A stretch of 64,000 bases of DNA from Cognatishimia sp. WU-CL00825 (GTDB lineage Bacteria > Pseudomonadota > Alphaproteobacteria > Rhodobacterales > Rhodobacteraceae), in NCBI RefSeq assembly GCF_040364665.1, contig NZ_BAABWX010000001.1:1364001-1428000 (forward strand), written 5' to 3'. This document shows, in pieces, positions 1 through 64,000 of the stretch. Position numbers and translations under genes: made by a program. The stretch's first letter is position 1. Every line of letters starts with the position of its first letter. A model generated the notes under the pieces. That model saw only the letters and a list, made by a program, of their open reading frames with translations. It did not search any database and was not told the DNA's origin.

Positions 1-2
1 AG

Positions 3-236
3 CCAACGGTGCTGTTTTGTGACGAACCAACTGGCGCGCTGGACAGCGGCACCGGTCGCTCTGTTTTAAACGTCTTAAAAGACGTGAATGAAAAGCTAGG
101 TGCCACAGTGTTGATCGTCACCCATGCAGCCAGCCAAGCCGCGATGGCCGACAGGGTAATTCATTTTGCAGATGGTGGCATTCGCGACATTGTGAAAAAC
201 CACACAAAACGAACCCCAGAAGAGATTGAGTGGTGA
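3..236 (+). CDS. ABC transporter ATP-binding protein, C-terminal part (5' truncated by window)
   Basis: Only the last 77 or so codons of this ATPase are in the window; the reading frame is open from base 3. It shows the Walker B strand and glutamate (VLFCDEP), the D-loop (GALDSGTG) and the switch histidine (VTHA), all expected at the end of an ABC nucleotide-binding domain. It overlaps the start of the permease gene by 7 nt, so the two are translationally coupled. With the permease and adaptor that follow, it is inferred to power a MacAB/LolCDE-like exporter; the exported substrate is unknown. Confidence 0.9.
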   Translation, partial: PTVLFCDEPTGALDSGTGRSVLNVLKDVNEKLGATVLIVTHAASQAAMADRVIHFADGGIRDIVKNHTKRTPEEIEW

Positions 237-2596
237 GCCCGCTGGATCATAAATTGCTGCGCGATTTGTGGCACATGAAAGGTCAGGTTATTGCCATTGG
301 CCTGGTGATCGCCTTTGGGGTCGGCATGTTGGTGATGATGACGGGCCTCGTGACATCTTTAAACGAAACCCGCACGGCCTATTACGAGCGGTACCGACTG
401 GCCGATATTTTTGCACCTGTCACACGCGCGCCCAACCGGCTGACCACCCGTTTAAGCACCATTGACGGGGTGCGCGCAGTAGAGCCACGCGTCAATGGTG
501 GGGCACTGATTGATTTGCCAAATGTCGATTTACCGGTGCAAGCGCGCGCTGTGTCCTTACCAGACCTGCGCATGGCCCGTCTAAACGATGTGTTTCTGAC
601 CAGCGGCCGGATGATCGACAGCGACCGCACCGCAGAGATATTGCTTTTGCAGTCCTTTGCCAAAGCCCATGGGTTGCGGCCCGGCGATCAGTTACATGCC
701 ACAATGAATGGAGCACGACGCAGTTTTGACATTGTTGGGCTCGCCCAAAGCCCCGAGTTTCTGTACACAACCGCCCCCGGCGAAATGATCCCAGATGATG
801 CGCGCTTTGGTGTGATCTGGATGAGCCGCTCTGCCCTTGCCGCAGCCCATGACATGGAGGGAGCCTTCAACGAAATCTTGTTGTCACTGTCGCGCGGTGC
901 AAATGAAGCTGCGGTTTTGGATGCGGTAGACCGGATTTTAAAACCCTATGGCGGCACCGGAGCCTTTCCACTGGCAGATCAGATGTCCAACAGATTTGTC
1001 AGCGAAGAAATCGGCGGCTTGTCTGCGGCAAGCACCAGCGTGCCGCCGATCTTTTTGGCTGTGGCCGCGTTTTTGCTTTATATCGTCGTCAACCGGATGG
1101 TGCAGTCTGAACGCGAAGAAATCGGTCTGATGAAGGCCTTTGGCTACAGCAATCTTGAAGTTGGAACGCATTATTTCAAATTTGTGCTGGTGATTGCAGT
1201 GGGTGGGGCCTTGGCCGGATGCTTGATGGGCATCGCCGGTGGTCGGGCTCTTATTCAGGTCTATATCACCTATTTTAAATTTCCGTTTCTGGTGTTTCAG
1301 CTTGACCCGGCATCATTTGTGATTGGCTTTGGCGTCAGCATTTTGGCAGCCTCTGTTGGCGGCATTTTGGTTCTGCGCAACGTTTTTGCACTGACCCCTG
1401 CCGCGGCGATGCGCCCGCCTGCCCCCGCCGATTACAGCCGCACGGGTCAATTTGGTCAGGCGTTGAATGCTTGGCTGGATCAGCCTTCGCGCATGGTGCT
1501 GCGCCGCCTGATGCGACAACCAGGCCGGATGTTTGGGGCGATGATCGGCATCGCCTGTGGCATGGCCCTCAGTGTTTCTATGATCACGATTTATGCTGGA
1601 TTTGACCGCACGATTGACCTGACATTCAACGTTCTGGACCGCAGCGATGCGACTGTAAGTTTCAATCACGCAGTGTCAGAGTCCGCAATATTTAGCCTGC
1701 GCCGCATGCCTGGCATGGCTTTGGTCGAACCGGTGCGCCACGTGCCCGCCGTGCTTTACCATGGACGCCACAGCTTTCGCGGGGTGGTCACTGGACTGAC
1801 GCCCAAGGCGCGGCTACGGCGGGCTTTGGACGCAAACCTTACAGAGATCCCATTGCACAATTCGGGCATTGTGTTGTCGACGGCTTTGGCCGATCTGCTG
1901 CAAATAGGCCCCGGCGACATATTGACCGTTGATGTGCGCGAAGGGCGGCAGCCGGTGTTGCACATCCCGGTCACGGCCGTGGCTGAAAGCCTGCTTGGGT
2001 CTCCATCTTATATGGATCTTGCCGCGCTCAATCGTGCTTTACGCGAACCAAACCGGGTCTCTGGCGCGTATCTATCGCTTGACCAAACCAAAGCGCAAAC
2101 CATCTTTGAACGGCTCAAAGACATGCCAACGGTCGCCGGCGTCAGTCTGAAATCGCAGGCCGAAGTGGCGTTTCAAACCCTGATGAACACCGGTGCCGGT
2201 GCCATTCGGTATGTTATGGGGCTGATCGCCTTTGTGATCACTTTTGGCATTGTTTATAATGCCGCTCGGATTGCCTATGCAGAGCGGTCTCGTGATCTTG
2301 CCAGCCTACGGGTCATCGGATTTTCCCGTTCAGAAACCGCTTTTGTACTGCTTGGCGAGCTGGCGGTTGTGACGCTCGTCGCTTTGCCGATTGGCGGTAT
2401 CCTCGGTTATTATCTGTCCTTTTTGATTGCGGCTGGGTTTTCTAGCGAGCTGTACCAAATCCCCGCCATTTTTGACCCGGCCAGCTATGGGTTTGCTGCC
2501 ATGGTGGTGATCGGCGCAGCTGTGATTTCAGGTTGGCTTGTGAAACGTGATATTGACCGAGCAGATCTTGTCTCGGCTTTAAAAACAAGGGAGTAG
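230..2596 (+). CDS. ABC transporter permease, FtsX/MacB-like, two-module
   Basis: A 788-residue integral membrane protein with a GTG start inside the end of the ATPase gene. One membrane segment lies near residues 16-39, followed by a periplasmic region. Clusters of hydrophobic segments occur near 275-390, with another at about 435-460 and a final group near 660-780. The pattern of two repeated FtsX-type permease modules (each with a sequence like 'SEREEIGLMKAFGYS' or 'ERSRDLASLRVIGFS') is typical of single-chain permeases of this class. It sits between the ATPase and a HlyD-like adaptor, so it should form the inner-membrane part of an exporter. Substrate cannot be read from sequence. Confidence 0.85.
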   Translation: MVSPLDHKLLRDLWHMKGQVIAIGLVIAFGVGMLVMMTGLVTSLNETRTAYYERYRLADIFAPVTRAPNRLTTRLSTIDGVRAVEPRVNGGALIDLPNVDLPVQARAVSLPDLRMARLNDVFLTSGRMIDSDRTAEILLLQSFAKAHGLRPGDQLHATMNGARRSFDIVGLAQSPEFLYTTAPGEMIPDDARFGVIWMSRSALAAAHDMEGAFNEILLSLSRGANEAAVLDAVDRILKPYGGTGAFPLADQMSNRFVSEEIGGLSAASTSVPPIFLAVAAFLLYIVVNRMVQSEREEIGLMKAFGYSNLEVGTHYFKFVLVIAVGGALAGCLMGIAGGRALIQVYITYFKFPFLVFQLDPASFVIGFGVSILAASVGGILVLRNVFALTPAAAMRPPAPADYSRTGQFGQALNAWLDQPSRMVLRRLMRQPGRMFGAMIGIACGMALSVSMITIYAGFDRTIDLTFNVLDRSDATVSFNHAVSESAIFSLRRMPGMALVEPVRHVPAVLYHGRHSFRGVVTGLTPKARLRRALDANLTEIPLHNSGIVLSTALADLLQIGPGDILTVDVREGRQPVLHIPVTAVAESLLGSPSYMDLAALNRALREPNRVSGAYLSLDQTKAQTIFERLKDMPTVAGVSLKSQAEVAFQTLMNTGAGAIRYVMGLIAFVITFGIVYNAARIAYAERSRDLASLRVIGFSRSETAFVLLGELAVVTLVALPIGGILGYYLSFLIAAGFSSELYQIPAIFDPASYGFAAMVVIGAAVISGWLVKRDIDRADLVSALKTRE

Positions 2597-2601
2597 AGGT
2601 C

Positions 2602-3834
2602 ATGGCCAAAGCAAAAAAACGGTCCAGACTGATCCTAACCGCGGTCTCCGCCCTTTTGGTTATCGGGACTTTGACGGCGGCTTTTTGGCCCAAGCCACTG
2701 TTGGTTGATATGGGCGTGGTCACACGTGAGAAATTACAATTAACCATCGCCGAAGAAGGCCGGACACGGGTGCGTGACGCCTATGTGGTTTCCACCCCAG
2801 TTGCGGGGCAACTGCAACGGGTCAGCGTACAACCCGGCGATCGGGTTGTACGTGGCGAAACCGTTGTTGCCCATATGCGGCCTACCAATCCCTCTGCGCT
2901 TGACGTGCGCACCCGCGAACAGGCACAGGCCGCTGTGACCGCAGCCGAAGCGGCCCTGCGGGTCGCCCGCGCTGATCTGAATGCGGCGCTGGCAAACCGC
3001 GACCTGAGCCAAGCAGAGCTTGCCCGCACAGAGCAGCTTGTAAAACGCGAGATTTCGAGTGATGCCGCGCTTGATCGCGCCCGCCAAGCTGCGCGGGTAA
3101 CAGCGGCCAATGTCGATACAGCCGAAGCCGCAATATCCATGCGCGAAGCCGAAATCACCAATGCCCGCGCGCAGTTAATTGGCTTTGACAACCCCAGACT
3201 TGCCTCCTCGCTTGGCACGGCCTCTGACGATATCCCGCTTTATGCTCCGACCGATGGGCGGATCTTAAGAGTGGTGCAGCAAAGCGAAACATCGTTGCCT
3301 GCTGGTGCCCCCATCATGGAGATTGGCAATATTGAAAATGATCTGGAGATCGTGGTCGAATTGCTCTCGACAGACGCAGTTCAGGTGACGATTGGTGACC
3401 CGGTGCTCATAACCGATTGGGGTGGTGCAACCAAATTAAATGGCGAAGTGATCCGGGTAGATCCCTTTGGCATCACGCAGTTCTCCGCACTTGGCGTGCA
3501 AGAACAACGGGTCAACGCGGTGATTGGATTTGCCAGCAAACCGCAGGATTATACCGGGCTTGGGCATGGGTTCCGCGTGGAAACCCAAATTGTGGTCTGG
3601 CAAGAGCAGGATACTTTGGTGGTGCCCGCCAGCGCACTTTTTCGCAATCAGGATCAATGGGCTGTCTTTGTGGTCAAAGAAGGCCGCGCCGTGTTGCGCC
3701 CCGTGGAAATTGGACCAAACAATGGTTTCAAAGCGCAGGTTCTAAATGGTGTCGCAAACGAGGAACACGTTATCCTCTACCCAGCCTCCGGCCTCTCTCA
3801 AGACATGCGAGTGGCGGAACGGGTGATCAATTAG
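2602..3834 (+). CDS. HlyD/RND-type periplasmic adaptor (membrane fusion protein)
   Basis: A 410-residue protein with one N-terminal membrane anchor (about residues 9-27), a biotinyl-lipoyl half near residues 60-85, a long Ala-rich alpha-helical hairpin from about 95 to 185, the second lipoyl half near 205-235, and beta-barrel and membrane-proximal domains to the end. This order is that of membrane fusion proteins linking an inner-membrane transporter to the outer membrane. A GGGAG/AGAGG ribosome-binding region precedes the ATG, which is 5 nt after the permease stop. It is the last gene of the exporter operon. Confidence 0.88.
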   Translation: MAKAKKRSRLILTAVSALLVIGTLTAAFWPKPLLVDMGVVTREKLQLTIAEEGRTRVRDAYVVSTPVAGQLQRVSVQPGDRVVRGETVVAHMRPTNPSALDVRTREQAQAAVTAAEAALRVARADLNAALANRDLSQAELARTEQLVKREISSDAALDRARQAARVTAANVDTAEAAISMREAEITNARAQLIGFDNPRLASSLGTASDDIPLYAPTDGRILRVVQQSETSLPAGAPIMEIGNIENDLEIVVELLSTDAVQVTIGDPVLITDWGGATKLNGEVIRVDPFGITQFSALGVQEQRVNAVIGFASKPQDYTGLGHGFRVETQIVVWQEQDTLVVPASALFRNQDQWAVFVVKEGRAVLRPVEIGPNNGFKAQVLNGVANEEHVILYPASGLSQDMRVAERVIN

Positions 3835-3869
3835 ATCTGGCATTAATGATAAAACAGCTTAGTCGCGAG

Positions 3870-3888
3870 GGGGCAACCAAGGGGCAAC
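3870..3888 (+). repeat. Direct repeat GGGGCAAC x2
   Basis: Two exact copies of GGGGCAAC (3870-3877 and 3881-3888) lie 11 bp apart, one helical turn, in the gap after the exporter operon and about 155 bp outside the left island boundary. Such spacing fits protein-binding arms, but no function is shown. Confidence 0.3.
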
Positions 3889-4042
3889 AAAAAGCCAGAA
3901 AACTGTGACCCGACTTGCCATTTAAGCGGGCGATATTTGTCAAAATCGATCTTATTATTTACCGTCGGCACACAAATATTCCACCCCGCGAAACCACAAT
4001 GGCACTCAAGGTGTCAAAGCGATTTTCGGTCTGTGAAAGTAT

Positions 4043-4057
4043 TGGCGGAGACGAAGG
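4043..4057 (-). repeat. Distal attachment-site copy of the tRNA-Ser 3' end
   Basis: These 15 bases are identical to 21820-21834, the last 15 nt of the tRNA-Ser(GCT) gene including its encoded CCA, in the same orientation (minus strand reads CCTTCGTCTCCGCCA). The match stops at 4058. Duplication of a tRNA 3' end is the usual scar of site-specific integration by a tyrosine integrase. A chance exact 15-mer in a window this size is very unlikely. The rest of 3835-4168 shows no convincing gene. Confidence 0.8.
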
Positions 4058-4168
4058 CCTCCAAGCCTACCATTAAGGCGAAGCCGTTGGGCTGCCCGAC
4101 GAATTGACTGGGATGCGGAGGTAAAAAAACAACCGAGATTTCCTAGTCGGCCATAGGCTGGTCTCCTC

Positions 4169-4444
4169 TCAACGTTTGCTTGGTAAACGATCTCCCTCAA
4201 CGGATTGCATACTTTCGCGCACCGCTAGGACTGAAGAATAGGTCGACACGCAATATGGCACCAAGAACGTGAGTGCGATTTTGAGATATGTTGCCAAATC
4301 AATATGGCCTGAAAGCAATCGATCTCCGTGGTTCAAAAAGGCAAGCACAACGCCAACGACTGAGGCGACACGAACGGCACGCACAGCTACCGTTCGTGTC
4401 GTAGCAATGGCAAAGAACCCATTCTTAGATTTGGAAATCGTCAT
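4169..4444 (-). CDS. NrtS-like small nitrate/nitrite transporter protein
   Basis: A 91-residue protein with two hydrophobic segments (about residues 22-40 and 52-70). The second, containing LVPYCVSTYSSV, is the hallmark of the NrtS family of small two-helix proteins annotated as nitrate/nitrite transport components. The ATG at 4444 is preferred over an upstream TTG. It lies 13 nt after the OsmC-like gene on the same strand, as the last gene of the island's left operon and 111 bp from the attachment repeat. Its link to aromatic catabolism is not obvious; it may be cargo of its own. Confidence 0.7.
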   Translation of the reverse strand: MTISKSKNGFFAIATTRTVAVRAVRVASVVGVVLAFLNHGDRLLSGHIDLATYLKIALTFLVPYCVSTYSSVLAVRESMQSVEGDRLPSKR

Positions 4445-4457
4445 TATTTCCAAGCTC

Positions 4458-5639
4458 TTATACCCGTTTGACCCGCAGCTTAGTTTTCAAATCAGTGCGG
4501 CAGAAGGCGTGTAGGAAACAAGTCTGTTCAGAGATATCCAGCATCTCTTGAGCGATTTCATCAGACTCAGAGGTCAGCAGATAGACATGTGTTTCGATAG
4601 GGTCCGCCTGCCCTGCTTTTCCGGTGCCCCCAGATGCGCCTCCAAGAGAGAAATGTGTGTCCTGAACGATACGGTAGTCCGGCAGATCCAGCTTCAGCAT
4701 ACTCACAAAGCGTCCGAACTGGGTCATAAAGCAGAAACCAATACCCGCAGAAATGAGGGAATTGGCATCCGGCGCACGCCCATCTTCTGATGACAGAAAA
4801 CGAAAGGATGTCCCATACGGAGAATATTGCATCTGCTGGATATCCTTGACCCCATCTTCACGCAACACCGCCACAGCACCGATATTCAACCGGCGATCTT
4901 GTTCGGCGGCCAAGGAAGACGCGCCCGCTGAAGTACCCAAAACAACATTTTTTTTCGGGGTCGGGCCTATGGGTTCCATATGCAGCAGATCATCAACCGT
5001 AGCGTCGGATTTGGCAAAGTGGTTGCCTGGGTCAGGAAAGAGCGACACGTCCAACTCTGCAACATTGGCAGTTGGCAGTTCTTGTCCGTTTTTGCCGAGC
5101 TTAAAGAGACTTTCCAATTGGCCGCGCATCAGCCCGTTCAAAGGCGATGCGTGAATTGCGTTCATTAGGAAAGTATTAAGTTCGCCATCCGGCAAGTCGC
5201 AGTCAATTTCTACGAGTAGCTCTACAGGCTCTGCCCCGCCAACCATGGTCCGCTTCGGCATAGAGCCTTTCATCGTGTAGTAGTTGTCTTGGATCAGTTT
5301 CAGTTTGCGGATTTCCACGCCCTGCAATTCAGCTAGTGCAATGATTTCGTTCATGTAACTTGCGACCATGCCTGACGATAAGAAAGCCAAAGGGCATGGC
5401 GCAGCGTCATGACCGTTCAGATAAGGGCCTTCATCGCTGACAAGGCGCCAAGTTTGGCCGGTTTTGGCAGAGCGAACAAGTGCTTCTTTCTGAAATCCAC
5501 TCAGGCTGCGAACCCAGGTACGAAGTGCGTCCCCCTTGCGATTTTCGGGTGCGTCGATGCTGACTTCATCCGCATTTGCGACTTTAAAAAAGGGAGGAAG
5601 GTCACTGGTCCCGATCATATCTTCGCCGATTTTGGCCAT
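4458..5639 (-). CDS. Tandem OsmC-domain protein
   Basis: A 393-residue protein that looks like two OsmC folds in one chain. The first (about residues 60-195) has PCPLAFLSSGMVASYM, with the N-terminal cysteine position of OsmC/Ohr proteins. The second (about 260-390) has SAGIGFCFMTQFG and, near the C-terminus, QTCFLHAFC. Single OsmC/Ohr proteins reduce organic hydroperoxides or act on related thiol-reactive compounds; the role of this fused form is unknown. The ATG at 5639 has GGAG 9 nt upstream and follows the DUF2218 stop directly, so I used it rather than an in-frame start 14 codons upstream. Confidence 0.72.
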   Translation of the reverse strand: MAKIGEDMIGTSDLPPFFKVANADEVSIDAPENRKGDALRTWVRSLSGFQKEALVRSAKTGQTWRLVSDEGPYLNGHDAAPCPLAFLSSGMVASYMNEIIALAELQGVEIRKLKLIQDNYYTMKGSMPKRTMVGGAEPVELLVEIDCDLPDGELNTFLMNAIHASPLNGLMRGQLESLFKLGKNGQELPTANVAELDVSLFPDPGNHFAKSDATVDDLLHMEPIGPTPKKNVVLGTSAGASSLAAEQDRRLNIGAVAVLREDGVKDIQQMQYSPYGTSFRFLSSEDGRAPDANSLISAGIGFCFMTQFGRFVSMLKLDLPDYRIVQDTHFSLGGASGGTGKAGQADPIETHVYLLTSESDEIAQEMLDISEQTCFLHAFCRTDLKTKLRVKRV

Positions 5640-5640
5640 C

Positions 5641-5925
5641 TCAGTTACTCCATTTGATTTGTAAGTCTTCACGAAACGCAAACCGTGTTAGGTGGCTGGA
5701 CATCACTTGCTGTAGTTTGGCCAGGGCTTCAGCGTCTTCTGCGCGAAGAACCATCACCAGTTGGTCTGCCTTTGCAATCATTTCAGCGCTTCCAAATGGA
5801 AACAGGATCTTCCCCTCATGCGAGGAAAACACCACATCAATTTTGTGGCCAAAATGCTTGCACAACTGCTGAAGGTATCCGCTGGCATTGGGCGTAGTAA
5901 TTTTTGCCGATGAAACGTGTTTCAT
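5641..5925 (-). CDS. DUF2218 domain protein
   Basis: A 94-residue protein matching DUF2218: ASGYLQQLCKHFGHK near the N-terminus and SHLTRFAFRE near the C-terminus are the characteristic motifs. The biochemical role of the family is not established; members often stand beside redox, metal or catabolic genes. Here it is followed within 2 nt by the tandem OsmC gene, which implies coupled expression. It is part of the leftward island operon. Confidence 0.75.
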   Translation of the reverse strand: MKHVSSAKITTPNASGYLQQLCKHFGHKIDVVFSSHEGKILFPFGSAEMIAKADQLVMVLRAEDAEALAKLQQVMSSHLTRFAFREDLQIKWSN

Positions 5926-6012
5926 AGGTTTCTCCGAATTTAATTGCGCTGAGTCGTGTTTGATCAGCGACTTGGAATTGAAGCCAACCCAACAAGGCTT
6001 AGCCCGGTGAGA

Positions 6013-6486
6013 CTAGCGTGCTGGAACTGGTCCAACATTCACGATGTCGTATTTCTTGTTTAGTGCAGCCACTTTTGCATTGTTCTCAAAATCTGCGTCG
6101 CTGAATTTGACAAGCTCTTCGAGGTACTGATCAAAACCAGATGGCTGGTAGATCATCAGCATGCGTGCAGCGTCGCAGCCTTCAGATATGATGCAAGCGT
6201 GTTCGACCCCGGGCGGAACATGAAGACAGGTCCCTAGCGCTGCTGTCATCCAGTCTCCGTCAATGTAAAAATCGACCGAACCTTCTAATATATAAAAGGT
6301 CTCAGCATGGTAACAATGCAAATGAAGACCCAACTTGAAATTGGCTTCCAAGTTGTCCTCCATCAGAGTGTAATGTCCGCCGGTATCTGCGGACGAGACT
6401 TTGACAAATGTGTGGTCTGCGGACCATTCGTAATTTGTCCCGCCACCCGCCGGAACATATGAATATCGCTTGCTCATCACCTGCAT
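6013..6486 (-). CDS. Single-domain cupin protein
   Basis: A 157-residue protein with a cupin barrel. Motif 1 is seen as GLHLHCYHAETFYILEG (His, His and Glu metal ligands, about residues 53-69) and motif 2 as HVPPGVEHACI (about 89-99). Cupins of this size are metal-binding dioxygenases, isomerases or sensors, so no substrate can be given. The start may be the ATG at 6486 or the one three codons downstream. It starts 4 nt after the SDR stop and is clearly in the same operon, so it may process an intermediate of the same pathway. Confidence 0.75.
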   Translation of the reverse strand: MQVMSKRYSYVPAGGGTNYEWSADHTFVKVSSADTGGHYTLMEDNLEANFKLGLHLHCYHAETFYILEGSVDFYIDGDWMTAALGTCLHVPPGVEHACIISEGCDAARMLMIYQPSGFDQYLEELVKFSDADFENNAKVAALNKKYDIVNVGPVPAR

Positions 6487-6490
6487 CCGA

Positions 6491-7246
6491 TCAGAGGTTT
6501 ACTTTGCCACCGTCCACGTTCAACGTCTGGCCCGTCACAAAATTGCTGTCTGGCGTGATCAGGTACATAAGCGACCCTAGCAGGTCTTCAGGCAGCATTT
6601 CACGCTTTATCGAACGAGACTGGACAGTTGGCGCGCGCGCCGGATCAAAGCCAGCGTGGCCCTGAAGCGCTTCACTTTCAGTCAAACCCGGTGCAATCGC
6701 ATTAACTTGGATGTTCTTGTCTCCAAGCTCGCGACCAAAGCAGCGGGTCAACGCAATGACCGCCCCTTTTGATGCGGTGTAATGCGACAAACCAGGAGGA
6801 CCGTAAAAGAAGGTCCCTGAAGCAATATTAACAATTTTGCCACCGCCGGCTCGTAACATAGCTGGGACGACCGCCTTGGTTGCCTGATGCACACCACGAG
6901 CGTTTACGAGCATAACTTTGTCAAATTCGTCATTGTCGATCTGCATAAACGGTTTTGGTTCAAGCGCTGCAAAAATAGATGCGTTGTTGACGAGAATATC
7001 TAGCCTACCAAATTCCTTTTCGGTAGCTTGGACCATGGTGGCAAGGTCATCGTCCGAAGTGATGTTAACGTTTAATCCGATCGCAGAACCGCCCGTGCTT
7101 TTGATCGCCGCAACTGTGTCTGCGGTATCCAACACATCCGTGACCACAACATTTGCACCTTCTTCAGCCATGCGAGTGGCCATCACTGCGCCGATTCCGC
7201 GAGCTGCGCCGGTGATGACAGCAGTTTTTCCTTCTAGGCGTCCCAT
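6491..7246 (-). CDS. SDR-family dehydrogenase/reductase
   Basis: A 251-residue classical short-chain dehydrogenase. Seen: the nucleotide-binding TGAARGIG near the N-terminus, NNAS near residue 88, the catalytic Ser (NIASGTFF) and the Tyr-x-x-x-Lys of SHYTASK, and a C-terminal GQTLNVDGG. The family oxidises or reduces alcohols and ketones with NAD(P). The ATG at 7246 is preceded by GGAGGA, so the longer start was rejected. Placed next to two GST genes and an aldehyde dehydrogenase, it could serve as a C-alpha dehydrogenase of an aromatic ether pathway (the LigD role), but this is inference. Confidence 0.85.
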   Translation of the reverse strand: MGRLEGKTAVITGAARGIGAVMATRMAEEGANVVVTDVLDTADTVAAIKSTGGSAIGLNVNITSDDDLATMVQATEKEFGRLDILVNNASIFAALEPKPFMQIDNDEFDKVMLVNARGVHQATKAVVPAMLRAGGGKIVNIASGTFFYGPPGLSHYTASKGAVIALTRCFGRELGDKNIQVNAIAPGLTESEALQGHAGFDPARAPTVQSRSIKREMLPEDLLGSLMYLITPDSNFVTGQTLNVDGGKVNL

Positions 7247-7260
7247 AACATCCTCCAGTC

Positions 7261-8082
7261 TCAAATTTCGATTTCAAGAATTTTGGCGACCTCGGGCCAG
7301 CTTTTGGCACCGTTTTCGCGTAAATCATTCGTCAAGTCTTCAGGCACCCAATCCAGGAAACACTTCTTGAAGTTAGGCAGAGCTTCGATGCGCGAAAACC
7401 AGTTTTCAACATTCGGCAGCCGGCCGTTCTCCCACATATCTCGCATCGACATCATTGCGAGGCGGTTCACGTATGGGGTCATAGCCACGTCGGCAATCGA
7501 GAATTTATTTCCAACCAGCCAGTCGCTACCATCACTCAGCGCATCTTCCATCTTATGCAGATAGGTGTCGTAAAGTCTTACCTTTTCGGTGGCCCCAGTT
7601 GCTTTGAAACCATAACGCGTGAACCCATCTTTTTGACTCTTCCAATCCGACGTCACAGAAATTGGTGGCGTTGAGGCAAGGAACTTTTTCACGCCATCTT
7701 CGCCCAAGTTCTTCAAAACCGTATGACGATGTGAACAAACGAAAGTCATCGCACCGCAGGCTGGGTGCAGATCTTCATCAACCGCCTTGGTCCAATAGCG
7801 AACTTGTGCATATTCCCATGGGTCAGACGGATGCATCGGGTTTTCAGGCACGATGTGATCTAGATACTCACAAATAACGGTGGAATCCGTTATCACAGTT
7901 TCATTATGGACCAACGTTGGAACAACTGCCTTTGGATTGAGTTTCATATACTCAGGATCAAACTGTTCACCTTTTAGAATATCGATATATTTGCCATCCC
8001 AATCGATTCCCTTCTCGTCCAAAGCAAAGCGTACTTTTGCAGCGCAAACCGAGGAACCGTGGTGATAAAGTGTAAAAGTCAT
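7261..8082 (-). CDS. Glutathione S-transferase (LigF-like architecture), copy A
   Basis: A 273-residue GST. The thioredoxin-fold half holds LYHHGSSVCAAKVRFALDEKG, split here as LYHHGSSVCAA and KVRFALDEKG, with VVPTLV (cis-proline) and DSTVICEYL (glutathione contact). The helical half has FSIADVAMTPYVN. Length and the VITDSTVICEYLD stretch recall beta-etherase GSTs such as LigF, which cleave aryl ethers with glutathione. GST functions are hard to assign, so this is a suggestion. The ATG overlaps the aldehyde dehydrogenase stop (ATGA), showing tight coupling. Confidence 0.8.
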   Translation of the reverse strand: MTFTLYHHGSSVCAAKVRFALDEKGIDWDGKYIDILKGEQFDPEYMKLNPKAVVPTLVHNETVITDSTVICEYLDHIVPENPMHPSDPWEYAQVRYWTKAVDEDLHPACGAMTFVCSHRHTVLKNLGEDGVKKFLASTPPISVTSDWKSQKDGFTRYGFKATGATEKVRLYDTYLHKMEDALSDGSDWLVGNKFSIADVAMTPYVNRLAMMSMRDMWENGRLPNVENWFSRIEALPNFKKCFLDWVPEDLTNDLRENGAKSWPEVAKILEIEI

Positions 8083-9518
8083 AGCTGCACCGTAACCCAT
8101 TTCAGTTCTGTCATTGCTTCCATATCGGCATCCGTGCCCTCCCGCCCAACACCGGATTCTCCGTTGCCTCCAAATGGCACATGCGCCTCGTCATGGATGG
8201 TCGGCCCATTTATGTGGCACATCCCAGCACCAATATTTTGCGCAAAATGGAAAGCTTTATTGATGTCTTTGGTGAAGATCGCCGAGGACAGGCCGTACTC
8301 TGAATCATTTGCCTTTTCGAGCCCTTCCTCATAGCTATCAATTGGATAGATGGAGCTCACAGGTCCAAAGGTTTCGCTTTTGCAAACCGTCATTTCTTCG
8401 GTCACGTCGGTCAAAAGCGTTGCCTGACAACGATTGCCTTCCCAATTGCCACCGGCAACGATATTCGCACCCTTAGCAACCGCATCTTGGATGTGATCGG
8501 CCACTCGCTTCCGCTGTCTCTCGGAGATAATTGGAGCAATAACAGTCTTTGGGTCACGAAGATCACCCATTCCAATTTTGGTTGCCACCATTGAAAAACG
8601 CTCGACGAACTCGTCATAGAGTGGACGTTCTACATAGAAGCGACTTGAGCCTATGCAGGCTTGGCCAGCAAACATGTAAATCGAACGCGCAGCGAGTGGC
8701 ACTACTTCATTCAAGTCCGCGTCCGCGAGAATTACGGTTGGGCTTTTACCCCCTAACTCCAGCGTGTTCGGTGTCTTGTTCTTCGCACAAATCTCATTAA
8801 TGTGCTGACCGACAACTGATGACCCGGTGAAGGTCACAAAATCCACGTCCTTATGCCCCGTCAGATCGTCGCCGATTTCGTGCCCAAAGCCCGTGACGAC
8901 ATTGTACGCGCCGGGTGGAAAACCGGCTTCGGCCACGATCTCAGCAAAGAGAACTGTTAGATGCGGTGCCATTTCGGAAGGGAGATGTACAACGGTATTT
9001 CCCACTGCCAGAGCATTAGCCACTAGCCGGGTGGTTTTAATCAATGGTACGTTGAACGGCGTGATGACAGCCACTACACCAAGCGGCTCTCGAATAGACA
9101 TTGAAAACTTGCCCGGAGCATCAGAAGGAATGGTCTCCCCACGCACATTTCGGCAGATACCCGCCGCTGCACGGATCATAGTCAGGCCCTTGTCAAACTC
9201 AAACATGGCCTTTTGGAACGGAGAACCAATTTCATCCACAAGGCAGTTGATGAGTTCATCTTTGCGCTGTTCCATGATTTCTGCAACGCGGAGCAACCAA
9301 AGTTCGCGCTCTTTGGGCAGGGTTTTCTTATATCCTGGGAACGCCTCTTTTGCAGCTCCCACCGCTTTGCGCATATCTGCACTGCTCCCTTTGGCCGCAA
9401 GAGTATAAAGCCTGTCATCCAGCGGGTTTAAATCCTCAAACGTTGCACCATCTTCGGCATCGACCCACGCGCCACCAATAAAGTGTTGAAGCGAGGTAAT
9501 TGTTGTTTTGGTGTCCAT
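8079..9518 (-). CDS. NAD(P)-dependent aldehyde dehydrogenase (aromatic-aldehyde type)
   Basis: A 479-residue aldehyde dehydrogenase of normal length. The catalytic residues are visible: Asn in TPFNVPL, Glu in LELGGKSP, Cys in GQACIGSSR, and the late ETFGPV loop. The closest remembered relatives are vanillin, benzaldehyde and salicylaldehyde dehydrogenases, so an aromatic aldehyde is a likely substrate; the sequence does not prove it. AGGAGC precedes the start. It lies between dctM and GST-A in the leftward operon and may deliver an aromatic acid to the protocatechuate branch. Confidence 0.85.
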   Translation of the reverse strand: MDTKTTITSLQHFIGGAWVDAEDGATFEDLNPLDDRLYTLAAKGSSADMRKAVGAAKEAFPGYKKTLPKERELWLLRVAEIMEQRKDELINCLVDEIGSPFQKAMFEFDKGLTMIRAAAGICRNVRGETIPSDAPGKFSMSIREPLGVVAVITPFNVPLIKTTRLVANALAVGNTVVHLPSEMAPHLTVLFAEIVAEAGFPPGAYNVVTGFGHEIGDDLTGHKDVDFVTFTGSSVVGQHINEICAKNKTPNTLELGGKSPTVILADADLNEVVPLAARSIYMFAGQACIGSSRFYVERPLYDEFVERFSMVATKIGMGDLRDPKTVIAPIISERQRKRVADHIQDAVAKGANIVAGGNWEGNRCQATLLTDVTEEMTVCKSETFGPVSSIYPIDSYEEGLEKANDSEYGLSSAIFTKDINKAFHFAQNIGAGMCHINGPTIHDEAHVPFGGNGESGVGREGTDADMEAMTELKWVTVQL

Positions 9519-9536
9519 TTTTAGCTCCTAGATTTG

Positions 9537-10898
9537 CTATCCGCCGACAACGGCTTGCGGTAAGAACAGCGCGATTTGCGGGAAGAGGATGAGAAGACCA
9601 ATCATCGCAACCATGGCGAACCAGAAAGGCCAGATTCCACGGAAGATGTGGCTCATGGGCACATCCGGGGCGATGGACTTCACAATGAAGACGTTGATTC
9701 CAACGGGCGGGCTGATCATGCCCATCTCGAGCACGATTACCACGATGATGCCGAACCAGATCAGGTCCCAGTCCAGGGCAACGGCGATTGGGATCACCAC
9801 CGGAATGGTCAACACCAGCATAGCCATGGCTTCAAGGAACATGCCAAGAAACATATAGATTAGAACGACGATCAAAAGAATGCCGATTTCACCAATTGGA
9901 AGCGACGTCAGAATAGTAACCAATTGGGCGGGTAGTTCCGTCAGTGACATGAAAGGAATAAACACGAATGCACCGATGATGATCATGAAGACGGTTGCAG
10001 TTGCATTCATCGTTTCAACGATCACAGCCTTTGAAGCTTTCCATTTCAATGAACGGCGCCAAGCGGCCACCAGAAAGGTGAAAAAGGCACCAACCGAAGA
10101 AGCTTCAACAGGTGTAAAGAAACCCGTGTACATGCCGCCAATGGTCACGAGAACTACTGCGATAATTGGAACGGCACGCCACAATGAAGCGATTCTTTCT
10201 GCACGATCAAAGCGTTCACCACGCGGACCGGCCTCAGGATTGCGCACCACAACGAAATAGATCGCTCCGATGAACAGCAGGGTCAAGATGATGCCTGGGA
10301 ACACTCCTGCCATGAAGAGCCGTCCAATCGATTGCTCTGTCAGCACCGCATAGATGATCATGCCCCCTGAAGGAGGGATCAAAAACCCCAGTGTGCCCCC
10401 TGCTGCAACAGAGCCAGTGGCGAGGCTATCGGAGTATTTATAACGTTTCATTTCCGGTAGAGCCACACGACCCATGGTGACTGCAGATGCCAGTGACGAT
10501 CCCGAAAGCGCCGCAAATCCAGCACAGGCGGCGATGGTTGCTGAAGCTAAACCGCCACGCAAGTGGCCCATCCAACGATATGCTGCTGCGAACAAGTCGT
10601 TAGACATGCCAGAAACGCCTGCTAAGTTCCCCATCAGTATGAACATCGGGATAACCAATAGGTTATAGTTTGAAGCAGCCTCAAAGGTTTCACCAGCTAT
10701 ATTGGAGTATGCGACTTTAAATCCGCGCGCCCAAGCCTGGTCTTCAGCCATTCCCACGGCGATAAACTTGTTTGCGTTGGCTATGATTGTGCCAACAAAT
10801 CCGACGCCTAGCATCGACAGCGCAACGGGCATCCGAAGTGCCAAAAGAACAAAAAGGCTCAGCAGGCCCAATAGGCCTAGAAGCGTCATGCTAATCAC
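9537..10898 (-). CDS. TRAP transporter large permease (DctM family)
   Basis: A 453-residue very hydrophobic protein with roughly twelve membrane segments and typical DctM motifs (GGTLGFLIPPSGGMIIYAV, and SPPVGINVFIVKS near the C-terminus). It is the channel-forming subunit of a sodium-driven TRAP uptake system. Its start overlaps the stop of dctQ by 4 nt (ATGA). It works with the DctQ subunit upstream and one or both binding proteins further up the operon; the substrate is probably an organic acid. Confidence 0.93.
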   Translation of the reverse strand: MISMTLLGLLGLLSLFVLLALRMPVALSMLGVGFVGTIIANANKFIAVGMAEDQAWARGFKVAYSNIAGETFEAASNYNLLVIPMFILMGNLAGVSGMSNDLFAAAYRWMGHLRGGLASATIAACAGFAALSGSSLASAVTMGRVALPEMKRYKYSDSLATGSVAAGGTLGFLIPPSGGMIIYAVLTEQSIGRLFMAGVFPGIILTLLFIGAIYFVVVRNPEAGPRGERFDRAERIASLWRAVPIIAVVLVTIGGMYTGFFTPVEASSVGAFFTFLVAAWRRSLKWKASKAVIVETMNATATVFMIIIGAFVFIPFMSLTELPAQLVTILTSLPIGEIGILLIVVLIYMFLGMFLEAMAMLVLTIPVVIPIAVALDWDLIWFGIIVVIVLEMGMISPPVGINVFIVKSIAPDVPMSHIFRGIWPFWFAMVAMIGLLILFPQIALFLPQAVVGG

Positions 10899-11434
10899 AG
10901 TTCGCCCTCCCCAATTTTCAATTTCACGACCTGGTCAGACTGCATTAGTTGCCAGATATCGAGCACCAGCACCAAGGCATAGAACGACGACGAGGCCGCT
11001 AGAAGGTAGTAGAATGGTTCAAACGAGATCAGAAGCTGCTGAGTGGTTTCGCCAAAGCGCACGGCGTTTTGACCAGCGTGCAATAGTTGTTGTGCCATCA
11101 CGCAAAGAAGTCCAAAGCCAAGTAGCTTGACTGCTATCATGGACCATTTTGCGAAGCCTTTGGACATGCGCGCCTCAAGTACTTCTATCTCGATATGGGC
11201 CCCGGTTCGCGCTCCTAGAGGGATGGACAGCGCCACTATTACGACAAGCGACAAGATCAAAAGATCCTCTGCACCGACAATAGGAGAGTTCAGCGCCTTG
11301 CGCATGATCAGGACGTTCCAAACCGAGAAGCCAGTCATGAACACAAGGGTCAGCCCGCCACAGAACAGGGATACCCAAGTCAAAACTCGGTCAAGTTGCT
11401 CTATTAAGGGAAATTTTTCGATTTCGCTCGACAT
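10895..11434 (-). CDS. TRAP transporter small permease (DctQ family)
   Basis: A 179-residue protein with four predicted membrane segments (about residues 18-38, 50-68, 90-112 and 130-152) and the conserved stretch LGARTGAHIEIEVL between helices 2 and 3, typical of DctQ. It is the small membrane subunit of the TRAP system encoded with dctM. A GAGG ribosome site precedes the ATG. It lies directly after GST-B, an unusual gene order because a soluble enzyme separates the binding-protein genes from the permeases. Confidence 0.9.
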   Translation of the reverse strand: MSSEIEKFPLIEQLDRVLTWVSLFCGGLTLVFMTGFSVWNVLIMRKALNSPIVGAEDLLILSLVVIVALSIPLGARTGAHIEIEVLEARMSKGFAKWSMIAVKLLGFGLLCVMAQQLLHAGQNAVRFGETTQQLLISFEPFYYLLAASSSFYALVLVLDIWQLMQSDQVVKLKIGEGEL

Positions 11435-11453
11435 AAGTGCCTCGATTTCTTGG

Positions 11454-12215
11454 TCAAACTTGAGAAAAGTCAGGACACCACTTTAGGACGCCTTGTTGAT
11501 AGCTTTCTTTGGTTTGGAATGCTGCAGCCCACTTTTGGACATTCGGAAATTTCCCGAAGTCATACCCACAGGCGTCGATAACGAAGTGGAGTGGGATCCA
11601 CGAAATATCTGCCAGTGTAAACTGGTCGCCCATAATCCAATTGCGACCCTCCAAGGTCATTTCGAGCTTGGCAAAACACGCTCCCAAAATCGCCTTGGCT
11701 TTGTCGAAATCACTGGTACTGAAGCTTTTGTCTCCAGAGTGTTTGTCATGAAACTCTTTCAGTTCCTGATTCTTTTGTAGCGCGTCGTATTTTGCTTGTT
11801 CTTCCGCAGTTTTCTTAATCTTTGCGGCCATTTTTGTTGCATAAACGTATGGCTTGCACGCTGGCACGTGTATCGCTGCCGCTAAATGCAACCACTCCAT
11901 CATTTCGTCATTGTTTTCAGCGCGCAACGAGGGCTCCGGATAGACATCATCCAGGTAGTCAATAATATCATTTGACTCGATGTGAACCACGCCGTTGTCG
12001 ATCAAAGTCGGCACCAAACCATTCGGGTTAATACCAAAATACTCTTCGGTTATGTTCTCCTTTTTCAGTAGATCGAGATGATGACTTTCCCAATCCAGTC
12101 CTTTTTCGATCAAAGCTATCCGTACTCTCATTGAGCAATTTGAAATCGCACCGTGATAAAGGTGCAGCCCCTCAAAAGACTCTACCGATTTGTTTGAAGG
12201 AACAATAACGACCAT
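11454..12215 (-). CDS. Glutathione S-transferase, copy B
   Basis: A 253-residue GST, clearly diverged from copy A. The thioredoxin half has LYHGAISNCSMRVRIALIEKG (as LYHGAISNCSM then RVRIALIEKG), GLVPTLI and ESNDIIDYLDD; the C-terminal helical half has FTLADISWIPLHFV. AGGGAG precedes the ATG at 12215, so I preferred it to a start 12 codons upstream. It is placed between dctP and dctQ in one transcription unit, so its substrate is likely to be the imported compound or its first product. Confidence 0.8.
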   Translation of the reverse strand: MVVIVPSNKSVESFEGLHLYHGAISNCSMRVRIALIEKGLDWESHHLDLLKKENITEEYFGINPNGLVPTLIDNGVVHIESNDIIDYLDDVYPEPSLRAENNDEMMEWLHLAAAIHVPACKPYVYATKMAAKIKKTAEEQAKYDALQKNQELKEFHDKHSGDKSFSTSDFDKAKAILGACFAKLEMTLEGRNWIMGDQFTLADISWIPLHFVIDACGYDFGKFPNVQKWAAAFQTKESYQQGVLKWCPDFSQV

Positions 12216-12346
12216 TGCAGAACTCCCTTTCAGAATTGCCGTGCATGACACAAAAACATCTTGGAACTGGATTGCTTACAATCCGACGCCAAAAAGTTAT
12301 TGGCGGATAGGTGCCGCGCTGTAACCCGCGACACCATTCCGGTACG

Positions 12347-13366
12347 CTACTGGTTCAGCGCTCCATATATTTCTCTAGCGTTAGAAACACCGCGCGAGGC
12401 GTAGTCGGCATAGATTTGTTCCATGCCCGCGGCGGCAGCGGCTTCCATTTTGGCGCGCTCCTCCGCCGAAACCTCGATCCACTCGACATTGAGCTTTCCT
12501 TCTGCGATCCGCTCGTCTTTCCACTTCAAGGCCGATTCATCCGCGTCTTGAAACGAGCGAGCGAGCTCAATCGAAAACGGCAATCCAGAAATTTCATCGA
12601 TAATCGCTCTATGCGCGTCACTTAGATTTTGGTAACGCTCTTTGTTCATCACAAAAAAGACCGGATTGAATGTGGCTGGAGTGTTGACGACGGCAAAGTC
12701 AGCCACCTCATCAAGATTCCAGGGCGGCATGATATTGTTTATCGAAGAAATAGCTCCATCAATCGTTCCAGTGCTAAGCGCAGTGTAGTGTTCGGTTGGA
12801 TCTAACTGAACAGGTACCGCCCCCATCCCCTTTATTACCGGCGCAGTCATCGCAGCCCAGGGTACGATTTTGGCCCCCTTCATACCTTCGATTGTAGAGA
12901 CATTTTTGGTAGAGATTATCATCCCACCAGCGGGGTTTCCAACGGCAAGAACTTTCACGTCGGACCATTCGTCCGCCATGTGTTCTTCGAAGATGGTCCA
13001 CATCCTCTCAGTAGAATCGATCGCATCAACCGCCTTTCCAGGCAAGATTGCCAACATCGTCTTTGGAAAGATCGTGGGTGTCGAAGCTGCAATTCCAAAA
13101 GTGATGTCCGCCACCCCTTCGACCGCGCGCTTGTATTGTTGCGTCGGGCCCGCACCAAGCTGTCCTGCGGGGTACAACTTCATGGTAAGCGTCCCCCCGG
13201 ATCGTTCTTCGATCTCTTTTTCAAACCATGCCAACGCACCCGTTACAGTTTCATGACTTGGCGGTACAAATGTTGCCACGCTCAGCTCTTCAGCCTTTGC
13301 AGTTAAGCCAGTCAAGCTTAAGGTGCTGATCAAGGCTACAGTCAGCCCCAGATTGTTGAGTGTCAT
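12347..13366 (-). CDS. TRAP substrate-binding protein (DctP family), copy 2
   Basis: A 339-residue periplasmic protein with a signal peptide (cleavage near TAKAEE, about residue 25). It has the DctP pattern: LTMKLYPAGQLGAGP near the N-terminus, GMKGAKIVPW mid-chain, and a conserved Arg-region binding cleft. AAGGAGG is located just before the ATG at 13366. It is a paralog of the gene directly upstream, sharing long identical blocks and the same C-terminal EIYGALNQ. It captures the substrate for DctQM. Confidence 0.92.
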   Translation of the reverse strand: MTLNNLGLTVALISTLSLTGLTAKAEELSVATFVPPSHETVTGALAWFEKEIEERSGGTLTMKLYPAGQLGAGPTQQYKRAVEGVADITFGIAASTPTIFPKTMLAILPGKAVDAIDSTERMWTIFEEHMADEWSDVKVLAVGNPAGGMIISTKNVSTIEGMKGAKIVPWAAMTAPVIKGMGAVPVQLDPTEHYTALSTGTIDGAISSINNIMPPWNLDEVADFAVVNTPATFNPVFFVMNKERYQNLSDAHRAIIDEISGLPFSIELARSFQDADESALKWKDERIAEGKLNVEWIEVSAEERAKMEAAAAAGMEQIYADYASRGVSNAREIYGALNQ

Positions 13367-13427
13367 TGTATAATCCTCCTTCAGATAGCGCGCCGAGAGC
13401 CAAGCTCGGGACACAATACTTGGTGAT

Positions 13428-14438
13428 CTACTGGTTAAGCGCTCCGTAGATTTCTTGAGCATTTGAGATCCCGCGCTTCTTGTAGTCGGCGAAGATGACC
13501 TCTAGCCCATCGGCAACAGCGGCATCCATTTTGGCGCGCTCTGCTTCTGAAACCACAATCCACTCGTAGTTTTTGCCGGTTGTTTCGGAGATGATCTTCT
13601 TGGACACCTCATCAGCCCCATCAAAGCTTTTCGCAAGTTCAAGCGACATAGGAAGGCCCGCCAACTCGTCGATTATCGCTCGATGCCCATCAGACAAGCT
13701 CATGTAGCGCTCTTTGTTCATCACGGCATAGGTCACAGCGAAAGACGTAGGTACGTTTTCTACGACATACCCAGAAACATCCCAGAAATTCCAAGGCGCA
13801 GTAATATTGTTGTAAGAGGCCGTGGTCGCATCAATAGTGCCAGTGCTTAGTCCGGTATACATTTCTGTAACGGGCATCTGCACAGGAACAGCACCCAACG
13901 CCTCGATGATTGGAGATGTCATCGCGGCAAAAGGCACGATTTTCGCACCCTTCATACCATCCAGCGTGGAGACATTCCGTGTTGCAGCAAGAAGACTGCC
14001 CGCAACGGTTCCAACTGCCAAAACCTTCACATCACTATATTCGTCTGCCAGGTGCTCATCAAAAATATTCCATATCGCACGGGTCGACTGATCTGCTGTA
14101 TCAGCTGTCCCCGGCAGAATGCCCAGCATGGTTTTTGGGAAGAGCGTCGGCGTATACGCAGAAACACCGAAAGTGATGTCTGCGACGCCTTCTACAGCAC
14201 GTTTATACTGTTGAACCGGGCCGGCCCCCAATTGACCTGCAGGATAGAGCTTCATGGTCAATGTGCCACCAGAGCGGCGCTGAACTTCTTCGCCAAACCA
14301 TTTGAACATTCCGGTATTTGTATGATGTTGCGGCGGCAGGAAAGTTGCGACGCTAATTTCTTCACTTACAGCAGTTTGCGCAGTAACGCTCAGGCCCAAT
14401 GCCAGCGTAACATTCAGTATAAAACGCGAAAGTTTCAT
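13428..14438 (-). CDS. TRAP substrate-binding protein (DctP family), copy 1
   Basis: A 336-residue periplasmic binding protein with a signal peptide ending near TAVSEE. It shares blocks such as QQYKRAVEGVADITFG and LSTGTIDA with copy 2, so the pair arose by tandem duplication. GGGAGGA precedes the ATG at 14438. It is the first gene of the leftward operon, immediately downstream of the GntR operator region. Two binding proteins for one DctQM pair may widen the substrate range, or one copy may be redundant. Confidence 0.92.
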   Translation of the reverse strand: MKLSRFILNVTLALGLSVTAQTAVSEEISVATFLPPQHHTNTGMFKWFGEEVQRRSGGTLTMKLYPAGQLGAGPVQQYKRAVEGVADITFGVSAYTPTLFPKTMLGILPGTADTADQSTRAIWNIFDEHLADEYSDVKVLAVGTVAGSLLAATRNVSTLDGMKGAKIVPFAAMTSPIIEALGAVPVQMPVTEMYTGLSTGTIDATTASYNNITAPWNFWDVSGYVVENVPTSFAVTYAVMNKERYMSLSDGHRAIIDELAGLPMSLELAKSFDGADEVSKKIISETTGKNYEWIVVSEAERAKMDAAVADGLEVIFADYKKRGISNAQEIYGALNQ

Positions 14439-14478
14439 TGTTGTCCTCCCTAGGGGTAAAGCGAGCCGCATTCCGTCT

Positions 14479-14692
14479 TGGGATCCCATCACAAATCAAG
14501 ATTCCCAATTTTTTCGACTCACATCGAATGCTAGCGAGTTAACACGATTATGGGATCCCAAATCAAGGAAAAACTTCGAATAACTGTGATATTTACCGTT
14601 AAAATATCATTTCAGGATCCTTTAATGAGCGAGAAACCCGTTATGTAACTGCGTATTTCCAACATATTCAACCTCTTGACTTTGGGATCCCA
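14479..14692. promoter_or_regulatory. Three-copy GntR operator region (TGGGATCCCA)
   Basis: The perfect 10-bp palindrome TGGGATCCCA occurs at 14479-14488, 14551-14560 and 14683-14692, all in the 257-bp gap between the divergent TRAP operon and the GntR gene. A partial copy (CAGGATCCTT) lies near 14613. FCD-type GntR regulators bind palindromes of this kind. The last copy abuts the regulator start, which suggests autoregulation; the other two probably control the operon. Binding is inferred. Confidence 0.75.
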
Positions 14693-14695
14693 TGC

Positions 14696-15448
14696 ATGAT
14701 GAATGACAACATGGAATCTATTGACACAGCACTCGCCACGCGCATTCGGCGTGACATTATGATGGGCACCTTCGACGAAGGAGGTCGCCTATCTGAAGCA
14801 CGACTTAGCGAAATCTACGAGGTTTCGCGTACACCAATTAGACTGGCTTTACGCATATTAGAGCGCGAGCGCCTCATCCGCCGAGGTGAAGGACGCGGCT
14901 ATACAGTCGTGAGCCCGACCGTGGAAGAGATTCTACAAGCAGTACAGGTCCGCGGACACTTGGAAAGTCTCGCAGCACGCCTTATGGCGCAGTCCGAGAC
15001 TCGCTGCCAGCACCTGCCAAACATGGCAAAAGCGATTGAGACAATAGATATCGTACTTAGAAATGGCCTATTAGGCGATTCCGCCAAACGTGAAGCTCAG
15101 GCAGCTAACAGGGTCTTTCATACTTCAATCTTAAATGCCTGCGAGAACGACTACGTGGGCTTTGCCTGCGAGCAGATCAGTCACTTGCCCATGCTTGCAG
15201 CTGGATCCATGGTCTTCGATCGCACCACAATTCAATCTTCAGATCCAATGGAGAGTGGGCTGTTCAGGCTCCATCTTGGAAATGCGCAACACCAGGTGAT
15301 TTATGAGGCAATTGAAAAAGGTGATGCGGTTCGTGCAGAAGGTATGATGCGAGAGCATTCACACACAATGGTGGACTATATCCGTACCTTTGAACGGAAA
15401 GACGACAGCCTAACAGTTGCGGACTTGGTTGCATACTCAGAGGGCTAA
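14696..15448 (+). CDS. GntR-family transcriptional regulator (FadR/FCD subfamily)
   Basis: A 250-residue regulator. The N-terminal winged helix (about residues 10-75) has the GntR pattern LSEARLSEIYEVSRTPIRLAL, here split as LSEARLSEIYEV and SRTPIRLAL, followed by RGEGRGYTV. The C-terminal all-helical ligand-binding domain (about 80-225) has the FCD metal-site histidines, as in FHTSILNA and HLGNAQHQVIYEAI. It is divergent from the TRAP/GST operon and should respond to the imported compound or a product. The start is uncertain: ATG at 14696 or 14711. Confidence 0.88.
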   Translation: MMNDNMESIDTALATRIRRDIMMGTFDEGGRLSEARLSEIYEVSRTPIRLALRILERERLIRRGEGRGYTVVSPTVEEILQAVQVRGHLESLAARLMAQSETRCQHLPNMAKAIETIDIVLRNGLLGDSAKREAQAANRVFHTSILNACENDYVGFACEQISHLPMLAAGSMVFDRTTIQSSDPMESGLFRLHLGNAQHQVIYEAIEKGDAVRAEGMMREHSHTMVDYIRTFERKDDSLTVADLVAYSEG

Positions 15449-15639
15449 TCCACAATTACACTCATGTATATTGTGGCCAAATCCTCTTTTGGGACGAAAT
15501 ATCGACGCAAGGTCGCTCCATTGATGATTTTTTTCCCTTTGTCTGCGAAAAAAGCCGAAAGATCACTGAAGCTCAATGAGCTTTCTTTAGGTTATTAAGC
15601 TTACAAGACCAACTGGCTACCTCATAAGATTTTAAATGG

Positions 15640-16698
15640 CTACGACCCAACGCGAGAAATCTCGTCCAACTGCGAAACCGCAATCTGCAGCGCCCTGCCC
15701 GTAGTGCAAACCATGGCAGGGAGAACCATCCACTCCAATGTCCATGCGCTGCCCGAACGCTCCTGTTCGTGGATCAATGCATTGTGCATAAGAGCAAGCT
15801 GTCCAGCATTGTATTGCGCCAGAGCGATTAACATCTCGGCTTTTACTGGGTTTTGTTTATGCGCCATGGCAGAGCTTGTTCCGCCACCTGATTGGGTGAT
15901 TTCCTCAATGCCCTGCTGTGCCATAAGACATATGTCTTGACCGATTTTCCCAAGACTCCCAGTGACCAGGGACAGCCAGCCTGCGTAGGCTACAAATCGC
16001 GTTCTATCATTGTGCCAAGCATAGCCTGGGTCCGTGAGCCCGAGCCTATTTGCCAAGTCGGCACCAATTTCCACCACCTTATCACGGTTGGCGCTCCGGT
16101 CCCCTGTAGCACCACCGAATTGCAGGACTTGCAAATCACTCCGCATACCTGCCAGGCTATCTCTGTGCCGATAAAGCGGAATGACCCAATTCTCCAGGCG
16201 GTGTCTCACTGTGATTGGTAGAGCGGCCTGCATGCGAGTCCGCCCCATCAGGCTATTGTTGCCTTGAGACTCAATTAGGCGTTCAATACCTGCAATCGCG
16301 GTTTCTAGCCGCGCTGTAAATGTGTCGTTCACTTCTTTCAACGCGAGCACCGTCGCAGTATCAATCAAATCCTGAGAAGTACTCCCGACATGCACCGCCG
16401 GGGTCAAATCAGCCCCTACATGCTTTCTAAGCTGACGCAGGAACTCTGGAACCGGAACACCGTCGATGGGACTAGCCACCTTGATGGCATTCATATCCGG
16501 CGAAAAGCTGTGCATCTTTTTTATCGCAGCCTTCGCGGTACTGACATCCACAGCACCACTCGCAGCAAGTGCTTCACTCAGAGCAATCTCAAAAGCTAAA
16601 AAGCGCGCGAAGGTCCGCCCTGTTTCGAACACTGCTGTCACTTCGGGGTCTTCAAAAAGGGAAGAGAAAAATAGATTGGATTGAGTCAGCGGATTCAC
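15640..16698 (-). CDS. pcaB: 3-carboxy-cis,cis-muconate cycloisomerase
   Basis: A 352-residue enzyme of the fumarase/aspartase superfamily. The signature loop GGGTSSAMAHKQNPV is plain, as are THVGST-like VHVGSTSQDLIDTA and RTRMQAALP. It converts 3-carboxy-cis,cis-muconate to 4-carboxymuconolactone in the cytoplasm. About 350 residues is normal for the alphaproteobacterial short form. The start is GTG. It is the last gene of the pca operon. The 190-bp gap to the GntR gene holds a weak AAGCTC/GAGCTT hairpin and nothing else I recognise. Confidence 0.92.
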   Translation of the reverse strand: MNPLTQSNLFFSSLFEDPEVTAVFETGRTFARFLAFEIALSEALAASGAVDVSTAKAAIKKMHSFSPDMNAIKVASPIDGVPVPEFLRQLRKHVGADLTPAVHVGSTSQDLIDTATVLALKEVNDTFTARLETAIAGIERLIESQGNNSLMGRTRMQAALPITVRHRLENWVIPLYRHRDSLAGMRSDLQVLQFGGATGDRSANRDKVVEIGADLANRLGLTDPGYAWHNDRTRFVAYAGWLSLVTGSLGKIGQDICLMAQQGIEEITQSGGGTSSAMAHKQNPVKAEMLIALAQYNAGQLALMHNALIHEQERSGSAWTLEWMVLPAMVCTTGRALQIAVSQLDEISRVGS

Positions 16699-16737
16699 AA
16701 GGTACTCCGAGGTTGTCTGCCCGATAGTCAGGGAAAA

Positions 16738-17583
16738 TCAGGGATTTGTCGAGTTAGGTTGTGGAAGGCCCAAAATGTCCCGAGCCTGTCGCCAACTGGC
16801 AACGGGTCGTTTGTATTGATTACAGAACTCAGTGACGCGCTTGACCAGAGCAGCATTTGATGGTGCAAGCCGATCCTTATCAATCCGAACATTGTCTTCC
16901 AATCCCGTCCGGCAGTGTCCGCCTTCAGCAACGCACCATTCATTAACGGTAATTTGATGACGTCCTATCCCCGCAGCACACCACTCTGCCCCAGGAGATA
17001 GTCGATTTACGGTTTCAATGAAGAAGTCAAAGGACCGTCGATCAACGGGCATAGCGTTTTTTACACCCATTACAAATTGGATATATAAATCCCCTGGTAC
17101 ACGCCCGTCCTTGTTCATCTGTGCTGCCTGATGGATGTGGCTCAGGTCAAAAGCTTCGATCTCCGGTTTGACGTTGTGGGTACGCATTTCGCTGGCCAGC
17201 CAATCCACCAGATCAGGACTATTCTGGTAAACCCGTGTAGGAAAATTGTTAGACCCAACCGAAAGCGAAGCCATATCAGGCCCCAATGGCAACATGCCAC
17301 CTCGTTCTTGGTTAGCACCTGAACGACCTCCTGTCGAAAATTGGATGATCATACCGGGGCAGTGTTTCTCCAGTCCCTCTTTTAGGCGCGCAAACTTTTC
17401 CGGATCTGACGTTGTGGACTGATCGTCGTTGCGCACGTGAGCGTGTACGATACTTGCGCCCGCTTCAAAGGCTTCCTGAGTAGATTCAATTTGCTCATCA
17501 ATGGTGATCGGAACCGCAGAATTGTTTTCTTTACGGGGTAATGAGCCCGTAATTGCACAGCAGATTATGCAAGGTTTCGTCAT
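16738..17583 (-). CDS. BKACE-family beta-keto acid cleavage enzyme (DUF849)
   Basis: A 281-residue member of the BKACE (DUF849, Kce-like) family. Seen: CAITGSLPRKEN at the start, HAHVR with the zinc-binding histidines, and QFSTGGRSG. Family members condense a beta-keto acid with acetyl-CoA to give acetoacetate and a new acyl-CoA. Between pcaG and pcaB the obvious substrate is beta-ketoadipate, which would yield acetoacetate and succinyl-CoA and replace PcaIJ and PcaF, none of which is in the window. That role is inferred. The ATG at 17583 has AGGACA upstream. Confidence 0.82.
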   Translation of the reverse strand: MTKPCIICCAITGSLPRKENNSAVPITIDEQIESTQEAFEAGASIVHAHVRNDDQSTTSDPEKFARLKEGLEKHCPGMIIQFSTGGRSGANQERGGMLPLGPDMASLSVGSNNFPTRVYQNSPDLVDWLASEMRTHNVKPEIEAFDLSHIHQAAQMNKDGRVPGDLYIQFVMGVKNAMPVDRRSFDFFIETVNRLSPGAEWCAAGIGRHQITVNEWCVAEGGHCRTGLEDNVRIDKDRLAPSNAALVKRVTEFCNQYKRPVASWRQARDILGLPQPNSTNP

Positions 17584-17639
17584 GTCACGTGTCCTGTTGG
17601 TTAGCGACGTCATACCTAAATGGCACAACGTCGAATTTT

Positions 17640-18260
17640 TTAAATATCAAAGAAAACAGTTTCGTCTTTGCCCTGCAGCCTAATGTCAAAACGATATACG
17701 ATTTCGCCGTCGCGCTCTGAACGCTTAGCGATCAAAGTCGCCCGCCGGTGTTCCCACTCAATGATGTTCAGCACAGGGTCTTCCGAGTTTGCAGCCACTT
17801 CATCCGCAAAATAGACGCGAGTATTCAGGCCGATATTAATGCCGCGCGCGACAATCCACAGGTTGATGTGCGGCGCTTGTATTCCGACATTGCGCCCCCG
17901 CGTGCGGCCTGGCTTAACCGTCTCAAAAGCCCATTCACCGGTCTCGAAATTGGTGATCACACGTCCCCAGCCCCGAAAGCCCTCTTCCACTTCGCCACCA
18001 CCTTCTGGGTGCGCGTAATGACCGTTGCAATTAGCCTGCCATGCCTCTAGCAAAACATCTTTAACCGGGGCCCCCATGCCGTCAAACACGAGACCTTCTA
18101 CTCGGATACGCTTGCCTTCTGCATTCGGCCCGGCAATGTCCCAACCCAGCTCTTGCTCATAGATATCGAACCCAGCAGCACCTGGAGCCAAGCCGATATG
18201 TACATATGGACCCGCAGTTTGAGAGGGGGTTTCCTTGAGATAACCAAGTTTTTGTACCAT
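17640..18260 (-). CDS. pcaG: Protocatechuate 3,4-dioxygenase, alpha subunit
   Basis: A 206-residue intradiol dioxygenase subunit. SQTAGPYVHIGL near the N-terminus and APHINLWIVARG in the core are the typical alpha-subunit motifs; the alpha chain lacks the full iron ligand set. It pairs with PcaH in an (alpha-beta-Fe) multimer that opens the protocatechuate ring between its hydroxyls. The gene starts 2 nt after the pcaH stop. Confidence 0.95.
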   Translation of the reverse strand: MVQKLGYLKETPSQTAGPYVHIGLAPGAAGFDIYEQELGWDIAGPNAEGKRIRVEGLVFDGMGAPVKDVLLEAWQANCNGHYAHPEGGGEVEEGFRGWGRVITNFETGEWAFETVKPGRTRGRNVGIQAPHINLWIVARGINIGLNTRVYFADEVAANSEDPVLNIIEWEHRRATLIAKRSERDGEIVYRFDIRLQGKDETVFFDI

Positions 18261-18262
18261 GA

Positions 18263-18991
18263 TTAGTTCCCCTCCAAACGGTTTTCAAAGAGCGTGGAAC
18301 GTCGGCCGCGCAGGACAATATCAAATTTGTAGGCAATCGAATCCAGCGGGATCGTTGCGTTGAGATCCAACGCGGCAACAAGGCTGTCACGACCATCTTG
18401 CGAAGGAATGGTTTTCACAATCGGACACTTATCCAACAGCGGATCACCTTCGAAATAGCATTGCGTGATTAGCCTCTGAGAAAATGCAGTACCAAAGATC
18501 GACATGTGAATGTGAGCCGGTCTCCAATTGTTTACCCAATTGCGCCATGGATAGGCTCCCGGTTTCACGGTGCGGAAAAAATAGAACCCATTTTCGTCAG
18601 TCAGTGTCCGACCGCAACCACCAAAATTTGGGTCAATCGGTGCAAGGTAAGTGTCTTTCTTGTGACGATAACGCCCACCCGCATTTGCCTGCCAAGCCTC
18701 CACGAGGGTATTGGGGACTGGGCGACCATTCTCATCAAGCACACGTCCGTGTAATATGATACGTTCACCAATCGGGCTTTCACCGGGTTTCGCGTAGTTC
18801 AGGATCAAATCGTTGTCGATGGGGTTAATGTCGTTGTGACCAAAGACCGGCCCAGTGATTTCGCTTACCGAATTTTGCAACGAAATCATCGAGTATTGCG
18901 GCGACCGCGCTACGGAGGTCTTGTAATCAGGGGTAAGAGCGGCAGGCTGCCTTTCTCTGTCCCTCTGGTAGAATTCGCCCATTGTTGACAT
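18263..18991 (-). CDS. pcaH: Protocatechuate 3,4-dioxygenase, beta subunit
   Basis: A 242-residue catalytic subunit. The Fe(III) ligands are seen as Tyr in GRYRHKKD, Tyr in PGAYPWRNW, and the two His in [12 protein letters not shown]. It cleaves protocatechuate to 3-carboxy-cis,cis-muconate with O2. Length and motifs match the family. It is co-transcribed with pcaG downstream and pcaC upstream. Confidence 0.96.
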
Positions 18992-19036
18992 AAGCGGGGT
19001 CTCCTTTTTTGCTGGGGGGATAGCGCGTTTCCTTGG

Positions 19037-19414
19037 CTATTCATTTTCCAATTCGGCGTAGGTTTTTTTCGCCAGTTTCAGCGCGTGGTTCGCGCGTGGA
19101 ACGCCTGCGTAAATTGCAACGTGTTGAAAGGCCTCCAAAACGTCTCTTTTACTTGCACCTGTTCGTGTACAAGCGCGGATGTGCATTGGAATCTCTTCGA
19201 AATTCCCAAGCGCCGCCAACAAAGCCAATGTCAACATTGACCGTTCGCGCTGGCTTATTCCGTCGCTTGCCCAAACCGTTCCCCAAGCACTTTCAGTGAT
19301 CAGCGTTTGAAACGGTACATCAAAATCCGTCTTCTGCAATTCCGCACGATCAACATGGGCATCACCCAAAACAGTGCGGCGAGTTTTCATGCCCAGTTCG
19401 AGCCGTTCAGACAT
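19037..19414 (-). CDS. pcaC: 4-carboxymuconolactone decarboxylase
   Basis: A 125-residue CMD-family protein. SERSML-like RERSMLTLALLAALG, HIRACTRTGAS and IYAGVPRANHAL are diagnostic. It decarboxylates 4-carboxymuconolactone to beta-ketoadipate enol-lactone. It is a separate protein, not the PcaCD fusion seen in some bacteria. Its start overlaps the end of pcaD by 8 nt. Confidence 0.95.
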   Translation of the reverse strand: MSERLELGMKTRRTVLGDAHVDRAELQKTDFDVPFQTLITESAWGTVWASDGISQRERSMLTLALLAALGNFEEIPMHIRACTRTGASKRDVLEAFQHVAIYAGVPRANHALKLAKKTYAELENE

Positions 19415-20195
19415 GTCCGTTCTCCTTTAGGAAATTTGTCAAAATTGCCGCATATTCGGCGGGCTTTTCGACGCATGGCAAATGGCCAGCGCCCTCAATG
19501 GTACGAAAAGACGCGCCTTCGATCATAGCAACGGTGCCCTCGACCAGATTAGCTGGACTAGCACCGTCCACCGAACCGGCAATGCCAAGGGTCGGCTGTC
19601 TAATCGCCCGCGTCTGGGCACTCAGATCGGCAGCCGCTATTGCATGACAGCAGCCGATATACCCCTCCTTTGGGGTTCGAATTAGCATATTGCGCCATGC
19701 GTTCAGTTCGTCATCACGTCTGAATTCCTCTGAGAACCAACGTTCTAGAATTGGCCCAGCTAAGGACTCGACACCTCCTTCTTGAATGGCTGCAATGCGG
19801 TCGTTCCACATTTGCTGGTCGCCCAACTTGGCCGCAGTGTTAGACAACACCAAGGCAGAAATTAGATCGGGTCGCCGCACCGCCACGACCTGCCCAATCA
19901 TACCGCCGATAGAAAGCCCTACGAATGCGCAGCCTGAAATGCCAAGTTGATCCAAGAGATCCACGGCATCATTTGCAAGCTCATCCATAGAATAGGGAGA
20001 TGGCAAACAATCAGACAAGCCGTGCCCACGTGTATCAAAACGGATCACTCTCAAACCACCTGGCAGCAGTGCCACGACCTTGTCCCACAGCTTCAAATCC
20101 GTTCCCAGGGAGTTTGAAAAAACCACAGGAAATCCGGTTTCAGGGCCCTCAATTCGGACATGCAATGCCAAATTTTGCAATTTTACGATTTGCAT
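19407..20195 (-). CDS. pcaD: 3-oxoadipate enol-lactonase
   Basis: A 262-residue alpha/beta hydrolase. The oxyanion region FSNSLGTDLKLWD, the nucleophile elbow GLSIGGMIG, and the final His in GAGHLPC are clear. It hydrolyses beta-ketoadipate enol-lactone to beta-ketoadipate. It is the first gene of the leftward pca operon, facing pcaQ across a 109-bp promoter region. Confidence 0.95.
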   Translation of the reverse strand: MQIVKLQNLALHVRIEGPETGFPVVFSNSLGTDLKLWDKVVALLPGGLRVIRFDTRGHGLSDCLPSPYSMDELANDAVDLLDQLGISGCAFVGLSIGGMIGQVVAVRRPDLISALVLSNTAAKLGDQQMWNDRIAAIQEGGVESLAGPILERWFSEEFRRDDELNAWRNMLIRTPKEGYIGCCHAIAAADLSAQTRAIRQPTLGIAGSVDGASPANLVEGTVAMIEGASFRTIEGAGHLPCVEKPAEYAAILTNFLKENGHV

Positions 20196-20244
20196 TATGT
20201 ATCCTCAATGGTTGGGCTCTATCCTCCGTCCAGAAATTAACATA

Positions 20245-20257
20245 TTGCATTTCGCAA
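20245..20257. promoter_or_regulatory. Candidate PcaQ binding site (TTGC-N5-GCAA)
   Basis: A palindrome TTGCATTTCGCAA with the T-N11-A form of LysR boxes lies in the pcaD-pcaQ divergent gap. It differs from the ATAACC-N4-GGTTAA site described for rhizobial PcaQ, so it is a candidate only. Confidence 0.5.
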
Positions 20258-20304
20258 CAAAAATGACTTATTGTGCCATTTAGTTTCCCTTTTGAATAAC
20301 TAAA

Positions 20305-21219
20305 ATGATCGATCGCCGTATTAAATTCCGCCACATCCAGTGTTTCGTTGAGATAAGCCGGCTCAGGAGTATGAAGTCGGCTGCAGAGCGATTGCTTTTG
20401 ACCCAACCTGCAATTTCCAAAACCCTTAAAGAGTTGGAGACGTTGCTTGGGGCTGATCTAATGACCCGCAGCCGAGCCGGAATTTCGCTGACGAAACAGG
20501 GGGAAGTATTCCTGCACTTTGCCGAGATGAGCCTTGCCGCCTTGCAACAGGGGATGGATGGCGTGGAAAGAGAGGGCGAGGCTAGATCCGCACGAGTCAA
20601 AGTGGGTGTACTACCCTCGGTTGCGGCTCGCTTGATGCCGCTGGTGGCGCAGGAGTTTTCGGAGCTTTCAAACAGCAGTAGGTTGGAAATCTCGGATGGC
20701 CCGGTTAGTTATCTAATTCAAAAACTGCGGAATGGTGAGCTAGATCTTGTGGTTGGACGTCAAGCGCCTCCTGACACGATGAAAGGGATCGCATTTACGC
20801 AGCTTTACAACGAGACCGTCGATTTTGTAGTGCGTCCAAAACACCCACTTCTGCAAGCCCCCGATCTCGCCCGTATCGGTGAATGGCAAGTGATCTATCC
20901 CTCAGAACACTCGGCCATAAGACCGCTTGTTGAGCGGTATTTGATTGCCAATGGCGTAGGCGAACTTCCAAACAAACTGGAAACAGTTTCAGGCGCATTT
21001 GGGAGAGTATATACACCAAGAAGCGACGCCGTTTGGATCATTTCGTCTGGTGTTGTTGCAAATGAAATCGATAATGGAATGCTTTGCCGCCTACCATTTG
21101 ATACGACTATGACAAATGGTCCAGTCGGATTGATGATGAAAGCCAGCACAAACCCGTCCTCCGAACAAAAGATTTTCTCTATAGCTGTCGATAATATTGT
21201 TCGATCGCAAGGTTTATAG
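20305..21219 (+). CDS. pcaQ: LysR-type activator of the pca operon
   Basis: A 304-residue LysR regulator. The helix-turn-helix occupies residues 5-65 (RHIQCFVEISRLRSMKSAAE, then LTQPAISKTLKELE), followed by a two-lobed effector domain. Length, the divergent position to pcaD and the sequence fit PcaQ, which in rhizobia responds to beta-carboxy-muconate type intermediates. It is the last intact gene of the island on this side. Confidence 0.88.
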   Translation: MIDRRIKFRHIQCFVEISRLRSMKSAAERLLLTQPAISKTLKELETLLGADLMTRSRAGISLTKQGEVFLHFAEMSLAALQQGMDGVEREGEARSARVKVGVLPSVAARLMPLVAQEFSELSNSSRLEISDGPVSYLIQKLRNGELDLVVGRQAPPDTMKGIAFTQLYNETVDFVVRPKHPLLQAPDLARIGEWQVIYPSEHSAIRPLVERYLIANGVGELPNKLETVSGAFGRVYTPRSDAVWIISSGVVANEIDNGMLCRLPFDTTMTNGPVGLMMKASTNPSSEQKIFSIAVDNIVRSQGL

Positions 21220-21233
21220 ATAGTTGCACAACC

Positions 21234-21683
21234 TTACGTCGGCTGTTGATGCACCTTCAATTGGCTGCCAATCTTGGGAAACGCATAGTCAAGCAAGGTG
21301 TTGTTCCATAGCTGCCCATGCTTGGCGTTTTTACATGTAGGCATTCGATCCATATGCACCTGCTCTTCAAAGGTCGGCACCTCTTGGCGGGCATTGAAGC
21401 GCGAATTCAAACCTTGCTTTGCCATGCTCCGATATTCCAGCGCGCGTTCTCTTGCTTGGTTGATCGTGACAATATCCGCACCACCCAAACCAAAATCCGT
21501 GCGCAATGGAGCACCCTTCCTATTTTTCTGCCCTTTAACGACCACGCGCACGATCCAACGACGAGCCGCGGATGGATCAACGACAAGCTACTATCCATTG
21601 CTGTCGCCATGTGGCCCCGGTCCAAGATTCTCTGCTAGCTTCTTTGTTAGCTTTCTGCCCAGCGCCGCCAATCGACGTGCCAC
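21234..21683 (-). pseudogene. Tyrosine-type integrase remnant
   Basis: Reading the minus strand from a GTG at 21683 gives the DUF4102-type N-terminus of tRNA-targeting integrases: LTKKLAENLGPG, then HGDSNG, two consecutive in-frame TAG stops, then LVVDPSAARRWIVRVVVKGQ and DFGLGGADIV, and last the SAM-like core-binding start (PTCKNAKHGQLWNNTLLDYA). A short deletion near TFEEQVH is likely. The gene ends at 21234 before any catalytic Arg, His or Tyr, so it is dead. It starts 136 bp from the tRNA 3' end and points away from it, the normal layout for an island integrase. Confidence 0.85.
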
Positions 21684-21819
21684 CTTTCATAACACACAAT
21701 GAAGGCGTAGCGAGGCGACCGAATAAAATCCAGCAAGCCTTAAATAAGGCGATCGTTCAGGAAATACTGAGGTTTAGGCTATTCAAAGCAGCCTCACAAA
21801 ACCTCAGAAAAAGTGTGGG

Positions 21820-21909
21820 TGGCGGAGACGAAGGGATTCGAACCCTCGATACCGTTTCCGGTATACTCCCTTAGCAGGGGAGCGCCTTCGACCACTCGGC
21901 CACGTCTCC
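21820..21909 (-). tRNA. tRNA-Ser(GCT)
   Basis: The minus strand folds as a 90-nt type II tRNA: acceptor GGAGACG pairing with CGTCTCC, anticodon stem CTCCC/GGGAG around loop CTGCTAA (anticodon GCT), a long variable arm (TATACCG/CGGTATC-type hairpin), T-loop GGTTCGAATCC and an encoded CCA. It reads AGC/AGT codons. Its 3' end is the integration site of the island to its left. Confidence 0.97.
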
Positions 21910-22539
21910 GCTGACCCGTATATTTAGCAAACCTCCGAGAAACAAGGGACTTTTTACAAAATATTTGACCCTTTCGAAAATAGCCATTTTCCCGCGAATT
22001 CGATGGGAGTTAATTCAAATAACTCGCAAATTTAGCGCAATGGCCGCGCGGTCAGTTTATGGGTATTTTGGCTCAAACCACCTCCCATACAGAGCGACGG
22101 ATTCTTGATTCTCCATAAGCACACGGCCAGGCAAAATTGCGGTCCATTACCGTCAACGCAAATGCTATCCGCAGTTATAGGGCAACGCGCGTGTCAGTCC
22201 GGAACGGCACGCTCAAAGTGAAACTCCTAAGGTTTCATCACGTCATATTTCACACCGATCTAAGGGTGACGCCCCACACAACAGTAGGCCCAATTAACCT
22301 GCAATTGCACGAGGCGTCATCGCGCTATTCCCAAAGGAATGAAGCGATCAGCAAATGTTTTACACTGGGGGATGCGATGACGATCCAGGGCAAAGCATTC
22401 GCCTTTAGGTAAAGTATCACAATGATACTTCAATGCAAAGCTGAAATAGCCACTTTTTCAGGCCGTAAATGTGTAGATGGGCAGGAATCCAGGCGCAGAA
22501 AAACTAGGACGTGAAATAGAAGTCCACGACCTTAAAATC
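21910..22539. other. Non-coding stretch upstream of tRNA-Ser, no gene recognised
   Basis: About 630 bp between the tRNA gene and a small reading frame. Short open frames exist on both strands but none has a ribosome site, family motif or convincing composition. The tRNA promoter should lie just right of 21910. Confidence 0.5.
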
Positions 22540-22716
22540 TCAAGAATCTTCTTCCTCCAAACTGCGCAATGCAGCTTCGAGGATAAACTGAGTGGCCGAA
22601 AACTCATTTTCTTTGGCGCACCCAATCGAATATTCTATCAAATTTTTCAAGGCTTCCATGTCCGCAGCACGCTCGTCTTCAGCGCTGCAAACCAGCCTAA
22701 TTTGATCTTTGAGCAT
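22540..22716 (-). CDS. Small acidic hypothetical protein (58 aa)
   Basis: An ATG-to-TGA frame of 58 codons on the minus strand, encoding an acidic, probably helical protein (MLKDQIRLVCSAEDERAADM at the start, LEAALRSLEEEDS at the end). The residue pattern is amphipathic and protein-like, unlike the neighbouring chance frames. A possible AGGG ribosome site is only 3 nt from the ATG, which is short. It is divergent from the LysR gene at 22808. No family recognised. Confidence 0.45.
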   Translation of the reverse strand: MLKDQIRLVCSAEDERAADMEALKNLIEYSIGCAKENEFSATQFILEAALRSLEEEDS

Positions 22717-22807
22717 AAGCCCTATTTTCTACAGTGCCAGGGAATGACTGTGTGTTAAACTTACTCTGGCAAGCAGCATCAATCCATCGAGAATCGCAAG
22801 TAAATGC

Positions 22808-23722
22808 ATGAATAATCTAAATGTATATAAACTCGACGCCCATACCCTACGGATCTTTCTAAAGGTCTGTGAGTTGCAATCTGTAAGCCGCGCCGCAGAA
22901 CACTTTGACCTCAACCAATCCACGGTCAGCAATCTGCTTGAACGTTTGCGGCAGATGCTGGGTTACAAACTGTTTGAAAAAGCGGGCCGCAATATTGTGC
23001 CTACCGAGAATGCTAAAAACCTGATCCCCCGTGCTGCGCGCATCGTGTCCGCCATCGAAGGGCTTCCAGAAACTGGCATTTATGATCCGCTCGAAGACAC
23101 GCGTCCCATAAGTATTGCCGCCAACCTCAATTCGATGATGGGTGCGCTGCAAACCATTCGCGATGCCATTTGGGCGATTAATCCCGACCGTCATGTTCAT
23201 TTTGTCGAAATGGGTAGCCGCGACCAGATGGAAGGCGTTCTGGAATCGGGGACTGCTGATGTACTTATTGCGGTGCGCGTAGCCAAATACCCGCCGGCTC
23301 TGCAATCACAATCGCTGTTTCGAGACCAGTCTGTGGCCTTTTATGATGCGGAGGTGCGCACCGCGCCCGACACAACTGAAGCGTATTTTTCTGCGCGCCA
23401 CGGTGTTTTGGACTTTGGCGGCTATGTGCGCAGTTCCGTTGCCAATGAACTTAAGCGGCTGGAGGGGCACCGCAATATCGTGTGCTCTGCGTCAAATGCA
23501 TCGGTACTGGCCGAAATGATGCGTGGCACTGATCTAATATCCAGCATGCCGAGTCGGTTGCGGCACGACGTTTTTAAGGGTTTTTCCTATTGCGCCCTGC
23601 CCCTTTTAAGCAACGTTCAGCTTGAGTTTGACCTGCTTTGGCACAAGCGAAACTCTGACAGTTCACGCCACAAATGGTTGCTAGGCATCATCCAATCGCT
23701 TGATCTTACCCAAGATCAATAG
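22808..23722 (+). CDS. LysR-family transcriptional regulator
   Basis: A 304-residue LysR protein. The DNA-binding helix is at residues 9-68 (LRIFLKVCELQSVSRAAEHF, then LNQSTVSNLLERLR). The effector domain follows from about 95 to 295. The target is unknown. It stops 3 nt before the end of the convergent nucleoside hydrolase gene, so that neighbour is not an obvious target; the small divergent gene at 22540 might be. Confidence 0.88.
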   Translation: MNNLNVYKLDAHTLRIFLKVCELQSVSRAAEHFDLNQSTVSNLLERLRQMLGYKLFEKAGRNIVPTENAKNLIPRAARIVSAIEGLPETGIYDPLEDTRPISIAANLNSMMGALQTIRDAIWAINPDRHVHFVEMGSRDQMEGVLESGTADVLIAVRVAKYPPALQSQSLFRDQSVAFYDAEVRTAPDTTEAYFSARHGVLDFGGYVRSSVANELKRLEGHRNIVCSASNASVLAEMMRGTDLISSMPSRLRHDVFKGFSYCALPLLSNVQLEFDLLWHKRNSDSSRHKWLLGIIQSLDLTQDQ

Positions 23723-23725
23723 GCT

Positions 23726-24652
23726 TTAAGCCAGGCTTGCCAATCGCTCTAGAAACAGGTCTTTGACCTTTTTTGACGCCACAGAGGTGTATACTAAACT
23801 TGCTGGGCGTTTGTCCCCGGCATCCAGCGTTGCACCAATTGTTTCCCCCGCACAAGACACCGATATTTTTACCCGGTGCCCGTCAAATAAATCAGGGTGC
23901 GTACAGGCGATGACCGCAGCCGGATCATGCAGGCTACAGCCCTCGAACTTGCCAACGCTGGCATAGAACTTCAGATAAAAATGGCTCATGTCCTGCAGCA
24001 TGCCGCCCAGTTTTGGCGCCGCTTGGGCAATCGCCTCAAAGTCTTGGGCGGTACACAGTATTTGATGCGTGACATCCAAACCCACCATTTCAACCTGCGC
24101 ATCAGAGGCAAAGACAATTTCAGCTGCATGCGGGTCATGATAGATATTGGCCTCGGCGTGAGGGGTGATATTGCCACCTTCGCGGTAAGAGCCCCCCATT
24201 AAGACAATGCGATCTACATTGGTGGCAAAGTCCGGGTCCAGCTGCAGGGCTTGGGCGATGTTCGTCAACGGCCCAATTGGGCACACCACCAGTTCGCCCT
24301 TGTGTTCACGTGCCATGCGGCACAGAAATTCGGCGGCAGTTTCACCAATTTGCTTACCTTTTGGCGTTGCGGCCGGAATGTCACCGAACCCTGCATCTCC
24401 GTGCACGTGCGACGAGGGTTTAAAGGGGGGCATCGCGAGTGGTGTATGCGCCCCAGCAGCAACCGGAGCATCAACGCCGGCCGCTTCAAGCAGGCGCAGC
24501 GCGTTGCGCGTGGCGGTTTCAACGGTCACATTGCCAAAGATAGAGGTCAGCCCTAAAAGTGCGATGTCCGGCGCTGCGGCTGCATAGAAAATAGCCATCG
24601 CATCATCAATGCCTGGGTCCGTATCGATGATCAATTTGGTGACTTTGCGCAT
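23726..24652 (-). CDS. Inosine-uridine-type nucleoside hydrolase
   Basis: A 308-residue IUNH-family enzyme. The calcium-binding DTDPGIDDAMA motif is at residues 10-20, with VCPIGPLTNIA mid-chain and VGLDVTHQ as a further active-site strand. It splits the N-glycosidic bond of ribonucleosides to give base and ribose, for salvage. It is convergent with the LysR gene and separated from ychF upstream by a terminator hairpin. Confidence 0.9.
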   Translation of the reverse strand: MRKVTKLIIDTDPGIDDAMAIFYAAAAPDIALLGLTSIFGNVTVETATRNALRLLEAAGVDAPVAAGAHTPLAMPPFKPSSHVHGDAGFGDIPAATPKGKQIGETAAEFLCRMAREHKGELVVCPIGPLTNIAQALQLDPDFATNVDRIVLMGGSYREGGNITPHAEANIYHDPHAAEIVFASDAQVEMVGLDVTHQILCTAQDFEAIAQAAPKLGGMLQDMSHFYLKFYASVGKFEGCSLHDPAAVIACTHPDLFDGHRVKISVSCAGETIGATLDAGDKRPASLVYTSVASKKVKDLFLERLASLA

Positions 24653-24666
24653 ACCCTACCTCATTA

Positions 24667-24696
24667 AATGCAAAAGAGAGGCACAATGGCCTCTCT
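24667..24696 (-). terminator. Rho-independent terminator after ychF
   Basis: The hairpin AGAGAGGC/GCCTCTCT (24675-24682 with 24689-24696), followed on the minus strand by TTTTGC, lies 26 bp past the ychF stop. Confidence 0.7.
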
Positions 24697-24721
24697 CATT
24701 AAACCATAGTTTCAACAAAAC

Positions 24722-25819
24722 CTATGTGTTGAACAAGAAATGCATGACGTCCCCGTCCTGCACAATATAACTTTTGCCTTCTGCGCGCATCTTGCCCGCT
24801 TCTTTGGCACCTTGTTCGCCATTAAAAGAGATAAAGTCATCATAGGCAATGGTTTCGGCGCGAATAAATCCACGTTCAAAATCACCATGAATAACACCCG
24901 CCGCCGCTGGGGCGCTGGTGCCCTGACCGATGGTCCAGGCGCGCGCTTCTTTGGGGCCAACCGTGAAATATGTCTCTAGCTTCAAAAGCTCGTGCCCAGC
25001 GCGGATCAACCGATCCAGACCTGCTTCTTGCAAGCCCATTTCACCCAAAAACATTTCGGCTTCTTCTGGGTCCAACTGGCTGATTTCTTCTTCGATTTGG
25101 GCCGAAATAATCACATGAGAGTTGCCCTGTGCGGCAGCCATTTCGGCAACCGCTGCGGAATGTGCGTTGCCATCAGCCGCTTCAGATTCCCCAACGTTAC
25201 AAACATACAATACAGGTTTAGTCGACAAAAGTTGCAGACCTTTCCAAAGCTTTTCATCCTCTGGGTCAATCTCACATGTGCGCGCTGGTTTTTCGTTTTC
25301 AATGGCCTCTTGCGCCATCGCCAACAGGCGGTCTTGCTCTTTGGCTTCTTTGTCATTGCCCTTGATCTTGCGCACCAGACCCTGACGGCGTTTCTCAATG
25401 CTTTCCAAATCAGCCAGCATCAATTCGGTCTCGATGGTTTCCGCATCGGCCACCGGATCAACGCGATCATCCACATGGGTCACGTCGTCATCGTCAAAAC
25501 AGCGCAGCACATGCGCAATCGCATCGGTTTCGCGAATGTTGGCCAAGAATTGGTTGCCCAGACCCTCGCCTTTGGATGCGCCTTTGACCAGTCCAGCGAT
25601 ATCGACAAAGGTCATGCGGGTTGGGATGATCTGTTTGGAACTGGCAATGGCCGCCAGCTTTTCCAAACGATCATCAGGCACAGCCACGTCGCCAACGTTT
25701 GGTTCGATTGTGCAGAACGGGAAATTCGCCGCCTGCGCAGCAGCCGTTTTGGTCAATGCATTAAATGTCGTAGATTTCCCAACATTCGGCAGACCGACAA
25801 TACCAACTTTAAAGCCCAT
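24722..25819 (-). CDS. ychF: Redox-regulated ATPase YchF (Ola1 family)
   Basis: A 365-residue P-loop protein. G1 is [10 protein letters not shown]3 [14 protein letters not shown], and the G4 position reads CNVGE rather than NKxD, as in the ATP-preferring YchF/Ola1 family. A coiled-coil arm (about residues 130-200) and a C-terminal TGS domain ([14 protein letters not shown]) follow. It binds ribosomes and acts in stress and translation quality control. GGAGG precedes the ATG at 25819. Confidence 0.96.
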
Positions 25820-25914
25820 CTCGGCCTCCAATCACATGTTCGAGCCGCTTCTAGGCAGTGTTGGGGCCTGACGCAAGTCGTGTTACCCTTGCAGCATTCA
25901 AATTGGAGGCCGTC

Positions 25915-26325
25915 ATGTCGTTCACACCCTATATCTTTTTTAACGGAAACTGCTCTGAGGCGATTGATTTCTACGCAGATGTCTTTGGCGCGGATAATGT
26001 TTTGAAAATGCCTTTTTCAGAGGCCCCGCCCGAGGTAGGCCTGCCTGCTATTGATGACCGGTTGATGCACGCACAAATCGATGTTGGCGACACAACGCTG
26101 ATGTGCAGTGACAACCCCGAAGGCATGGAACACCCAGCGCAGACCGGCATCGCAGTTGCCCACCAAACCAAATCCGTAGCCGAAGCGAAAACCAAATTCG
26201 AAAAGCTATTAGACGGCGGAGAAGTCACTATGCCTTTTGAAGCCACATTCTTCTCTTCAGGCTTTGGCATGTGCAAAGACAAATTTGGCACCCATTGGAT
26301 GATCATGGTGGACGACGAAGCCTAA
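25915..26325 (+). CDS. VOC/glyoxalase-fold protein (PhnB-like)
   Basis: A 136-residue single VOC-fold protein of the PhnB/DUF1338-unrelated 3-demethylubiquinone-like group: TPYIFFNGNCSEAIDFYADV at the start, DDRLMHAQIDVGD in the middle and FGMCKDKFGTHWMI near the end. Function is unassigned for most members. TTGGAGG precedes the ATG at 25915, so I rejected the longer start. It lies divergent from ychF with a 95-bp gap. Confidence 0.85.
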   Translation: MSFTPYIFFNGNCSEAIDFYADVFGADNVLKMPFSEAPPEVGLPAIDDRLMHAQIDVGDTTLMCSDNPEGMEHPAQTGIAVAHQTKSVAEAKTKFEKLLDGGEVTMPFEATFFSSGFGMCKDKFGTHWMIMVDDEA

Positions 26326-26339
26326 AGGACCGACCAAGA

Positions 26340-27152
26340 ATGAACTTTAGGGACTGGCGAGGCATCTGTGCCGCAGCAATTTGTTTCGCCGTGCAGACAA
26401 GTGGCGCTATGGCTCAATCCATTGCGCCAATACCCTATGTATTTGGGCAAGGTGACACCATCTCTGGCGCTCAGGCACTTATTTTGCAGATGTACGGCCC
26501 ATCATCGCAGTGCAAAGCAATGCGCCCCACCGTCGTTTGGTTTGGCACCGCGCCGCAGGGCACAGATGCGTTGAACACTGAACCAAGGACGCTTTCAAAG
26601 GAACTGGTGCAGCAAGGCTATAATCTCGTCGTCCTTAATGAACTTAAAGGCCATGTTGGCAACTCTGATGCTGCCAAAGACGCCTTATTCTGGTTGTCTG
26701 AAAATGCAGCGACGCTTTGCCATGATCCTAACAAGACCATCCTTTGGGGAAAAAACATGGGCGCTGATTTAGCGCTTGAAACGGCCTATGCAAAAGATCT
26801 GCTATCCCGGCTTTATCCTGCCCCTATTGCAGTGGTGGCGATCTCTTCTGCCGGGATTCGCCACAGCCACCTAAGACGCGGCGACCCTGCCCTGTTTCTG
26901 GTACAGGGCAGCAAGTCGAAAACCCTGCCGCCACCCGACGCCAAAGCCCTAGCCAAAGCCGCACATAGCCGCGCCATTCCGGTTCATTCACACCAAATCA
27001 TCGGTGGCGATGCCTCCAGCCCGCATCTGAATGTCTTTGATGTCCGCCTGATCAACCGCCCACTGATCGACCACATCCAGTTGTTTCTAGAGGCCGCGAT
27101 TGACCGCAAACCCTATAAATCGCGTGCGACCCAGTCCCAAATCCCGAAATAG
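26340..27152 (+). CDS. Exported alpha/beta-hydrolase-like protein with altered nucleophile
   Basis: A 270-residue protein with a signal peptide (hydrophobic run at residues 9-22, cleavage near GAMAQS). The fold looks like an alpha/beta hydrolase: a PTVVWFG strand, a central [10 protein letters not shown] elbow and a late HSHQIIGGD. In the elbow the expected Ser of G-x-S-x-G is Asn, so the protein may not be catalytic in the usual way. The start at 26340 follows the VOC gene by 14 nt. Function unknown. Confidence 0.6.
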
Positions 27153-27220
27153 TCACTGCCGGGATTGATTTTCAGCCGTTCATCCGGCACATCGGGCAAG
27201 ACGTAATAAAGGAATGCCCG

Positions 27221-28012
27221 ATGACACGCATCGATGCCAAATTTGCCGAATTGAAAGCCGCCAACAAAAAGGCATTTGTGTCCTATGTCATGGCCGGTGA
27301 CCCCAGTTATGACGTGTCGCTAGAAGTGGTCAAAGGTCTGCCTGCCGCTGGCGTTGATATCATCGAGCTTGGCCTGCCTTTCACGGACCCCATGGCAGAT
27401 GGGCCAACCATCCAGCTTGCCGGGCAACGCGCCCTTGGCGCAGGCATGACCTTGCAGCGCACCTTGGATCTGGCAACAGAATTCCGCAAAACAGATGACA
27501 CAACACCGATTGTTCTGATGGGCTATTACAACCCGATTTATAATCGCGGCGTCGAAAAATTCCTGGTCGACGCCAAAGCTGCGGGCATTGATGGTTTGAT
27601 TGTTGTGGATCTGCCACCCGAAGAAGACGAAGAGCTGTGCATTCCCGCCCAGGCCGCAGGCCTGAACTTTATCCGTCTTGCCACCCCAACAACCGACGAC
27701 AAACGCCTGCCCAAAGTGCTGCAAAACACCTCTGGCTTTGTCTACTATGTCTCTATTAATGGCATCACCGGCTCTGCCGAAGCCCAAGCCACCAATGTTG
27801 GCCCCGAGGTCGCGCGCATCAAAGCATCTACCGATCTGCCAATCATTGTGGGCTTTGGCATCAACACGCCCGAGAAAGCTGAAAACATCGCCTCTGTCGC
27901 AGATGGCGCAGTTGTTGGCTCGGCCATCGTCAGCCAAATCGCAGCAGGCAAACCGGTAGCCGAAATACTAGATTTCGTGAAATCCCTAGCAGATGGCGCG
28001 CATCGAGGGTAA
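27221..28012 (+). CDS. trpA: Tryptophan synthase alpha subunit
   Basis: A 263-residue TIM barrel. Catalytic Glu is in [16 protein letters not shown], and the active-site Asp and phosphate loop (GFGINTPE) follow. It cleaves indole-3-glycerol phosphate to indole and glyceraldehyde phosphate, and channels indole to TrpB. The trpB gene lies 7.5 kb away at 35577, which is the split arrangement usual in Rhodobacterales. Confidence 0.97.
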
Positions 28013-28144
28013 GCACAGCGTTTACTCAAAAAATCACGGATCGTGGTTCTTTTGCGAACGACCGCTTCGAGCCGAATTTGACAGTTTGATGCCTCGCATC
28101 CCTAAAGAAATTACTGAAACCATTAGAATTACAATGAACGCCTT

Positions 28145-28375
28145 ATGGAATGCCTGAATGACACATCTTGGCCAGTGGTTTTGTATTGGTGTCTCGCAAT
28201 TGTGACCACGTATGTTGTTGCAAAGCATAATCGATTTGGCTTCAAGGATGCTCTTCTTGCCGCGGTTGGGATTCGGAAGTTCGAGAGAAACTTGATAATC
28301 TATCTTCTCGCAGCAGCGACGATATTGTTACCGTTGGCCTCAATTTATTGGGTCATAACATCGTGTGGAACCTAA
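28145..28375 (+). CDS. Small hypothetical membrane protein (76 aa)
   Basis: A 76-codon frame with two hydrophobic segments (about residues 10-26 and 50-70) separated by a basic stretch (GIRKFERN). No clear ribosome site precedes the ATG. Codon use is more AT-rich than in trpA or phhA. It could be a real acquired gene or a chance frame; no family recognised. Confidence 0.4.
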   Translation: MECLNDTSWPVVLYWCLAIVTTYVVAKHNRFGFKDALLAAVGIRKFERNLIIYLLAAATILLPLASIYWVITSCGT

Positions 28376-28415
28376 CAGGCTAAGCGACGCTCTGTCCGCA
28401 AAGCAGCCCCGCTCT

Positions 28416-28733
28416 TCACCCAACCAAAGCCTCCAACCGCATCGCGCACAGAAAGTCGTTTTCGGTCAATCCACCGGCCTCGTGGCTGGTATAAACCACC
28501 TCACAATAGCCCCAGCCAAAGCTGATATCAGCGTGATGGCCCATTTTGTCAGAATGCCAGGCCACCAGGTTTGCCATCTGTGTGGCCTTGGCAAAGCCCT
28601 TAAATTCGAACCGCTTAAAAATAGTTGTCTCGCGCACCGCCCAGCCCGGCAATCCAGCCAATCCTTCTTGCACCATGTCATCACTTAAAACGCCGCTGCC
28701 TTCTGCGCAAGGCACACATTCTGTTTGGGTCAT
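28416..28733 (-). CDS. phhB: 4a-hydroxytetrahydrobiopterin dehydratase
   Basis: A 105-residue pterin-4a-carbinolamine dehydratase. The paired His of MGHHADISF and the motif THEAGGLTEND-like SHEAGGLTENDF are diagnostic. It dehydrates the pterin product of phenylalanine hydroxylase so the cofactor can be recycled. It starts 2 nt after the phhA stop and must be co-expressed. Confidence 0.95.
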   Translation of the reverse strand: MTQTECVPCAEGSGVLSDDMVQEGLAGLPGWAVRETTIFKRFEFKGFAKATQMANLVAWHSDKMGHHADISFGWGYCEVVYTSHEAGGLTENDFLCAMRLEALVG

Positions 28734-28735
28734 TC

Positions 28736-29536
28736 TTAAGACGCTTTCTTTTCAATTGGGGGATACAGGGGGTCAAACAGCCCTTTGGCCTGAGCGTGTT
28801 TGATATCGGCCATCAGATCACGATCTGCCGCTGCAAAAAGATCATCCAAATTTTCGATGACAAAATACACAGGCTGATGAATATCAATCCGGTAAGGCGT
28901 GCGCAAAATATCTATGACATCAAAGGGCCGCAGCACTGGCGCGCCAGATAAAACCGCATGCGGCAACTCGGTTTTAGAAGATGCCAGACCTGACCCAAGC
29001 GCCTTAAGCTTGCCAGCCTCTCGGGTCAGACCAAATTCAATGGTGAACCAATACAGCCGGATCAGCCAACTATAGTCTTGTTTTTGCGCCTTTAAACCTG
29101 CCAGACCAATCGCATGGGAAAACCCTGCAAACCGCGAATCTGTCAGCAACGGTGTGTGCCCAAATATTTCGTGAAAAATATCCGGTTCTTCGATGTAATC
29201 AAAATCCTCGCGCGAGCGGATAAACGAGGCCGCCGGAAACGTCCGATCTGCGAGCATGCCAAAAAAGGTTTTAAACCCAATCAGCGCGGGCACCGGGTCC
29301 ACTTTCCAACCGGTTTCGCGCATCAGTACCGCGGAAATGTCCGGGCATTGCGGCACCTTGTCTTTGGGCATGTTCAAGGTAGCCAAGCCTTTCAGATAGG
29401 GTTTGGCCATATGGGCCTGCACCGGCCCCTGTTGGGCGGCATAAAGATCTCGCCACACCGCGTCTTCCGCAGCGCTATAGGCGATATACCCAGATGCATC
29501 CGGGGTCTTTGCTGAATACTTTGTTGATTTTGGCAT
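28736..29536 (-). CDS. phhA: Phenylalanine 4-hydroxylase
   Basis: A 266-residue single-domain bacterial enzyme without the mammalian regulatory domain. The 2-His-1-Glu iron site is seen in FHEIFGHTPLL and FTIEFGL. It uses tetrahydrobiopterin or a related pterin and O2 to convert phenylalanine to tyrosine. AAGGAGA precedes the ATG at 29536. An Lrp regulator is divergent. Confidence 0.96.
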   Translation of the reverse strand: MPKSTKYSAKTPDASGYIAYSAAEDAVWRDLYAAQQGPVQAHMAKPYLKGLATLNMPKDKVPQCPDISAVLMRETGWKVDPVPALIGFKTFFGMLADRTFPAASFIRSREDFDYIEEPDIFHEIFGHTPLLTDSRFAGFSHAIGLAGLKAQKQDYSWLIRLYWFTIEFGLTREAGKLKALGSGLASSKTELPHAVLSGAPVLRPFDVIDILRTPYRIDIHQPVYFVIENLDDLFAAADRDLMADIKHAQAKGLFDPLYPPIEKKAS

Positions 29537-29625
29537 GTCGCGTCTCCTTGCCTTATGGTCGGCCACCAACGCAGAAAAATCCGCCCCAATCGGTTTGAAA
29601 AACCCAGGTTTTAAGGTATGATTAC

Positions 29626-29637
29626 GTTAAATTTAAC
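29626..29637. promoter_or_regulatory. Palindrome GTTAAATTTAAC, candidate Lrp site
   Basis: A perfect 12-bp palindrome lies 16 bp before the Lrp gene and within the phhA-lrp divergent promoter region. Lrp/AsnC proteins bind AT-rich palindromes of this kind; control of phhAB is inferred. Confidence 0.45.
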
Positions 29638-29653
29638 AAATTATTGGTAAAAA

Positions 29654-30115
29654 ATGCCCCAACTTGAACAGAAAGACCGTGAAATTTTGCGGGTACTACA
29701 AACGGACGGAAAAATCAGCCTTCAAGCGCTTGCAGAAAAAGTCAACCTGAGCTCGTCCCCGTGCTGGCGCCGCGTCAAACGCATGGAGGAAGCGGGATTA
29801 ATCGACCGCTATGTCGCCATATTGAACCCCCGCGCCCTTGGCTTGCACGCCCAGGCCTATATGCACGTCAGCCTGCTGGATCATACCGAAGCCACCATCG
29901 AGGCCTTTGACCGCTTTGTACAAAACGAACCGCAGATCATCGAATGCGCGTCTATTACCGGCTCTGACGATTATATGCTCAAGGTTGTTGCAGAGGGGCC
30001 CGAGGCACTGGAAACCTTTATTATGCAACGGGTTTTGCGTCTGGGGCTGGTGCGTAGCTCACATACGAATTTTGTTTTGCGCAGGACCAAATCGAGTTCG
30101 GCGTTGCCGGTGTGA
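29654..30115 (+). CDS. Lrp/AsnC-family regulator
   Basis: A 153-residue regulator: helix-turn-helix at residues 5-60 (DREILRVLQTDGKISLQALA, then LSSSPCWRRVKRMEE) and a RAM effector domain from about 70 (VQNEPQIIECASITGSDDYM). Its place opposite phhA suggests a PhhR-like role sensing aromatic amino acids, as seen for other Lrp-type neighbours of phhA. Confidence 0.9.
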   Translation: MPQLEQKDREILRVLQTDGKISLQALAEKVNLSSSPCWRRVKRMEEAGLIDRYVAILNPRALGLHAQAYMHVSLLDHTEATIEAFDRFVQNEPQIIECASITGSDDYMLKVVAEGPEALETFIMQRVLRLGLVRSSHTNFVLRRTKSSSALPV

Positions 30116-30197
30116 GTTGGTCAAAACCCGCCCAACGAGGCAGTCACCACAGCCAAAATCCCCTCCGCAAACTTGGGTATTGCACTTTAGGTCGTAA

Positions 30198-30220
30198 ATT
30201 GGTTAATAAAGATTACCAAT
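30198..30220. promoter_or_regulatory. Inverted repeat ATTGGT-N11-ACCAAT before lldD
   Basis: Perfect 6-bp arms lie 17 bp before the lactate dehydrogenase start. The half-sites resemble LldR-type half-sites but the spacer is longer than usual. No lldR gene is adjacent, so the regulator is unknown. Confidence 0.35.
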
Positions 30221-30236
30221 ACAGAGAGTTTACCCC

Positions 30237-31403
30237 ATGCCAGTCATCACCTGCATTGACGATTTAAAGAGAATCTACGAACGCCGTGTCCCACGAATGT
30301 TTTATGACTACGCGGAATCCGGCAGTTGGACCGAGCAAACCTTCCGCGAGAACACCTCAGATTTTGAAAAGATCTATCTGCGCCAACGTGTAGCAAAGGA
30401 CATGACGGGTCGCAGCACGCACTCTCAGATGCTTGGCCAAGATGTCGCCCTACCCGTGGCGCTTGCGCCCGTTGGGTTGACCGGCATGCAATCTGCAGAC
30501 GGTGAAATCAAAGCCGCAAAAGCCGCTGAAAAATTCGGCGTGCCCTATGCGCTTTCAACCATGTCGATATGCTCGATCGAAGATGTCGCCAGCCATACAA
30601 ACAAGCCGTTTTGGCTTCAGGTCTATACGCTCAAAGACGATGACTTCATGCAACGTCTGTTTGACCGCGCCAAAGCCGCGAAATGTTCGGCGGCGGTTAT
30701 CACCGTGGATCTGCAGCTTTTGGGTCAACGCCACAAAGATCTTAAAAACGGCCTATCCGCTCCGCCAAAACTGACCGTGAAATCCATGGCCAACCTTGCA
30801 ACCAAGATTCCATGGGGGCTGCAAATGCTGGGCACAAAACGGCGCTTTTTTGGCAATATTGTTGGACATGCCAAGGGTGTCAGCGATCCGGCCTCGCTCA
30901 GCACATGGTTTGCCGAAGCCGCCGATCAGGCGCTTGACTGGGATCGTATTCGGGTGTTTCGCAAAATGTGGGACGGCCCGCTCATCATCAAGGGCATCAT
31001 TGATCCACGCGACGCGATCCAAGCCGTGAATGTCGGCGCAGACGCCATAATCGTTTCCAACCATGGAGGCCGCCAATTGGACGGCGCTCTCAGCTCGATC
31101 CGGGCACTGCCTGCCATTTTGGACGCAGTTGGCGACAAGATCGAAGTTCATATCGACTCTGGCATCCGCTCTGGACAAGACGTTCTAAAAGCCATTGCCA
31201 TGGGGGCCAAGGCCGCCCATATCGGCCGCGCCTATATCTATGGGCTTGGGGCCATGGGCGAAGCTGGCGTCACCAAAACCCTCGAGCTGATGCACAAAGA
31301 GTTTGATACCTCTATGGGACTGTGTGGCTGCAGAACTGTGGATCAGCTCAGCCGCGATATTTTGATGGTTCCCAAGGGCTTTGAGGGCGACTGGCAAGAC
31401 TAA
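30237..31403 (+). CDS. lldD: FMN-dependent L-lactate dehydrogenase (alpha-hydroxy-acid oxidase family)
   Basis: A 388-residue enzyme with the family layout: FYDYAESGSWTE near the N-terminus, APVGLTGMQ for flavin contact, KGIIDPRDA with the catalytic-region Lys, and the active-site SNHGGRQLDGA (His base and Arg). It oxidises L-lactate to pyruvate at the membrane. Mandelate or glycolate could be alternative substrates. A strong terminator follows. Confidence 0.9.
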   Translation: MPVITCIDDLKRIYERRVPRMFYDYAESGSWTEQTFRENTSDFEKIYLRQRVAKDMTGRSTHSQMLGQDVALPVALAPVGLTGMQSADGEIKAAKAAEKFGVPYALSTMSICSIEDVASHTNKPFWLQVYTLKDDDFMQRLFDRAKAAKCSAAVITVDLQLLGQRHKDLKNGLSAPPKLTVKSMANLATKIPWGLQMLGTKRRFFGNIVGHAKGVSDPASLSTWFAEAADQALDWDRIRVFRKMWDGPLIIKGIIDPRDAIQAVNVGADAIIVSNHGGRQLDGALSSIRALPAILDAVGDKIEVHIDSGIRSGQDVLKAIAMGAKAAHIGRAYIYGLGAMGEAGVTKTLELMHKEFDTSMGLCGCRTVDQLSRDILMVPKGFEGDWQD

Positions 31404-31431
31404 ATAAACGGCCAGCAGCGGCGTGAATACC

Positions 31432-31460
31432 AAAGGGTGCGGGATCCGCACCCTTTCTCC
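31432..31460 (+). terminator. Terminator after lldD
   Basis: An 11-bp perfect stem AAAGGGTGCGG/CCGCACCCTTT (31432-31442 with 31446-31456) with a GAT loop and a following CTCC lies 28 bp after the stop. It also argues against the longer start of the next gene. Confidence 0.75.
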
Positions 31461-31517
31461 TTTGACACCATCACATGCAGTGCCATACTTGGATCAAACT
31501 GGCAGGCGATCGGATCT

Positions 31518-32135
31518 ATGCAAATCTATTTCAAACAGAATCTGGCTTTTTTGGCGACACCAAAAACCGGGTCAACTGCCTATGAAATGACCCTGCGCAA
31601 ACACGCAGACATCGTCTTTGCAAAGCGCCGAAAACATATGACCGCCGGTCAATTTCAACGCAAAATGACCCCGTTTCTTGATGATTTCTATGACATTGCC
31701 CCAGAACGTCTGGCTGTAATGCGCCACCCAATCGAACAAATTCGCAGTTGGTATCGCTATCGCACTGCCCCCAAAAGCGGGCGTCAGGATGCCAGCACCG
31801 CAGAGCTTAGCTTTGACAGTTTTGTCATGGCGGTTCTGCAAGACCCGCAACCAAAATTTGCCGCGATCGGCAGCCAATATGGATTTTTATCCATGATGGA
31901 TGGCTCGGTGCCATTGCATCATCTGTTTGCTTATGAATCGCAGCCCCTCTTGCGCAGCTTTCTGGAAAACCGCTTTGAAGAAAAACTGACTTTTTCTGAC
32001 AAGAATGTATCGCCACCCAAACCCGCGCCGCTTTCTCCAGAAGTAGAACAAAAACTGCGCCAGCATCGCGCGCCTGAATTTGCGCTTTATGACCGCATTC
32101 TTCAGGCAGATGGCCATCTGCGCCCGCAAAGCTGA
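31518..32135 (+). CDS. Sulfotransferase-like protein
   Basis: A 205-residue protein with the two PAPS-binding motifs of sulfotransferases: TPKTGSTAYEMTL (5'-phosphosulfate loop, residues 14-26) and RHPIEQIRSWYRYR (3'-phosphate loop, near residue 72). Short sulfotransferase-like proteins of this type are common in roseobacters and their acceptors are unknown. The ATG at 31518 was chosen because the upstream start lies inside a terminator hairpin. Confidence 0.7.
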   Translation: MQIYFKQNLAFLATPKTGSTAYEMTLRKHADIVFAKRRKHMTAGQFQRKMTPFLDDFYDIAPERLAVMRHPIEQIRSWYRYRTAPKSGRQDASTAELSFDSFVMAVLQDPQPKFAAIGSQYGFLSMMDGSVPLHHLFAYESQPLLRSFLENRFEEKLTFSDKNVSPPKPAPLSPEVEQKLRQHRAPEFALYDRILQADGHLRPQS

Positions 32136-32288
32136 CATCACCGAAAAAAAAGGCAGCATTTTAGGTCAAATCAGCACTTTTTCAGCTATTTTGCATCTTC
32201 CAAGATCAGCGAATCTAGGCTATGGCCAGCGCTTCACGTGGGGTTACAGCCTTGGAGGAACCCCACCCTAACATATTGGAGAATTCAA

Positions 32289-32942
32289 ATGGCTGGACAG
32301 ATCCCTGATCTACACGCCGAAGTCCGTACGGGGACAGGCAAGGGCGCCGCTCGTCAGGCACGTCGCGATGGCATGGTTCCTGGTGTTGTATACGGCGGCG
32401 ACGCTGAACCACTGGCAATCAACATCCCTTTCAACGTTCTGTTGAAAAAACTGAAGCAAGGCCGCTTCTTGTCAACGCTTTTCAACCTCAAAGTTGAAGG
32501 CGAAGAAGATGTACGTGTGATCTGCCGTAACGTGCAGCGCCACACTGTAAAAGACCTGCCAACACACCTCGACCTGCTGCGCCTGCGCCGCACATCGAAA
32601 ATCAACCTGTTTATTCCGGTTGAATTCATCAACGACGAAGAAGCACCTGGCATCAAAAAAGGTGGCGTTCTGACCGTTGTACGTAACGAAGTTGAGCTGC
32701 GTGTGACTGCGGGCGATATCCCAGAGAAGCTGGTATTTGACCTGACAGGCAAAGACATTGGCGACACCATCACCATCTCGCAGATCGAACTGCCAGCTGG
32801 TGCCAAGTCGACAATCGACCGTGACTTTGTCATCGCGAACCTCTCTGCACCTTCCAGCCTGCGTTCTGCAGATGACGAAGATGATGCGGATGCGGCAGAA
32901 GCAGATGCACCAGAAGCAGAAGCAGCGGCAGAAGACGCATAA
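32289..32942 (+). CDS. rplY: 50S ribosomal protein L25/Ctc
   Basis: A 217-residue two-domain L25 (Ctc form). The N-terminal 5S rRNA-binding domain (residues 1-95) has [20 protein letters not shown]; the C-terminal beta domain follows, ending in an acidic Ala/Asp/Glu tail from residue 190, as often in alphaproteobacteria. It precedes pth in the genome, a common pairing, although a FkbM gene on the other strand now lies between. Confidence 0.96.
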
Positions 32943-32972
32943 GCGTTCCTGTCTTTGTCCAAAAAATCAAGA

Positions 32973-33002
32973 ACGGCTCCAAGACAATGGGGCCGTTTTT
33001 TT
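32973..33002 (+). terminator. Terminator after rplY
   Basis: Stem ACGGCTCC/GGGGCCGT (32973-32980 with 32989-32996), followed by a run of seven T. The convergent FkbM gene ends 2 bp further on. Confidence 0.85.
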
Positions 33003-33003
33003 G

Positions 33004-33777
33004 TCAGGCCCGCATAAACCCCAACGTGCGGCCACGCGACGAAACCGGGTCATAGGTCAGCCCCGAGGCCGACATGCAATCCACGATCTGTTTGACCGTT
33101 GCGGGCGCATATTTGCGCGGATGCAATTCAAGCACCACAAAACGCACGTATTTGGGCCAGGGCGTTGAAAACAGCGCCGCCTCGCCGCCCTCGACATCCA
33201 GCATTACAAATCTTGGGCGATGCATTTCCAACAAGGCCCCGATTGGCAATGCAGGCACTGAAACCATGTCCGTATGGCTTTGCCCCTCGTCCAGAACAGA
33301 TCCGCCCCAAAACAACGCACCGGCGCGAAAGTTGACCACCAAATCGCGGTAAGCATCTCCGACGACTGCCCCATGTATCACCTTGACCTCGCCCAATTCA
33401 TTTTGGTTCAGGTTGTTTTGCAAAGGCGCAAGCATCTGCGGGTTGGCCTCAACCGAGATCACATTCTCTGCGCCTGCAGTCTGGGCACAAATCGCGCTGA
33501 CAAACCCAAGCCCTGCCCCGATCTCTAGCACCCGCATTCCAGGCCGAATGCGTTGTCGCGCAGCATGGGCTTCAGAGCCTTCATACTCGCCCGCCAGTAT
33601 CTTTTCTTCAATGGCCGTCCCCTGCAGCCAGTCCGGCAATTCAAGACGAACGCCTGCTAAATTATGCACACTCACTTGCTCGCTCCGTCTCACAGCAATG
33701 TTGTTGTCGCTCTTTTGACGCTTATCAACCAACGGCAACAATTGCACTTTTTTGACCTGCGGCATAGGTTGCGTCAC
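33004..33777 (-). CDS. FkbM-family methyltransferase
   Basis: A 257-residue SAM-dependent methyltransferase. Motif I is VLEIGAGLGFVSA, followed by ISVEANP, and FVMLDVEGGEAALF is the FkbM signature strand. Members O-methylate sugars or other small molecules; no substrate can be given. It lies between rplY and pth on the opposite strand, so it appears to be an insertion in a conserved pair. Confidence 0.82.
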   Translation of the reverse strand: MTQPMPQVKKVQLLPLVDKRQKSDNNIAVRRSEQVSVHNLAGVRLELPDWLQGTAIEEKILAGEYEGSEAHAARQRIRPGMRVLEIGAGLGFVSAICAQTAGAENVISVEANPQMLAPLQNNLNQNELGEVKVIHGAVVGDAYRDLVVNFRAGALFWGGSVLDEGQSHTDMVSVPALPIGALLEMHRPRFVMLDVEGGEAALFSTPWPKYVRFVVLELHPRKYAPATVKQIVDCMSASGLTYDPVSSRGRTLGFMRA

Positions 33778-33806
33778 ACTGCAGTTGCACTAGAGAATGA
33801 TCAAAG

Positions 33807-34544
33807 ATGAAACTTTTTGTCGGCCTGGGAAATCCAGGTCCAAAATACGCTGGCAATCGCCACAATATCGGCTTTATGGCTCTGGATCGCATTGCCGAAG
33901 ACCACGGGTTTGCCCCATGGCGTAAAAAGTTTCAGGCCGCAGTGACCGAAGGGAAATTTGGCAGTGACCGGGTTGTACTGCTCAAACCTGAAACCTTTAT
34001 GAATTTATCAGGTCAAGCGGTCGGCGAAGCCATGCGGTTTTATAAACTCGACAGCACTGATGTGGTGGTATTTCATGACGAATTGGATCTTGCACCGGGC
34101 AAATGCCGGGTGAAATCTGGCGGCGGGCATGCCGGCCACAACGGGTTGCGCTCAATTCACCAACATCTGTCACCACATTATGACCGGGTGCGGCTGGGCA
34201 TCGGCCATCCGGGTCACAAAGACAAGGTGGCCGGATATGTGCTGCGCGATTTTGCCAAGGCAGATCAGGACTGGCTGGATGACCTTCTGCGTGGCATCAG
34301 CGATGGGGCCAAACACCTTGCCAAGGATGATCCCGGCAAGTTCATGAATGCAGTGGCCCTACGCGTCGCGCCTCCTCGGTCTTCAACGGGCACCGAGCGC
34401 AAAGCGGCCAAGGGGCCGCAAAAAGAAGTCAAAGCAACAGACGCGCCTAAAAAGCCCAAAAGTCAAAAGCCTGAAATACCGGTCGTGTCTGACCCCGAGG
34501 ATACGCGGACATCGATGCAGAAATTGATGGACAAATTCCGGTAA
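33807..34544 (+). CDS. pth: Peptidyl-tRNA hydrolase
   Basis: A 245-residue enzyme. VGLGNPGPKYAGNRHNIGF holds the catalytic His and Asn, and HDELDLAPGK the Asp. It frees tRNA from peptidyl-tRNA that dropped off the ribosome. A basic, Lys-rich tail of about 45 residues extends it beyond the usual 190-200, as is frequent in Rhodobacterales. Confidence 0.97.
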   Translation: MKLFVGLGNPGPKYAGNRHNIGFMALDRIAEDHGFAPWRKKFQAAVTEGKFGSDRVVLLKPETFMNLSGQAVGEAMRFYKLDSTDVVVFHDELDLAPGKCRVKSGGGHAGHNGLRSIHQHLSPHYDRVRLGIGHPGHKDKVAGYVLRDFAKADQDWLDDLLRGISDGAKHLAKDDPGKFMNAVALRVAPPRSSTGTERKAAKGPQKEVKATDAPKKPKSQKPEIPVVSDPEDTRTSMQKLMDKFR

Positions 34545-34559
34545 CCGCAAAGGAACACC

Positions 34560-34940
34560 ATGCAGAAAGACCCAAATATCAACGTTTTTGGCACAGCGCT
34601 TAGCATCTGTTCTGCTGATCCCCTCACCGGGTATTTCCGCGACGGCCAATGCAACACCTGCGCACAAGACCAGGGCAACCACACCGTTTGCGCAGTGATG
34701 ACGGCTGAATTTCTGGCTTATTCCAAATACGTCGGCAACGACCTGACAACGCCCCATCCGGAATTCAATTTCCCCGGCCTGAAACCGGGTGACAGTTGGT
34801 GCCTCTGTGCAGGACGCTTTTTGCAGGCCTATGACGAAGGCTGCGCACCTCAGATCAACCTAACAGCGACCCACAAGCGCGCCTTAGAGGTTGTTTCTCT
34901 TGAGATTTTACAGGCTTGCGCCGTTGTTGGCCCTGCCTAA
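34560..34940 (+). CDS. DUF2237 family protein
   Basis: A 126-residue cysteine-rich protein matching DUF2237: PLTGYFRDGQCNTCAQDQGN, HTVCAVMTAEFL, GNDLTTP and GDSWCLCAGRFLQA are all family positions. The function is not known. It starts 15 nt after pth and is probably co-transcribed with it. Confidence 0.85.
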   Translation: MQKDPNINVFGTALSICSADPLTGYFRDGQCNTCAQDQGNHTVCAVMTAEFLAYSKYVGNDLTTPHPEFNFPGLKPGDSWCLCAGRFLQAYDEGCAPQINLTATHKRALEVVSLEILQACAVVGPA

Positions 34941-35129
34941 CGGGCGTGATGTTCACCCAAGCCAATAAGGCCTTTGACGAAGCACACGCTCGTTTCTAGG
35001 GTCCGAAAGCCCAAATATACAGCCGAAATTCACCAATTCACCCATCTCTCGCCACAAACACGTCAACAACTTTAAGTATATTTCTCTCAAGCACAGTAAT
35101 TTGGAAGTGTTTTATAAGAGAGACCCATT

Positions 35130-35540
35130 ATGTATTTTGAGCATTTGAACCAAAAGCAACATCGACCCAGCCTTGGCGACATCCTTAGAAAACTTGTCCA
35201 TAAAGAAACCGATTGGCGTCCCAAGGACATGAATGGCGCAGTGCTTCAGCGGATCATGACCAACATCGGCGCACGCCCTCAGGCCACGTACCAAATACGC
35301 TCTATGGCGCGGCTGTTTGGACTGAATGCCCAGCAACTTTCCACGCCCAAACTGCGTGCTGAAACCCTGGCGCAAAACTGCAGCGCATGCACCCTGGCCA
35401 AGACCTGTTTTCGCACGAAAACTGGTGCGCCGGATACAACGCCAAACATTGCCCCGCAAAAGTGTCCGAATTTTAAGACTTTTCAAACCCTTGCCCGCGA
35501 TAGCGGTTCACGCACGGCCATTCACAACAAGCTGGTTTAG
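35130..35540 (+). CDS. Small cysteine-containing protein, DUF6455-like
   Basis: A 136-residue protein. The C-terminal half has a Cys pattern (CSACTLAKTCFR and then QKCPNFKTF) and a preceding helical region (ARLFGLNAQQL) like the DUF6455 proteins found in many roseobacters, which may bind a metal or a cluster. The N-terminal 50 residues are basic and not recognised. Assignment is from memory of the family pattern only. Confidence 0.6.
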   Translation: MYFEHLNQKQHRPSLGDILRKLVHKETDWRPKDMNGAVLQRIMTNIGARPQATYQIRSMARLFGLNAQQLSTPKLRAETLAQNCSACTLAKTCFRTKTGAPDTTPNIAPQKCPNFKTFQTLARDSGSRTAIHNKLV

Positions 35541-35545
35541 AAAAA

Positions 35546-35563
35546 CGGGCCTTTGGCCCGCTT
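35546..35563. terminator. Bidirectional hairpin between convergent genes
   Basis: Stem CGGGCC/GGCCCG (35546-35551 with 35555-35560) with AAAA on its left and CTTT on its right, between the DUF6455-like gene and the end of trpB. Confidence 0.6.
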
Positions 35564-35576
35564 TAATGACCAGTCT

Positions 35577-36815
35577 CTATTCCGCGTCGCTCATGTCAAA
35601 GCCAAGGTGCCGTGCGACGGTGAAAATATCCTTGTCGCCGCGGCCACACATATTCATCACCAAGATATGATCTTTTGGCAAAGTAGGCGCCAATTTCATC
35701 ACATGCGCCAAAGCGTGGCTTGGTTCCAGTGCCGGAATAATGCCTTCGGTACGGCAGGAAAACTGGAATGCCTCTAGCGCTTCTTTGTCGGTGATCGCCA
35801 CATATTGCGCGCGACCAATCTCATGCAGCCAAGCGTGCTCTGGTCCGATACCCGGATAATCCAGCCCCGCAGAAATCGAGAAGCCCTCTTGGATCTGGCC
35901 ATCATCATCCTGCAACAGATAAGTGCGGTTGCCATGCAGCACGCCCGGACGGCCCCCGGTCAACGAAGCGCAATGCTCCATTTTCTGGTTCACGCCTTTG
36001 CCACCTGCTTCGACGCCAATGATATTGACGCTGTCATCATCTAGGAACGGAAAGAACAGCCCCATGGCGTTTGACCCGCCACCGATGGCCGCAATCACGG
36101 TATCCGGCAAACGGCCTTCGCCTTCTTGCTCTTCCAACTGCCAACGGACTTCTTTGCCAATGATCGCTTGGAAATCCCGCACCATCGCCGGGTATGGATG
36201 CGGCCCAGCGACAGTGCCAATGCAATAAAACGTGTCGTCGACATTGGTCACCCAGTCGCGCAATGCATCGTTCATCGCATCTTTCAGCGTGCCTCGACCA
36301 GAGGTCACAGCGACAACTTCAGCACCTAACAAACGCATACGGAACACGTTTGGGGCCTGACGCTGCACATCATGCGCGCCCATATAGACGACACATTTCA
36401 GGCCAAACTTGGCACAGACCGTAGCCGTGGCAACACCGTGCTGCCCTGCCCCGGTTTCTGCAATAATGCGGGTTTTTCCCATGCGTTTTGCCAGAATGAT
36501 CTGACCCAACACATTGTTAATCTTATGCGCGCCCGTGTGGTTCAGCTCGTCGCGCTTTAGATAGATTTTCGCGCCACCCAGCTCTTCGGTCATACGTGGG
36601 GCAAAATACAGCGGGCTTGGACGGCCCACATAGTGTTTCCACAAATCATCCATCTGCGCCCAGAACGTTGGGTCGGTCTTGGCCTTTTCGTATTCTGCTT
36701 CCAGATCCAGGATCAAGGGCATCAGGGTTTCGGACACAAACCGCCCGCCAAAGTCACCAAAGCGGCCCTTTTCATCGGGACCATTCATGAAGCTGTTGAA
36801 AAGATCGTTGGCCAT
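35577..36815 (-). CDS. trpB: Tryptophan synthase beta chain
   Basis: A 412-residue PLP enzyme of normal length. The Schiff-base lysine is in [13 protein letters not shown], the catalytic Glu in [10 protein letters not shown], and the phosphate loop is GGGSNAMG. It joins indole from TrpA with serine to give tryptophan. It lies downstream of trpF with a 72-bp gap. Confidence 0.98.
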
Positions 36816-36887
36816 GTATGCCTCTTGCTAAAACTGTTGCCATTTGTCTTAGGGCGCTTAACCCCAAACTTCCATCCCAAAGTGTAT

Positions 36888-37544
36888 TTATAACTTAGGA
36901 ACCGGCTTTTCTTTGGCTGCGGCGACAAACGCGCGGATCAGATCTGCGGACTTCTTACCCGGCGCACTTTCCACACCCGAAGAAACGTCCACCTGCCGCG
37001 CGCCGGTCATTTGCACAGCAGTCGCCACGTTCTCTGGCGTCAGCCCCCCGGCCAGCATCCAGGGACAGGGCCAGTATTTGCGGTTCACCAAGCGCCAATC
37101 AAAAGCCAGACCGTTGCCACCGGGCAAGTCGGCGTTTTTTGGCGGCTTGGCATCCACCAGCAATTGATCCGCAACGCTGCCATAGACATCAATCTGCGCA
37201 ACATCAGCTTGATCAGCAATACCGATGGCTTTCATCACAGGCAGCCCATAGCGCGCCTTAACCTCGATCACCCGCTCCGGGCTTTCTGCCCCATGCAATT
37301 GCAGCATATCTAGCGGCACGCGCTCGCTCAAGGCATCCAGAAAAGCGTTATCGGCGTTCACCGTCAAAGCCACTTTGGCAACACCGATCGGCACCTCTAA
37401 AGCCAGCGCACGCGCTTGCTCGACAGAGACATTGCGCGGTGATTTTGCAAAGAACACAAACCCAACATAGGCAGCCCCCGCCTCGGTTGCAGCCACAACA
37501 TGATCAAGCGTGCGCAATCCGCAAATCTTTACTCTGGTATCCAT
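36888..37544 (-). CDS. trpF: Phosphoribosylanthranilate isomerase
   Basis: A TIM-barrel enzyme of about 218 residues. The catalytic Cys is in [10 protein letters not shown] and the Asp in a late [11 protein letters not shown] segment. It isomerises phosphoribosylanthranilate in tryptophan synthesis. The start may be the ATG at 37544 or a GTG at 37559; neither has a strong ribosome site. Confidence 0.95.
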
Positions 37545-37576
37545 AACTCTGGCATCCACTGGGTTTTCTTAAACGC

Positions 37577-37603
37577 AAAACGCCCCGGATCATCTCCGGG
37601 GCC
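37577..37603 (-). terminator. Terminator after lapA
   Basis: Stem CCCCGGA/TCCGGGG (37595-37601 with 37583-37589 on the minus strand) followed by CGTTTTG. It separates the ihfB-lapA unit from trpF-trpB, at least partly. Confidence 0.75.
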
Positions 37604-37627
37604 GCATGACGATCAATGTGTCTGGAT

Positions 37628-37978
37628 TTAGCTGGCTTCTTCTAAAAGCACCAGCACCTCGTCTTTGTCCTCGGCGCGCGCGCCCTTGAGGCGACGCACC
37701 TCACGCTGGGTGGTTTTCAACGAGCGTTCAGCGCGTCCCGCTGCGGCACGGTGCTTATGCTCCCGCATCCACTCCCAGAAAAAGCCGATCAACAGTCCCG
37801 CCACGATGCCAGCAAAGATCACAACAAATAACGGCAAGCTGATGGAATAGCCTAGCCCCAAAAGTTCTGCCAATGGTTCCGGCAGCAAGTTCAACGTGAC
37901 CATTCCCCGGTTGGCCAAAGCCACCGAAACCAGCACCACGCCAAGTGCCGCCAAAAACCCATATCTGATGTAACGCAT
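37628..37978 (-). CDS. LapA-domain membrane protein (DUF1049)
   Basis: A 116-residue protein with two membrane segments (about residues 5-22 and 46-68) and a cytoplasmic coiled tail rich in Arg, Lys and Glu. This is the LapA (lipopolysaccharide assembly A) family layout. The gene is regularly found after ihfB in alphaproteobacteria. It starts at the last base of the ihfB stop. Confidence 0.85.
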   Translation of the reverse strand: MRYIRYGFLAALGVVLVSVALANRGMVTLNLLPEPLAELLGLGYSISLPLFVVIFAGIVAGLLIGFFWEWMREHKHRAAAGRAERSLKTTQREVRRLKGARAEDKDEVLVLLEEAS

Positions 37979-38262
37979 TACGCTTTTCCGTTCAGCCGAT
38001 CTCTAAGAAGTTTGCCGGTCTTAAAGAACGGCACATGTTTCTCGTCAACCTTAACAGCTTCGCCGGTGCGTGGATTGCGACCAACCCGCGCATCGCGCTG
38101 TTTCACAGAAAAAGCACCAAAGCCGCGCAGCTCTACCCGGTCGCCACGCGCCATCGCATCGGTGATCTCTTCAAAGATGGAATTCACAATCCGCTCAACA
38201 TCACGTTGATATAGGTGCGGGTTCTCATCGGCAATTTTTTGAATCAATTCTGATCGGATCAT
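37978..38262 (-). CDS. ihfB: Integration host factor, beta subunit
   Basis: A 94-residue HU/IHF-fold protein. [16 protein letters not shown] at the start, [14 protein letters not shown] and the DNA-clasp arm [12 protein letters not shown] are typical of IHF-beta. It forms a dimer with IHF-alpha that bends DNA. It normally follows rpsA directly; here about 3.1 kb of other DNA lies between. Confidence 0.95.
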
Positions 38263-38277
38263 CGACAGCTTCTCCCC

Positions 38278-38832
38278 AGAGCAAAGCGGTTACTTTTTAC
38301 ATTTATCTTGCCAAAATATAGGGACAAAGTGGTGAAAACGGAAACACTAAGATCCGCCAAACCCCTGATTTACCGCACTAATGTGGAAAAACACCCCAGA
38401 TTGGGCAAAGCGACGCCGATCCTGCGCCATTCCTTCTGCGAGCGCAAACAACGCCGCGATGCAGAAAGTGCTGTGATTCGCGGTCATTCAAATCGTTCTC
38501 TAGGTGGCCATTTACCGTTCTCGCGCTCCCATCAGCCCCTGGGCATCCCCTGAATGCGACATGAAATATGTGGCGGCAACGGCGATGGCCCAGCGCCATT
38601 AACCTCATTGGCCCCCGTGAGCACGCAACCCTACAATGGCGCTTGGCGGCTGAACTTCGCCTATCAGCAGGCGGTATCGCAGGGAGCGTTCGTTGGGGAA
38701 ACCTAACGCCAAAAGAAAAAGCTTACCCCACTTAGCACACTGAATTGGGTCAAAAATGCTGGTTTCTGTGAATCTTCGCAGCCTTTACTGTGGCTTAATA
38801 CCAACGGCAGCTATGCGGGACAAAGCGGTAGC
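38278..38832. other. Gap in the rpsA-ihfB interval, no intact gene recognised
   Basis: About 550 bp between ihfB and the LacI-type gene. The ihfB promoter should lie near 38270-38340. A plus-strand frame around 38620-38830 interrupted by a stop (LNFAYQQAVSQGAF then LSTLNWVKNAGFC) looks protein-like and may be a gene fragment, but I cannot name it. Confidence 0.4.
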
Positions 38833-39894
38833 TCAGTACGTGCTCGCGGACGTCCGCTTTTGGAAACGCCTATTGAAAGGTGGAATATTCTCGGGAGTGA
38901 CAACCTGAATATGAGACATGGTTGTTTGAGGTGGCATGACCATGAGCTTGTGATGATGCAAGAAAGCTTGGAACACGTTGAGTAAATCCACGCGCAGATC
39001 ATGGTGCAGTACAAAACTAAGTCGCCCATCTTCGATGAGCCGTATATTTTCGTTATCCAGATCGTGGGCGACATATATGTCAGGCAGTGACCCGTTCTGG
39101 TCGAGAGCACGCAAAATCGCCGAGTTACCGCCGCCCATCGAATATACGGCACGTACTTTGTTCAGACCTGCAACAACACTTTGCATGATGCGTGATGTTT
39201 CACCATATACGCCGCTGCCCCCACTTGCATCTATGATGCGTAGGCTTGGGCACAGCCGGACCAGAGTCGCCTTGAACGCAACTTCTCGTTCTTCCTCTCC
39301 CAAAAAGCGATCACTGCTTCTTGATATCAGGACCGTTCCGTCACCGTCGCAGATTGTTTTCGCAATCAGGTAGGCTGCTGTACGACCTGCGCTTTGATTA
39401 TCAAGGCCGACATAGGCAAGGCGCTTTGTCGTGTTCAGGTCAGTGACCAACGTAACAACAGGAATGCCTGATGCGATCAATTGATCCACAGCTGCTCGGA
39501 TGGCCGGCAAATCACGCGCCTTGATGCAAACGCCGTGGCTGCCCCGTTTGGCGATGCGCGACAAAGCGGCGGTGGCATCATCTTCCGTCATGATCTCTTG
39601 GGCCTGGAACCTTGGACGGCACACGGCGTTTCCAATAGATGACAAAACTTGTTCCGCAGCTTGCTGGACTTCTCGGCTAAAGCGCGTTGGTGCTTCAATC
39701 ACAAAGTCGAAAAACAGACGCCGCCCACGGGCGGCCAATTGCGCCTCTTGGCCCTCAAGTTCTGAAATGGCAGCGGCAACACGTGCCTTGGTTTGCGGAC
39801 TGACATTGGCACGATTGTTGATCACGCGATCGACTGTCGCGGTGCTGAGCCCCGACTGTCTGGCAACTTCTTTGATGGGAAATCGATGCGTCAT
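38833..39894 (-). CDS. LacI-family transcriptional regulator
   Basis: A 353-residue regulator. The N-terminal helix-turn-helix and hinge are seen as IKEVARQSGLSTATVDRVIN followed by NRANVS. A periplasmic-binding-like sensor domain follows (GSHGVCIKARD, RLAYVGLDNQSAG, VAHDLDNENIRL). Sensors of this group bind sugars or polyols. It is divergent from the dioxygenase gene and probably represses it through the operator between them. Confidence 0.88.
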   Translation of the reverse strand: MTHRFPIKEVARQSGLSTATVDRVINNRANVSPQTKARVAAAISELEGQEAQLAARGRRLFFDFVIEAPTRFSREVQQAAEQVLSSIGNAVCRPRFQAQEIMTEDDATAALSRIAKRGSHGVCIKARDLPAIRAAVDQLIASGIPVVTLVTDLNTTKRLAYVGLDNQSAGRTAAYLIAKTICDGDGTVLISRSSDRFLGEEEREVAFKATLVRLCPSLRIIDASGGSGVYGETSRIMQSVVAGLNKVRAVYSMGGGNSAILRALDQNGSLPDIYVAHDLDNENIRLIEDGRLSFVLHHDLRVDLLNVFQAFLHHHKLMVMPPQTTMSHIQVVTPENIPPFNRRFQKRTSASTY

Positions 39895-39915
39895 TTGATG
39901 TGTTTCTGATTTGTT

Positions 39916-39931
39916 TTGATGGTTTAATCAA
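39916..39931. promoter_or_regulatory. Candidate LacI operator TTGAT-N6-ATCAA
   Basis: A palindrome TTGAT GGTTTA ATCAA lies in the 81-bp divergent gap between the LacI-type gene and the PhyH-like gene. Such AT-rich-armed repeats are typical LacI-family operators. Confidence 0.5.
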
Positions 39932-39975
39932 GGTCTCGATGTTGCACACTCAGTGAAACAAAGGGAGATTGTTCT

Positions 39976-41157
39976 ATGAACGACCATATCGAAACCGAAC
40001 TCGGGTATTTTGATAGCGCGGCATGTGACCTCAATGTGTTCACTGCGCTTATCGATCAAACGGCCAACTCATCAACCGTTTCGCACGCCGAAGACATTCA
40101 AAAGAATGTCCCAATCTATGATATGTCCGGGCTACGTCCGTCGCTTGAGGATAAAGAGCAACGTCGCGCTATCATGGCCGAATGGGCGCATGTTCTTAGG
40201 GCGGGCGCAGGTGTTCTCGTTCTGCGCAAGGCCTATGAGGATACTACCGTTCTGGATGAGGCCACTGCGATCTATGAACAGATCATTGCCACCGAAAAGT
40301 TGGCGAGCGGTGGCGGCGGTGACCACTTCGCAGCATCGGGATCCAATGACAGGATATGGAATTCCTTGCAGAAACTCTGCGAAGAAGCCCCAGAGGTGTT
40401 TTTGCGTTACTTTGCCAACACCTCCATCGCTGCAGCCTGCGAAGCCTGGCTTGGTCCAAACTATCAAATGACTGCGCAGATTAATCTAGTTCATCCCGGT
40501 GGTGCAGCTCAGCAAGCTCACCGAGACTATCATCTCGGCTTTCAGACGGCTGAAATCAGTGCGGAATATCCCGCACATGTTCATGATCTTTCGCCTGCTC
40601 TGACGCTACAAGGAGCCATCGCGCATTGTGACATGCCGATTGAAAGTGGCCCGACGAAACTTTTGCCATTCTCACAGCTCTACCGCGCGGGCTATGCCGC
40701 GTGGAGACGAGATGATTTCAGGGCGCTGTTTGAAGAGCGATACATTCAATTGGCACTCGCAAAAGGGGATGCTCTTTTCTTCAACCCAGCGCTCTTTCAT
40801 GCGGCGGGCGCAAATTCGAGCCGTGACATTCACAGAATGGCCAATTTGCTGCAAGTATCTTCAGCATTCGGGCGTGCCATGGAAACGGTAGATCGCACAA
40901 AGATGTGTAAACTGCTGTATCCTCATGCGTTGGCCGCACACTACAACAGCACGTTAGGCGTTTCAAACCTGAGGGCTGCAATCGCTGCGTCCGCAGAAGG
41001 ATATTCATTTCCGACCAATTTAGATCGAGATCCTCCAAAGGGCGGCCTTGCTCCCGAAACACAACAAGCGCTGTTTGGGCGCGCGCTGGCTGAGGATTTT
41101 GATCTTCAGAGATTTGACGCGGTTCTAGAAGAGATGCGCATCAAACAATTACCATAG
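39976..41157 (+). CDS. Phytanoyl-CoA dioxygenase (PhyH)-like Fe(II)/2-oxoglutarate oxygenase
   Basis: A 393-residue protein. The facial-triad pattern is visible: His-x-Asp in QAHRDYHLGFQ (about residue 178-188) and a distal His in FFNPALFHAAGAN followed by the Arg of HRMANLLQ, the 2-oxoglutarate contact. PhyH enzymes hydroxylate varied small molecules. AAGGGAG precedes the ATG. It is opposite a LacI regulator, so its substrate may be a sugar-like or polyol-like compound; that is inference. Confidence 0.75.
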   Translation: MNDHIETELGYFDSAACDLNVFTALIDQTANSSTVSHAEDIQKNVPIYDMSGLRPSLEDKEQRRAIMAEWAHVLRAGAGVLVLRKAYEDTTVLDEATAIYEQIIATEKLASGGGGDHFAASGSNDRIWNSLQKLCEEAPEVFLRYFANTSIAAACEAWLGPNYQMTAQINLVHPGGAAQQAHRDYHLGFQTAEISAEYPAHVHDLSPALTLQGAIAHCDMPIESGPTKLLPFSQLYRAGYAAWRRDDFRALFEERYIQLALAKGDALFFNPALFHAAGANSSRDIHRMANLLQVSSAFGRAMETVDRTKMCKLLYPHALAAHYNSTLGVSNLRAAIAASAEGYSFPTNLDRDPPKGGLAPETQQALFGRALAEDFDLQRFDAVLEEMRIKQLP

Positions 41158-41321
41158 CGTTACACTACTTAAACAGAAATATCTGACGAATTTTTGGAAC
41201 CAGACTTGCAGAGCGGCCATTCGCCGCTCCGCAGAAATCCGGCAATGTGGGCTCAAACCAGACATTGCTATGCGCGCCGTGCATTAGCAGCCTAAACAGC
41301 GAGCCCAGAGAACTTACAAAA

Positions 41322-41347
41322 AAGCCCCGCTTTCTCAAGCGGGGCTT
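41322..41347 (-). terminator. Terminator of rpsA
   Basis: An 11-bp stem AAGCCCCGCTT/AAGCGGGGCTT (41322-41332 with 41337-41347), with TTTTTTG following on the minus strand, about 30 bp past the rpsA stop. Confidence 0.9.
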
Positions 41348-41377
41348 CAATTTTTCAAGCGTCAAGCAATCTAAAGA

Positions 41378-43057
41378 TTACTCGTCACCTTTCAGGGCTG
41401 CGCCCAGGATGTCACCCAAAGATGCACCAGAGTCAGAAGAACCATACTGTTCGACGGCTTCTTTCTCTTCTGCAATCTCACGTGCTTTCACAGACAGACC
41501 CAGACGGCGTGTTTTGCCATCTACGTTGGTCACGCGCACGTCAACTTTGTCGCCAACATTGAAGCGCTCTGGACGTTGGTCCGCACGATCACGGGCCAGA
41601 TCAGAGCGACGGATGAAGGATTTCATGCCTTCATAAACCACTTCGATGCCGCCATCTTCGATCGCAGTCACTTCAACAGTCACGATAGAGCCGCGCTTCA
41701 CGCCGCCTGTCGCTTCTGCGAATTTGTCACCGCCAAGGGCTTTGATCGACAAAGAGATACGCTCTTTTTCAACGTCAACTTCAGACACAACCGCTTTGAC
41801 AACATCGCCTTTGCGGAAGTTCTGGATGGCGTCTTCGCCGCGCTCGTCCCAAGAAATATCAGACAGGTGAACCATGCCGTCGATTTCGCCAGGCAGACCG
41901 ATGAACAGACCGAATTCAGTGATGTTTTTAACTTCACCTTCAACTTCGGTGTTCTCTGGGTGTGTTTCTGCAAACACTTCCCATGGGTTGCGCATAGTCT
42001 GTTTCAGACCCAAGGACACACGACGTTTTGCACCGTCGATTTCCAGAACCATAACTTCGACTTCTTGCGAAGTGGAAACGATTTTGCCTGGGTGTACGTT
42101 TTTCTTGGTCCAAGACATTTCGGACACGTGAACCAGACCTTCAACACCTGGCTCCAGCTCAACAAATGCACCGTAATCGGTGATGTTGGTGACGCGACCA
42201 GTGTGTGTGGATTCCAGTGGGTACTTGCCCGCAACCAGATCCCATGGGTCGTCCATCAGCTGTTTCATGCCCAAAGAGATACGGTGTGTCTCTTTGTTGA
42301 TCTTGATGACCTGAACCTTAACGGTTTCACCGATCGACAAGATCTCAGATGGGTGGTTCACACGGCGCCATGCCATGTCGGTGACGTGCAGCAAGCCATC
42401 AACGCCGCCCAGATCAACGAATGCACCGTATTCAGTGATGTTCTTAACAACACCGTCAACCGCATCGCCTTCTGCCAGCTTGCCGATAACTTCAGCACGC
42501 TGTTCTGCACGAGACTCTTCCAAGATCGCACGACGGGACACAACGATGTTGCCACGACGACGGTCCATTTTCAGGATTTGGAATGGCTGCTTCAGACCCA
42601 TCAATGGGCCCGCATCTCGTACGGGACGTACGTCGACCTGAGAACCAGGCAAAAACGCAACTGCGCCACCCAGATCCACAGTGAAACCACCTTTGACGCG
42701 GCCAAAGATCGCGCCTTCGACGCGTGCATCGTCTGCGTATGCTTTTTCCAGGCGGTCCCAAGCTTCTTCACGACGCGCCATCTCACGAGAGATAACCGCT
42801 TCGCCGCGCGCGTTTTCAGCGGCGCGCAAGAAGACTTCTACTTCGTCGCCAACAGCAACTTCAGGAGCTTCACCAGGATTTGCGAATTCTTTAAGCTCAA
42901 CGCGGCCTTCCATTTTATAACCGACGTCGATGATGGCCTGACCCGCTTCAATCGCGATGATCTTGCCTTTAACAACGGAACCCTCTTGAGGGGTGTCCAT
43001 TTCGAAGCTTTCATTCAGAAGGGCTTCGAAGTCCTCCATAGATACGTTTTGAGCCAT
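41378..43057 (-). CDS. rpsA: 30S ribosomal protein S1
   Basis: A 559-residue protein of six S1 repeats. Copies of the repeat core can be seen as TEYGAFVDLGGVDGLLHVTD, TDYGAFVELEPGVEGLVHVS and TEFGLFIGLPGEIDGMVHLS, with VKGGFTVDLGG in the second repeat. It binds mRNA on the small subunit and is essential. AAGGAAA precedes the ATG. It follows cmk in the chromosome, with a small GNAT gene on the opposite strand between. Confidence 0.98.
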   Translation of the reverse strand: MAQNVSMEDFEALLNESFEMDTPQEGSVVKGKIIAIEAGQAIIDVGYKMEGRVELKEFANPGEAPEVAVGDEVEVFLRAAENARGEAVISREMARREEAWDRLEKAYADDARVEGAIFGRVKGGFTVDLGGAVAFLPGSQVDVRPVRDAGPLMGLKQPFQILKMDRRRGNIVVSRRAILEESRAEQRAEVIGKLAEGDAVDGVVKNITEYGAFVDLGGVDGLLHVTDMAWRRVNHPSEILSIGETVKVQVIKINKETHRISLGMKQLMDDPWDLVAGKYPLESTHTGRVTNITDYGAFVELEPGVEGLVHVSEMSWTKKNVHPGKIVSTSQEVEVMVLEIDGAKRRVSLGLKQTMRNPWEVFAETHPENTEVEGEVKNITEFGLFIGLPGEIDGMVHLSDISWDERGEDAIQNFRKGDVVKAVVSEVDVEKERISLSIKALGGDKFAEATGGVKRGSIVTVEVTAIEDGGIEVVYEGMKSFIRRSDLARDRADQRPERFNVGDKVDVRVTNVDGKTRRLGLSVKAREIAEEKEAVEQYGSSDSGASLGDILGAALKGDE

Positions 43058-43366
43058 GAGGTCTCATGTTTCCTTTACAAATCGTTTTATCTGGCCGCGC
43101 GGTTGTCTCCGCCGGTCTTGGTTAATGCCCCATTTTTGGGACGAATTGGTCCTGACGATACGCAAAACAAAGAGGGCCGGTTTACCCCAGCCCTTGCTCG
43201 TTCTCTTTATTCCGCGGCTGTATCGCCGTTTCGACAGGCGCTCTATAGCTCCAAACCCCTTGTAACGCAAGGTGCAAGAACCAAATTACAACGGCTTCAA
43301 AACTTTCAACCGCACCTTAGATCGCCTATGCATCAAAGCCATAGCGACTTTGGAAAGCCCAGCTTT

Positions 43367-43807
43367 ATGCCCGTACATCAACAGCAAGACTCACCCAAGG
43401 TTCTAAAGCTTGGCGCGGCCGATGTTTTGCCCCTGCGACAGGCCGTTCTTTGGCCCAATCACCCAATTGCATTCAGTAAGGTGACCGGAGACCAAGACGC
43501 GTTGCATTTCGGCATTAAAAAGGACCAAGCCCTTGTGTGTGTCGCGTCGTTGTTTTGGCACGATGACAGCCTCAGGCTGCGCAAATTCGCGACCCACCCA
43601 GATCATCAGGGCCAAGGATATGGCAGCGCAATGTTAATACACCTCGTGGCGCTGGCGCGGAATTTGCAAGCCCAGACATTCTGGTTTGATGCCCGCCAGT
43701 CCGCGCTTGGATTCTATGAGCACCATGGGTTTCAAGCCACAGGAGATATCTTTTATAAACAAGATATCGCCTATCTACGTATGTCCCGCAGGCTAGACGT
43801 CCGTTAG
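43367..43807 (+). CDS. GNAT-family N-acetyltransferase
   Basis: A 146-residue GNAT protein. The acetyl-CoA loop appears as [14 protein letters not shown] and the C-terminal fold as [14 protein letters not shown]. The substrate is unknown. An upstream in-frame ATG (43328) is possible; 43367 has GGAAAG before it. It ends 4 nt into the end of cmk on the opposite strand. The 43058-43366 gap holds the divergent rpsA promoter region. Confidence 0.82.
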
Positions 43808-44409
43808 ATTGCCGACGATACCTGCCGCACAGCCGCGGCAATTGCCGCCGCAATATCCAGATCGGTGGTATCAATCAAAACCGCATCCTCTGCCGGTTTC
43901 AAAGGGGCCTCAGCGCGAGTCATATCACGCGCATCACGGGCTTTGACATCTGCCAAAACATCCGCACGCGTCACATCTCCATCTTTGGCCGCCAGTTCCA
44001 AATACCTGCGTTCGGCGCGCACTTCTGCGCTGGCTGTCACAAACAGTTTCACCTGCGCCTCTGGGCAAATCACGGTGCCAATGTCGCGCCCATCCAACAC
44101 AGCCCCGCCGGACCGCTGCGCAAAGGCGCGTTGAAAATCCACCAAAGCGGCACGCACCTCAGCAATCACCGCCACTTTCGAGGCGGCCTGTGCCACCTCT
44201 GCAGACCGCAAGTTTGACGCATCCAGATCTTCGGCTTGCAGGCTTTGCGCCGCTGCTATCGCTTCAAATCCCGCCAAGGTCTTGGCCCCAACAGCGCGGT
44301 ACAATAGGCCCGTGTCCAAATGCGCAAAGCCAAAATGCGCCGCAACCGCCTTGGAAATCGTGCCCTTACCGGCCGCCGCAGGCCCATCAATTGCAACTGT
44401 AATACTCAT
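43804..44409 (-). CDS. cmk: Cytidylate kinase
   Basis: A 201-residue NMP kinase. The P-loop [17 protein letters not shown] starts at residue 6, [11 protein letters not shown] binds the nucleotide and DGRDIGTVI is the family-specific loop. It phosphorylates CMP and dCMP. It follows aroA by 15 nt, the common aroA-cmk-rpsA order. Confidence 0.96.
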
Positions 44410-44424
44410 GACAACCCGCTAATT

Positions 44425-45777
44425 TCAGCTTTCAGAGCGCTCAACCCGCGCCCCAAGGTCCGCCATCAACCTTTCAAAAATCGGGAAAGATGTGGCTATT
44501 GGCCCGCCATCATCCACGCTCACCGGATTTTGTGCTGCCATGCCCAAAATCATAAAGCTCATGGCAATACGGTGATCAAGCTGGCTGGCACAGGTCGCCC
44601 CACCCGGCACATTGCCATGGCCCAGACCTTTGACAACCCACCAATCATCGCCTTCTTCTACGGTCACCCCATTGGCACGCAGCCCCTTGGCCATCGCATC
44701 AATGCGATCAGACTCCTTGACGCGCAATTCCTTGACACCCTTCATCACCGTGTCGCCCGCCGCAAAGGCCGCCACCACAGACAGCACCGGGTATTCATCA
44801 ATCATAGAGGCCGCACGGGTCGGATCAACGGCAATCCCTTTCAGGTCCGGCGAAAACTTCGCGCGCAAATCTGCAACTGGCTCGCCACCTTCTTCACGTT
44901 CATTTTCATAAGTCAGGTCGGCGCCCATTTCACGCAACGTGGTAAACAGACCGGCACGCGTTGGGTTCAAGCCAATATTGGGCACCAATACATCAGAGCC
45001 TGGGGTGACAACCGCGGCACAAACCGGAAAGGCCGCACTGGATGGATCCCGCGGCACCACAATGTCTTGCGCTTTCAACTCCGGCTGCCCGGTCAGTGTA
45101 ATTACACGGCCCGCATCCGTCACTTCGGTGGAAATCTCTGCGCCAAACCCCGCCAACATGCGTTCGGTGTGATCGCGCGTCGCTTCTTTTTCAATCACCA
45201 CGGTTTGCCCCGGCGCATTTAACGCCGCCAACAGTACCGCGGATTTCACCTGCGCCGAGGGCATCGGCACCTCGTAATGCACCGGCACCGGATCCGCCGC
45301 CCCGACAATGGTCATTGGCAAACGCCCACCAGCCCGGCCTACAGATTGTGCGCCAAACAAGGCAATCGGGTCCGTGACCCGCGCCATGGGCCGCGAATTT
45401 AGCGACGCATCGCCGGTAAAGGTGGCGGTGATATTGCTCGAGGCCATGCAGCCCATGATCAACCGCACCCCGGTGCCGGAATTGCCGCAATCAATCACAG
45501 TGTCAGGTTCCGCAAAACCGCCAACGCCCACCCCATGCACAGACCATGATCCGCCACCGTGATTGGTCACCTCAGCGCCAAACGCCCGCATCGCCTTGGC
45601 GGTGTCCAATACATCTTCGCCCTCAAGCAGGCCCTGAATGCGGGTTTCCCCAACCGCCAAAGCCCCTAAAATCAAAGACCGATGCGAAATCGACTTGTCT
45701 CCGGGCACATGGGCTTCGCCTTTCAGGGGCCCACAGGGCCGAGACGTCATTGGAATGGGGGTGCCGTGGCCAGACAT
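44425..45777 (-). CDS. aroA: 3-phosphoshikimate 1-carboxyvinyltransferase (EPSP synthase)
   Basis: A 450-residue enzyme. [28 protein letters not shown] and [13 protein letters not shown] are diagnostic. It adds enolpyruvate to shikimate-3-phosphate. The first motif has Ala soon after the Gly of [12 protein letters not shown], typical of class II bacterial enzymes. The ATG at 45777 gives the usual length; an upstream start is less likely. Confidence 0.97.
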
Positions 45778-45905
45778 ATGCGCAATCCTCTTCTGCTCTT
45801 GGCAAAAGCTGTTAGCGCAGAACATCCCCAAGGTCCATGGCTAGGAAAGGCTCCTGCCCACAAAACCCCAATCTTCATCTTTCAATAAATACTCCGGGGT
45901 GAGCG

Positions 45906-45942
45906 GTGAAACTACAAGTTTCACAGCGAGGGGCAGCGCCCC
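45906..45942. repeat. Two adjacent hairpins downstream of trmB
   Basis: GTGAAACT/AGTTTCAC (45906-45913 with 45917-45924) is followed by a GGGG-CAGCG-CCCC hairpin near 45929-45941. The pair lies just past the trmB stop and may act as a terminator or RNA end although no T-run follows. Confidence 0.4.
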
Positions 45943-45951
45943 TGCGCCGCC

Positions 45952-46686
45952 TTAGCCTTTGCGCACAAACGTCAGATAATGCGGCGTGCGACCTTCGCGA
46001 AAGGCTTTCTGTTCATAGCGGGTTGAAATCCAATCATCCCAAGGCGTTTGCCAATCCCCCGGGCGCTCGGCCAACCAATCAAACCCTGCACGCGGCACCT
46101 CTTCCAAGGTCTGGCGCACATAGTCCTCGATATCCGTCGCCACCCGAAAAATCGCACCGGGCTTCAACACCCGTGCCAGCGGCTCCAAATGCTCCTGGGT
46201 GACAAACCGCCGACGATGATGCCGTTTCTTTGGCCACGGATCAGGATAGAGCAAAAACGCTTTTGAAATAGAGGCTTCGGGCAGAACATCAAACATATCG
46301 CGCGCATCCCCCGGATGCACTTTGATATTCCCTGCTCCGCTGTCGCGGATCTTGCCCAAAAGCATCGCCACCCCGTTGATATAGGGTTCACAACCAATGA
46401 AGCCAACATCGGGGTTTTGGCTGGCCTGATGCACCATGTGTTCGCCACCGCCAAAGCCAACCTCCAGCCAGACATCGCGATCCCCAAACAGCGCTTTCAA
46501 ATCAATATTGTCACGCTTTGGGTTTTCCTCCCAGCCCACCTTGCCAGGTGCCAATTTGGCCAGATCTTCTTCCAGCCAAGCCTCTTGAGACTTGCGCAGC
46601 CCTTTGCCCTTAAAGCGGCCATAAAAATTGCGCCAAGGCGCGCCCGAAGGGTGCTGGTCAGGAGTATCAGAGCGATCGTCAGACAT
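45952..46686 (-). CDS. trmB: tRNA (guanine-N7-)-methyltransferase
   Basis: A 244-residue SAM methyltransferase. VWLEVGFGGGEHMVHQA is motif I, and LLYPDPWPKKRHHRRRFV is the family signature. It makes m7G46 in the tRNA variable loop. The N-terminal extension (about 40 residues) with FYGRFKGKGLR is typical in alphaproteobacteria. It lies downstream of metK behind a terminator. Confidence 0.96.
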   Translation of the reverse strand: MSDDRSDTPDQHPSGAPWRNFYGRFKGKGLRKSQEAWLEEDLAKLAPGKVGWEENPKRDNIDLKALFGDRDVWLEVGFGGGEHMVHQASQNPDVGFIGCEPYINGVAMLLGKIRDSGAGNIKVHPGDARDMFDVLPEASISKAFLLYPDPWPKKRHHRRRFVTQEHLEPLARVLKPGAIFRVATDIEDYVRQTLEEVPRAGFDWLAERPGDWQTPWDDWISTRYEQKAFREGRTPHYLTFVRKG

Positions 46687-46759
46687 TGTGGTCTCTCATT
46701 TTGGATGGCGCCCATGTGCCGCAGGTCACCGCTTGGGTCAAGTCTCGTTGCGCCGACAA

Positions 46760-46793
46760 CAAAAAGGGCGCGGCAATCCGAATTACCACGCCC
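46760..46793 (-). terminator. Terminator after metK
   Basis: A 12-bp stem GGGCGTGGTAAT/ATTGCCGCGCCC with a TCGG tetraloop, followed on the minus strand by TTTTTG. Confidence 0.88.
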
Positions 46794-46819
46794 CACTTAA
46801 AATCGGCAAAACCCTCTGA

Positions 46820-48001
46820 TCAAACCGCCGCTTTCAACGCCTCGACCAAATCGGTCTGTTCCCAGCTAAAGCCGCCGTCCGCATCTGGTGTGCGGCCAAA
46901 ATGGCCATAGGCGGCTGTGCGTTGATAAATCGGTTTGTTCAACTGGAGATGCTCGCGAATGCCGCGCGGTGTCAGATCCATGATCTGCCCAACCGCCGCT
47001 TCGATGGCCGCGTCGTCCACCTGCCCCGTGCCATAGGTGTCGGCATAGATCGACAGAGGCCTAGAGACGCCAATCGCATAGGACAGCTGAATGGTGCATT
47101 TGTCGGCCATGCCGGCGGCCACAACATTCTTTGCCAAATAGCGCGCCGCATAGGCCGCAGAGCGGTCCACTTTGGTCGGGTCTTTGCCAGAAAACGCACC
47201 GCCACCATGCGGGGCAGCGCCGCCATAGGTATCCACAATAATCTTGCGACCGGTCAGACCCGCGTCACCATCTGGCCCCCCAATGACAAATTTCCCCGTA
47301 GGATTCACATGCCATTCGGTCTCGGCGGTCAGCCACCCTTCTGGCAGAACTTCGGTGATATAGGGCGCAACAATGCCGCGTATGTCCTGGCTGGTCAGGC
47401 TTTCATCCAGGTGCTGCGTAGACAAGACCAACGACGAGACCCCCACAGGCTTGCCATTTTCATAACGCACCGAAAGTTGGGTTTTTGCGTCTGGCCCAAG
47501 CACCGTCTGTTCGCCGCTTTTGCGCACCTCGGCAAGACGCCGTAAAATGGCATGGGCATATTGGATCGGCGCAGGCATCAGATCCGGTGTTTCGCGGGTC
47601 GCATGTCCAAACATGATGCCCTGATCACCGGCCCCTTCTTCTTTGTCAGCGGTCGCATCTACACCCTGTGCAATATGCGCAGATTGCGCGTGCAAAAGAT
47701 TGGTGATCTCAACCGTTTCGTGGTGAAACTTGTCTTGTTCATAGCCAATATCTTTGATGCAGGCGCGCACGATGCCGTCGACATTCTGCATATACTCTTG
47801 CAGCTTTGCTTGGTCAGACAGGCCAACTTCGCCGCCAATCACAACGCGATCTGTGGTGGCAAAGGTCTCGCAAGCCACGCGGGCTTCTGGCTCTTCTGCC
47901 AACAAAGCGTCAAGCACGGCATCAGAAATGCGGTCACACACTTTATCTGGATGGCCCTCCGAAACAGACTCGGAGGTGAAAACGTAATTCGATCTGGCCA
48001 T
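46820..48001 (-). CDS. metK: S-adenosylmethionine synthetase
   Basis: A 393-residue enzyme. [17 protein letters not shown] near the N-terminus, [12 protein letters not shown] and the [20 protein letters not shown] region (seen in part) are diagnostic. It makes SAM from methionine and ATP. The ATG at 48001 has GGAG 6 nt upstream, and that site lies inside a riboswitch, so synthesis should fall when SAM is high. Confidence 0.98.
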
Positions 48002-48005
48002 GAAT

Positions 48006-48051
48006 TGCTCCATTAGATTTCATCTGCCACGCCAGGAAGCCGTTGTGACAG
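48006..48051 (-). promoter_or_regulatory. SAM/SAH riboswitch controlling metK
   Basis: The minus strand just before metK reads CTGTCAC, then AACGGCTTCCTGGC, then GTGGCAG, a linker, and ATGGAGCA. The stem CTGTCAC/GTGGCAG (48045-48051 with 48024-48030) is 7 bp. The loop segment GCTTCC can pair with GGAGC of the ribosome site, giving an H-type pseudoknot. This is the layout and core sequence of the SAM/SAH riboswitch described before metK in Rhodobacterales. Ligand binding would hide the GGAG. Confidence 0.9.
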
Positions 48052-48090
48052 TCATGATTGGCATCGACTTAGGGTGGCAACCGCCCCGGG

Positions 48091-49602
48091 TCAATTGCTA
48101 TTGCGTCGCTTTCTGACCCAAAGGCCCAAGGAACTCAGCAAAAGTAACATAAATATCGGCAAATCGCCGGTTTCGGCATAAATCGTCTTTGGATTTGGCA
48201 CCGGCAACAACACATCCAAATAACCAGCCTGGTTCAACGGCAAGGCCGCAACGATCTGCCCCTTGGCGTCAATCATCGCAGAAACACCGGTGTTGGCAGC
48301 CCGTACAAACGGCAGACCTTGTTCGATTGCCCGCATACGGGCCTGCGCCAAATGCTGATAAGGCCCCGAGAAATCGCCAAACCACGCATCGTTGGTGATT
48401 TGCAGCAAAAAATCAGGCCGATCGTCATAGCCAGCCACATCTTGGGCAAAAACTGCCTCATAACAAATCAACAACAGCGCCTTGCCCAGGCCCCCAAGAT
48501 CCATTGTCTTGGGCCCCGGCCCGGCGGAAAACCCCTGCCCCTCGCTGGCAGCCAGTCCATGAATGCCAAACCGCGCAAGCAGCTCGCCAAACGGCAGATA
48601 TTCGCCAAAGGGCACCAAATGGTGCTTGTCATAAATGTCTGCGATCTCGCCCGATGCATCCAGCAAAACAGCGGCATTAAACAGCCGTGCGCCTTGCAGT
48701 CGATTGGCCCCCACAATCACCGGCACTCCCTGGGCCGCCTCCGTCACCATACGCAATGGGGTCTCGGCGTAGTTCAAAGTATCGGGCAAGCTGGTTTCAG
48801 GCCACAGGATCAAATCAGGTCTTTTTGAACCGGTGGCGGTGTATTCCAAGCCGCGCTCAAAGAACACCCGCATATAGGCGATGTCCCATTTTTGATGCTG
48901 CGGCGCATTGGGCTGCACCAGCCGAATAACGGGCGCGTCTTTGGAAACCACTTGCGCCTGTGGTGCCATTGCAATCACGACAACGCCCAAAACCGCGCCC
49001 CCAGCAAAGCCCAGCCGCAGGGCACCCGTTTTCTGCATCACAGCCCAAAGCGCATAGGCCAGACCAAGCCAGATCACATTCAATCCATGTGCCCCAACCC
49101 AAGCTGCCCCTTGCCCCAATTGACTGTTTACCACCCCATAGGCCGGCATGCCCCAGGGAAATCCAGTAAAAACATAGGCGCGTGCCAGCTCTGCTAGGGG
49201 CAATGTTATAATAAGCGCGGCAACAGATCCAAAGCGCCGTGCTACACCAAAAGCTGCCGCCCAAAACAACGCCAATCCGCCCGCCATGAAAAGCAATGCA
49301 AAGGGGGCCATCCAGCCATGACGCTCAGGCTCGACCATAAATGGCGACACCAACCATTGCAGACCCAGCGCGAAATATCCCAACCCAAATGCCCAGCCAA
49401 ACCAGGCAGCCCGCACCGCCAATTCCAGCCGCGACAACCAAGCCAAAGCGATCACAAATCCCAGCAATGACAGAAATGTCAGCTCAAATGGGGCCTGCCC
49501 AAGGCTGGCAATCGCCCCCAATGCAAGCGCCATGGCAAACCGTAAAAAACGCCCCAAACCTTTGGGACGCTCTAGGCTGTCCAGCGTTTTATTCAGCCAC
49601 AT
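48091..49602 (-). CDS. lnt: Apolipoprotein N-acyltransferase
   Basis: A 503-residue membrane enzyme with about six N-terminal membrane segments (residues 20-195) and a periplasmic nitrilase domain. The Glu-Lys-Cys triad is seen in WPETSLPD, DKHHLVPFGEYLPF and ICYEAVF. It adds the third acyl chain to lipoproteins. Its start overlaps the end of the CorC-like gene by 14 nt. Confidence 0.96.
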   Translation of the reverse strand: MWLNKTLDSLERPKGLGRFLRFAMALALGAIASLGQAPFELTFLSLLGFVIALAWLSRLELAVRAAWFGWAFGLGYFALGLQWLVSPFMVEPERHGWMAPFALLFMAGGLALFWAAAFGVARRFGSVAALIITLPLAELARAYVFTGFPWGMPAYGVVNSQLGQGAAWVGAHGLNVIWLGLAYALWAVMQKTGALRLGFAGGAVLGVVVIAMAPQAQVVSKDAPVIRLVQPNAPQHQKWDIAYMRVFFERGLEYTATGSKRPDLILWPETSLPDTLNYAETPLRMVTEAAQGVPVIVGANRLQGARLFNAAVLLDASGEIADIYDKHHLVPFGEYLPFGELLARFGIHGLAASEGQGFSAGPGPKTMDLGGLGKALLLICYEAVFAQDVAGYDDRPDFLLQITNDAWFGDFSGPYQHLAQARMRAIEQGLPFVRAANTGVSAMIDAKGQIVAALPLNQAGYLDVLLPVPNPKTIYAETGDLPIFMLLLLSSLGLWVRKRRNSN

Positions 49603-50485
49603 GCGCCTGTGCTTCGGTCAACAAAACACGCAGGCGTTTGATGCGCCGGGGATCCGCATCAATGACCTCAAATTCCGTGCCATCCGGGTGCACCACCACT
49701 TCGCCACGGGCCGGCACCCGTCCTGCAAGCATAAAGACCAACCCGCCCAGCGTGTCGATTTCATCGTCGTCGATCTCTTCGCCGTCGGTCAAAGACCGGC
49801 CAATCACATGCTGGAACTCATCCAGCGGCGTTTTGGACCAGGCAAGATAACATCCCGGTGCCTCTTCGGTCCAAAGCGTCACTTCTTCCTGGTCATGCTC
49901 GTCTTCGATTTCGCCAACCACTTGCTCAATCAAATCCTCGATGGTCACCAAGCCGTCAACGCCGCCATATTCGTCAATCACCAGCGCCATGTGGCGACGC
50001 TCGGTCTGCATTTTTGTCAACAGAACGCCCAGCGGCATCGATGGTGGCACAAACAACAACGGGCGCAGCATTTGACGCAACGCAAACCGTCCGCCAGCGC
50101 CATTAAACCCATGTTTCAACGCCAGATCTTTAAGGTGAATAAATCCAATGGGCGTATCCAAAGTGCCGTCAAAAACCGGCAGGCGAGTAAACCCGCTTTC
50201 CCGGAATTGTTCGACCACCTCGGCGCGGCCCATGGTGGCCGAAATCGCAGTGATGTCCACTTTGGGCACAGCGACGTCCTCGACCCGCATACGGCGCAGG
50301 TTGATCATCCCATGTGTCGGGGTCTGGATCCGCTCTGCCTGTGGAACCGCCACGCCATTTGCCGCGTCTTCAGGGCTAATGGCCTCAATCAATCTTCGGA
50401 AAAATCCGCTTGATTTCTTTTTATCATGGGCCTCGAGCTGCGCGCTTTGCGCTGCGCTAGAGGACCCGTCGGTGCTGTCGCCCAT
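49589..50485 (-). CDS. CBS-domain protein of the CorC/hemolysin C family
   Basis: A 298-residue cytoplasmic protein with two CBS domains (about residues 70-195; TFTRLPVFDG-like FTRLPVFDGTLDTPIGFIH and LVIDEYGGVDGLVTIEDLIE) and a C-terminal CorC_HlyC domain. The family binds adenosine nucleotides and acts in magnesium or cobalt efflux. The phoH-ybeY-corC-lnt order is widely conserved. Confidence 0.92.
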   Translation of the reverse strand: MGDSTDGSSSAAQSAQLEAHDKKKSSGFFRRLIEAISPEDAANGVAVPQAERIQTPTHGMINLRRMRVEDVAVPKVDITAISATMGRAEVVEQFRESGFTRLPVFDGTLDTPIGFIHLKDLALKHGFNGAGGRFALRQMLRPLLFVPPSMPLGVLLTKMQTERRHMALVIDEYGGVDGLVTIEDLIEQVVGEIEDEHDQEEVTLWTEEAPGCYLAWSKTPLDEFQHVIGRSLTDGEEIDDDEIDTLGGLVFMLAGRVPARGEVVVHPDGTEFEVIDADPRRIKRLRVLLTEAQAHVAE

Positions 50486-50507
50486 CGTACCTTTCCAAAT
50501 TGGGGGA

Positions 50508-51008
50508 TTACCCCGTTATATCCCTATATGGGTCAGCCAGACCCATTTTGCCAAGTATCTGTGTTTCTATATCTTGCATCAAAGTGGCATCTTGGTCACG
50601 GATATGGTCATAGCCCAGCAAATGTAACACCCCGTGCACCAATAAATGTGTGACATGGTCTTGCATGGACTTGCCCAGTTCCGTGGCTTCGCGTGCGCAG
50701 GTCTCATAGGCAATGGCGATATCGCCCAGTTCGGTGTCGGGCCCTTTTGGCAATTCTGGCCGCGCACCGGGGTCTAGCGCCGCGCGTTCTTCGGAGGGCC
50801 AGGACAAGACATTGGTGGGTTTGGGCTTGTCGCGAAAATCGGCATTCAACCCTTGAATCCGCCCATCATCACAGGCCAATACGCTGATCTCCCAGTCTTG
50901 GGGCTGCAGACCAAGGTAGGTCAAGCTGGTATCTGCTGCCTGATCTGCCAGCGCCTGTATGCCAAGATCCTGCCAACGCGGGTCTTCAAAATTGATATCT
51001 ATTGTCAT
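50508..51008 (-). CDS. ybeY: Endoribonuclease YbeY (16S rRNA maturation)
   Basis: A 166-residue metalloprotein. The zinc motif is HLLVHGVLHLLGYDH, preceded by LGDIAIAYE. It takes part in the processing of the 16S rRNA 3' end and ribosome quality control. It lies between phoH and corC in the usual operon. Confidence 0.95.
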   Translation of the reverse strand: MTIDINFEDPRWQDLGIQALADQAADTSLTYLGLQPQDWEISVLACDDGRIQGLNADFRDKPKPTNVLSWPSEERAALDPGARPELPKGPDTELGDIAIAYETCAREATELGKSMQDHVTHLLVHGVLHLLGYDHIRDQDATLMQDIETQILGKMGLADPYRDITG

Positions 51009-51072
51009 TGCGCAAACGCATGGGGGCTGACAGCCCCCAAACCCCCGTGGGTATTTTCATCAAGCACAATTA

Positions 51073-52089
51073 TTATGCTTCTTTGGAGTCCGCGTCATAG
51101 GCCTTGATGATCGCGGCCACAAGCGGATGTCGCACAACATCATCTGCGGTGAAGTAGTTAAAGCTGATGCCTTTGACATCTGACAACAGCCGTTCGGCAT
51201 CGCGCAAGCCCGAAGTCACGCCACGCGGCAAATCCACCTGACTGCGATCACCGGTGATGGCCATGCGCGAGCCCTCGCCCAGACGGGTCAAAAACATCTT
51301 CATCTGCATGGTTGTGGCGTTTTGCGCTTCGTCCAGCACCACAAATGCATTAGCCAGGGTGCGGCCGCGCATAAAGGCCAAGGGTGCAATCTCGATGCGC
51401 TTTTCTTCCATCAATTTCGCCAATTGCTTGCCGGGCAAGAAGTCATTAAGCGCATCATAAAGCGGCTGCATATAGGGATCGACTTTGTCTTTCATGTCAC
51501 CAGGCAGATAGCCCAGCTTTTCACCGGCTTCGACCGCTGGTCGCGACAGGATGATCTTGTCGACCTCTCCGCTGATGAACATGCTGACCGCCACGGCGAC
51601 AGCCAGATAGGTTTTGCCGGTGCCCGCCGGGCCGATCCCAAAGGCCAATTCCTGTTGAAACAGGCTTTGCACATAGGCTTTTTGCGCGTCTGTTCGCGGC
51701 TCTACCAGTTTTTTGCGGGTTTTTATTTCAACCTTACCGCCCCGGAACAGCTCCATCTGATCGCCATCGCGGGTGCCGGTGTTTTTTTCCGAGCCACCCA
51801 TGCGCAACTCGCGGTCCACATCCGCTTTTTCGACGGATTTACCAGTTTCAAGCCGTTCGTAAAGCGCGTGCAAAACCTCTGCGGCCTCAATCCGGGCTGG
51901 CTCTTCGCCCAGCAATGCCAATTGATTGCCGCGTCGGATGATCTGAACACTCAGCTTCTGCTCTATATCCGCCAAATTGCGGTCATATTCGCCACAAAGA
52001 TCTATCAAAAGTCGATTATCAGGAAACTCGAGCAAATTTTCAGCAACGGTTTCGCTGGCGGGCGGTGGGGTCAGGGCGCTGGTGGCCAA
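51073..52089 (-). CDS. phoH: PhoH-like ATPase
   Basis: A 338-residue protein. A small N-terminal KH-like region is followed by the PhoH ATPase domain with Walker A GPAGTGKTYLAV and Walker B FVVLDEAQNA. It is an RNA-associated ATPase, first gene of the phoH-ybeY-corC-lnt operon. The promoter should lie in 52090-52180. Confidence 0.94.
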   Translation of the reverse strand: MATSALTPPPASETVAENLLEFPDNRLLIDLCGEYDRNLADIEQKLSVQIIRRGNQLALLGEEPARIEAAEVLHALYERLETGKSVEKADVDRELRMGGSEKNTGTRDGDQMELFRGGKVEIKTRKKLVEPRTDAQKAYVQSLFQQELAFGIGPAGTGKTYLAVAVAVSMFISGEVDKIILSRPAVEAGEKLGYLPGDMKDKVDPYMQPLYDALNDFLPGKQLAKLMEEKRIEIAPLAFMRGRTLANAFVVLDEAQNATTMQMKMFLTRLGEGSRMAITGDRSQVDLPRGVTSGLRDAERLLSDVKGISFNYFTADDVVRHPLVAAIIKAYDADSKEA

Positions 52090-52181
52090 ATAAGTCTCCT
52101 AGGTTGAATGTGTCTGAGTCTTAGCGTGACAAGTTGTTGGTGCAAGTGCAAGTATTGACAGGTATAATTTCACGCAAGCGT

Positions 52182-52216
52182 TACAAAAATTGGCCACATG
52201 AATCCCATGTGGCCAA
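52182..52216 (-). terminator. Terminator after the lipoprotein gene
   Basis: An 11-bp stem TTGGCCACATG/CATGTGGCCAA (52190-52200 with 52206-52216), followed on the minus strand by TTTTTG. Confidence 0.9.
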
Positions 52217-52246
52217 CCTGCGTTGTACAATTTTTTAGCGTCTCGC

Positions 52247-52561
52247 TTACGCAGGATCGTTAAAGAATGTGCCAGCCTTATAGGCTCCTGTCGCTGTTGA
52301 AGGCGGTGCAATTGGGGCGCAGACTGGTTTGCCGTAGCGGTCAAGCCGCGCATCCATGTAGCCTTCGTTGCCATCATCGATGATCCAGTGGTGGCAGCCA
52401 TTCGGATCAACCCAAACACCAGCAACCAATTGGCTTAAGTGCTTTTTGTCATAGCCGCCGTCCACAGTTTTATCGGTGATTTCACCACCGGATTCTTCGC
52501 TAAAACACCCCGCTAGGGCGGTGGCAGCTGCGAGTGCGGCAAAGAGTTTAACAACTTTCAT
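52247..52561 (-). CDS. Small lipoprotein with WVDPxGC-type motif
   Basis: A 104-residue protein with a lipoprotein signal peptide (lipobox LAGC, lipidated Cys at residue 19). The mature part has WVDPNGCHHWIIDDGNEGYM and ends in a Pro/Ala/Thr-rich tail. Nearly the same motif is present in the OmpA protein encoded 12 nt upstream. No named domain is recognised. A strong terminator follows, so the two genes form a unit. Confidence 0.75.
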   Translation of the reverse strand: MKVVKLFAALAAATALAGCFSEESGGEITDKTVDGGYDKKHLSQLVAGVWVDPNGCHHWIIDDGNEGYMDARLDRYGKPVCAPIAPPSTATGAYKAGTFFNDPA

Positions 52562-52573
52562 GACCCAACTCCC

Positions 52574-53155
52574 TTAGCGGATACACATGATTTCGACACG
52601 CCGGTTTTCCGCCCGGCCTTTCGAAGAACGATTAGAAGCGCGTGGATTACGTTCGCCATAGGCGCGCACATCAGCAATATCTGCCCCGGCGCCTGCCCCA
52701 ACTTTCGCAACCGCTGCGGCGCGGCGGAAACTCAAAGCCATATTGGCTTCGTCGCTGCCGCGATTGTCCGTATGCCCGGTGACAATATAGAATTGCGCAT
52801 TGGCGCTCTTGAAGAATTCAGCGATCTTTTTGCGACCTGCTGCGCCCAGCGCGGAACTGCCAGAGGCAAAGAACTGATCAGAGTTCAATTCGCCACACAG
52901 ATAGCCATCGCGGCAGACCGGCAGACCCTGACGTGTGAGATGCGGGCTCATATAGCCTTCGGCCCCATCATCCATCACCCAATGTTCACACCCATCCGGG
53001 TCAACCCAAATGGTTGGCACATAATCCTGTGCCCGAACGGTTTTTGTACCCTGTGAGAATGCCGCGCCAGTCAATGTGGTCAAGGTCAATGCTGCCACTG
53101 CAGCGCCTCCCACCATTTTGCGCGCGGTCGCAATAAATCTGTCCGCCACGATCAT
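52574..53155 (-). CDS. OmpA-family protein with N-terminal WVDPxGC-type motif
   Basis: A 193-residue exported protein: signal peptide to about residue 35, then IWVDPDGCEHWVMDDGAEGY with the same spacing as in the small lipoprotein, then a C-terminal OmpA domain (VTGHTDNRGSDEANMALSFR, then AYGERNPRASN) that binds peptidoglycan. It is presumably anchored to the cell wall. The shared motif suggests the two proteins arose from one another and work together. Confidence 0.82.
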   Translation of the reverse strand: MIVADRFIATARKMVGGAAVAALTLTTLTGAAFSQGTKTVRAQDYVPTIWVDPDGCEHWVMDDGAEGYMSPHLTRQGLPVCRDGYLCGELNSDQFFASGSSALGAAGRKKIAEFFKSANAQFYIVTGHTDNRGSDEANMALSFRRAAAVAKVGAGAGADIADVRAYGERNPRASNRSSKGRAENRRVEIMCIR

Positions 53156-53352
53156 GTCCTCTGCTTGCCTCGTCTCCCGCGCTTCACTTGGCGACGGGTT
53201 ATGCGAAGTCCTGTAATGGGCTTACTTTAGCAAATTTCTGGGGCATGTGAAGGATTAATCACAATATATGGTAGCCTGACCAAGGATAATCAGCGGTAGT
53301 GACTTTACAAGCACGCGCGCTGCCACAGCGCATGGGGCGGCGAATTACAGAT

Positions 53353-54675
53353 CTAAACCAAAACGCCCGTCAATGAATTGGTCATGCTTTGCACAACCTT
53401 GACCCGCACGATTTCGCCGATCTGGTGATTTGCCGCATCCAAATGCACCGAATGAAGATACTCGGATTTGCCCACCATCTGACCTGGGTCGCGTCCCTGG
53501 CGTTCCAGCAACACAGAGACTTCGCGCCCTACCATCCGGTTTTGCACGTCGCGCTGCTGTTGGGTCAAAAGCGCTTGCAAGCGCTGCAAACGATCGGTTG
53601 CTTCTGCGTCATCCACCAGAGGGCGCTCTGCCGCCGGGGTGCCCGGACGGGTGGAATATTTAAACGAATAGGCTTGGCCGTATTCCACCGCTTTGATCAA
53701 ATCCAGCGTGGCTTGAAAATCTGCTTCGGTTTCTTCGGGAAAGCCCACGATGAAATCGCCGGACAGCAAGATATCAGGTCGCGCCGCACGAATACGTTCA
53801 ATCACCCGCAAATAGCTTTCGGCCGTATGGCTGCGATTCATGCGTTTTAAAATCTTGTCGCTGCCAGATTGCACGGGCAAATGCAGATAAGGCATCAGCT
53901 TTGAACAGGTGCCATGGGCTTCGATTAGATCTTCTTGCATGTCATTTGGATGGCTTGTGGTGAAGCGAATACGTTCTAATCCGTCCACCTTATCCAACTG
54001 CCAGATCAAATCGGCCAGAGTCTTGCTGCCACCATCGCCCCCTGCCCCATGATAGGCATTCACGTTTTGCCCCAGCAATGTGATTTCTCGCACGCCGCGT
54101 TCTACCAAATCGCGCGCTTCGGTCAAAATCCGATCCACCGGCCGTGACACTTCGGCCCCACGGGTATAGGGCACAACGCAAAAGGCGCAGAACTTGTCAC
54201 AGCCTTCTTGCACGGTCAAAAATGCCGCCGGGGCACGTTTGGCCTTTGGGCGCGATTTCAGTTTTTCGAATTTGTCTTCTTCTGGAAAATCCGTATCCAG
54301 CGCCCGCGCGCCACTGCGGATCTTTTCTTCCATCTCAGGCAGCCGATGATAGGCTTGTGGCCCTACCACCAAATCCACCGCGGGCTGACGCCGCATGATC
54401 TCTTCGCCCTCGGCCTGCGCCACACAGCCCGCAACGCCAATTTTCAAATTCGGGCGGTCGGTCTTAAGCGCCTTCATGCGCCCCAGTTCTGAATAGACTT
54501 TTTCGGCCGCTTTTTCGCGAATATGGCAGGTATTCAGCAGGATCATATCCGCGTCTTCCGCAGTTTCCGTGGCCTCATAGCCCGCGCCACCCATGGCTTC
54601 GGCCATGCGCTCGCTGTCATAGACATTCATCTGGCACCCATAGGTCTTGATGAAAAGTTTTTTGGTCTCGGCCAT
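53353..54675 (-). CDS. miaB: tRNA-2-methylthio-N6-dimethylallyladenosine synthase
   Basis: A 440-residue radical-SAM methylthiotransferase. The N-terminal domain has [15 protein letters not shown] and [11 protein letters not shown], the radical-SAM cluster is [17 protein letters not shown], and a TRAM domain ends the chain. It thiomethylates A37 of tRNAs. It is close to phoH, as in many alphaproteobacteria. Confidence 0.97.
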
Positions 54676-54805
54676 GGTCCTGCCCCTTGGAAATCAGGCT
54701 GCGGTTTCAAGCCGCTGTCTTACATCAGTTTTGCACTGGCTTGCAATGCACGACAATTTAACCGAGTCTATGTAAAAAACACCAAATCAGAGCAGTGGTA
54801 AGATC

Positions 54806-55675
54806 ATGAGTTTCGCGTCGTTTGAACATCTACAGACCTCCAAAGAAACCTTGGATACCAAGGGGCCCTTGGCGCTGATTTTTGTCGAGGATGAAGTCGA
54901 AATAAACTCGACTCTGCGCCACCATATTGCCTTGGGTTTTAAACAGGTTGTCGCCTTTATGCCCAAAGGCTTCAAAATGCATTACGAGCTCGAAGAAGAC
55001 ATTCTGCGGGTGGATATGGAAAACACCACGGGACAGGCGATGATCGATATGGTCAATAAAGTGGCCCAGGCCGTGCCCGGTGCATGGATCTATTACTGCT
55101 TTAACGCCGAATATCTGATGTACCCGTTTTGCGAATCTCGCACCGTTGGCGAATTGCTGTCCTTTCATAACGAAGAGCGGCGGCGCGGCATGCTCAGCTA
55201 TGTGGTTGATCTTTACGCCTCTGACTTGGCTACCCACAAAGACGCGGTGTCTATCGAAAACGCGCTGATCGACAAAACCGGTTATTACGCTTTGGGCCGC
55301 AATGACCCAGACAATCACAACCACCCAAAAGAACGGCAATTGAATTTTTACGGCGGTCTTCGGTGGCGCTTTGAAGAACACGTGCCCAAAGACAAACGCA
55401 AGATCGACCGCATTTCGATTTTCAAGGCCACGCCGGGCGTTAGCCTGCGCGATGATTTCACTTTGACAGACGAGGAATTCAACACCTTCGCCTGCGAATG
55501 GCACAACAACATCACCGCCGCCGTGTGTTCGTTCCGCACGGCAAAAGCCCTGAAAACCAACCCCGGCAGCACCTTTGATATTCCCAGCTTTAAATGGCAC
55601 AATTCCGTGCCGTTTGAATGGCACAGCCGGCAATTGCTGGAATTGGGGCTGATGGAACCGGGGCAATGGTTTTAG
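54806..55675 (+). CDS. Conserved hypothetical, possible glycosyltransferase-2-like protein
   Basis: A 289-residue soluble protein. The start (ALIFVEDEVEINSTLRHHIA) and the RHHIALGFKQVVAFM segment resemble the Glyco_tranf_2_4 group that begins with an acidic N-E-x-x-x motif. FVVDLYASDLA-like VVDLYASDLATHKDAV also recurs in the group. No catalytic DxD is plain. It is divergent from miaB. The call is tentative. Confidence 0.5.
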   Translation: MSFASFEHLQTSKETLDTKGPLALIFVEDEVEINSTLRHHIALGFKQVVAFMPKGFKMHYELEEDILRVDMENTTGQAMIDMVNKVAQAVPGAWIYYCFNAEYLMYPFCESRTVGELLSFHNEERRRGMLSYVVDLYASDLATHKDAVSIENALIDKTGYYALGRNDPDNHNHPKERQLNFYGGLRWRFEEHVPKDKRKIDRISIFKATPGVSLRDDFTLTDEEFNTFACEWHNNITAAVCSFRTAKALKTNPGSTFDIPSFKWHNSVPFEWHSRQLLELGLMEPGQWF

Positions 55676-55726
55676 GCACCCACCACCCCCTTTTCGCCCC
55701 CCTTTTGAAACTTCAGGAGCACTATT

Positions 55727-56098
55727 TTGATTGGCTACGTCACGATTGGCACCAATAATTTTGATGCCGCGCTTGCGTTTTATGATGCTCTGTTTGCGAC
55801 CATTGGCATCAACCGCCTGTGGAAGCACGGCCAGATGGCCGCTTGGGGGCCTTCCAGAGAGGCCCCGGCCTTCTGTATCACATCACCCTTTGATGGCGCC
55901 GCCGCAACCAAAGGCAATGGCAGTATGATCGCGCTCAAAATGGCGGACAAAGCACAGGTCGAAGCAATGCATGCGAAATGCCTTGCCCTGGGCGGCAGTT
56001 GCGAGGGTGCCCCTGGCCCGCGCGGCGAACATGGGTTTTATGGCGGATATTTTCGCGATCCAGAAGGCAATAAACTCAACGCCTACATTCCCGGCTAG
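55727..56098 (+). CDS. VOC/glyoxalase-fold protein
   Basis: A 123-residue VOC-superfamily protein. IGTNNFDAALAFYDALFATI is the first beta-alpha module and GFYGGYFRDPEGNKLNAYI the last, with a C-terminal Glu-type metal position absent or shifted. The start is TTG with CAGGAG upstream. Function is not assigned. Confidence 0.82.
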   Translation: MIGYVTIGTNNFDAALAFYDALFATIGINRLWKHGQMAAWGPSREAPAFCITSPFDGAAATKGNGSMIALKMADKAQVEAMHAKCLALGGSCEGAPGPRGEHGFYGGYFRDPEGNKLNAYIPG

Positions 56099-56133
56099 AT
56101 CATCTGGCACAGAGTAAAAGCGTCAAACGCCCC

Positions 56134-56358
56134 TCACCCGCAACATGCCCCGCCTTGTTGGATAGGCGGGCACGGCACGGTGGCATAGGAACAAAACACA
56201 CAGCAGTCACCCTCTAAAGGTTTCAGAACGGTGTGGCAGGATTTGCATTCGTAAAACCACTGACAGGCATCGGTTGGCATTGTCTCAACCGCGACGTGAC
56301 CACAAGACGGACAGGTCAGTGCTGACCTTAGTTCAATCTTTGTAATCTCATCACCCAT
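56134..56358 (-). CDS. GDCCVxC-domain protein (cysteine form)
   Basis: A 74-residue protein with a zinc-ribbon-like LTCPSCGH near the start, ECKSCHTVLKPLEGDCCVFC in the middle and PCPPIQ followed by a Cys-Cys end. This is the GDCCVxC family, in which some members have selenocysteine. Here the second position is an ordinary TGT Cys codon. The ATG at 56358 has GGAG upstream. The role is probably redox or metal related. Confidence 0.8.
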   Translation of the reverse strand: MGDEITKIELRSALTCPSCGHVAVETMPTDACQWFYECKSCHTVLKPLEGDCCVFCSYATVPCPPIQQGGACCG

Positions 56359-56431
56359 GTCTTGGCTCCATGGCAAAGGCGTCATCAAAAGTCATTCGCC
56401 GCCAAATTGCTTATTCGACGGCGAACGCTGG

Positions 56432-56782
56432 TTATGTTTTCTTATTAAGAGCTTTTTGGCAAGCGTCTGCCAACTCTCTATCCGGCTTTTCGGCACCAAG
56501 TGGCGTCGCCCATCCAGCTTTCTCGACAACGCCACGACGTTGAAAAGAACTGGCTTTATCAAGCTCCAACATCACATCAGCGGACATTGGGTCGTCTTTC
56601 GAGTTTTGAACACAATAAGGCGTTAGCGCCATAGCGACAGCTGCCCGAGAGTCTAGTTTCGACAATTGCATTGCTGAACCGCCGGTTACCCAACCACCCC
56701 AGTTAAAACCAACGATTGCCAGAGCAATGGCACCTGCACCCGCGCCCATGAGGGCAGGTTTCGTCCATTCTGGAATTTGCAT
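56432..56782 (-). CDS. Small hypothetical membrane-anchored protein
   Basis: A protein of 116 residues from the first ATG, with one N-terminal membrane segment (about residues 10-28) and a soluble part with LSKLDSRAAVAMALTPYCV and LELDKASSFQRRGVVE. I do not recognise a named domain, but the sequence looks like a real coding frame. A TTG start 24 codons upstream is also open. Confidence 0.6.
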   Translation of the reverse strand: MQIPEWTKPALMGAGAGAIALAIVGFNWGGWVTGGSAMQLSKLDSRAAVAMALTPYCVQNSKDDPMSADVMLELDKASSFQRRGVVEKAGWATPLGAEKPDRELADACQKALNKKT

Positions 56783-56999
56783 ATTAAAACCGATCTGTAT
56801 GAGGGAAAACACGCATGATTGCGCGCTTAACCATTGATAACACACAATTCCCAATATTGGGCATGCTTAATGCCAAAGAACCAATTCAACCAAACACCAA
56901 CTGACGTAGCTTATATTGCCTCAAGGCAAAAAAAGCTCTACACCATAGATATCAGAACGCCGGGTCCACGGCGCTGATAACAAGAAAGTTCTTACATTA

Positions 57000-57248
57000 A
57001 TGACGCTTATGACGTTTGCTGCCTACGAGCAGCCGATGAAATGGGTCGCTTTTGTTCTGGGACTGGGCAGCGCTATTTGCGTGGTTCAGGGCTGGCAACT
57101 CGCGGCCATGCTTTGCAGTCTGCCATTTTGCCTTATTTGGGTTTATTGCGGCTGGTTGCGCAGCGAGCCACAATTAAAATACATCAATGTATTGTTCACC
57201 GGGGTCTATATTTACGGCCTCACCCGATATTGGCTCTTAAGCAGCTAA
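57000..57248 (+). CDS. Small hypothetical membrane protein (82 aa)
   Basis: An 82-residue protein of three hydrophobic segments (about residues 13-30, 32-50 and 60-79) linked by short polar loops. The composition is that of a real small membrane protein. No family recognised. It is convergent with irr, whose stop is 75 bp away. Confidence 0.55.
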   Translation: MTLMTFAAYEQPMKWVAFVLGLGSAICVVQGWQLAAMLCSLPFCLIWVYCGWLRSEPQLKYINVLFTGVYIYGLTRYWLLSS

Positions 57249-57323
57249 GAAACAGCGCGGTGCCTATTTGGGGCCGCGCGTCACGCTGAGCACTTACAAT
57301 CAGATTAGCCTAGCCGTCGTGCC

Positions 57324-57740
57324 CTATTTGCGCCGCAGACGAATAACCACATCTACCTTGGAAATCTCTGCCCCCTCTGGAGCGTCTGGCAAGGCCACAA
57401 TATTCAGCTGATCCGCCGGCGCATCTGTCAAGATGCGATCATCTTCCCAATAAAAATGTGGGTGGTCCGCAATATTGGTGTCAAAATAGCTTTTAGAGCC
57501 ATCCACCGTGATTTCCTGCATGAGCCCCGCATCACAAAAGGCCCGCAGAGTATTATAGACCGTGGCCAAAGAAACGCTTTCACCCTCTTTGCACACATCG
57601 GCAAACAGACTTTCTGCAGTGACATGCCGGTCCAGCCCATCGCCCACCAAAAGCGATGCCAAGGCCACGCGTTGACGCGTCGGGCGTACGCCACTTTGGG
57701 TCAACCATCGGGTACCGACTATTTGGGATTGTGCTGTCAT
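57324..57740 (-). CDS. irr: Iron response regulator Irr (Fur superfamily)
   Basis: A 138-residue Fur-family protein with a winged helix (VRPTRQRVALASLL, then SLATVYNTLRAFCDAGL) and a short dimer domain with DHPHFYWEDD. In alphaproteobacteria this protein, beside fabA, is Irr, which senses haem rather than iron directly. It is divergent from fabA with a 168-bp gap. Full Zn-site Cys pairs of classical Fur are absent. Confidence 0.92.
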   Translation of the reverse strand: MTAQSQIVGTRWLTQSGVRPTRQRVALASLLVGDGLDRHVTAESLFADVCKEGESVSLATVYNTLRAFCDAGLMQEITVDGSKSYFDTNIADHPHFYWEDDRILTDAPADQLNIVALPDAPEGAEISKVDVVIRLRRK

Positions 57741-57908
57741 TTTGGCCTGTCGCTTGTCTCTGATACGACCCTAGGCAGATTCCGCGCGGAATTCAATTCA
57801 AATCCATGTGCCACCCCCGGCGCAAACCCAGCCTCCAGCCCTTGCAGGACACACGATCTGGGTGATAGAGGAGGGTAAGAACACAACATGACAAGGGGGC
57901 GCGCCTGC

Positions 57909-58418
57909 ATGGCCGATTATCCAACCAGCTTCGACAAAGACGGACTTCTGAAATGCGCGCGCGGCGAATTATTTGGACCCGGCAATGCGCAACTGCCCGC
58001 TCCTCCGATGTTGATGATGGATCGTATCAGCGAAATCTCGGCTGACGGCGGCGCGCATGGCAAAGGTCATGTGTTGGCAGAATTCGATATCACGCCCGAC
58101 CTTTGGTTCTTTGAATGCCACTTCCCCGGCAATCCAATCATGCCCGGCTGTCTGGGTCTGGATGGCCTTTGGCAGTTGACCGGTTTCAACCTGGGCTGGC
58201 GCGGCTGGCAGGGCCGCGGCTATGCGCTGGGTGTGGGCGAAGTCAAACTCAAAAGCATGGTGCGTCCGGAAAACAAACTGCTGACTTATGAAATCGACTT
58301 CACCAAAGCCATCCAAACCCGTCGCCTGACGATGGGTGTTGCGGATGGTGTTGTGAAAATCGACGGCGAAGTCGCCTATGAAGTCAAAGACATGAAAGTC
58401 GCCCTTTCAGAAAGCTAA
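57909..58418 (+). CDS. fabA: 3-hydroxydecanoyl-ACP dehydratase/isomerase
   Basis: A 169-residue hot-dog enzyme. The catalytic His is in [20 protein letters not shown], with the Asp in the same stretch. It introduces the double bond for unsaturated fatty acids. The ATG at 57909 gives the usual length; an upstream start 7 codons earlier is less likely. It starts the fabA-fabB-fabI operon. Confidence 0.97.
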
Positions 58419-58461
58419 GCCCTCCCCGACGAACATCGCGGCCAAAATCAGGAGAACGCAT

Positions 58462-59694
58462 ATGCGTCGAGTAGTTGTCACCGGTTTGGGCATCGTGTCC
58501 TCAATCGGCAATAATGCAGAAGAAGTCACCACCGCGCTGCGCGCAGGTAAATCTGGCATCGAAGCCAGCCCCGAGATGATCGAACATGGCTTTCGCAGCC
58601 GTGTTGCGGGCACGTTGAAAATCAACACTGCTGATCACATCGACAAACGCACGTTGCGTTTCATGGGAGACGGCGCGGCCTATGCCCATATCGCGATGCA
58701 ACAAGCGATTGCGGACTCTGGCCTTGCCGAGGATCAGATTGTCAACGAACGCACGGGCCTTGTGGCTGGCTCTGGTGGCCCGTCCACATCTGCCATGCTG
58801 ACCGCACATCAAACTGTTGCCAAAACCGGGGCGACCAAACGCATCGGGCCATTCGCCGTGCCAAAATGCATGAGCTCGACGATATCAGCAAACCTGGCAA
58901 CTGCCTTTAAAATCAAAGGCATCAACTACTCGATTACGTCTGCCTGCTCGACATCTTTGCACTGTATCGGCAACGCCGCCGAACAGATCATGATGGGCAA
59001 ACAAGACGTGATGTTTGCCGGTGGCGGCGAGGAACTCGACTGGACTCTGTCCTGCCTGTTTGACGCCATGGGCGCCATGAGCAGCAAGAAAAACGACGAG
59101 CCCACCAAAGCCTCCCGCGCATTTGATCAAGACCGCGATGGGTTTGTCATCACCGGCGGCGGCGGCATTGTTGTGCTCGAAGATCTAGAGCACGCCAAAG
59201 CGCGTGGCGCAAAAATCTATGCCGAAGTCACAGGCTTTGCAGCCACATCCGACGGCCACGACATGGTGGCCCCTTCTGGTGAGGGCGGCGAACGCGCCAT
59301 GCGTCTTGCTCTGCAAACCCTGCCAGAGGGCCGCAAGGTCAGCTACATCAACGCCCATGGCACATCTACGCCCGTTGGCGACGTTGGCGAAGTCGAGGCT
59401 GTCCGCCGCGTCTTTGGCGAAGGCAACACGCCTCCGATCAGTTCAACCAAATCCATGACCGGTCACGGCCAGGGTGCGGCTGGCGCGATGGAAGCCATCT
59501 TTTGCCTGTTGATGCTTGAAAATGACTTCATCACCAGATCCATCAACGTTGATACGCTTGCAGAAGGCATCAACGAGGGTGAAATCGCCCGCGAACACGT
59601 CGAAAACGCCGGTCTTGATAGCGTGATGACCAACAGCTTTGGTTTTGGCGGCACCAACGGATCAATGATCCTGTCTAAATACAACGGCGAATGA
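58462..59694 (+). CDS. fabB: 3-oxoacyl-ACP synthase I
   Basis: A 410-residue condensing enzyme. The Cys-His-His triad is seen in [22 protein letters not shown] and [12 protein letters not shown]. It extends the unsaturated chain made by FabA. The gene is 43 bp after fabA. Confidence 0.97.
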
Positions 59695-59705
59695 GGGAGA
59701 CCCAC

Positions 59706-60497
59706 ATGTCGGATCAACTAAAGGGCAAACGCGGCCTGATTATGGGCGTTGCCAACGAACGTTCCATCGCTTGGGGTATTGCCAAAGCCATGTCCGAAGC
59801 CGGTGCAGAGCTGGCGTTTTCTTACCAGGGCGACGCCTTTGGCAAGCGCCTGGCACCTCTGGCCGAACGGGTTGGCAGCGATCTGATGGTTGACGTTGAT
59901 GTCACCGACGACGCCTCGCTGGACGCGGCGTTTGCAGCGCTGAAAGCGCGTTGGGACAGCATCGATTTTGTGGTGCACGCCATCGCCTTCTCCGACAAAA
60001 ACGAGCTGACAGGCCGTTTCCTTGACACAAGCCGGGCAAATTTCAAAAACTCGCTCGATATCTCGGCCTATAGCTTTATCGAAGTGGCGCGCCGCGCCTA
60101 TCCCATGATGAAAGACAATGGCGGCACCTTGCTGACATTGACCTATCAGGGCTCTAATCGCGTCACCCCCTATTATAATGTGATGGGGGTCGCCAAAGCC
60201 GCACTCGAGGCCACCACCCGCTATTTGGCCAATGATCTTGGTCCGGACGGCATCCGTGTGAACGCTATTTCACCCGGCCCCATGAAAACCCTGGCTGGGG
60301 CAGCCATCGGTGGCGCACGCAAGACCTATCGTCAAACCGAAACCAACGCCCCCCTGCGCTCAAACGCAACGCTCGAAGCCGTGGGCGGCACAGCCGTCTA
60401 TCTGGCTTCGGACGCCGGGGCCTGTACCACAGGTGAGATTCTGCGGGTTGATGGCGGGTATCACGTGCTGGGCATGCCGCAGCCGGAAAACCTGTAA
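59706..60497 (+). CDS. fabI: Enoyl-ACP reductase (NADH)
   Basis: A 263-residue SDR-type reductase. GVANERSIAWGIAKA binds NADH and the Tyr-x6-Lys pair is in YYNVMGVAKAALE. It completes each elongation cycle. The ATG at 59706 has GGGAGA upstream, 11 nt after the fabB stop. A terminator follows. Confidence 0.96.
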   Translation: MSDQLKGKRGLIMGVANERSIAWGIAKAMSEAGAELAFSYQGDAFGKRLAPLAERVGSDLMVDVDVTDDASLDAAFAALKARWDSIDFVVHAIAFSDKNELTGRFLDTSRANFKNSLDISAYSFIEVARRAYPMMKDNGGTLLTLTYQGSNRVTPYYNVMGVAKAALEATTRYLANDLGPDGIRVNAISPGPMKTLAGAAIGGARKTYRQTETNAPLRSNATLEAVGGTAVYLASDAGACTTGEILRVDGGYHVLGMPQPENL

Positions 60498-60520
60498 ACC
60501 GACCCAACCGCAAACAAATA

Positions 60521-60543
60521 AGGGCCCTGCACCGCAGGGCCCT
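60521..60543 (+). terminator. Terminator after fabI
   Basis: A 10-bp stem AGGGCCCTGC/GCAGGGCCCT (60521-60530 with 60534-60543), with TTC following. Confidence 0.8.
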
Positions 60544-60579
60544 TCGCGTTTTCAGAGAGGTCAAAACGCGCTATAATTC

Positions 60580-60897
60580 TTAGGCAAACGCCGGTTCTGC
60601 CTGGGCGATCCGGGCCCCATTTGCAAAAACCTGACGCCACTTCATAATCTGAAACGACTTGCGCAGCCCCGTGGGCCAAAACGGGTCTTCCCGCACATAG
60701 CGCGCCACCTCGTCTTCATCCTCTGCGGTCAACACCCACAGATCGCCCCGCCCAATATCATCTGCATCCGTCAGCCCCCCAACCGCAGAAATGCGATCGG
60801 CGTTTTTTTCCAAATAGGCCAGATGCAGGGGAAGATAACTCAGACGCGTACAAAGATCAGTCTCTGGATTGTCTTCAAATAGAACCACATATTTCAC
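60580..60897 (-). CDS. YciI-family protein
   Basis: A 105-residue YciI-like ferredoxin-fold protein (KYVVLFEDNPETD, RLSYLPLHLAYLEKN, GDLWVLTAEDEDEVARYV). The His in the second motif is a family active-site position. The role is unknown. A GTG start at 60897 with GGAGGG upstream fits better than the longer frame. It is divergent from the LysR gene at 60986. Confidence 0.85.
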   Translation of the reverse strand: MKYVVLFEDNPETDLCTRLSYLPLHLAYLEKNADRISAVGGLTDADDIGRGDLWVLTAEDEDEVARYVREDPFWPTGLRKSFQIMKWRQVFANGARIAQAEPAFA

Positions 60898-60985
60898 GGT
60901 GCACCCTCCCTGTTCCGTCACGAAATTTTATAACACAGCAAAATAGCAGGTTGCCCCAGCAAATTAGCCAAGTTAATCTGCAAAA

Positions 60986-61864
60986 ATGCAGGATCATGAT
61001 TGGAACGACCTCAGATACCTCCTGGCGATACACCGCACCGGCTCTTTTACCGAGGCAGGCCGCAAGGCCGGTGTCAGCGAAACCACCGTTTCCCGACGCA
61101 TCGCAGCCCTAGAACGCAAGCTTGATGTCAAGCTCATCCAAAAGGGCGGAGACAACGGCTATGAACTGTCAAATATCGGCCTGACAATCCTCGAACACGC
61201 CGAAATCATCGAACAGCAAAACACCGAGATCCAGGAACTTTCGGGCAGCGCTGGCCTGTCCACAAGCGGCACCGTGCGCGTCAGTGCCGTGCCTCTGGTC
61301 ATCAATCGCATTCTAGTACCTGAATTAACGCGCATTCAAAGGCGTCATCCCAATATCACCATCGAACTGGTGCCCGAGACCCGAAATATCGATCTGACAA
61401 AACGCGAAGCAGATCTTGCGATCCGTTTGGCGCGTCCGGTAGCTGGCGGGCTGAAAACCACCGCGCGCAAGATCGGGCAATTGCACTATGCTATTTTTGG
61501 CCCGGAACAAACCACCAGCGACAAATCTGACACCTCAGCCTGGATCGGTTACGACGATTCCCAAGCCACCTTCCCTCAGGCCATCTGGCTAAATGCCGCC
61601 ATCGCGCAAAGTCCCCAAGGGGCTTCTTCGCTGACCGTGCTGGATGCAACCACCGCCTTCGAAGCCGTCGCCGCCGGCATCGGCAAAACCATTTTGCCAA
61701 GACGCGTCGCCGCGATGGACCGTCGGCTGCGCGAACTGGTGCGCCCCAAAGGTCTGCCCCCCCTGCCCAAGCGTGACGTCTGGCTGCTCTCGCACAGCAG
61801 CCAATCAGCCAATGCCGCCATCAATGCGGTTAAAGAATGGTTAGCAGACATCAAATGGCAATAG
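60986..61864 (+). CDS. LysR-family transcriptional regulator
   Basis: A 292-residue LysR protein. The DNA-binding domain (residues 4-63) has LRYLLAIHRTGSFTEAGRKA and VSETTVSRRIAALERK. The effector domain follows. It may regulate the divergent YciI gene, 88 bp away; the effector is unknown. Confidence 0.88.
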   Translation: MQDHDWNDLRYLLAIHRTGSFTEAGRKAGVSETTVSRRIAALERKLDVKLIQKGGDNGYELSNIGLTILEHAEIIEQQNTEIQELSGSAGLSTSGTVRVSAVPLVINRILVPELTRIQRRHPNITIELVPETRNIDLTKREADLAIRLARPVAGGLKTTARKIGQLHYAIFGPEQTTSDKSDTSAWIGYDDSQATFPQAIWLNAAIAQSPQGASSLTVLDATTAFEAVAAGIGKTILPRRVAAMDRRLRELVRPKGLPPLPKRDVWLLSHSSQSANAAINAVKEWLADIKWQ

Positions 61865-61946
61865 GGCGCGACCCATGCCACGCCCTACTCGAATCGTACG
61901 TTTCAAGCTCTGAAACGTACAAATTGTACAATTAACGAAAGATGAC

Positions 61947-62375
61947 CTAGGCGATCGCAACCAGCTCCAAAGCAAAGGTCAGATCCTTGCCCGCGAGCTC
62001 GTGGTTGGCGTCCAAAGTCACGGCTTCATCCGTGATATTCATCACCTTTACCGGGATAACTTGGCCATCCGGGCCCTGCATTTGCAGCATCAGACCCACT
62101 TCCAACGGGATTTCTGCTGGGATCTGTTCGCGTGGCACATCTTGGATCATTCCCTCGTGGGATGGGCCATATGCGTCGGCACAAGGGATGTTGACGGTTT
62201 TCTTTTCTCCAACCGTCATACCGGTCACACCATCGTCAAAGCCCTTGATAACTTGGCCAGATCCCAAAGTGAACGCCAATGGATCACGCCCTTCAGAGCT
62301 GTCAAAAACACTTCCGTCGCTCAATGTGCCAGTGTAGTGAATTTGAACGTTATCGCCAGACTTTGCAGCCGTCAT
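61947..62375 (-). CDS. FKBP-type peptidyl-prolyl isomerase (SlyD-like)
   Basis: A 142-residue protein with an FKBP domain: VQIHYTGTLSDGSVFDSS, then FTLGSGQVIKGFDDGVTGM, followed by an insert-in-flap (ADAYGPSHEGMIQDVPREQI) and closing strands (ANHELAGKDLTFALELV). It lacks the His-rich tail of E. coli SlyD. It acts as a folding catalyst and chaperone. The ATG at 62375 is preferred to an upstream start. Confidence 0.93.
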   Translation of the reverse strand: MTAAKSGDNVQIHYTGTLSDGSVFDSSEGRDPLAFTLGSGQVIKGFDDGVTGMTVGEKKTVNIPCADAYGPSHEGMIQDVPREQIPAEIPLEVGLMLQMQGPDGQVIPVKVMNITDEAVTLDANHELAGKDLTFALELVAIA

Positions 62376-62510
62376 GAATTTTCCAATCTTAGTTTTCGCC
62401 CTGATCGTCAAAGCGGTCGCTTGGCAACTTAGAGTTTGACGTTAGGAATGGCAAACCGATCAATTGACTTTACCCGATGCCTGCGCATTCTGGTCGCGTG
62501 GAGGACACCG

Positions 62511-63197
62511 ATGTCGATTACAACCTGCATTTTTGACGCCTATGGAACGCTGTTTGATGTTTCCGCCGCCGCCCGCCAAGCCGCTGCAGAGCCAGAGCAC
62601 GCTGCCTTTGCAACCCATTGGGACAAGGTTTCAGCCGACTGGCGCAACAAGCAGCTTCAGTACACCTGGCTGCGGGCCATCACCCACAATCACACGGATT
62701 TTTGGCAGGTGACACAAGAGGCTCTGGATTGGTCACTGCAAGCCTCTGGGCTTGAAAACGACACAGATTTGCGCCGCCGCCTGTTGCAGCTTTATTGGGA
62801 GTTATCCGCATATCCGGAAGTGCCGGAAATGCTAAAAACTCTTAAATCTCAAGGACTTAATACCGGAATTCTGTCCAATGGATCACCCGATATGTTGGAT
62901 GGTGCCGTGAAAAGCGCGGGCCTTTCTACTTGGTTGGATGACGTTCTAAGCGTTGAATCCGTGGGCGTGTTTAAGCCCGACAGCCGGGTTTATGATTTGG
63001 TCCTCAAGCGTTTCAACTGTACTGCGGACGAGGTGCTGTTTGTGTCTTCCAATGGCTGGGATGTTGCTGGCGCATCTGGGTTTGGTTTCCAAACTGTCTG
63101 GGTTAATCGTGCCGCCGAACCGGTGGACTGCCTGCCCCATGGCCCGGACCATCAACTGAAAAACTTGACTGAAATAACTAAAATTGCAGGTATTTAA
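62511..63197 (+). CDS. Haloacid dehalogenase, type II
   Basis: A 228-residue HAD-fold enzyme. The nucleophile Asp is in IFDAYGTLFDV, the Ser/Thr motif is LSNGSPDML, the Lys is in VGVFKPD, and SSNGWDVAGASGFG is the type II signature. It hydrolyses L-2-haloacids such as chloroacetate to 2-hydroxyacids. GGAGG precedes the ATG at 62511. It overlaps the next gene by one base (TAATG). Confidence 0.92.
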   Translation: MSITTCIFDAYGTLFDVSAAARQAAAEPEHAAFATHWDKVSADWRNKQLQYTWLRAITHNHTDFWQVTQEALDWSLQASGLENDTDLRRRLLQLYWELSAYPEVPEMLKTLKSQGLNTGILSNGSPDMLDGAVKSAGLSTWLDDVLSVESVGVFKPDSRVYDLVLKRFNCTADEVLFVSSNGWDVAGASGFGFQTVWVNRAAEPVDCLPHGPDHQLKNLTEITKIAGI

Positions 63198-64000
63198 TGC
63201 CCCATTTTGAAACATCCGACGGCCTGACGCTTTATTATTCTGACGAAGGCCAGGGAATTCCCATTCTTTGCCTTGCCGGATTAACCAGAAACTCTAGTGA
63301 TTTCAGTTATATAAATGGAAAACTGGGCGAAGTCCGTTTGTTAAAAATGGATTATCGTGGCCGTGGAAAATCTGATTGGGCCAAAGATTTCACCACCTAT
63401 AACATCCCACGCGAAAGCCAAGATGCGCTGGAGCTTATGGATTTTCTGGGAATAAAGAAATTCGCAATTATCGGTACCTCCCGCGGCGGCCTCTGCGCCA
63501 TCACCATCGGGGCCATGGCCCCGGATCGCCTGCTTGGCGTGGCGTTTAATGACATCGGCCCTGATCTAAATCTGGAGGGCTTAAAAGTCATCATGAATTA
63601 CATCGGCCAAAACCCACCTTGGCAAACCATGGCGCAAGCCACAGAGGCAAGACACAGCGTCATGGCCGGTTTTGAAAACGTGCCGCAAAGTCGCTGGCGC
63701 GAAGAAGTCGAGAAGTTTTATCACCAAACAGAGAAAGGATTGGTGATCAACTATGACCCCAAATTGCGCGATAGCGTGCTGGCTGTACCTTTAGACTCTG
63801 CTCCAGATTTATGGCCTTTTTTCAAGGCACTATCGAACCTTCCTCTTGCGGTTTTACGCGGTGAAAATTCTGATTTGCTTGCGGCAGATACATTCCAAAA
63901 GATGCGCATTGCCTTGCCTCAAGCGATTATGGCCACCGTTAAAGATCGGGGTCACGTCCCGTTTTTGGACGAACCGGAATCCTTAGAAACCCTGCAAAAC
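63197..64000 (+). CDS. Alpha/beta-hydrolase (3' cut by window end)
   Basis: At least 268 codons are open to the window edge. The sequence has the early GQGIPILCLAGLTRNSSDF oxyanion region, DYRGRGKSDW, the nucleophile elbow GTSRGGLCA and a late DRGHVPFLDEP, all in MhpC-like hydrolase order. It starts within the dehalogenase stop (TAATG), so the two are coupled. The substrate is unknown. Confidence 0.88.
   Translation, partial: MPHFETSDGLTLYYSDEGQGIPILCLAGLTRNSSDFSYINGKLGEVRLLKMDYRGRGKSDWAKDFTTYNIPRESQDALELMDFLGIKKFAIIGTSRGGLCAITIGAMAPDRLLGVAFNDIGPDLNLEGLKVIMNYIGQNPPWQTMAQATEARHSVMAGFENVPQSRWREEVEKFYHQTEKGLVINYDPKLRDSVLAVPLDSAPDLWPFFKALSNLPLAVLRGENSDLLAADTFQKMRIALPQAIMATVKDRGHVPFLDEPESLETLQN

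Follow-up and report, generated by a model that had tools for sequence, protein, structure and literature searches.

A decayed catabolic island of about 17.8 kb at a tRNA-Ser hotspot in Cognatishimia sp. WU-CL00825

The tRNA-Ser(GCT) gene of Cognatishimia sp. WU-CL00825, which lies in the 64,000-nt window analysed here, is a hotspot that holds a decayed catabolic island of ∼ 17.8 kb. The island is of a known and ordinary kind, with unusually clear joints. An earlier note on this DNA had proposed such an element; its island status, its ends and its foreign origin are now upheld by the uniqueness of the repeat, the family and target of the integrase, the attachment copies of related islands, composition, the absence of syntenic counterparts in congeners and the pca phylogeny. 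Repeat, integrase remnant, gene content, foreign signature and discordant pca tree are direct observations, and it is very likely that an integrase deposited the island between these two ends (Table 1).

Results

The attachment repeat and the integrase remnant

Positions 4043-4057 match exactly the last 15 nt of tRNA-Ser(GCT), CCA included, in the same orientation, as the earlier note had claimed. Identity ends after these 15 nt. The 3.62-Mb genome holds only two exact copies of the 15-mer, the tRNA end and 4043-4057; allowing up to two mismatches gives 12 places, the additional 10 all having two mismatches. By arithmetic, chance alone would give ∼ 0.007 copies of a given 15-mer over the two strands of 3.62 Mb. 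Related islands have an identity block of 14 nt, so the match at the fifteenth base may be fortuitous. The left arm of the distal copy (TGGAGGC vs TGGCGGA, 5/7 match) decides nothing, because other distal copies score anywhere from 0 to 7. No further direct copy of the tRNA end of at least 12 nt was found left of 4043 in the ∼ 45-kb variable zone described below, and none of that length between the two repeats. The island end given earlier, 21834, takes in the tRNA's own copy of the repeat.

The dead integrase reported just inside the tRNA end is indeed present: of a tyrosine recombinase of ∼ 400 aa, the N-terminal third is left, interrupted by in-frame stops. A match to the arm-binding domain (PF13356) at 21384-21647 on the minus strand contains two in-frame TAG codons, and five integrases of 395-403 aa align to ∼ 21267-21671 with 77-83% identity via their residues 1-7 to 137-142. 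Best matches were read in 29 other genomes. A tRNA lies ∼ 0.26 kb upstream in the same orientation in 26 of them (11 Ser-GCT, 7 Ser-TGA, 3 Ser-GGA and 5 Arg-ACG) and is lacking in three; the spacing at this island is the same. Open frames of 395-435 aa occur in 24 of the 29 loci. The remnant is a member of a tRNA-targeting integrase family, placed just inside the tRNA end as in tRNA-integrated islands. The same genome carries a second island, at tRNA-Ser(TGA); its integrase, of 394 aa, has all three Pfam domains, and a 14-nt repeat lies at a distance of 11.3 kb. Several related islands elsewhere terminate in exact 14-nt copies of the tRNA end. In seven of 11 same-family regions the distal repeat was not found within the stretch read (∼ 12-40 kb); one of these seven (G160) has it at 43.6 kb. 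A search of phages with the integrase fragment gave no match.

Table 1. Features of the island and its target gene (window coordinates)
Feature	Position	Strand	Basis
OsmC-like 4458-5681, DUF2218 5641-5925, cupin 6013-6486 (module tail)	4458..6486	-	
Attachment repeat, distal copy (displaced tRNA 3' end)	4043..4057	-	exact match
Short-chain dehydrogenase (SDR)	6491..7264	-	
LigF-like glutathione S-transferase (GST1)	7261..8100	-	best PDB match LigF 4xt0, E 1.5e-27
Aldehyde dehydrogenase (ALDH)	8079..9518	-	nearest solved relatives: aromatic aldehydes as substrates
TRAP permease subunit DctM	9537-10898	-	
TRAP permease subunit DctQ	10895-11434	-	
Glutathione S-transferase 2 (GST2)	11454..12251	-	
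Two tandem TRAP solute-binding proteins (DctP)	12347..14492	-	
GntR/FCD regulator of TRAP/GST module	14696..15448	+	equivalent position in related clusters
pcaB, 3-carboxymuconate cycloisomerase	15640..16698	-	NF004631 over cut-off; TIGR02426 below cut-off
3-oxoadipate:acetyl-CoA acetyltransferase (BKACE family)	16738..17628	-	NF053568, 491 bits vs cut-off 350
pcaG, protocatechuate 3,4-dioxygenase alpha	17640..18260	-	TIGR02423 over cut-off
pcaH, protocatechuate 3,4-dioxygenase beta	18263..18991	-	TIGR02422 over cut-off
pcaC, 4-carboxymuconolactone decarboxylase	19037..19414	-	TIGR02425 over cut-off
pcaD, 3-oxoadipate enol-lactonase	19407..20195	-	TIGR02427 over cut-off
pcaQ, LysR-type regulator of pca operon	20305..21219	+	TIGR02424 over cut-off
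Dead tyrosine integrase, N-terminal third, in-frame stops, no catalytic domain	21267..21671	-	PF13356; integrase alignments
Attachment repeat, tRNA-end copy	21820..21834	-	related islands: 14 nt, equal to 21820-21833
tRNA-Ser(GCT), intact target gene	21820..21909	-	ARAGORN; same tRNA and same right-flank neighbour gene in 8/8 congeners

Composition, congeners and island type

Composition, which the earlier note had named as a check, is foreign-like between the repeats and native-like left of 4043. GC content between the repeats is 50.2%, against 53.9% (SD 0.67%, minimum 52.5%) for 62 overlapping core windows. Tetranucleotide deviation is 0.172 for the island and 0.072 (SD 0.008, maximum 0.098) for the core; the left neighbour, which lies outside the reference set, gives 0.083. 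Taken by itself, the 600-nt integrase stretch does not stand out in composition.

Neither of the patterns that the earlier note had set against acquisition was seen: in the congener DNA read, these genes nowhere occur at this tRNA, and the three of eight congeners with pcaH all have their pca genes at other places, not in vertical synteny. Island ORFs of at least 120 aa have no counterpart at 55% identity in 120-kb regions of seven congeners, and all nine genomes differ in the 60 nt that follow the tRNA. The left flank is joined directly to tRNA-Ser in no genome seen, and comparison of left-flank DNA and of the FtsX protein with the congeners gave no usable match. We attribute this to the variability of the DNA left of 4043, for which congeners offer no counterpart. 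The island is the segment nearest the tRNA of a ∼ 45-kb zone whose content differs from congener to congener; core order is regained ∼ 45.5 kb away from the tRNA, at a point ∼ 23.7 kb beyond the left end of the window.

With an intact tRNA at one end, a displaced 3' copy in the same orientation at the other and DNA between them that is foreign relative to flanks and congeners, the element is very likely a tRNA-integrated island. The 22 island ORFs scanned with Pfam, a set that mostly leaves out overlapping ORFs, include no relaxase or conjugation genes and no phage structural genes; DUF2218 gives one weak match to a conjugal-transfer-regulator model (26 bits vs cut-off 80). As these ORFs show no conjugation family over cut-off and no phage structural gene, we class the island neither as an integrative conjugative element nor as a prophage. 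Megablast of the whole island against plasmid and phage sources gave no match.

The protocatechuate operon

Both gene blocks claimed for the island are borne out. The pca block encodes PcaQ, PcaD, PcaC, PcaH, PcaG, a BKACE-family acetyltransferase and PcaB, and pcaH has a single match in the whole genome at E 1e-30. The congener copies are 49-56% (pcaQ), 53-54% (pcaD) and 33-44% (pcaB) identical to those of the island. In the pca tree the operons of the genus fall on three separate branches, in different neighbourhoods, and that of this genome pairs with G237, from another genus, with support 100/100. The AU test rejects a single pca clade for the genus (p 9.5e-8). These data suggest separate gains of pca, at three places, inside a single small genus. 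We tried trpA as a yardstick for G237 and dropped it (identity 84% to G237, 85-90% to three congeners, up to 87% to other genera); as it fails to separate genera, we claim only that pca is discordant, and no donor or direction. Relatives of pcaH at 60-90% identity occur on 282 plasmid records, so pca on plasmids is common.

In the congener G001, 6 nt separate the end of pcaQ from the tRNA-Arg(CCG) 3' end; the arrangement in G006 is similar. A search for a repeat of this tRNA end over 52.6 kb of G001 and 13.3 kb of G006 found none, so these loci are not called islands.

The TRAP/glutathione/dehydrogenase module

The other block comprises GntR, two DctP, GST, DctQ, DctM, ALDH, GST, SDR, cupin, DUF2218 and OsmC. 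It is a conserved cluster with a patchy distribution, and the order of its tail (cupin, DUF2218, OsmC-like) is kept in four of the eight closest named loci (L118, L119, L120 and L124). GST1 has no close relative in eight congeners and no match in plasmid and phage sources at E 1e-60. Its closest solved relative is the beta-etherase LigF, a distant match aligned over residues 4-248 of 279, and etherase activity is only putative. The NCBIfam beta-etherase model matches GST2 only, at 19 bits (cut-off 440), and no Lig enzyme is named among the 60 best solved matches listed for the SDR. The module probably feeds on an aromatic aldehyde or an aryl ether.

Discussion

Whether the two blocks arrived together is a narrower matter than whether the island was acquired. 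We think entry in one event probable. The competing account, which bears on single entry only, has a TRAP/GST integrase island arriving first and pca later, beside the tRNA, where it replaced the 3' two-thirds of the integrase. The integrase alignment does stop ∼ 48 nt from the end of pcaQ, and pca and TRAP blocks adjoin in none of the other loci read. However, one foreign signature is common to both: the distance between the blocks is 0.182-0.183, much as it is among core windows (0.181, SD 0.019, 351 pairs), and block and core windows are 0.225-0.257 apart. The blocks also lie ∼ 190 nt apart with convergent genes, and the repeats enclose no additional tRNA-end copy of at least 12 nt. Assembly in two steps is a possibility, though the less likely one.

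It is improbable that the true island is the whole ∼ 45-kb zone, with 4043 as an internal or older attachment scar. The late return of core order would fit such an extent, but composition is native-like beyond 4043, and the stretch 23.1-30.7 kb away from the tRNA also occurs in congener G003, in the same zone, and therefore has a history separate from that of the island. Vertical inheritance, with pca ancestral in the genus and lost by most congeners and the repeat a coincidence, finds some room in the presence of pcaH in three congeners. Their copies, however, are divergent and sit elsewhere, the repeat is unique in the genome and the tree test rejects a single genus clade; we regard vertical inheritance as exceedingly improbable.

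For an integrase-deposited island, the following course is proposed. An island of ∼ 17.8 kb very likely entered the 3' end of tRNA-Ser(GCT) via its integrase, whose relatives target the 3' ends of tRNA-Ser and tRNA-Arg(ACG). Recombination over the terminal 14 nt would leave the tRNA intact on one side of the island and the displaced copy, at 4043-4057, on the other. The cargo is the TRAP/glutathione/dehydrogenase module together with a protocatechuate operon, led by PcaQ, in which pcaB and a BKACE-type enzyme for the last step are included. Later the integrase lost its catalytic two-thirds and gained stops, and this decay, with a presumed loss of excision, probably fixed the cargo in place.

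Such an element resembles the tRNA-gene islands of Islander (PMC4383910): it has a tyrosine integrase and, at its two ends, a restored tRNA gene and a displaced fragment. In contrast to them its integrase is decayed, so that searches starting from intact integrases could overlook it. The catabolic island/ICE set of Pseudomonas bharatica CSV86 (PMC9298801) likewise consists of DNA that an aromatic degrader acquired at or near tRNAs, but those elements exceed 50 kb, whereas this island has 17.8 kb and no conjugation family over cut-off among the ORFs scanned. The pca cluster of R. nubinhibens (Roseobacter clade) is also pcaQ-led with pcaD, C, H and G (PMC12442348). There pobA lies inside the cluster and pcaB, pcaIJ and pcaF are at other loci; in the island the operon itself contains pcaB and a BKACE-type enzyme, and the island ORFs scanned yielded no pobA.

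More speculatively, and with considerable doubt, the upper glutathione-dependent aromatic module and the lower protocatechuate operon might form one transferable route from uptake to central metabolism, the longer sister integrase at tRNA-Ser(TGA) may still act on the island in trans, and tRNA-Ser could be a shared docking site for catabolic cargo across the bacterial family. The pairing of upper and lower modules offers a testable substrate hypothesis. The integrase family documented here, whose tRNA target is consistent and whose identity block is 14 nt long, allows decayed islands to be bounded exactly, and in this organism the genome's only pcaH match, hence the 3,4-cleavage route for protocatechuate, is tied to an acquired element.

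The ends of the island and its integrase

ARAGORN identified a single tRNA in the window, tRNA-Ser(GCT). As the earlier note claimed, an exact copy of its terminal 15 nt, in the same orientation, lies at the far end of the island, and identity stops after 15 nt. With up to two mismatches the 15-mer has 12 places genome-wide, of which these two alone are exact; this is a genuine repeat, well beyond chance expectation. The dead integrase described just inside the tRNA end was likewise confirmed: a PF13356 match (Pfam, E 2.3e-8) contains two TAG codons, and the surrounding stretch aligns at 77–83% identity to residues 1–7 to 137–142 of five integrases of 395–403 aa (those of 20 related loci at which a filter recovered an open frame >350 aa). 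The catalytic two-thirds of the island integrase is gone.

Features in the window and at compared loci (G000, the window's genome; G001, G003 and G006, congeners; G237, another genus)
Feature	Coordinates	Strand
HlyD- and FtsX-type genes	230-3834	
Copy of tRNA-Ser(GCT) end	4043-4057	
GST1, LigF-like GST	7261-8100	
Tandem TRAP solute-binding genes	12347-14492	
Stretch aligning to integrases	21267-21671 (about)	
PF13356 match	21384-21647	-
tRNA-Ser(GCT)	21820-21909	-
Transport and other genes (L044)	window -1.3 kb to -8.9 kb	
tRNA-Ser(TGA) island, G000	L186:7804-19168; G000:C1 about 31.8-43.2 kb	
2.3-kb stretch, G003	L048:13956-16251	
pcaQ by tRNA-Arg(CCG), G001	L094:11584-12652	
pcaQ by tRNA-Arg(CCG), G006	L095:237-1300	
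HlyD/FtsX relatives, G237	L181:16758-20000	

The open 105-aa piece of the integrase is matched (E <= 1e-5) in 137 of 394 family genomes, the window's included. In 26 of 29 other genomes the best-match locus has a like-oriented tRNA ~0.26 kb upstream (11 tRNA-Ser(GCT), 7 Ser(TGA), 3 Ser(GGA), 5 Arg(ACG)), and in three it has none; the frame is open for 395–435 aa in 24 genomes and 201–339 aa in five.

Eleven same-family regions (ten from other genomes, plus the second copy in G000 at tRNA-Ser(TGA)) were read for ~12–40 kb behind the tRNA. Four carry an exact copy of the 14 nt up to and including CCA, at 25.7, 8.8, 22.1 and 11.3 kb; seven have no tRNA-end copy of >=12 nt within that distance, and one of these (G160) has a 14-nt copy at 43.6 kb. 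A pattern search found the 14-mer in 270/394 genomes, mostly, we take it, as the tRNA itself, and the reversed 14-mer, a control, in 20/394. Among the matches listed, at least 21 genomes (the window's included) carry the 14-mer at least twice on the same contig, with a same-orientation pair in 19 of the 21 and such a pair within 51 kb in 18. At 20 closely read places (5 tRNA copies, 15 distal) the left arms match TGGCGGA at 0–7 of 7 positions; six same-family places score 1, 1, 2, 5, 7 and 7, the window's being 5. In the tRNA-Ser(TGA) island of G000, whose exact 14-nt repeat lies 11.3 kb away, the integrase has 394 aa, carries all three Pfam domains and belongs to the same family; the island also contains a second integrase-like gene and encodes a 1645-aa RTX-repeat protein.

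Composition

A GC comparison, of the kind proposed in the earlier note, sets the island apart: 50.2% against 53.9% (sd 0.67, min 52.5) in 62 overlapping core windows of its size. Tetranucleotide deviation is 0.172 versus 0.072 (sd 0.008, max 0.098), core values being somewhat lowered because those windows sit in their own reference; the left neighbour, outside the reference, gives 0.083. The block z-scores are 4.1 (pca), 8.9 (TRAP module), 0.5 (integrase stretch, 600 nt) and 0.1, 1.6 and 1.3 (three blocks left of the island). Among 3-kb windows, four within the island and one spanning the tRNA exceed the 99th percentile; other island windows do not. In a window-against-window comparison, the pca and TRAP blocks resemble each other as closely as core windows resemble one another, a result in favour of a single donor or of long residence together.

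The pca operon

PcaQ, PcaD, PcaC, PcaH, PcaG, PcaB (NF004631) and the 3-oxoadipate:acetyl-CoA acetyltransferase (BKACE family) score above the NCBIfam cut-off; PcaB by TIGR02426 falls below it. By known pathway chemistry, the set converts protocatechuate into succinyl-CoA and acetoacetate and needs neither PcaIJ nor PcaF for this. The genome has one pcaH match.

Our tree covered 18 operons: the window's, 13 from other pcaH genomes and four of five fetched later (G384, whose locus lacks pcaC, H and G, was left out; BKACE is missing from two rows). Support is 100/100 for each of the pairs G000/G237, G001/G006 and G003/G395; of the 15 inner branches, 7 stay unresolved. A single clade of the four operons from the genus, the window's included, was rejected (AU p 9.5e-8), as was one joining G000 with G001 and G006 (AU p 3.6e-4). 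The tree needs three changes for the genus, and the simplest reading is that pca would have been gained separately at three places within it.

In G001 and G006, pcaQ ends beside the 3' end of tRNA-Arg(CCG) (6 nt in G001), and the operon branches differently from the window's; the DNA read there showed no repeat of this tRNA's end. HlyD- and FtsX-type genes adjoin the island's left side, and distant relatives of both (39%) lie a few kb from the nearest pca operon, in G237; this is possibly coincidence.

The TRAP/GST module

The second block is a conserved cluster. It occurs at eight named loci with GST1 at 79–89% identity (hosts: Ruegeria, Shimia, Amylibacter, three Rhodobacteraceae or Paracoccaceae MAGs, a Rhizobiaceae MAG and a Granulosicoccus MAG), with TRAP genes in seven and none found at L125, and also in relatives G009 and G022. 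The genome-wide search of relatives rests on GST1, which at E <= 1e-30 is matched in 8/79 besides G000: at 80–81% identity in G009 and G022 and 31–38% in the others, including one congener, G007 (35%). Across the loci examined, each over about 20 kb at most, the pca and TRAP blocks never stand side by side; L096, L101 and L184 have TRAP genes of 27–41% identity near pca. The tandem solute-binding genes share a 139-nt stretch (74% identity), and related clusters have a pair or a single gene.

GST1 is nearest to LigF, and the ALDH to salicylaldehyde, 4-hydroxybenzaldehyde and vanillin dehydrogenases. In our reading the module would feed protocatechuate from a putative upstream aromatic aldehyde or aryl ether.

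A hotspot behind tRNA-Ser(GCT)

The same nucleoside hydrolase gene (75–81% identity) adjoins tRNA-Ser(GCT) in all eight congeners, and the 60 nt that follow the tRNA are different in each of the nine genomes. Of seven congeners, each read over 120 kb, five return to core order on the far side (G002, G003, G004, G007 and G008, the last with a further break) and two, G001 and G005, do not within the stretch read; the G006 contig stops 1.8 kb behind the tRNA. Core order returns ~45.5 kb out in the window's genome, so the island makes up just the portion nearest the tRNA of a ~45-kb variable zone.

Independent copies of the 14 nt lie here in G001 (10.9 and 21.0 kb; L046, L059), making three with the one at 0 kb, and in G003 (2.3 kb). 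The G001 site has a 575-aa DUF6538/integrase-like gene (PF00589, E 4.8e-5) of another type than the window's, and its copies suggest two tandem islands behind that gene. Between the two G003 copies lie GmrSD_N and RiboL-PSP-HEPN genes, a putative defence-like pair, and no PF00589 match. The L044 genes, of native-like composition and 61–98% protein identity to G003 in the same variable zone, may represent an earlier layer of the hotspot that the two genomes share.

Searches of the open-access literature found no description by title of the island, its integrase family or the TRAP/GST cluster. Genomic islands with tRNA fragments at their ends are well known (PMC4383910), and this one resembles them in that respect. 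The element is of an ordinary kind; the evidence for it is unusually complete, comprising its ends, a dead integrase, a family-level target, a foreign signature and a discordant cargo phylogeny.
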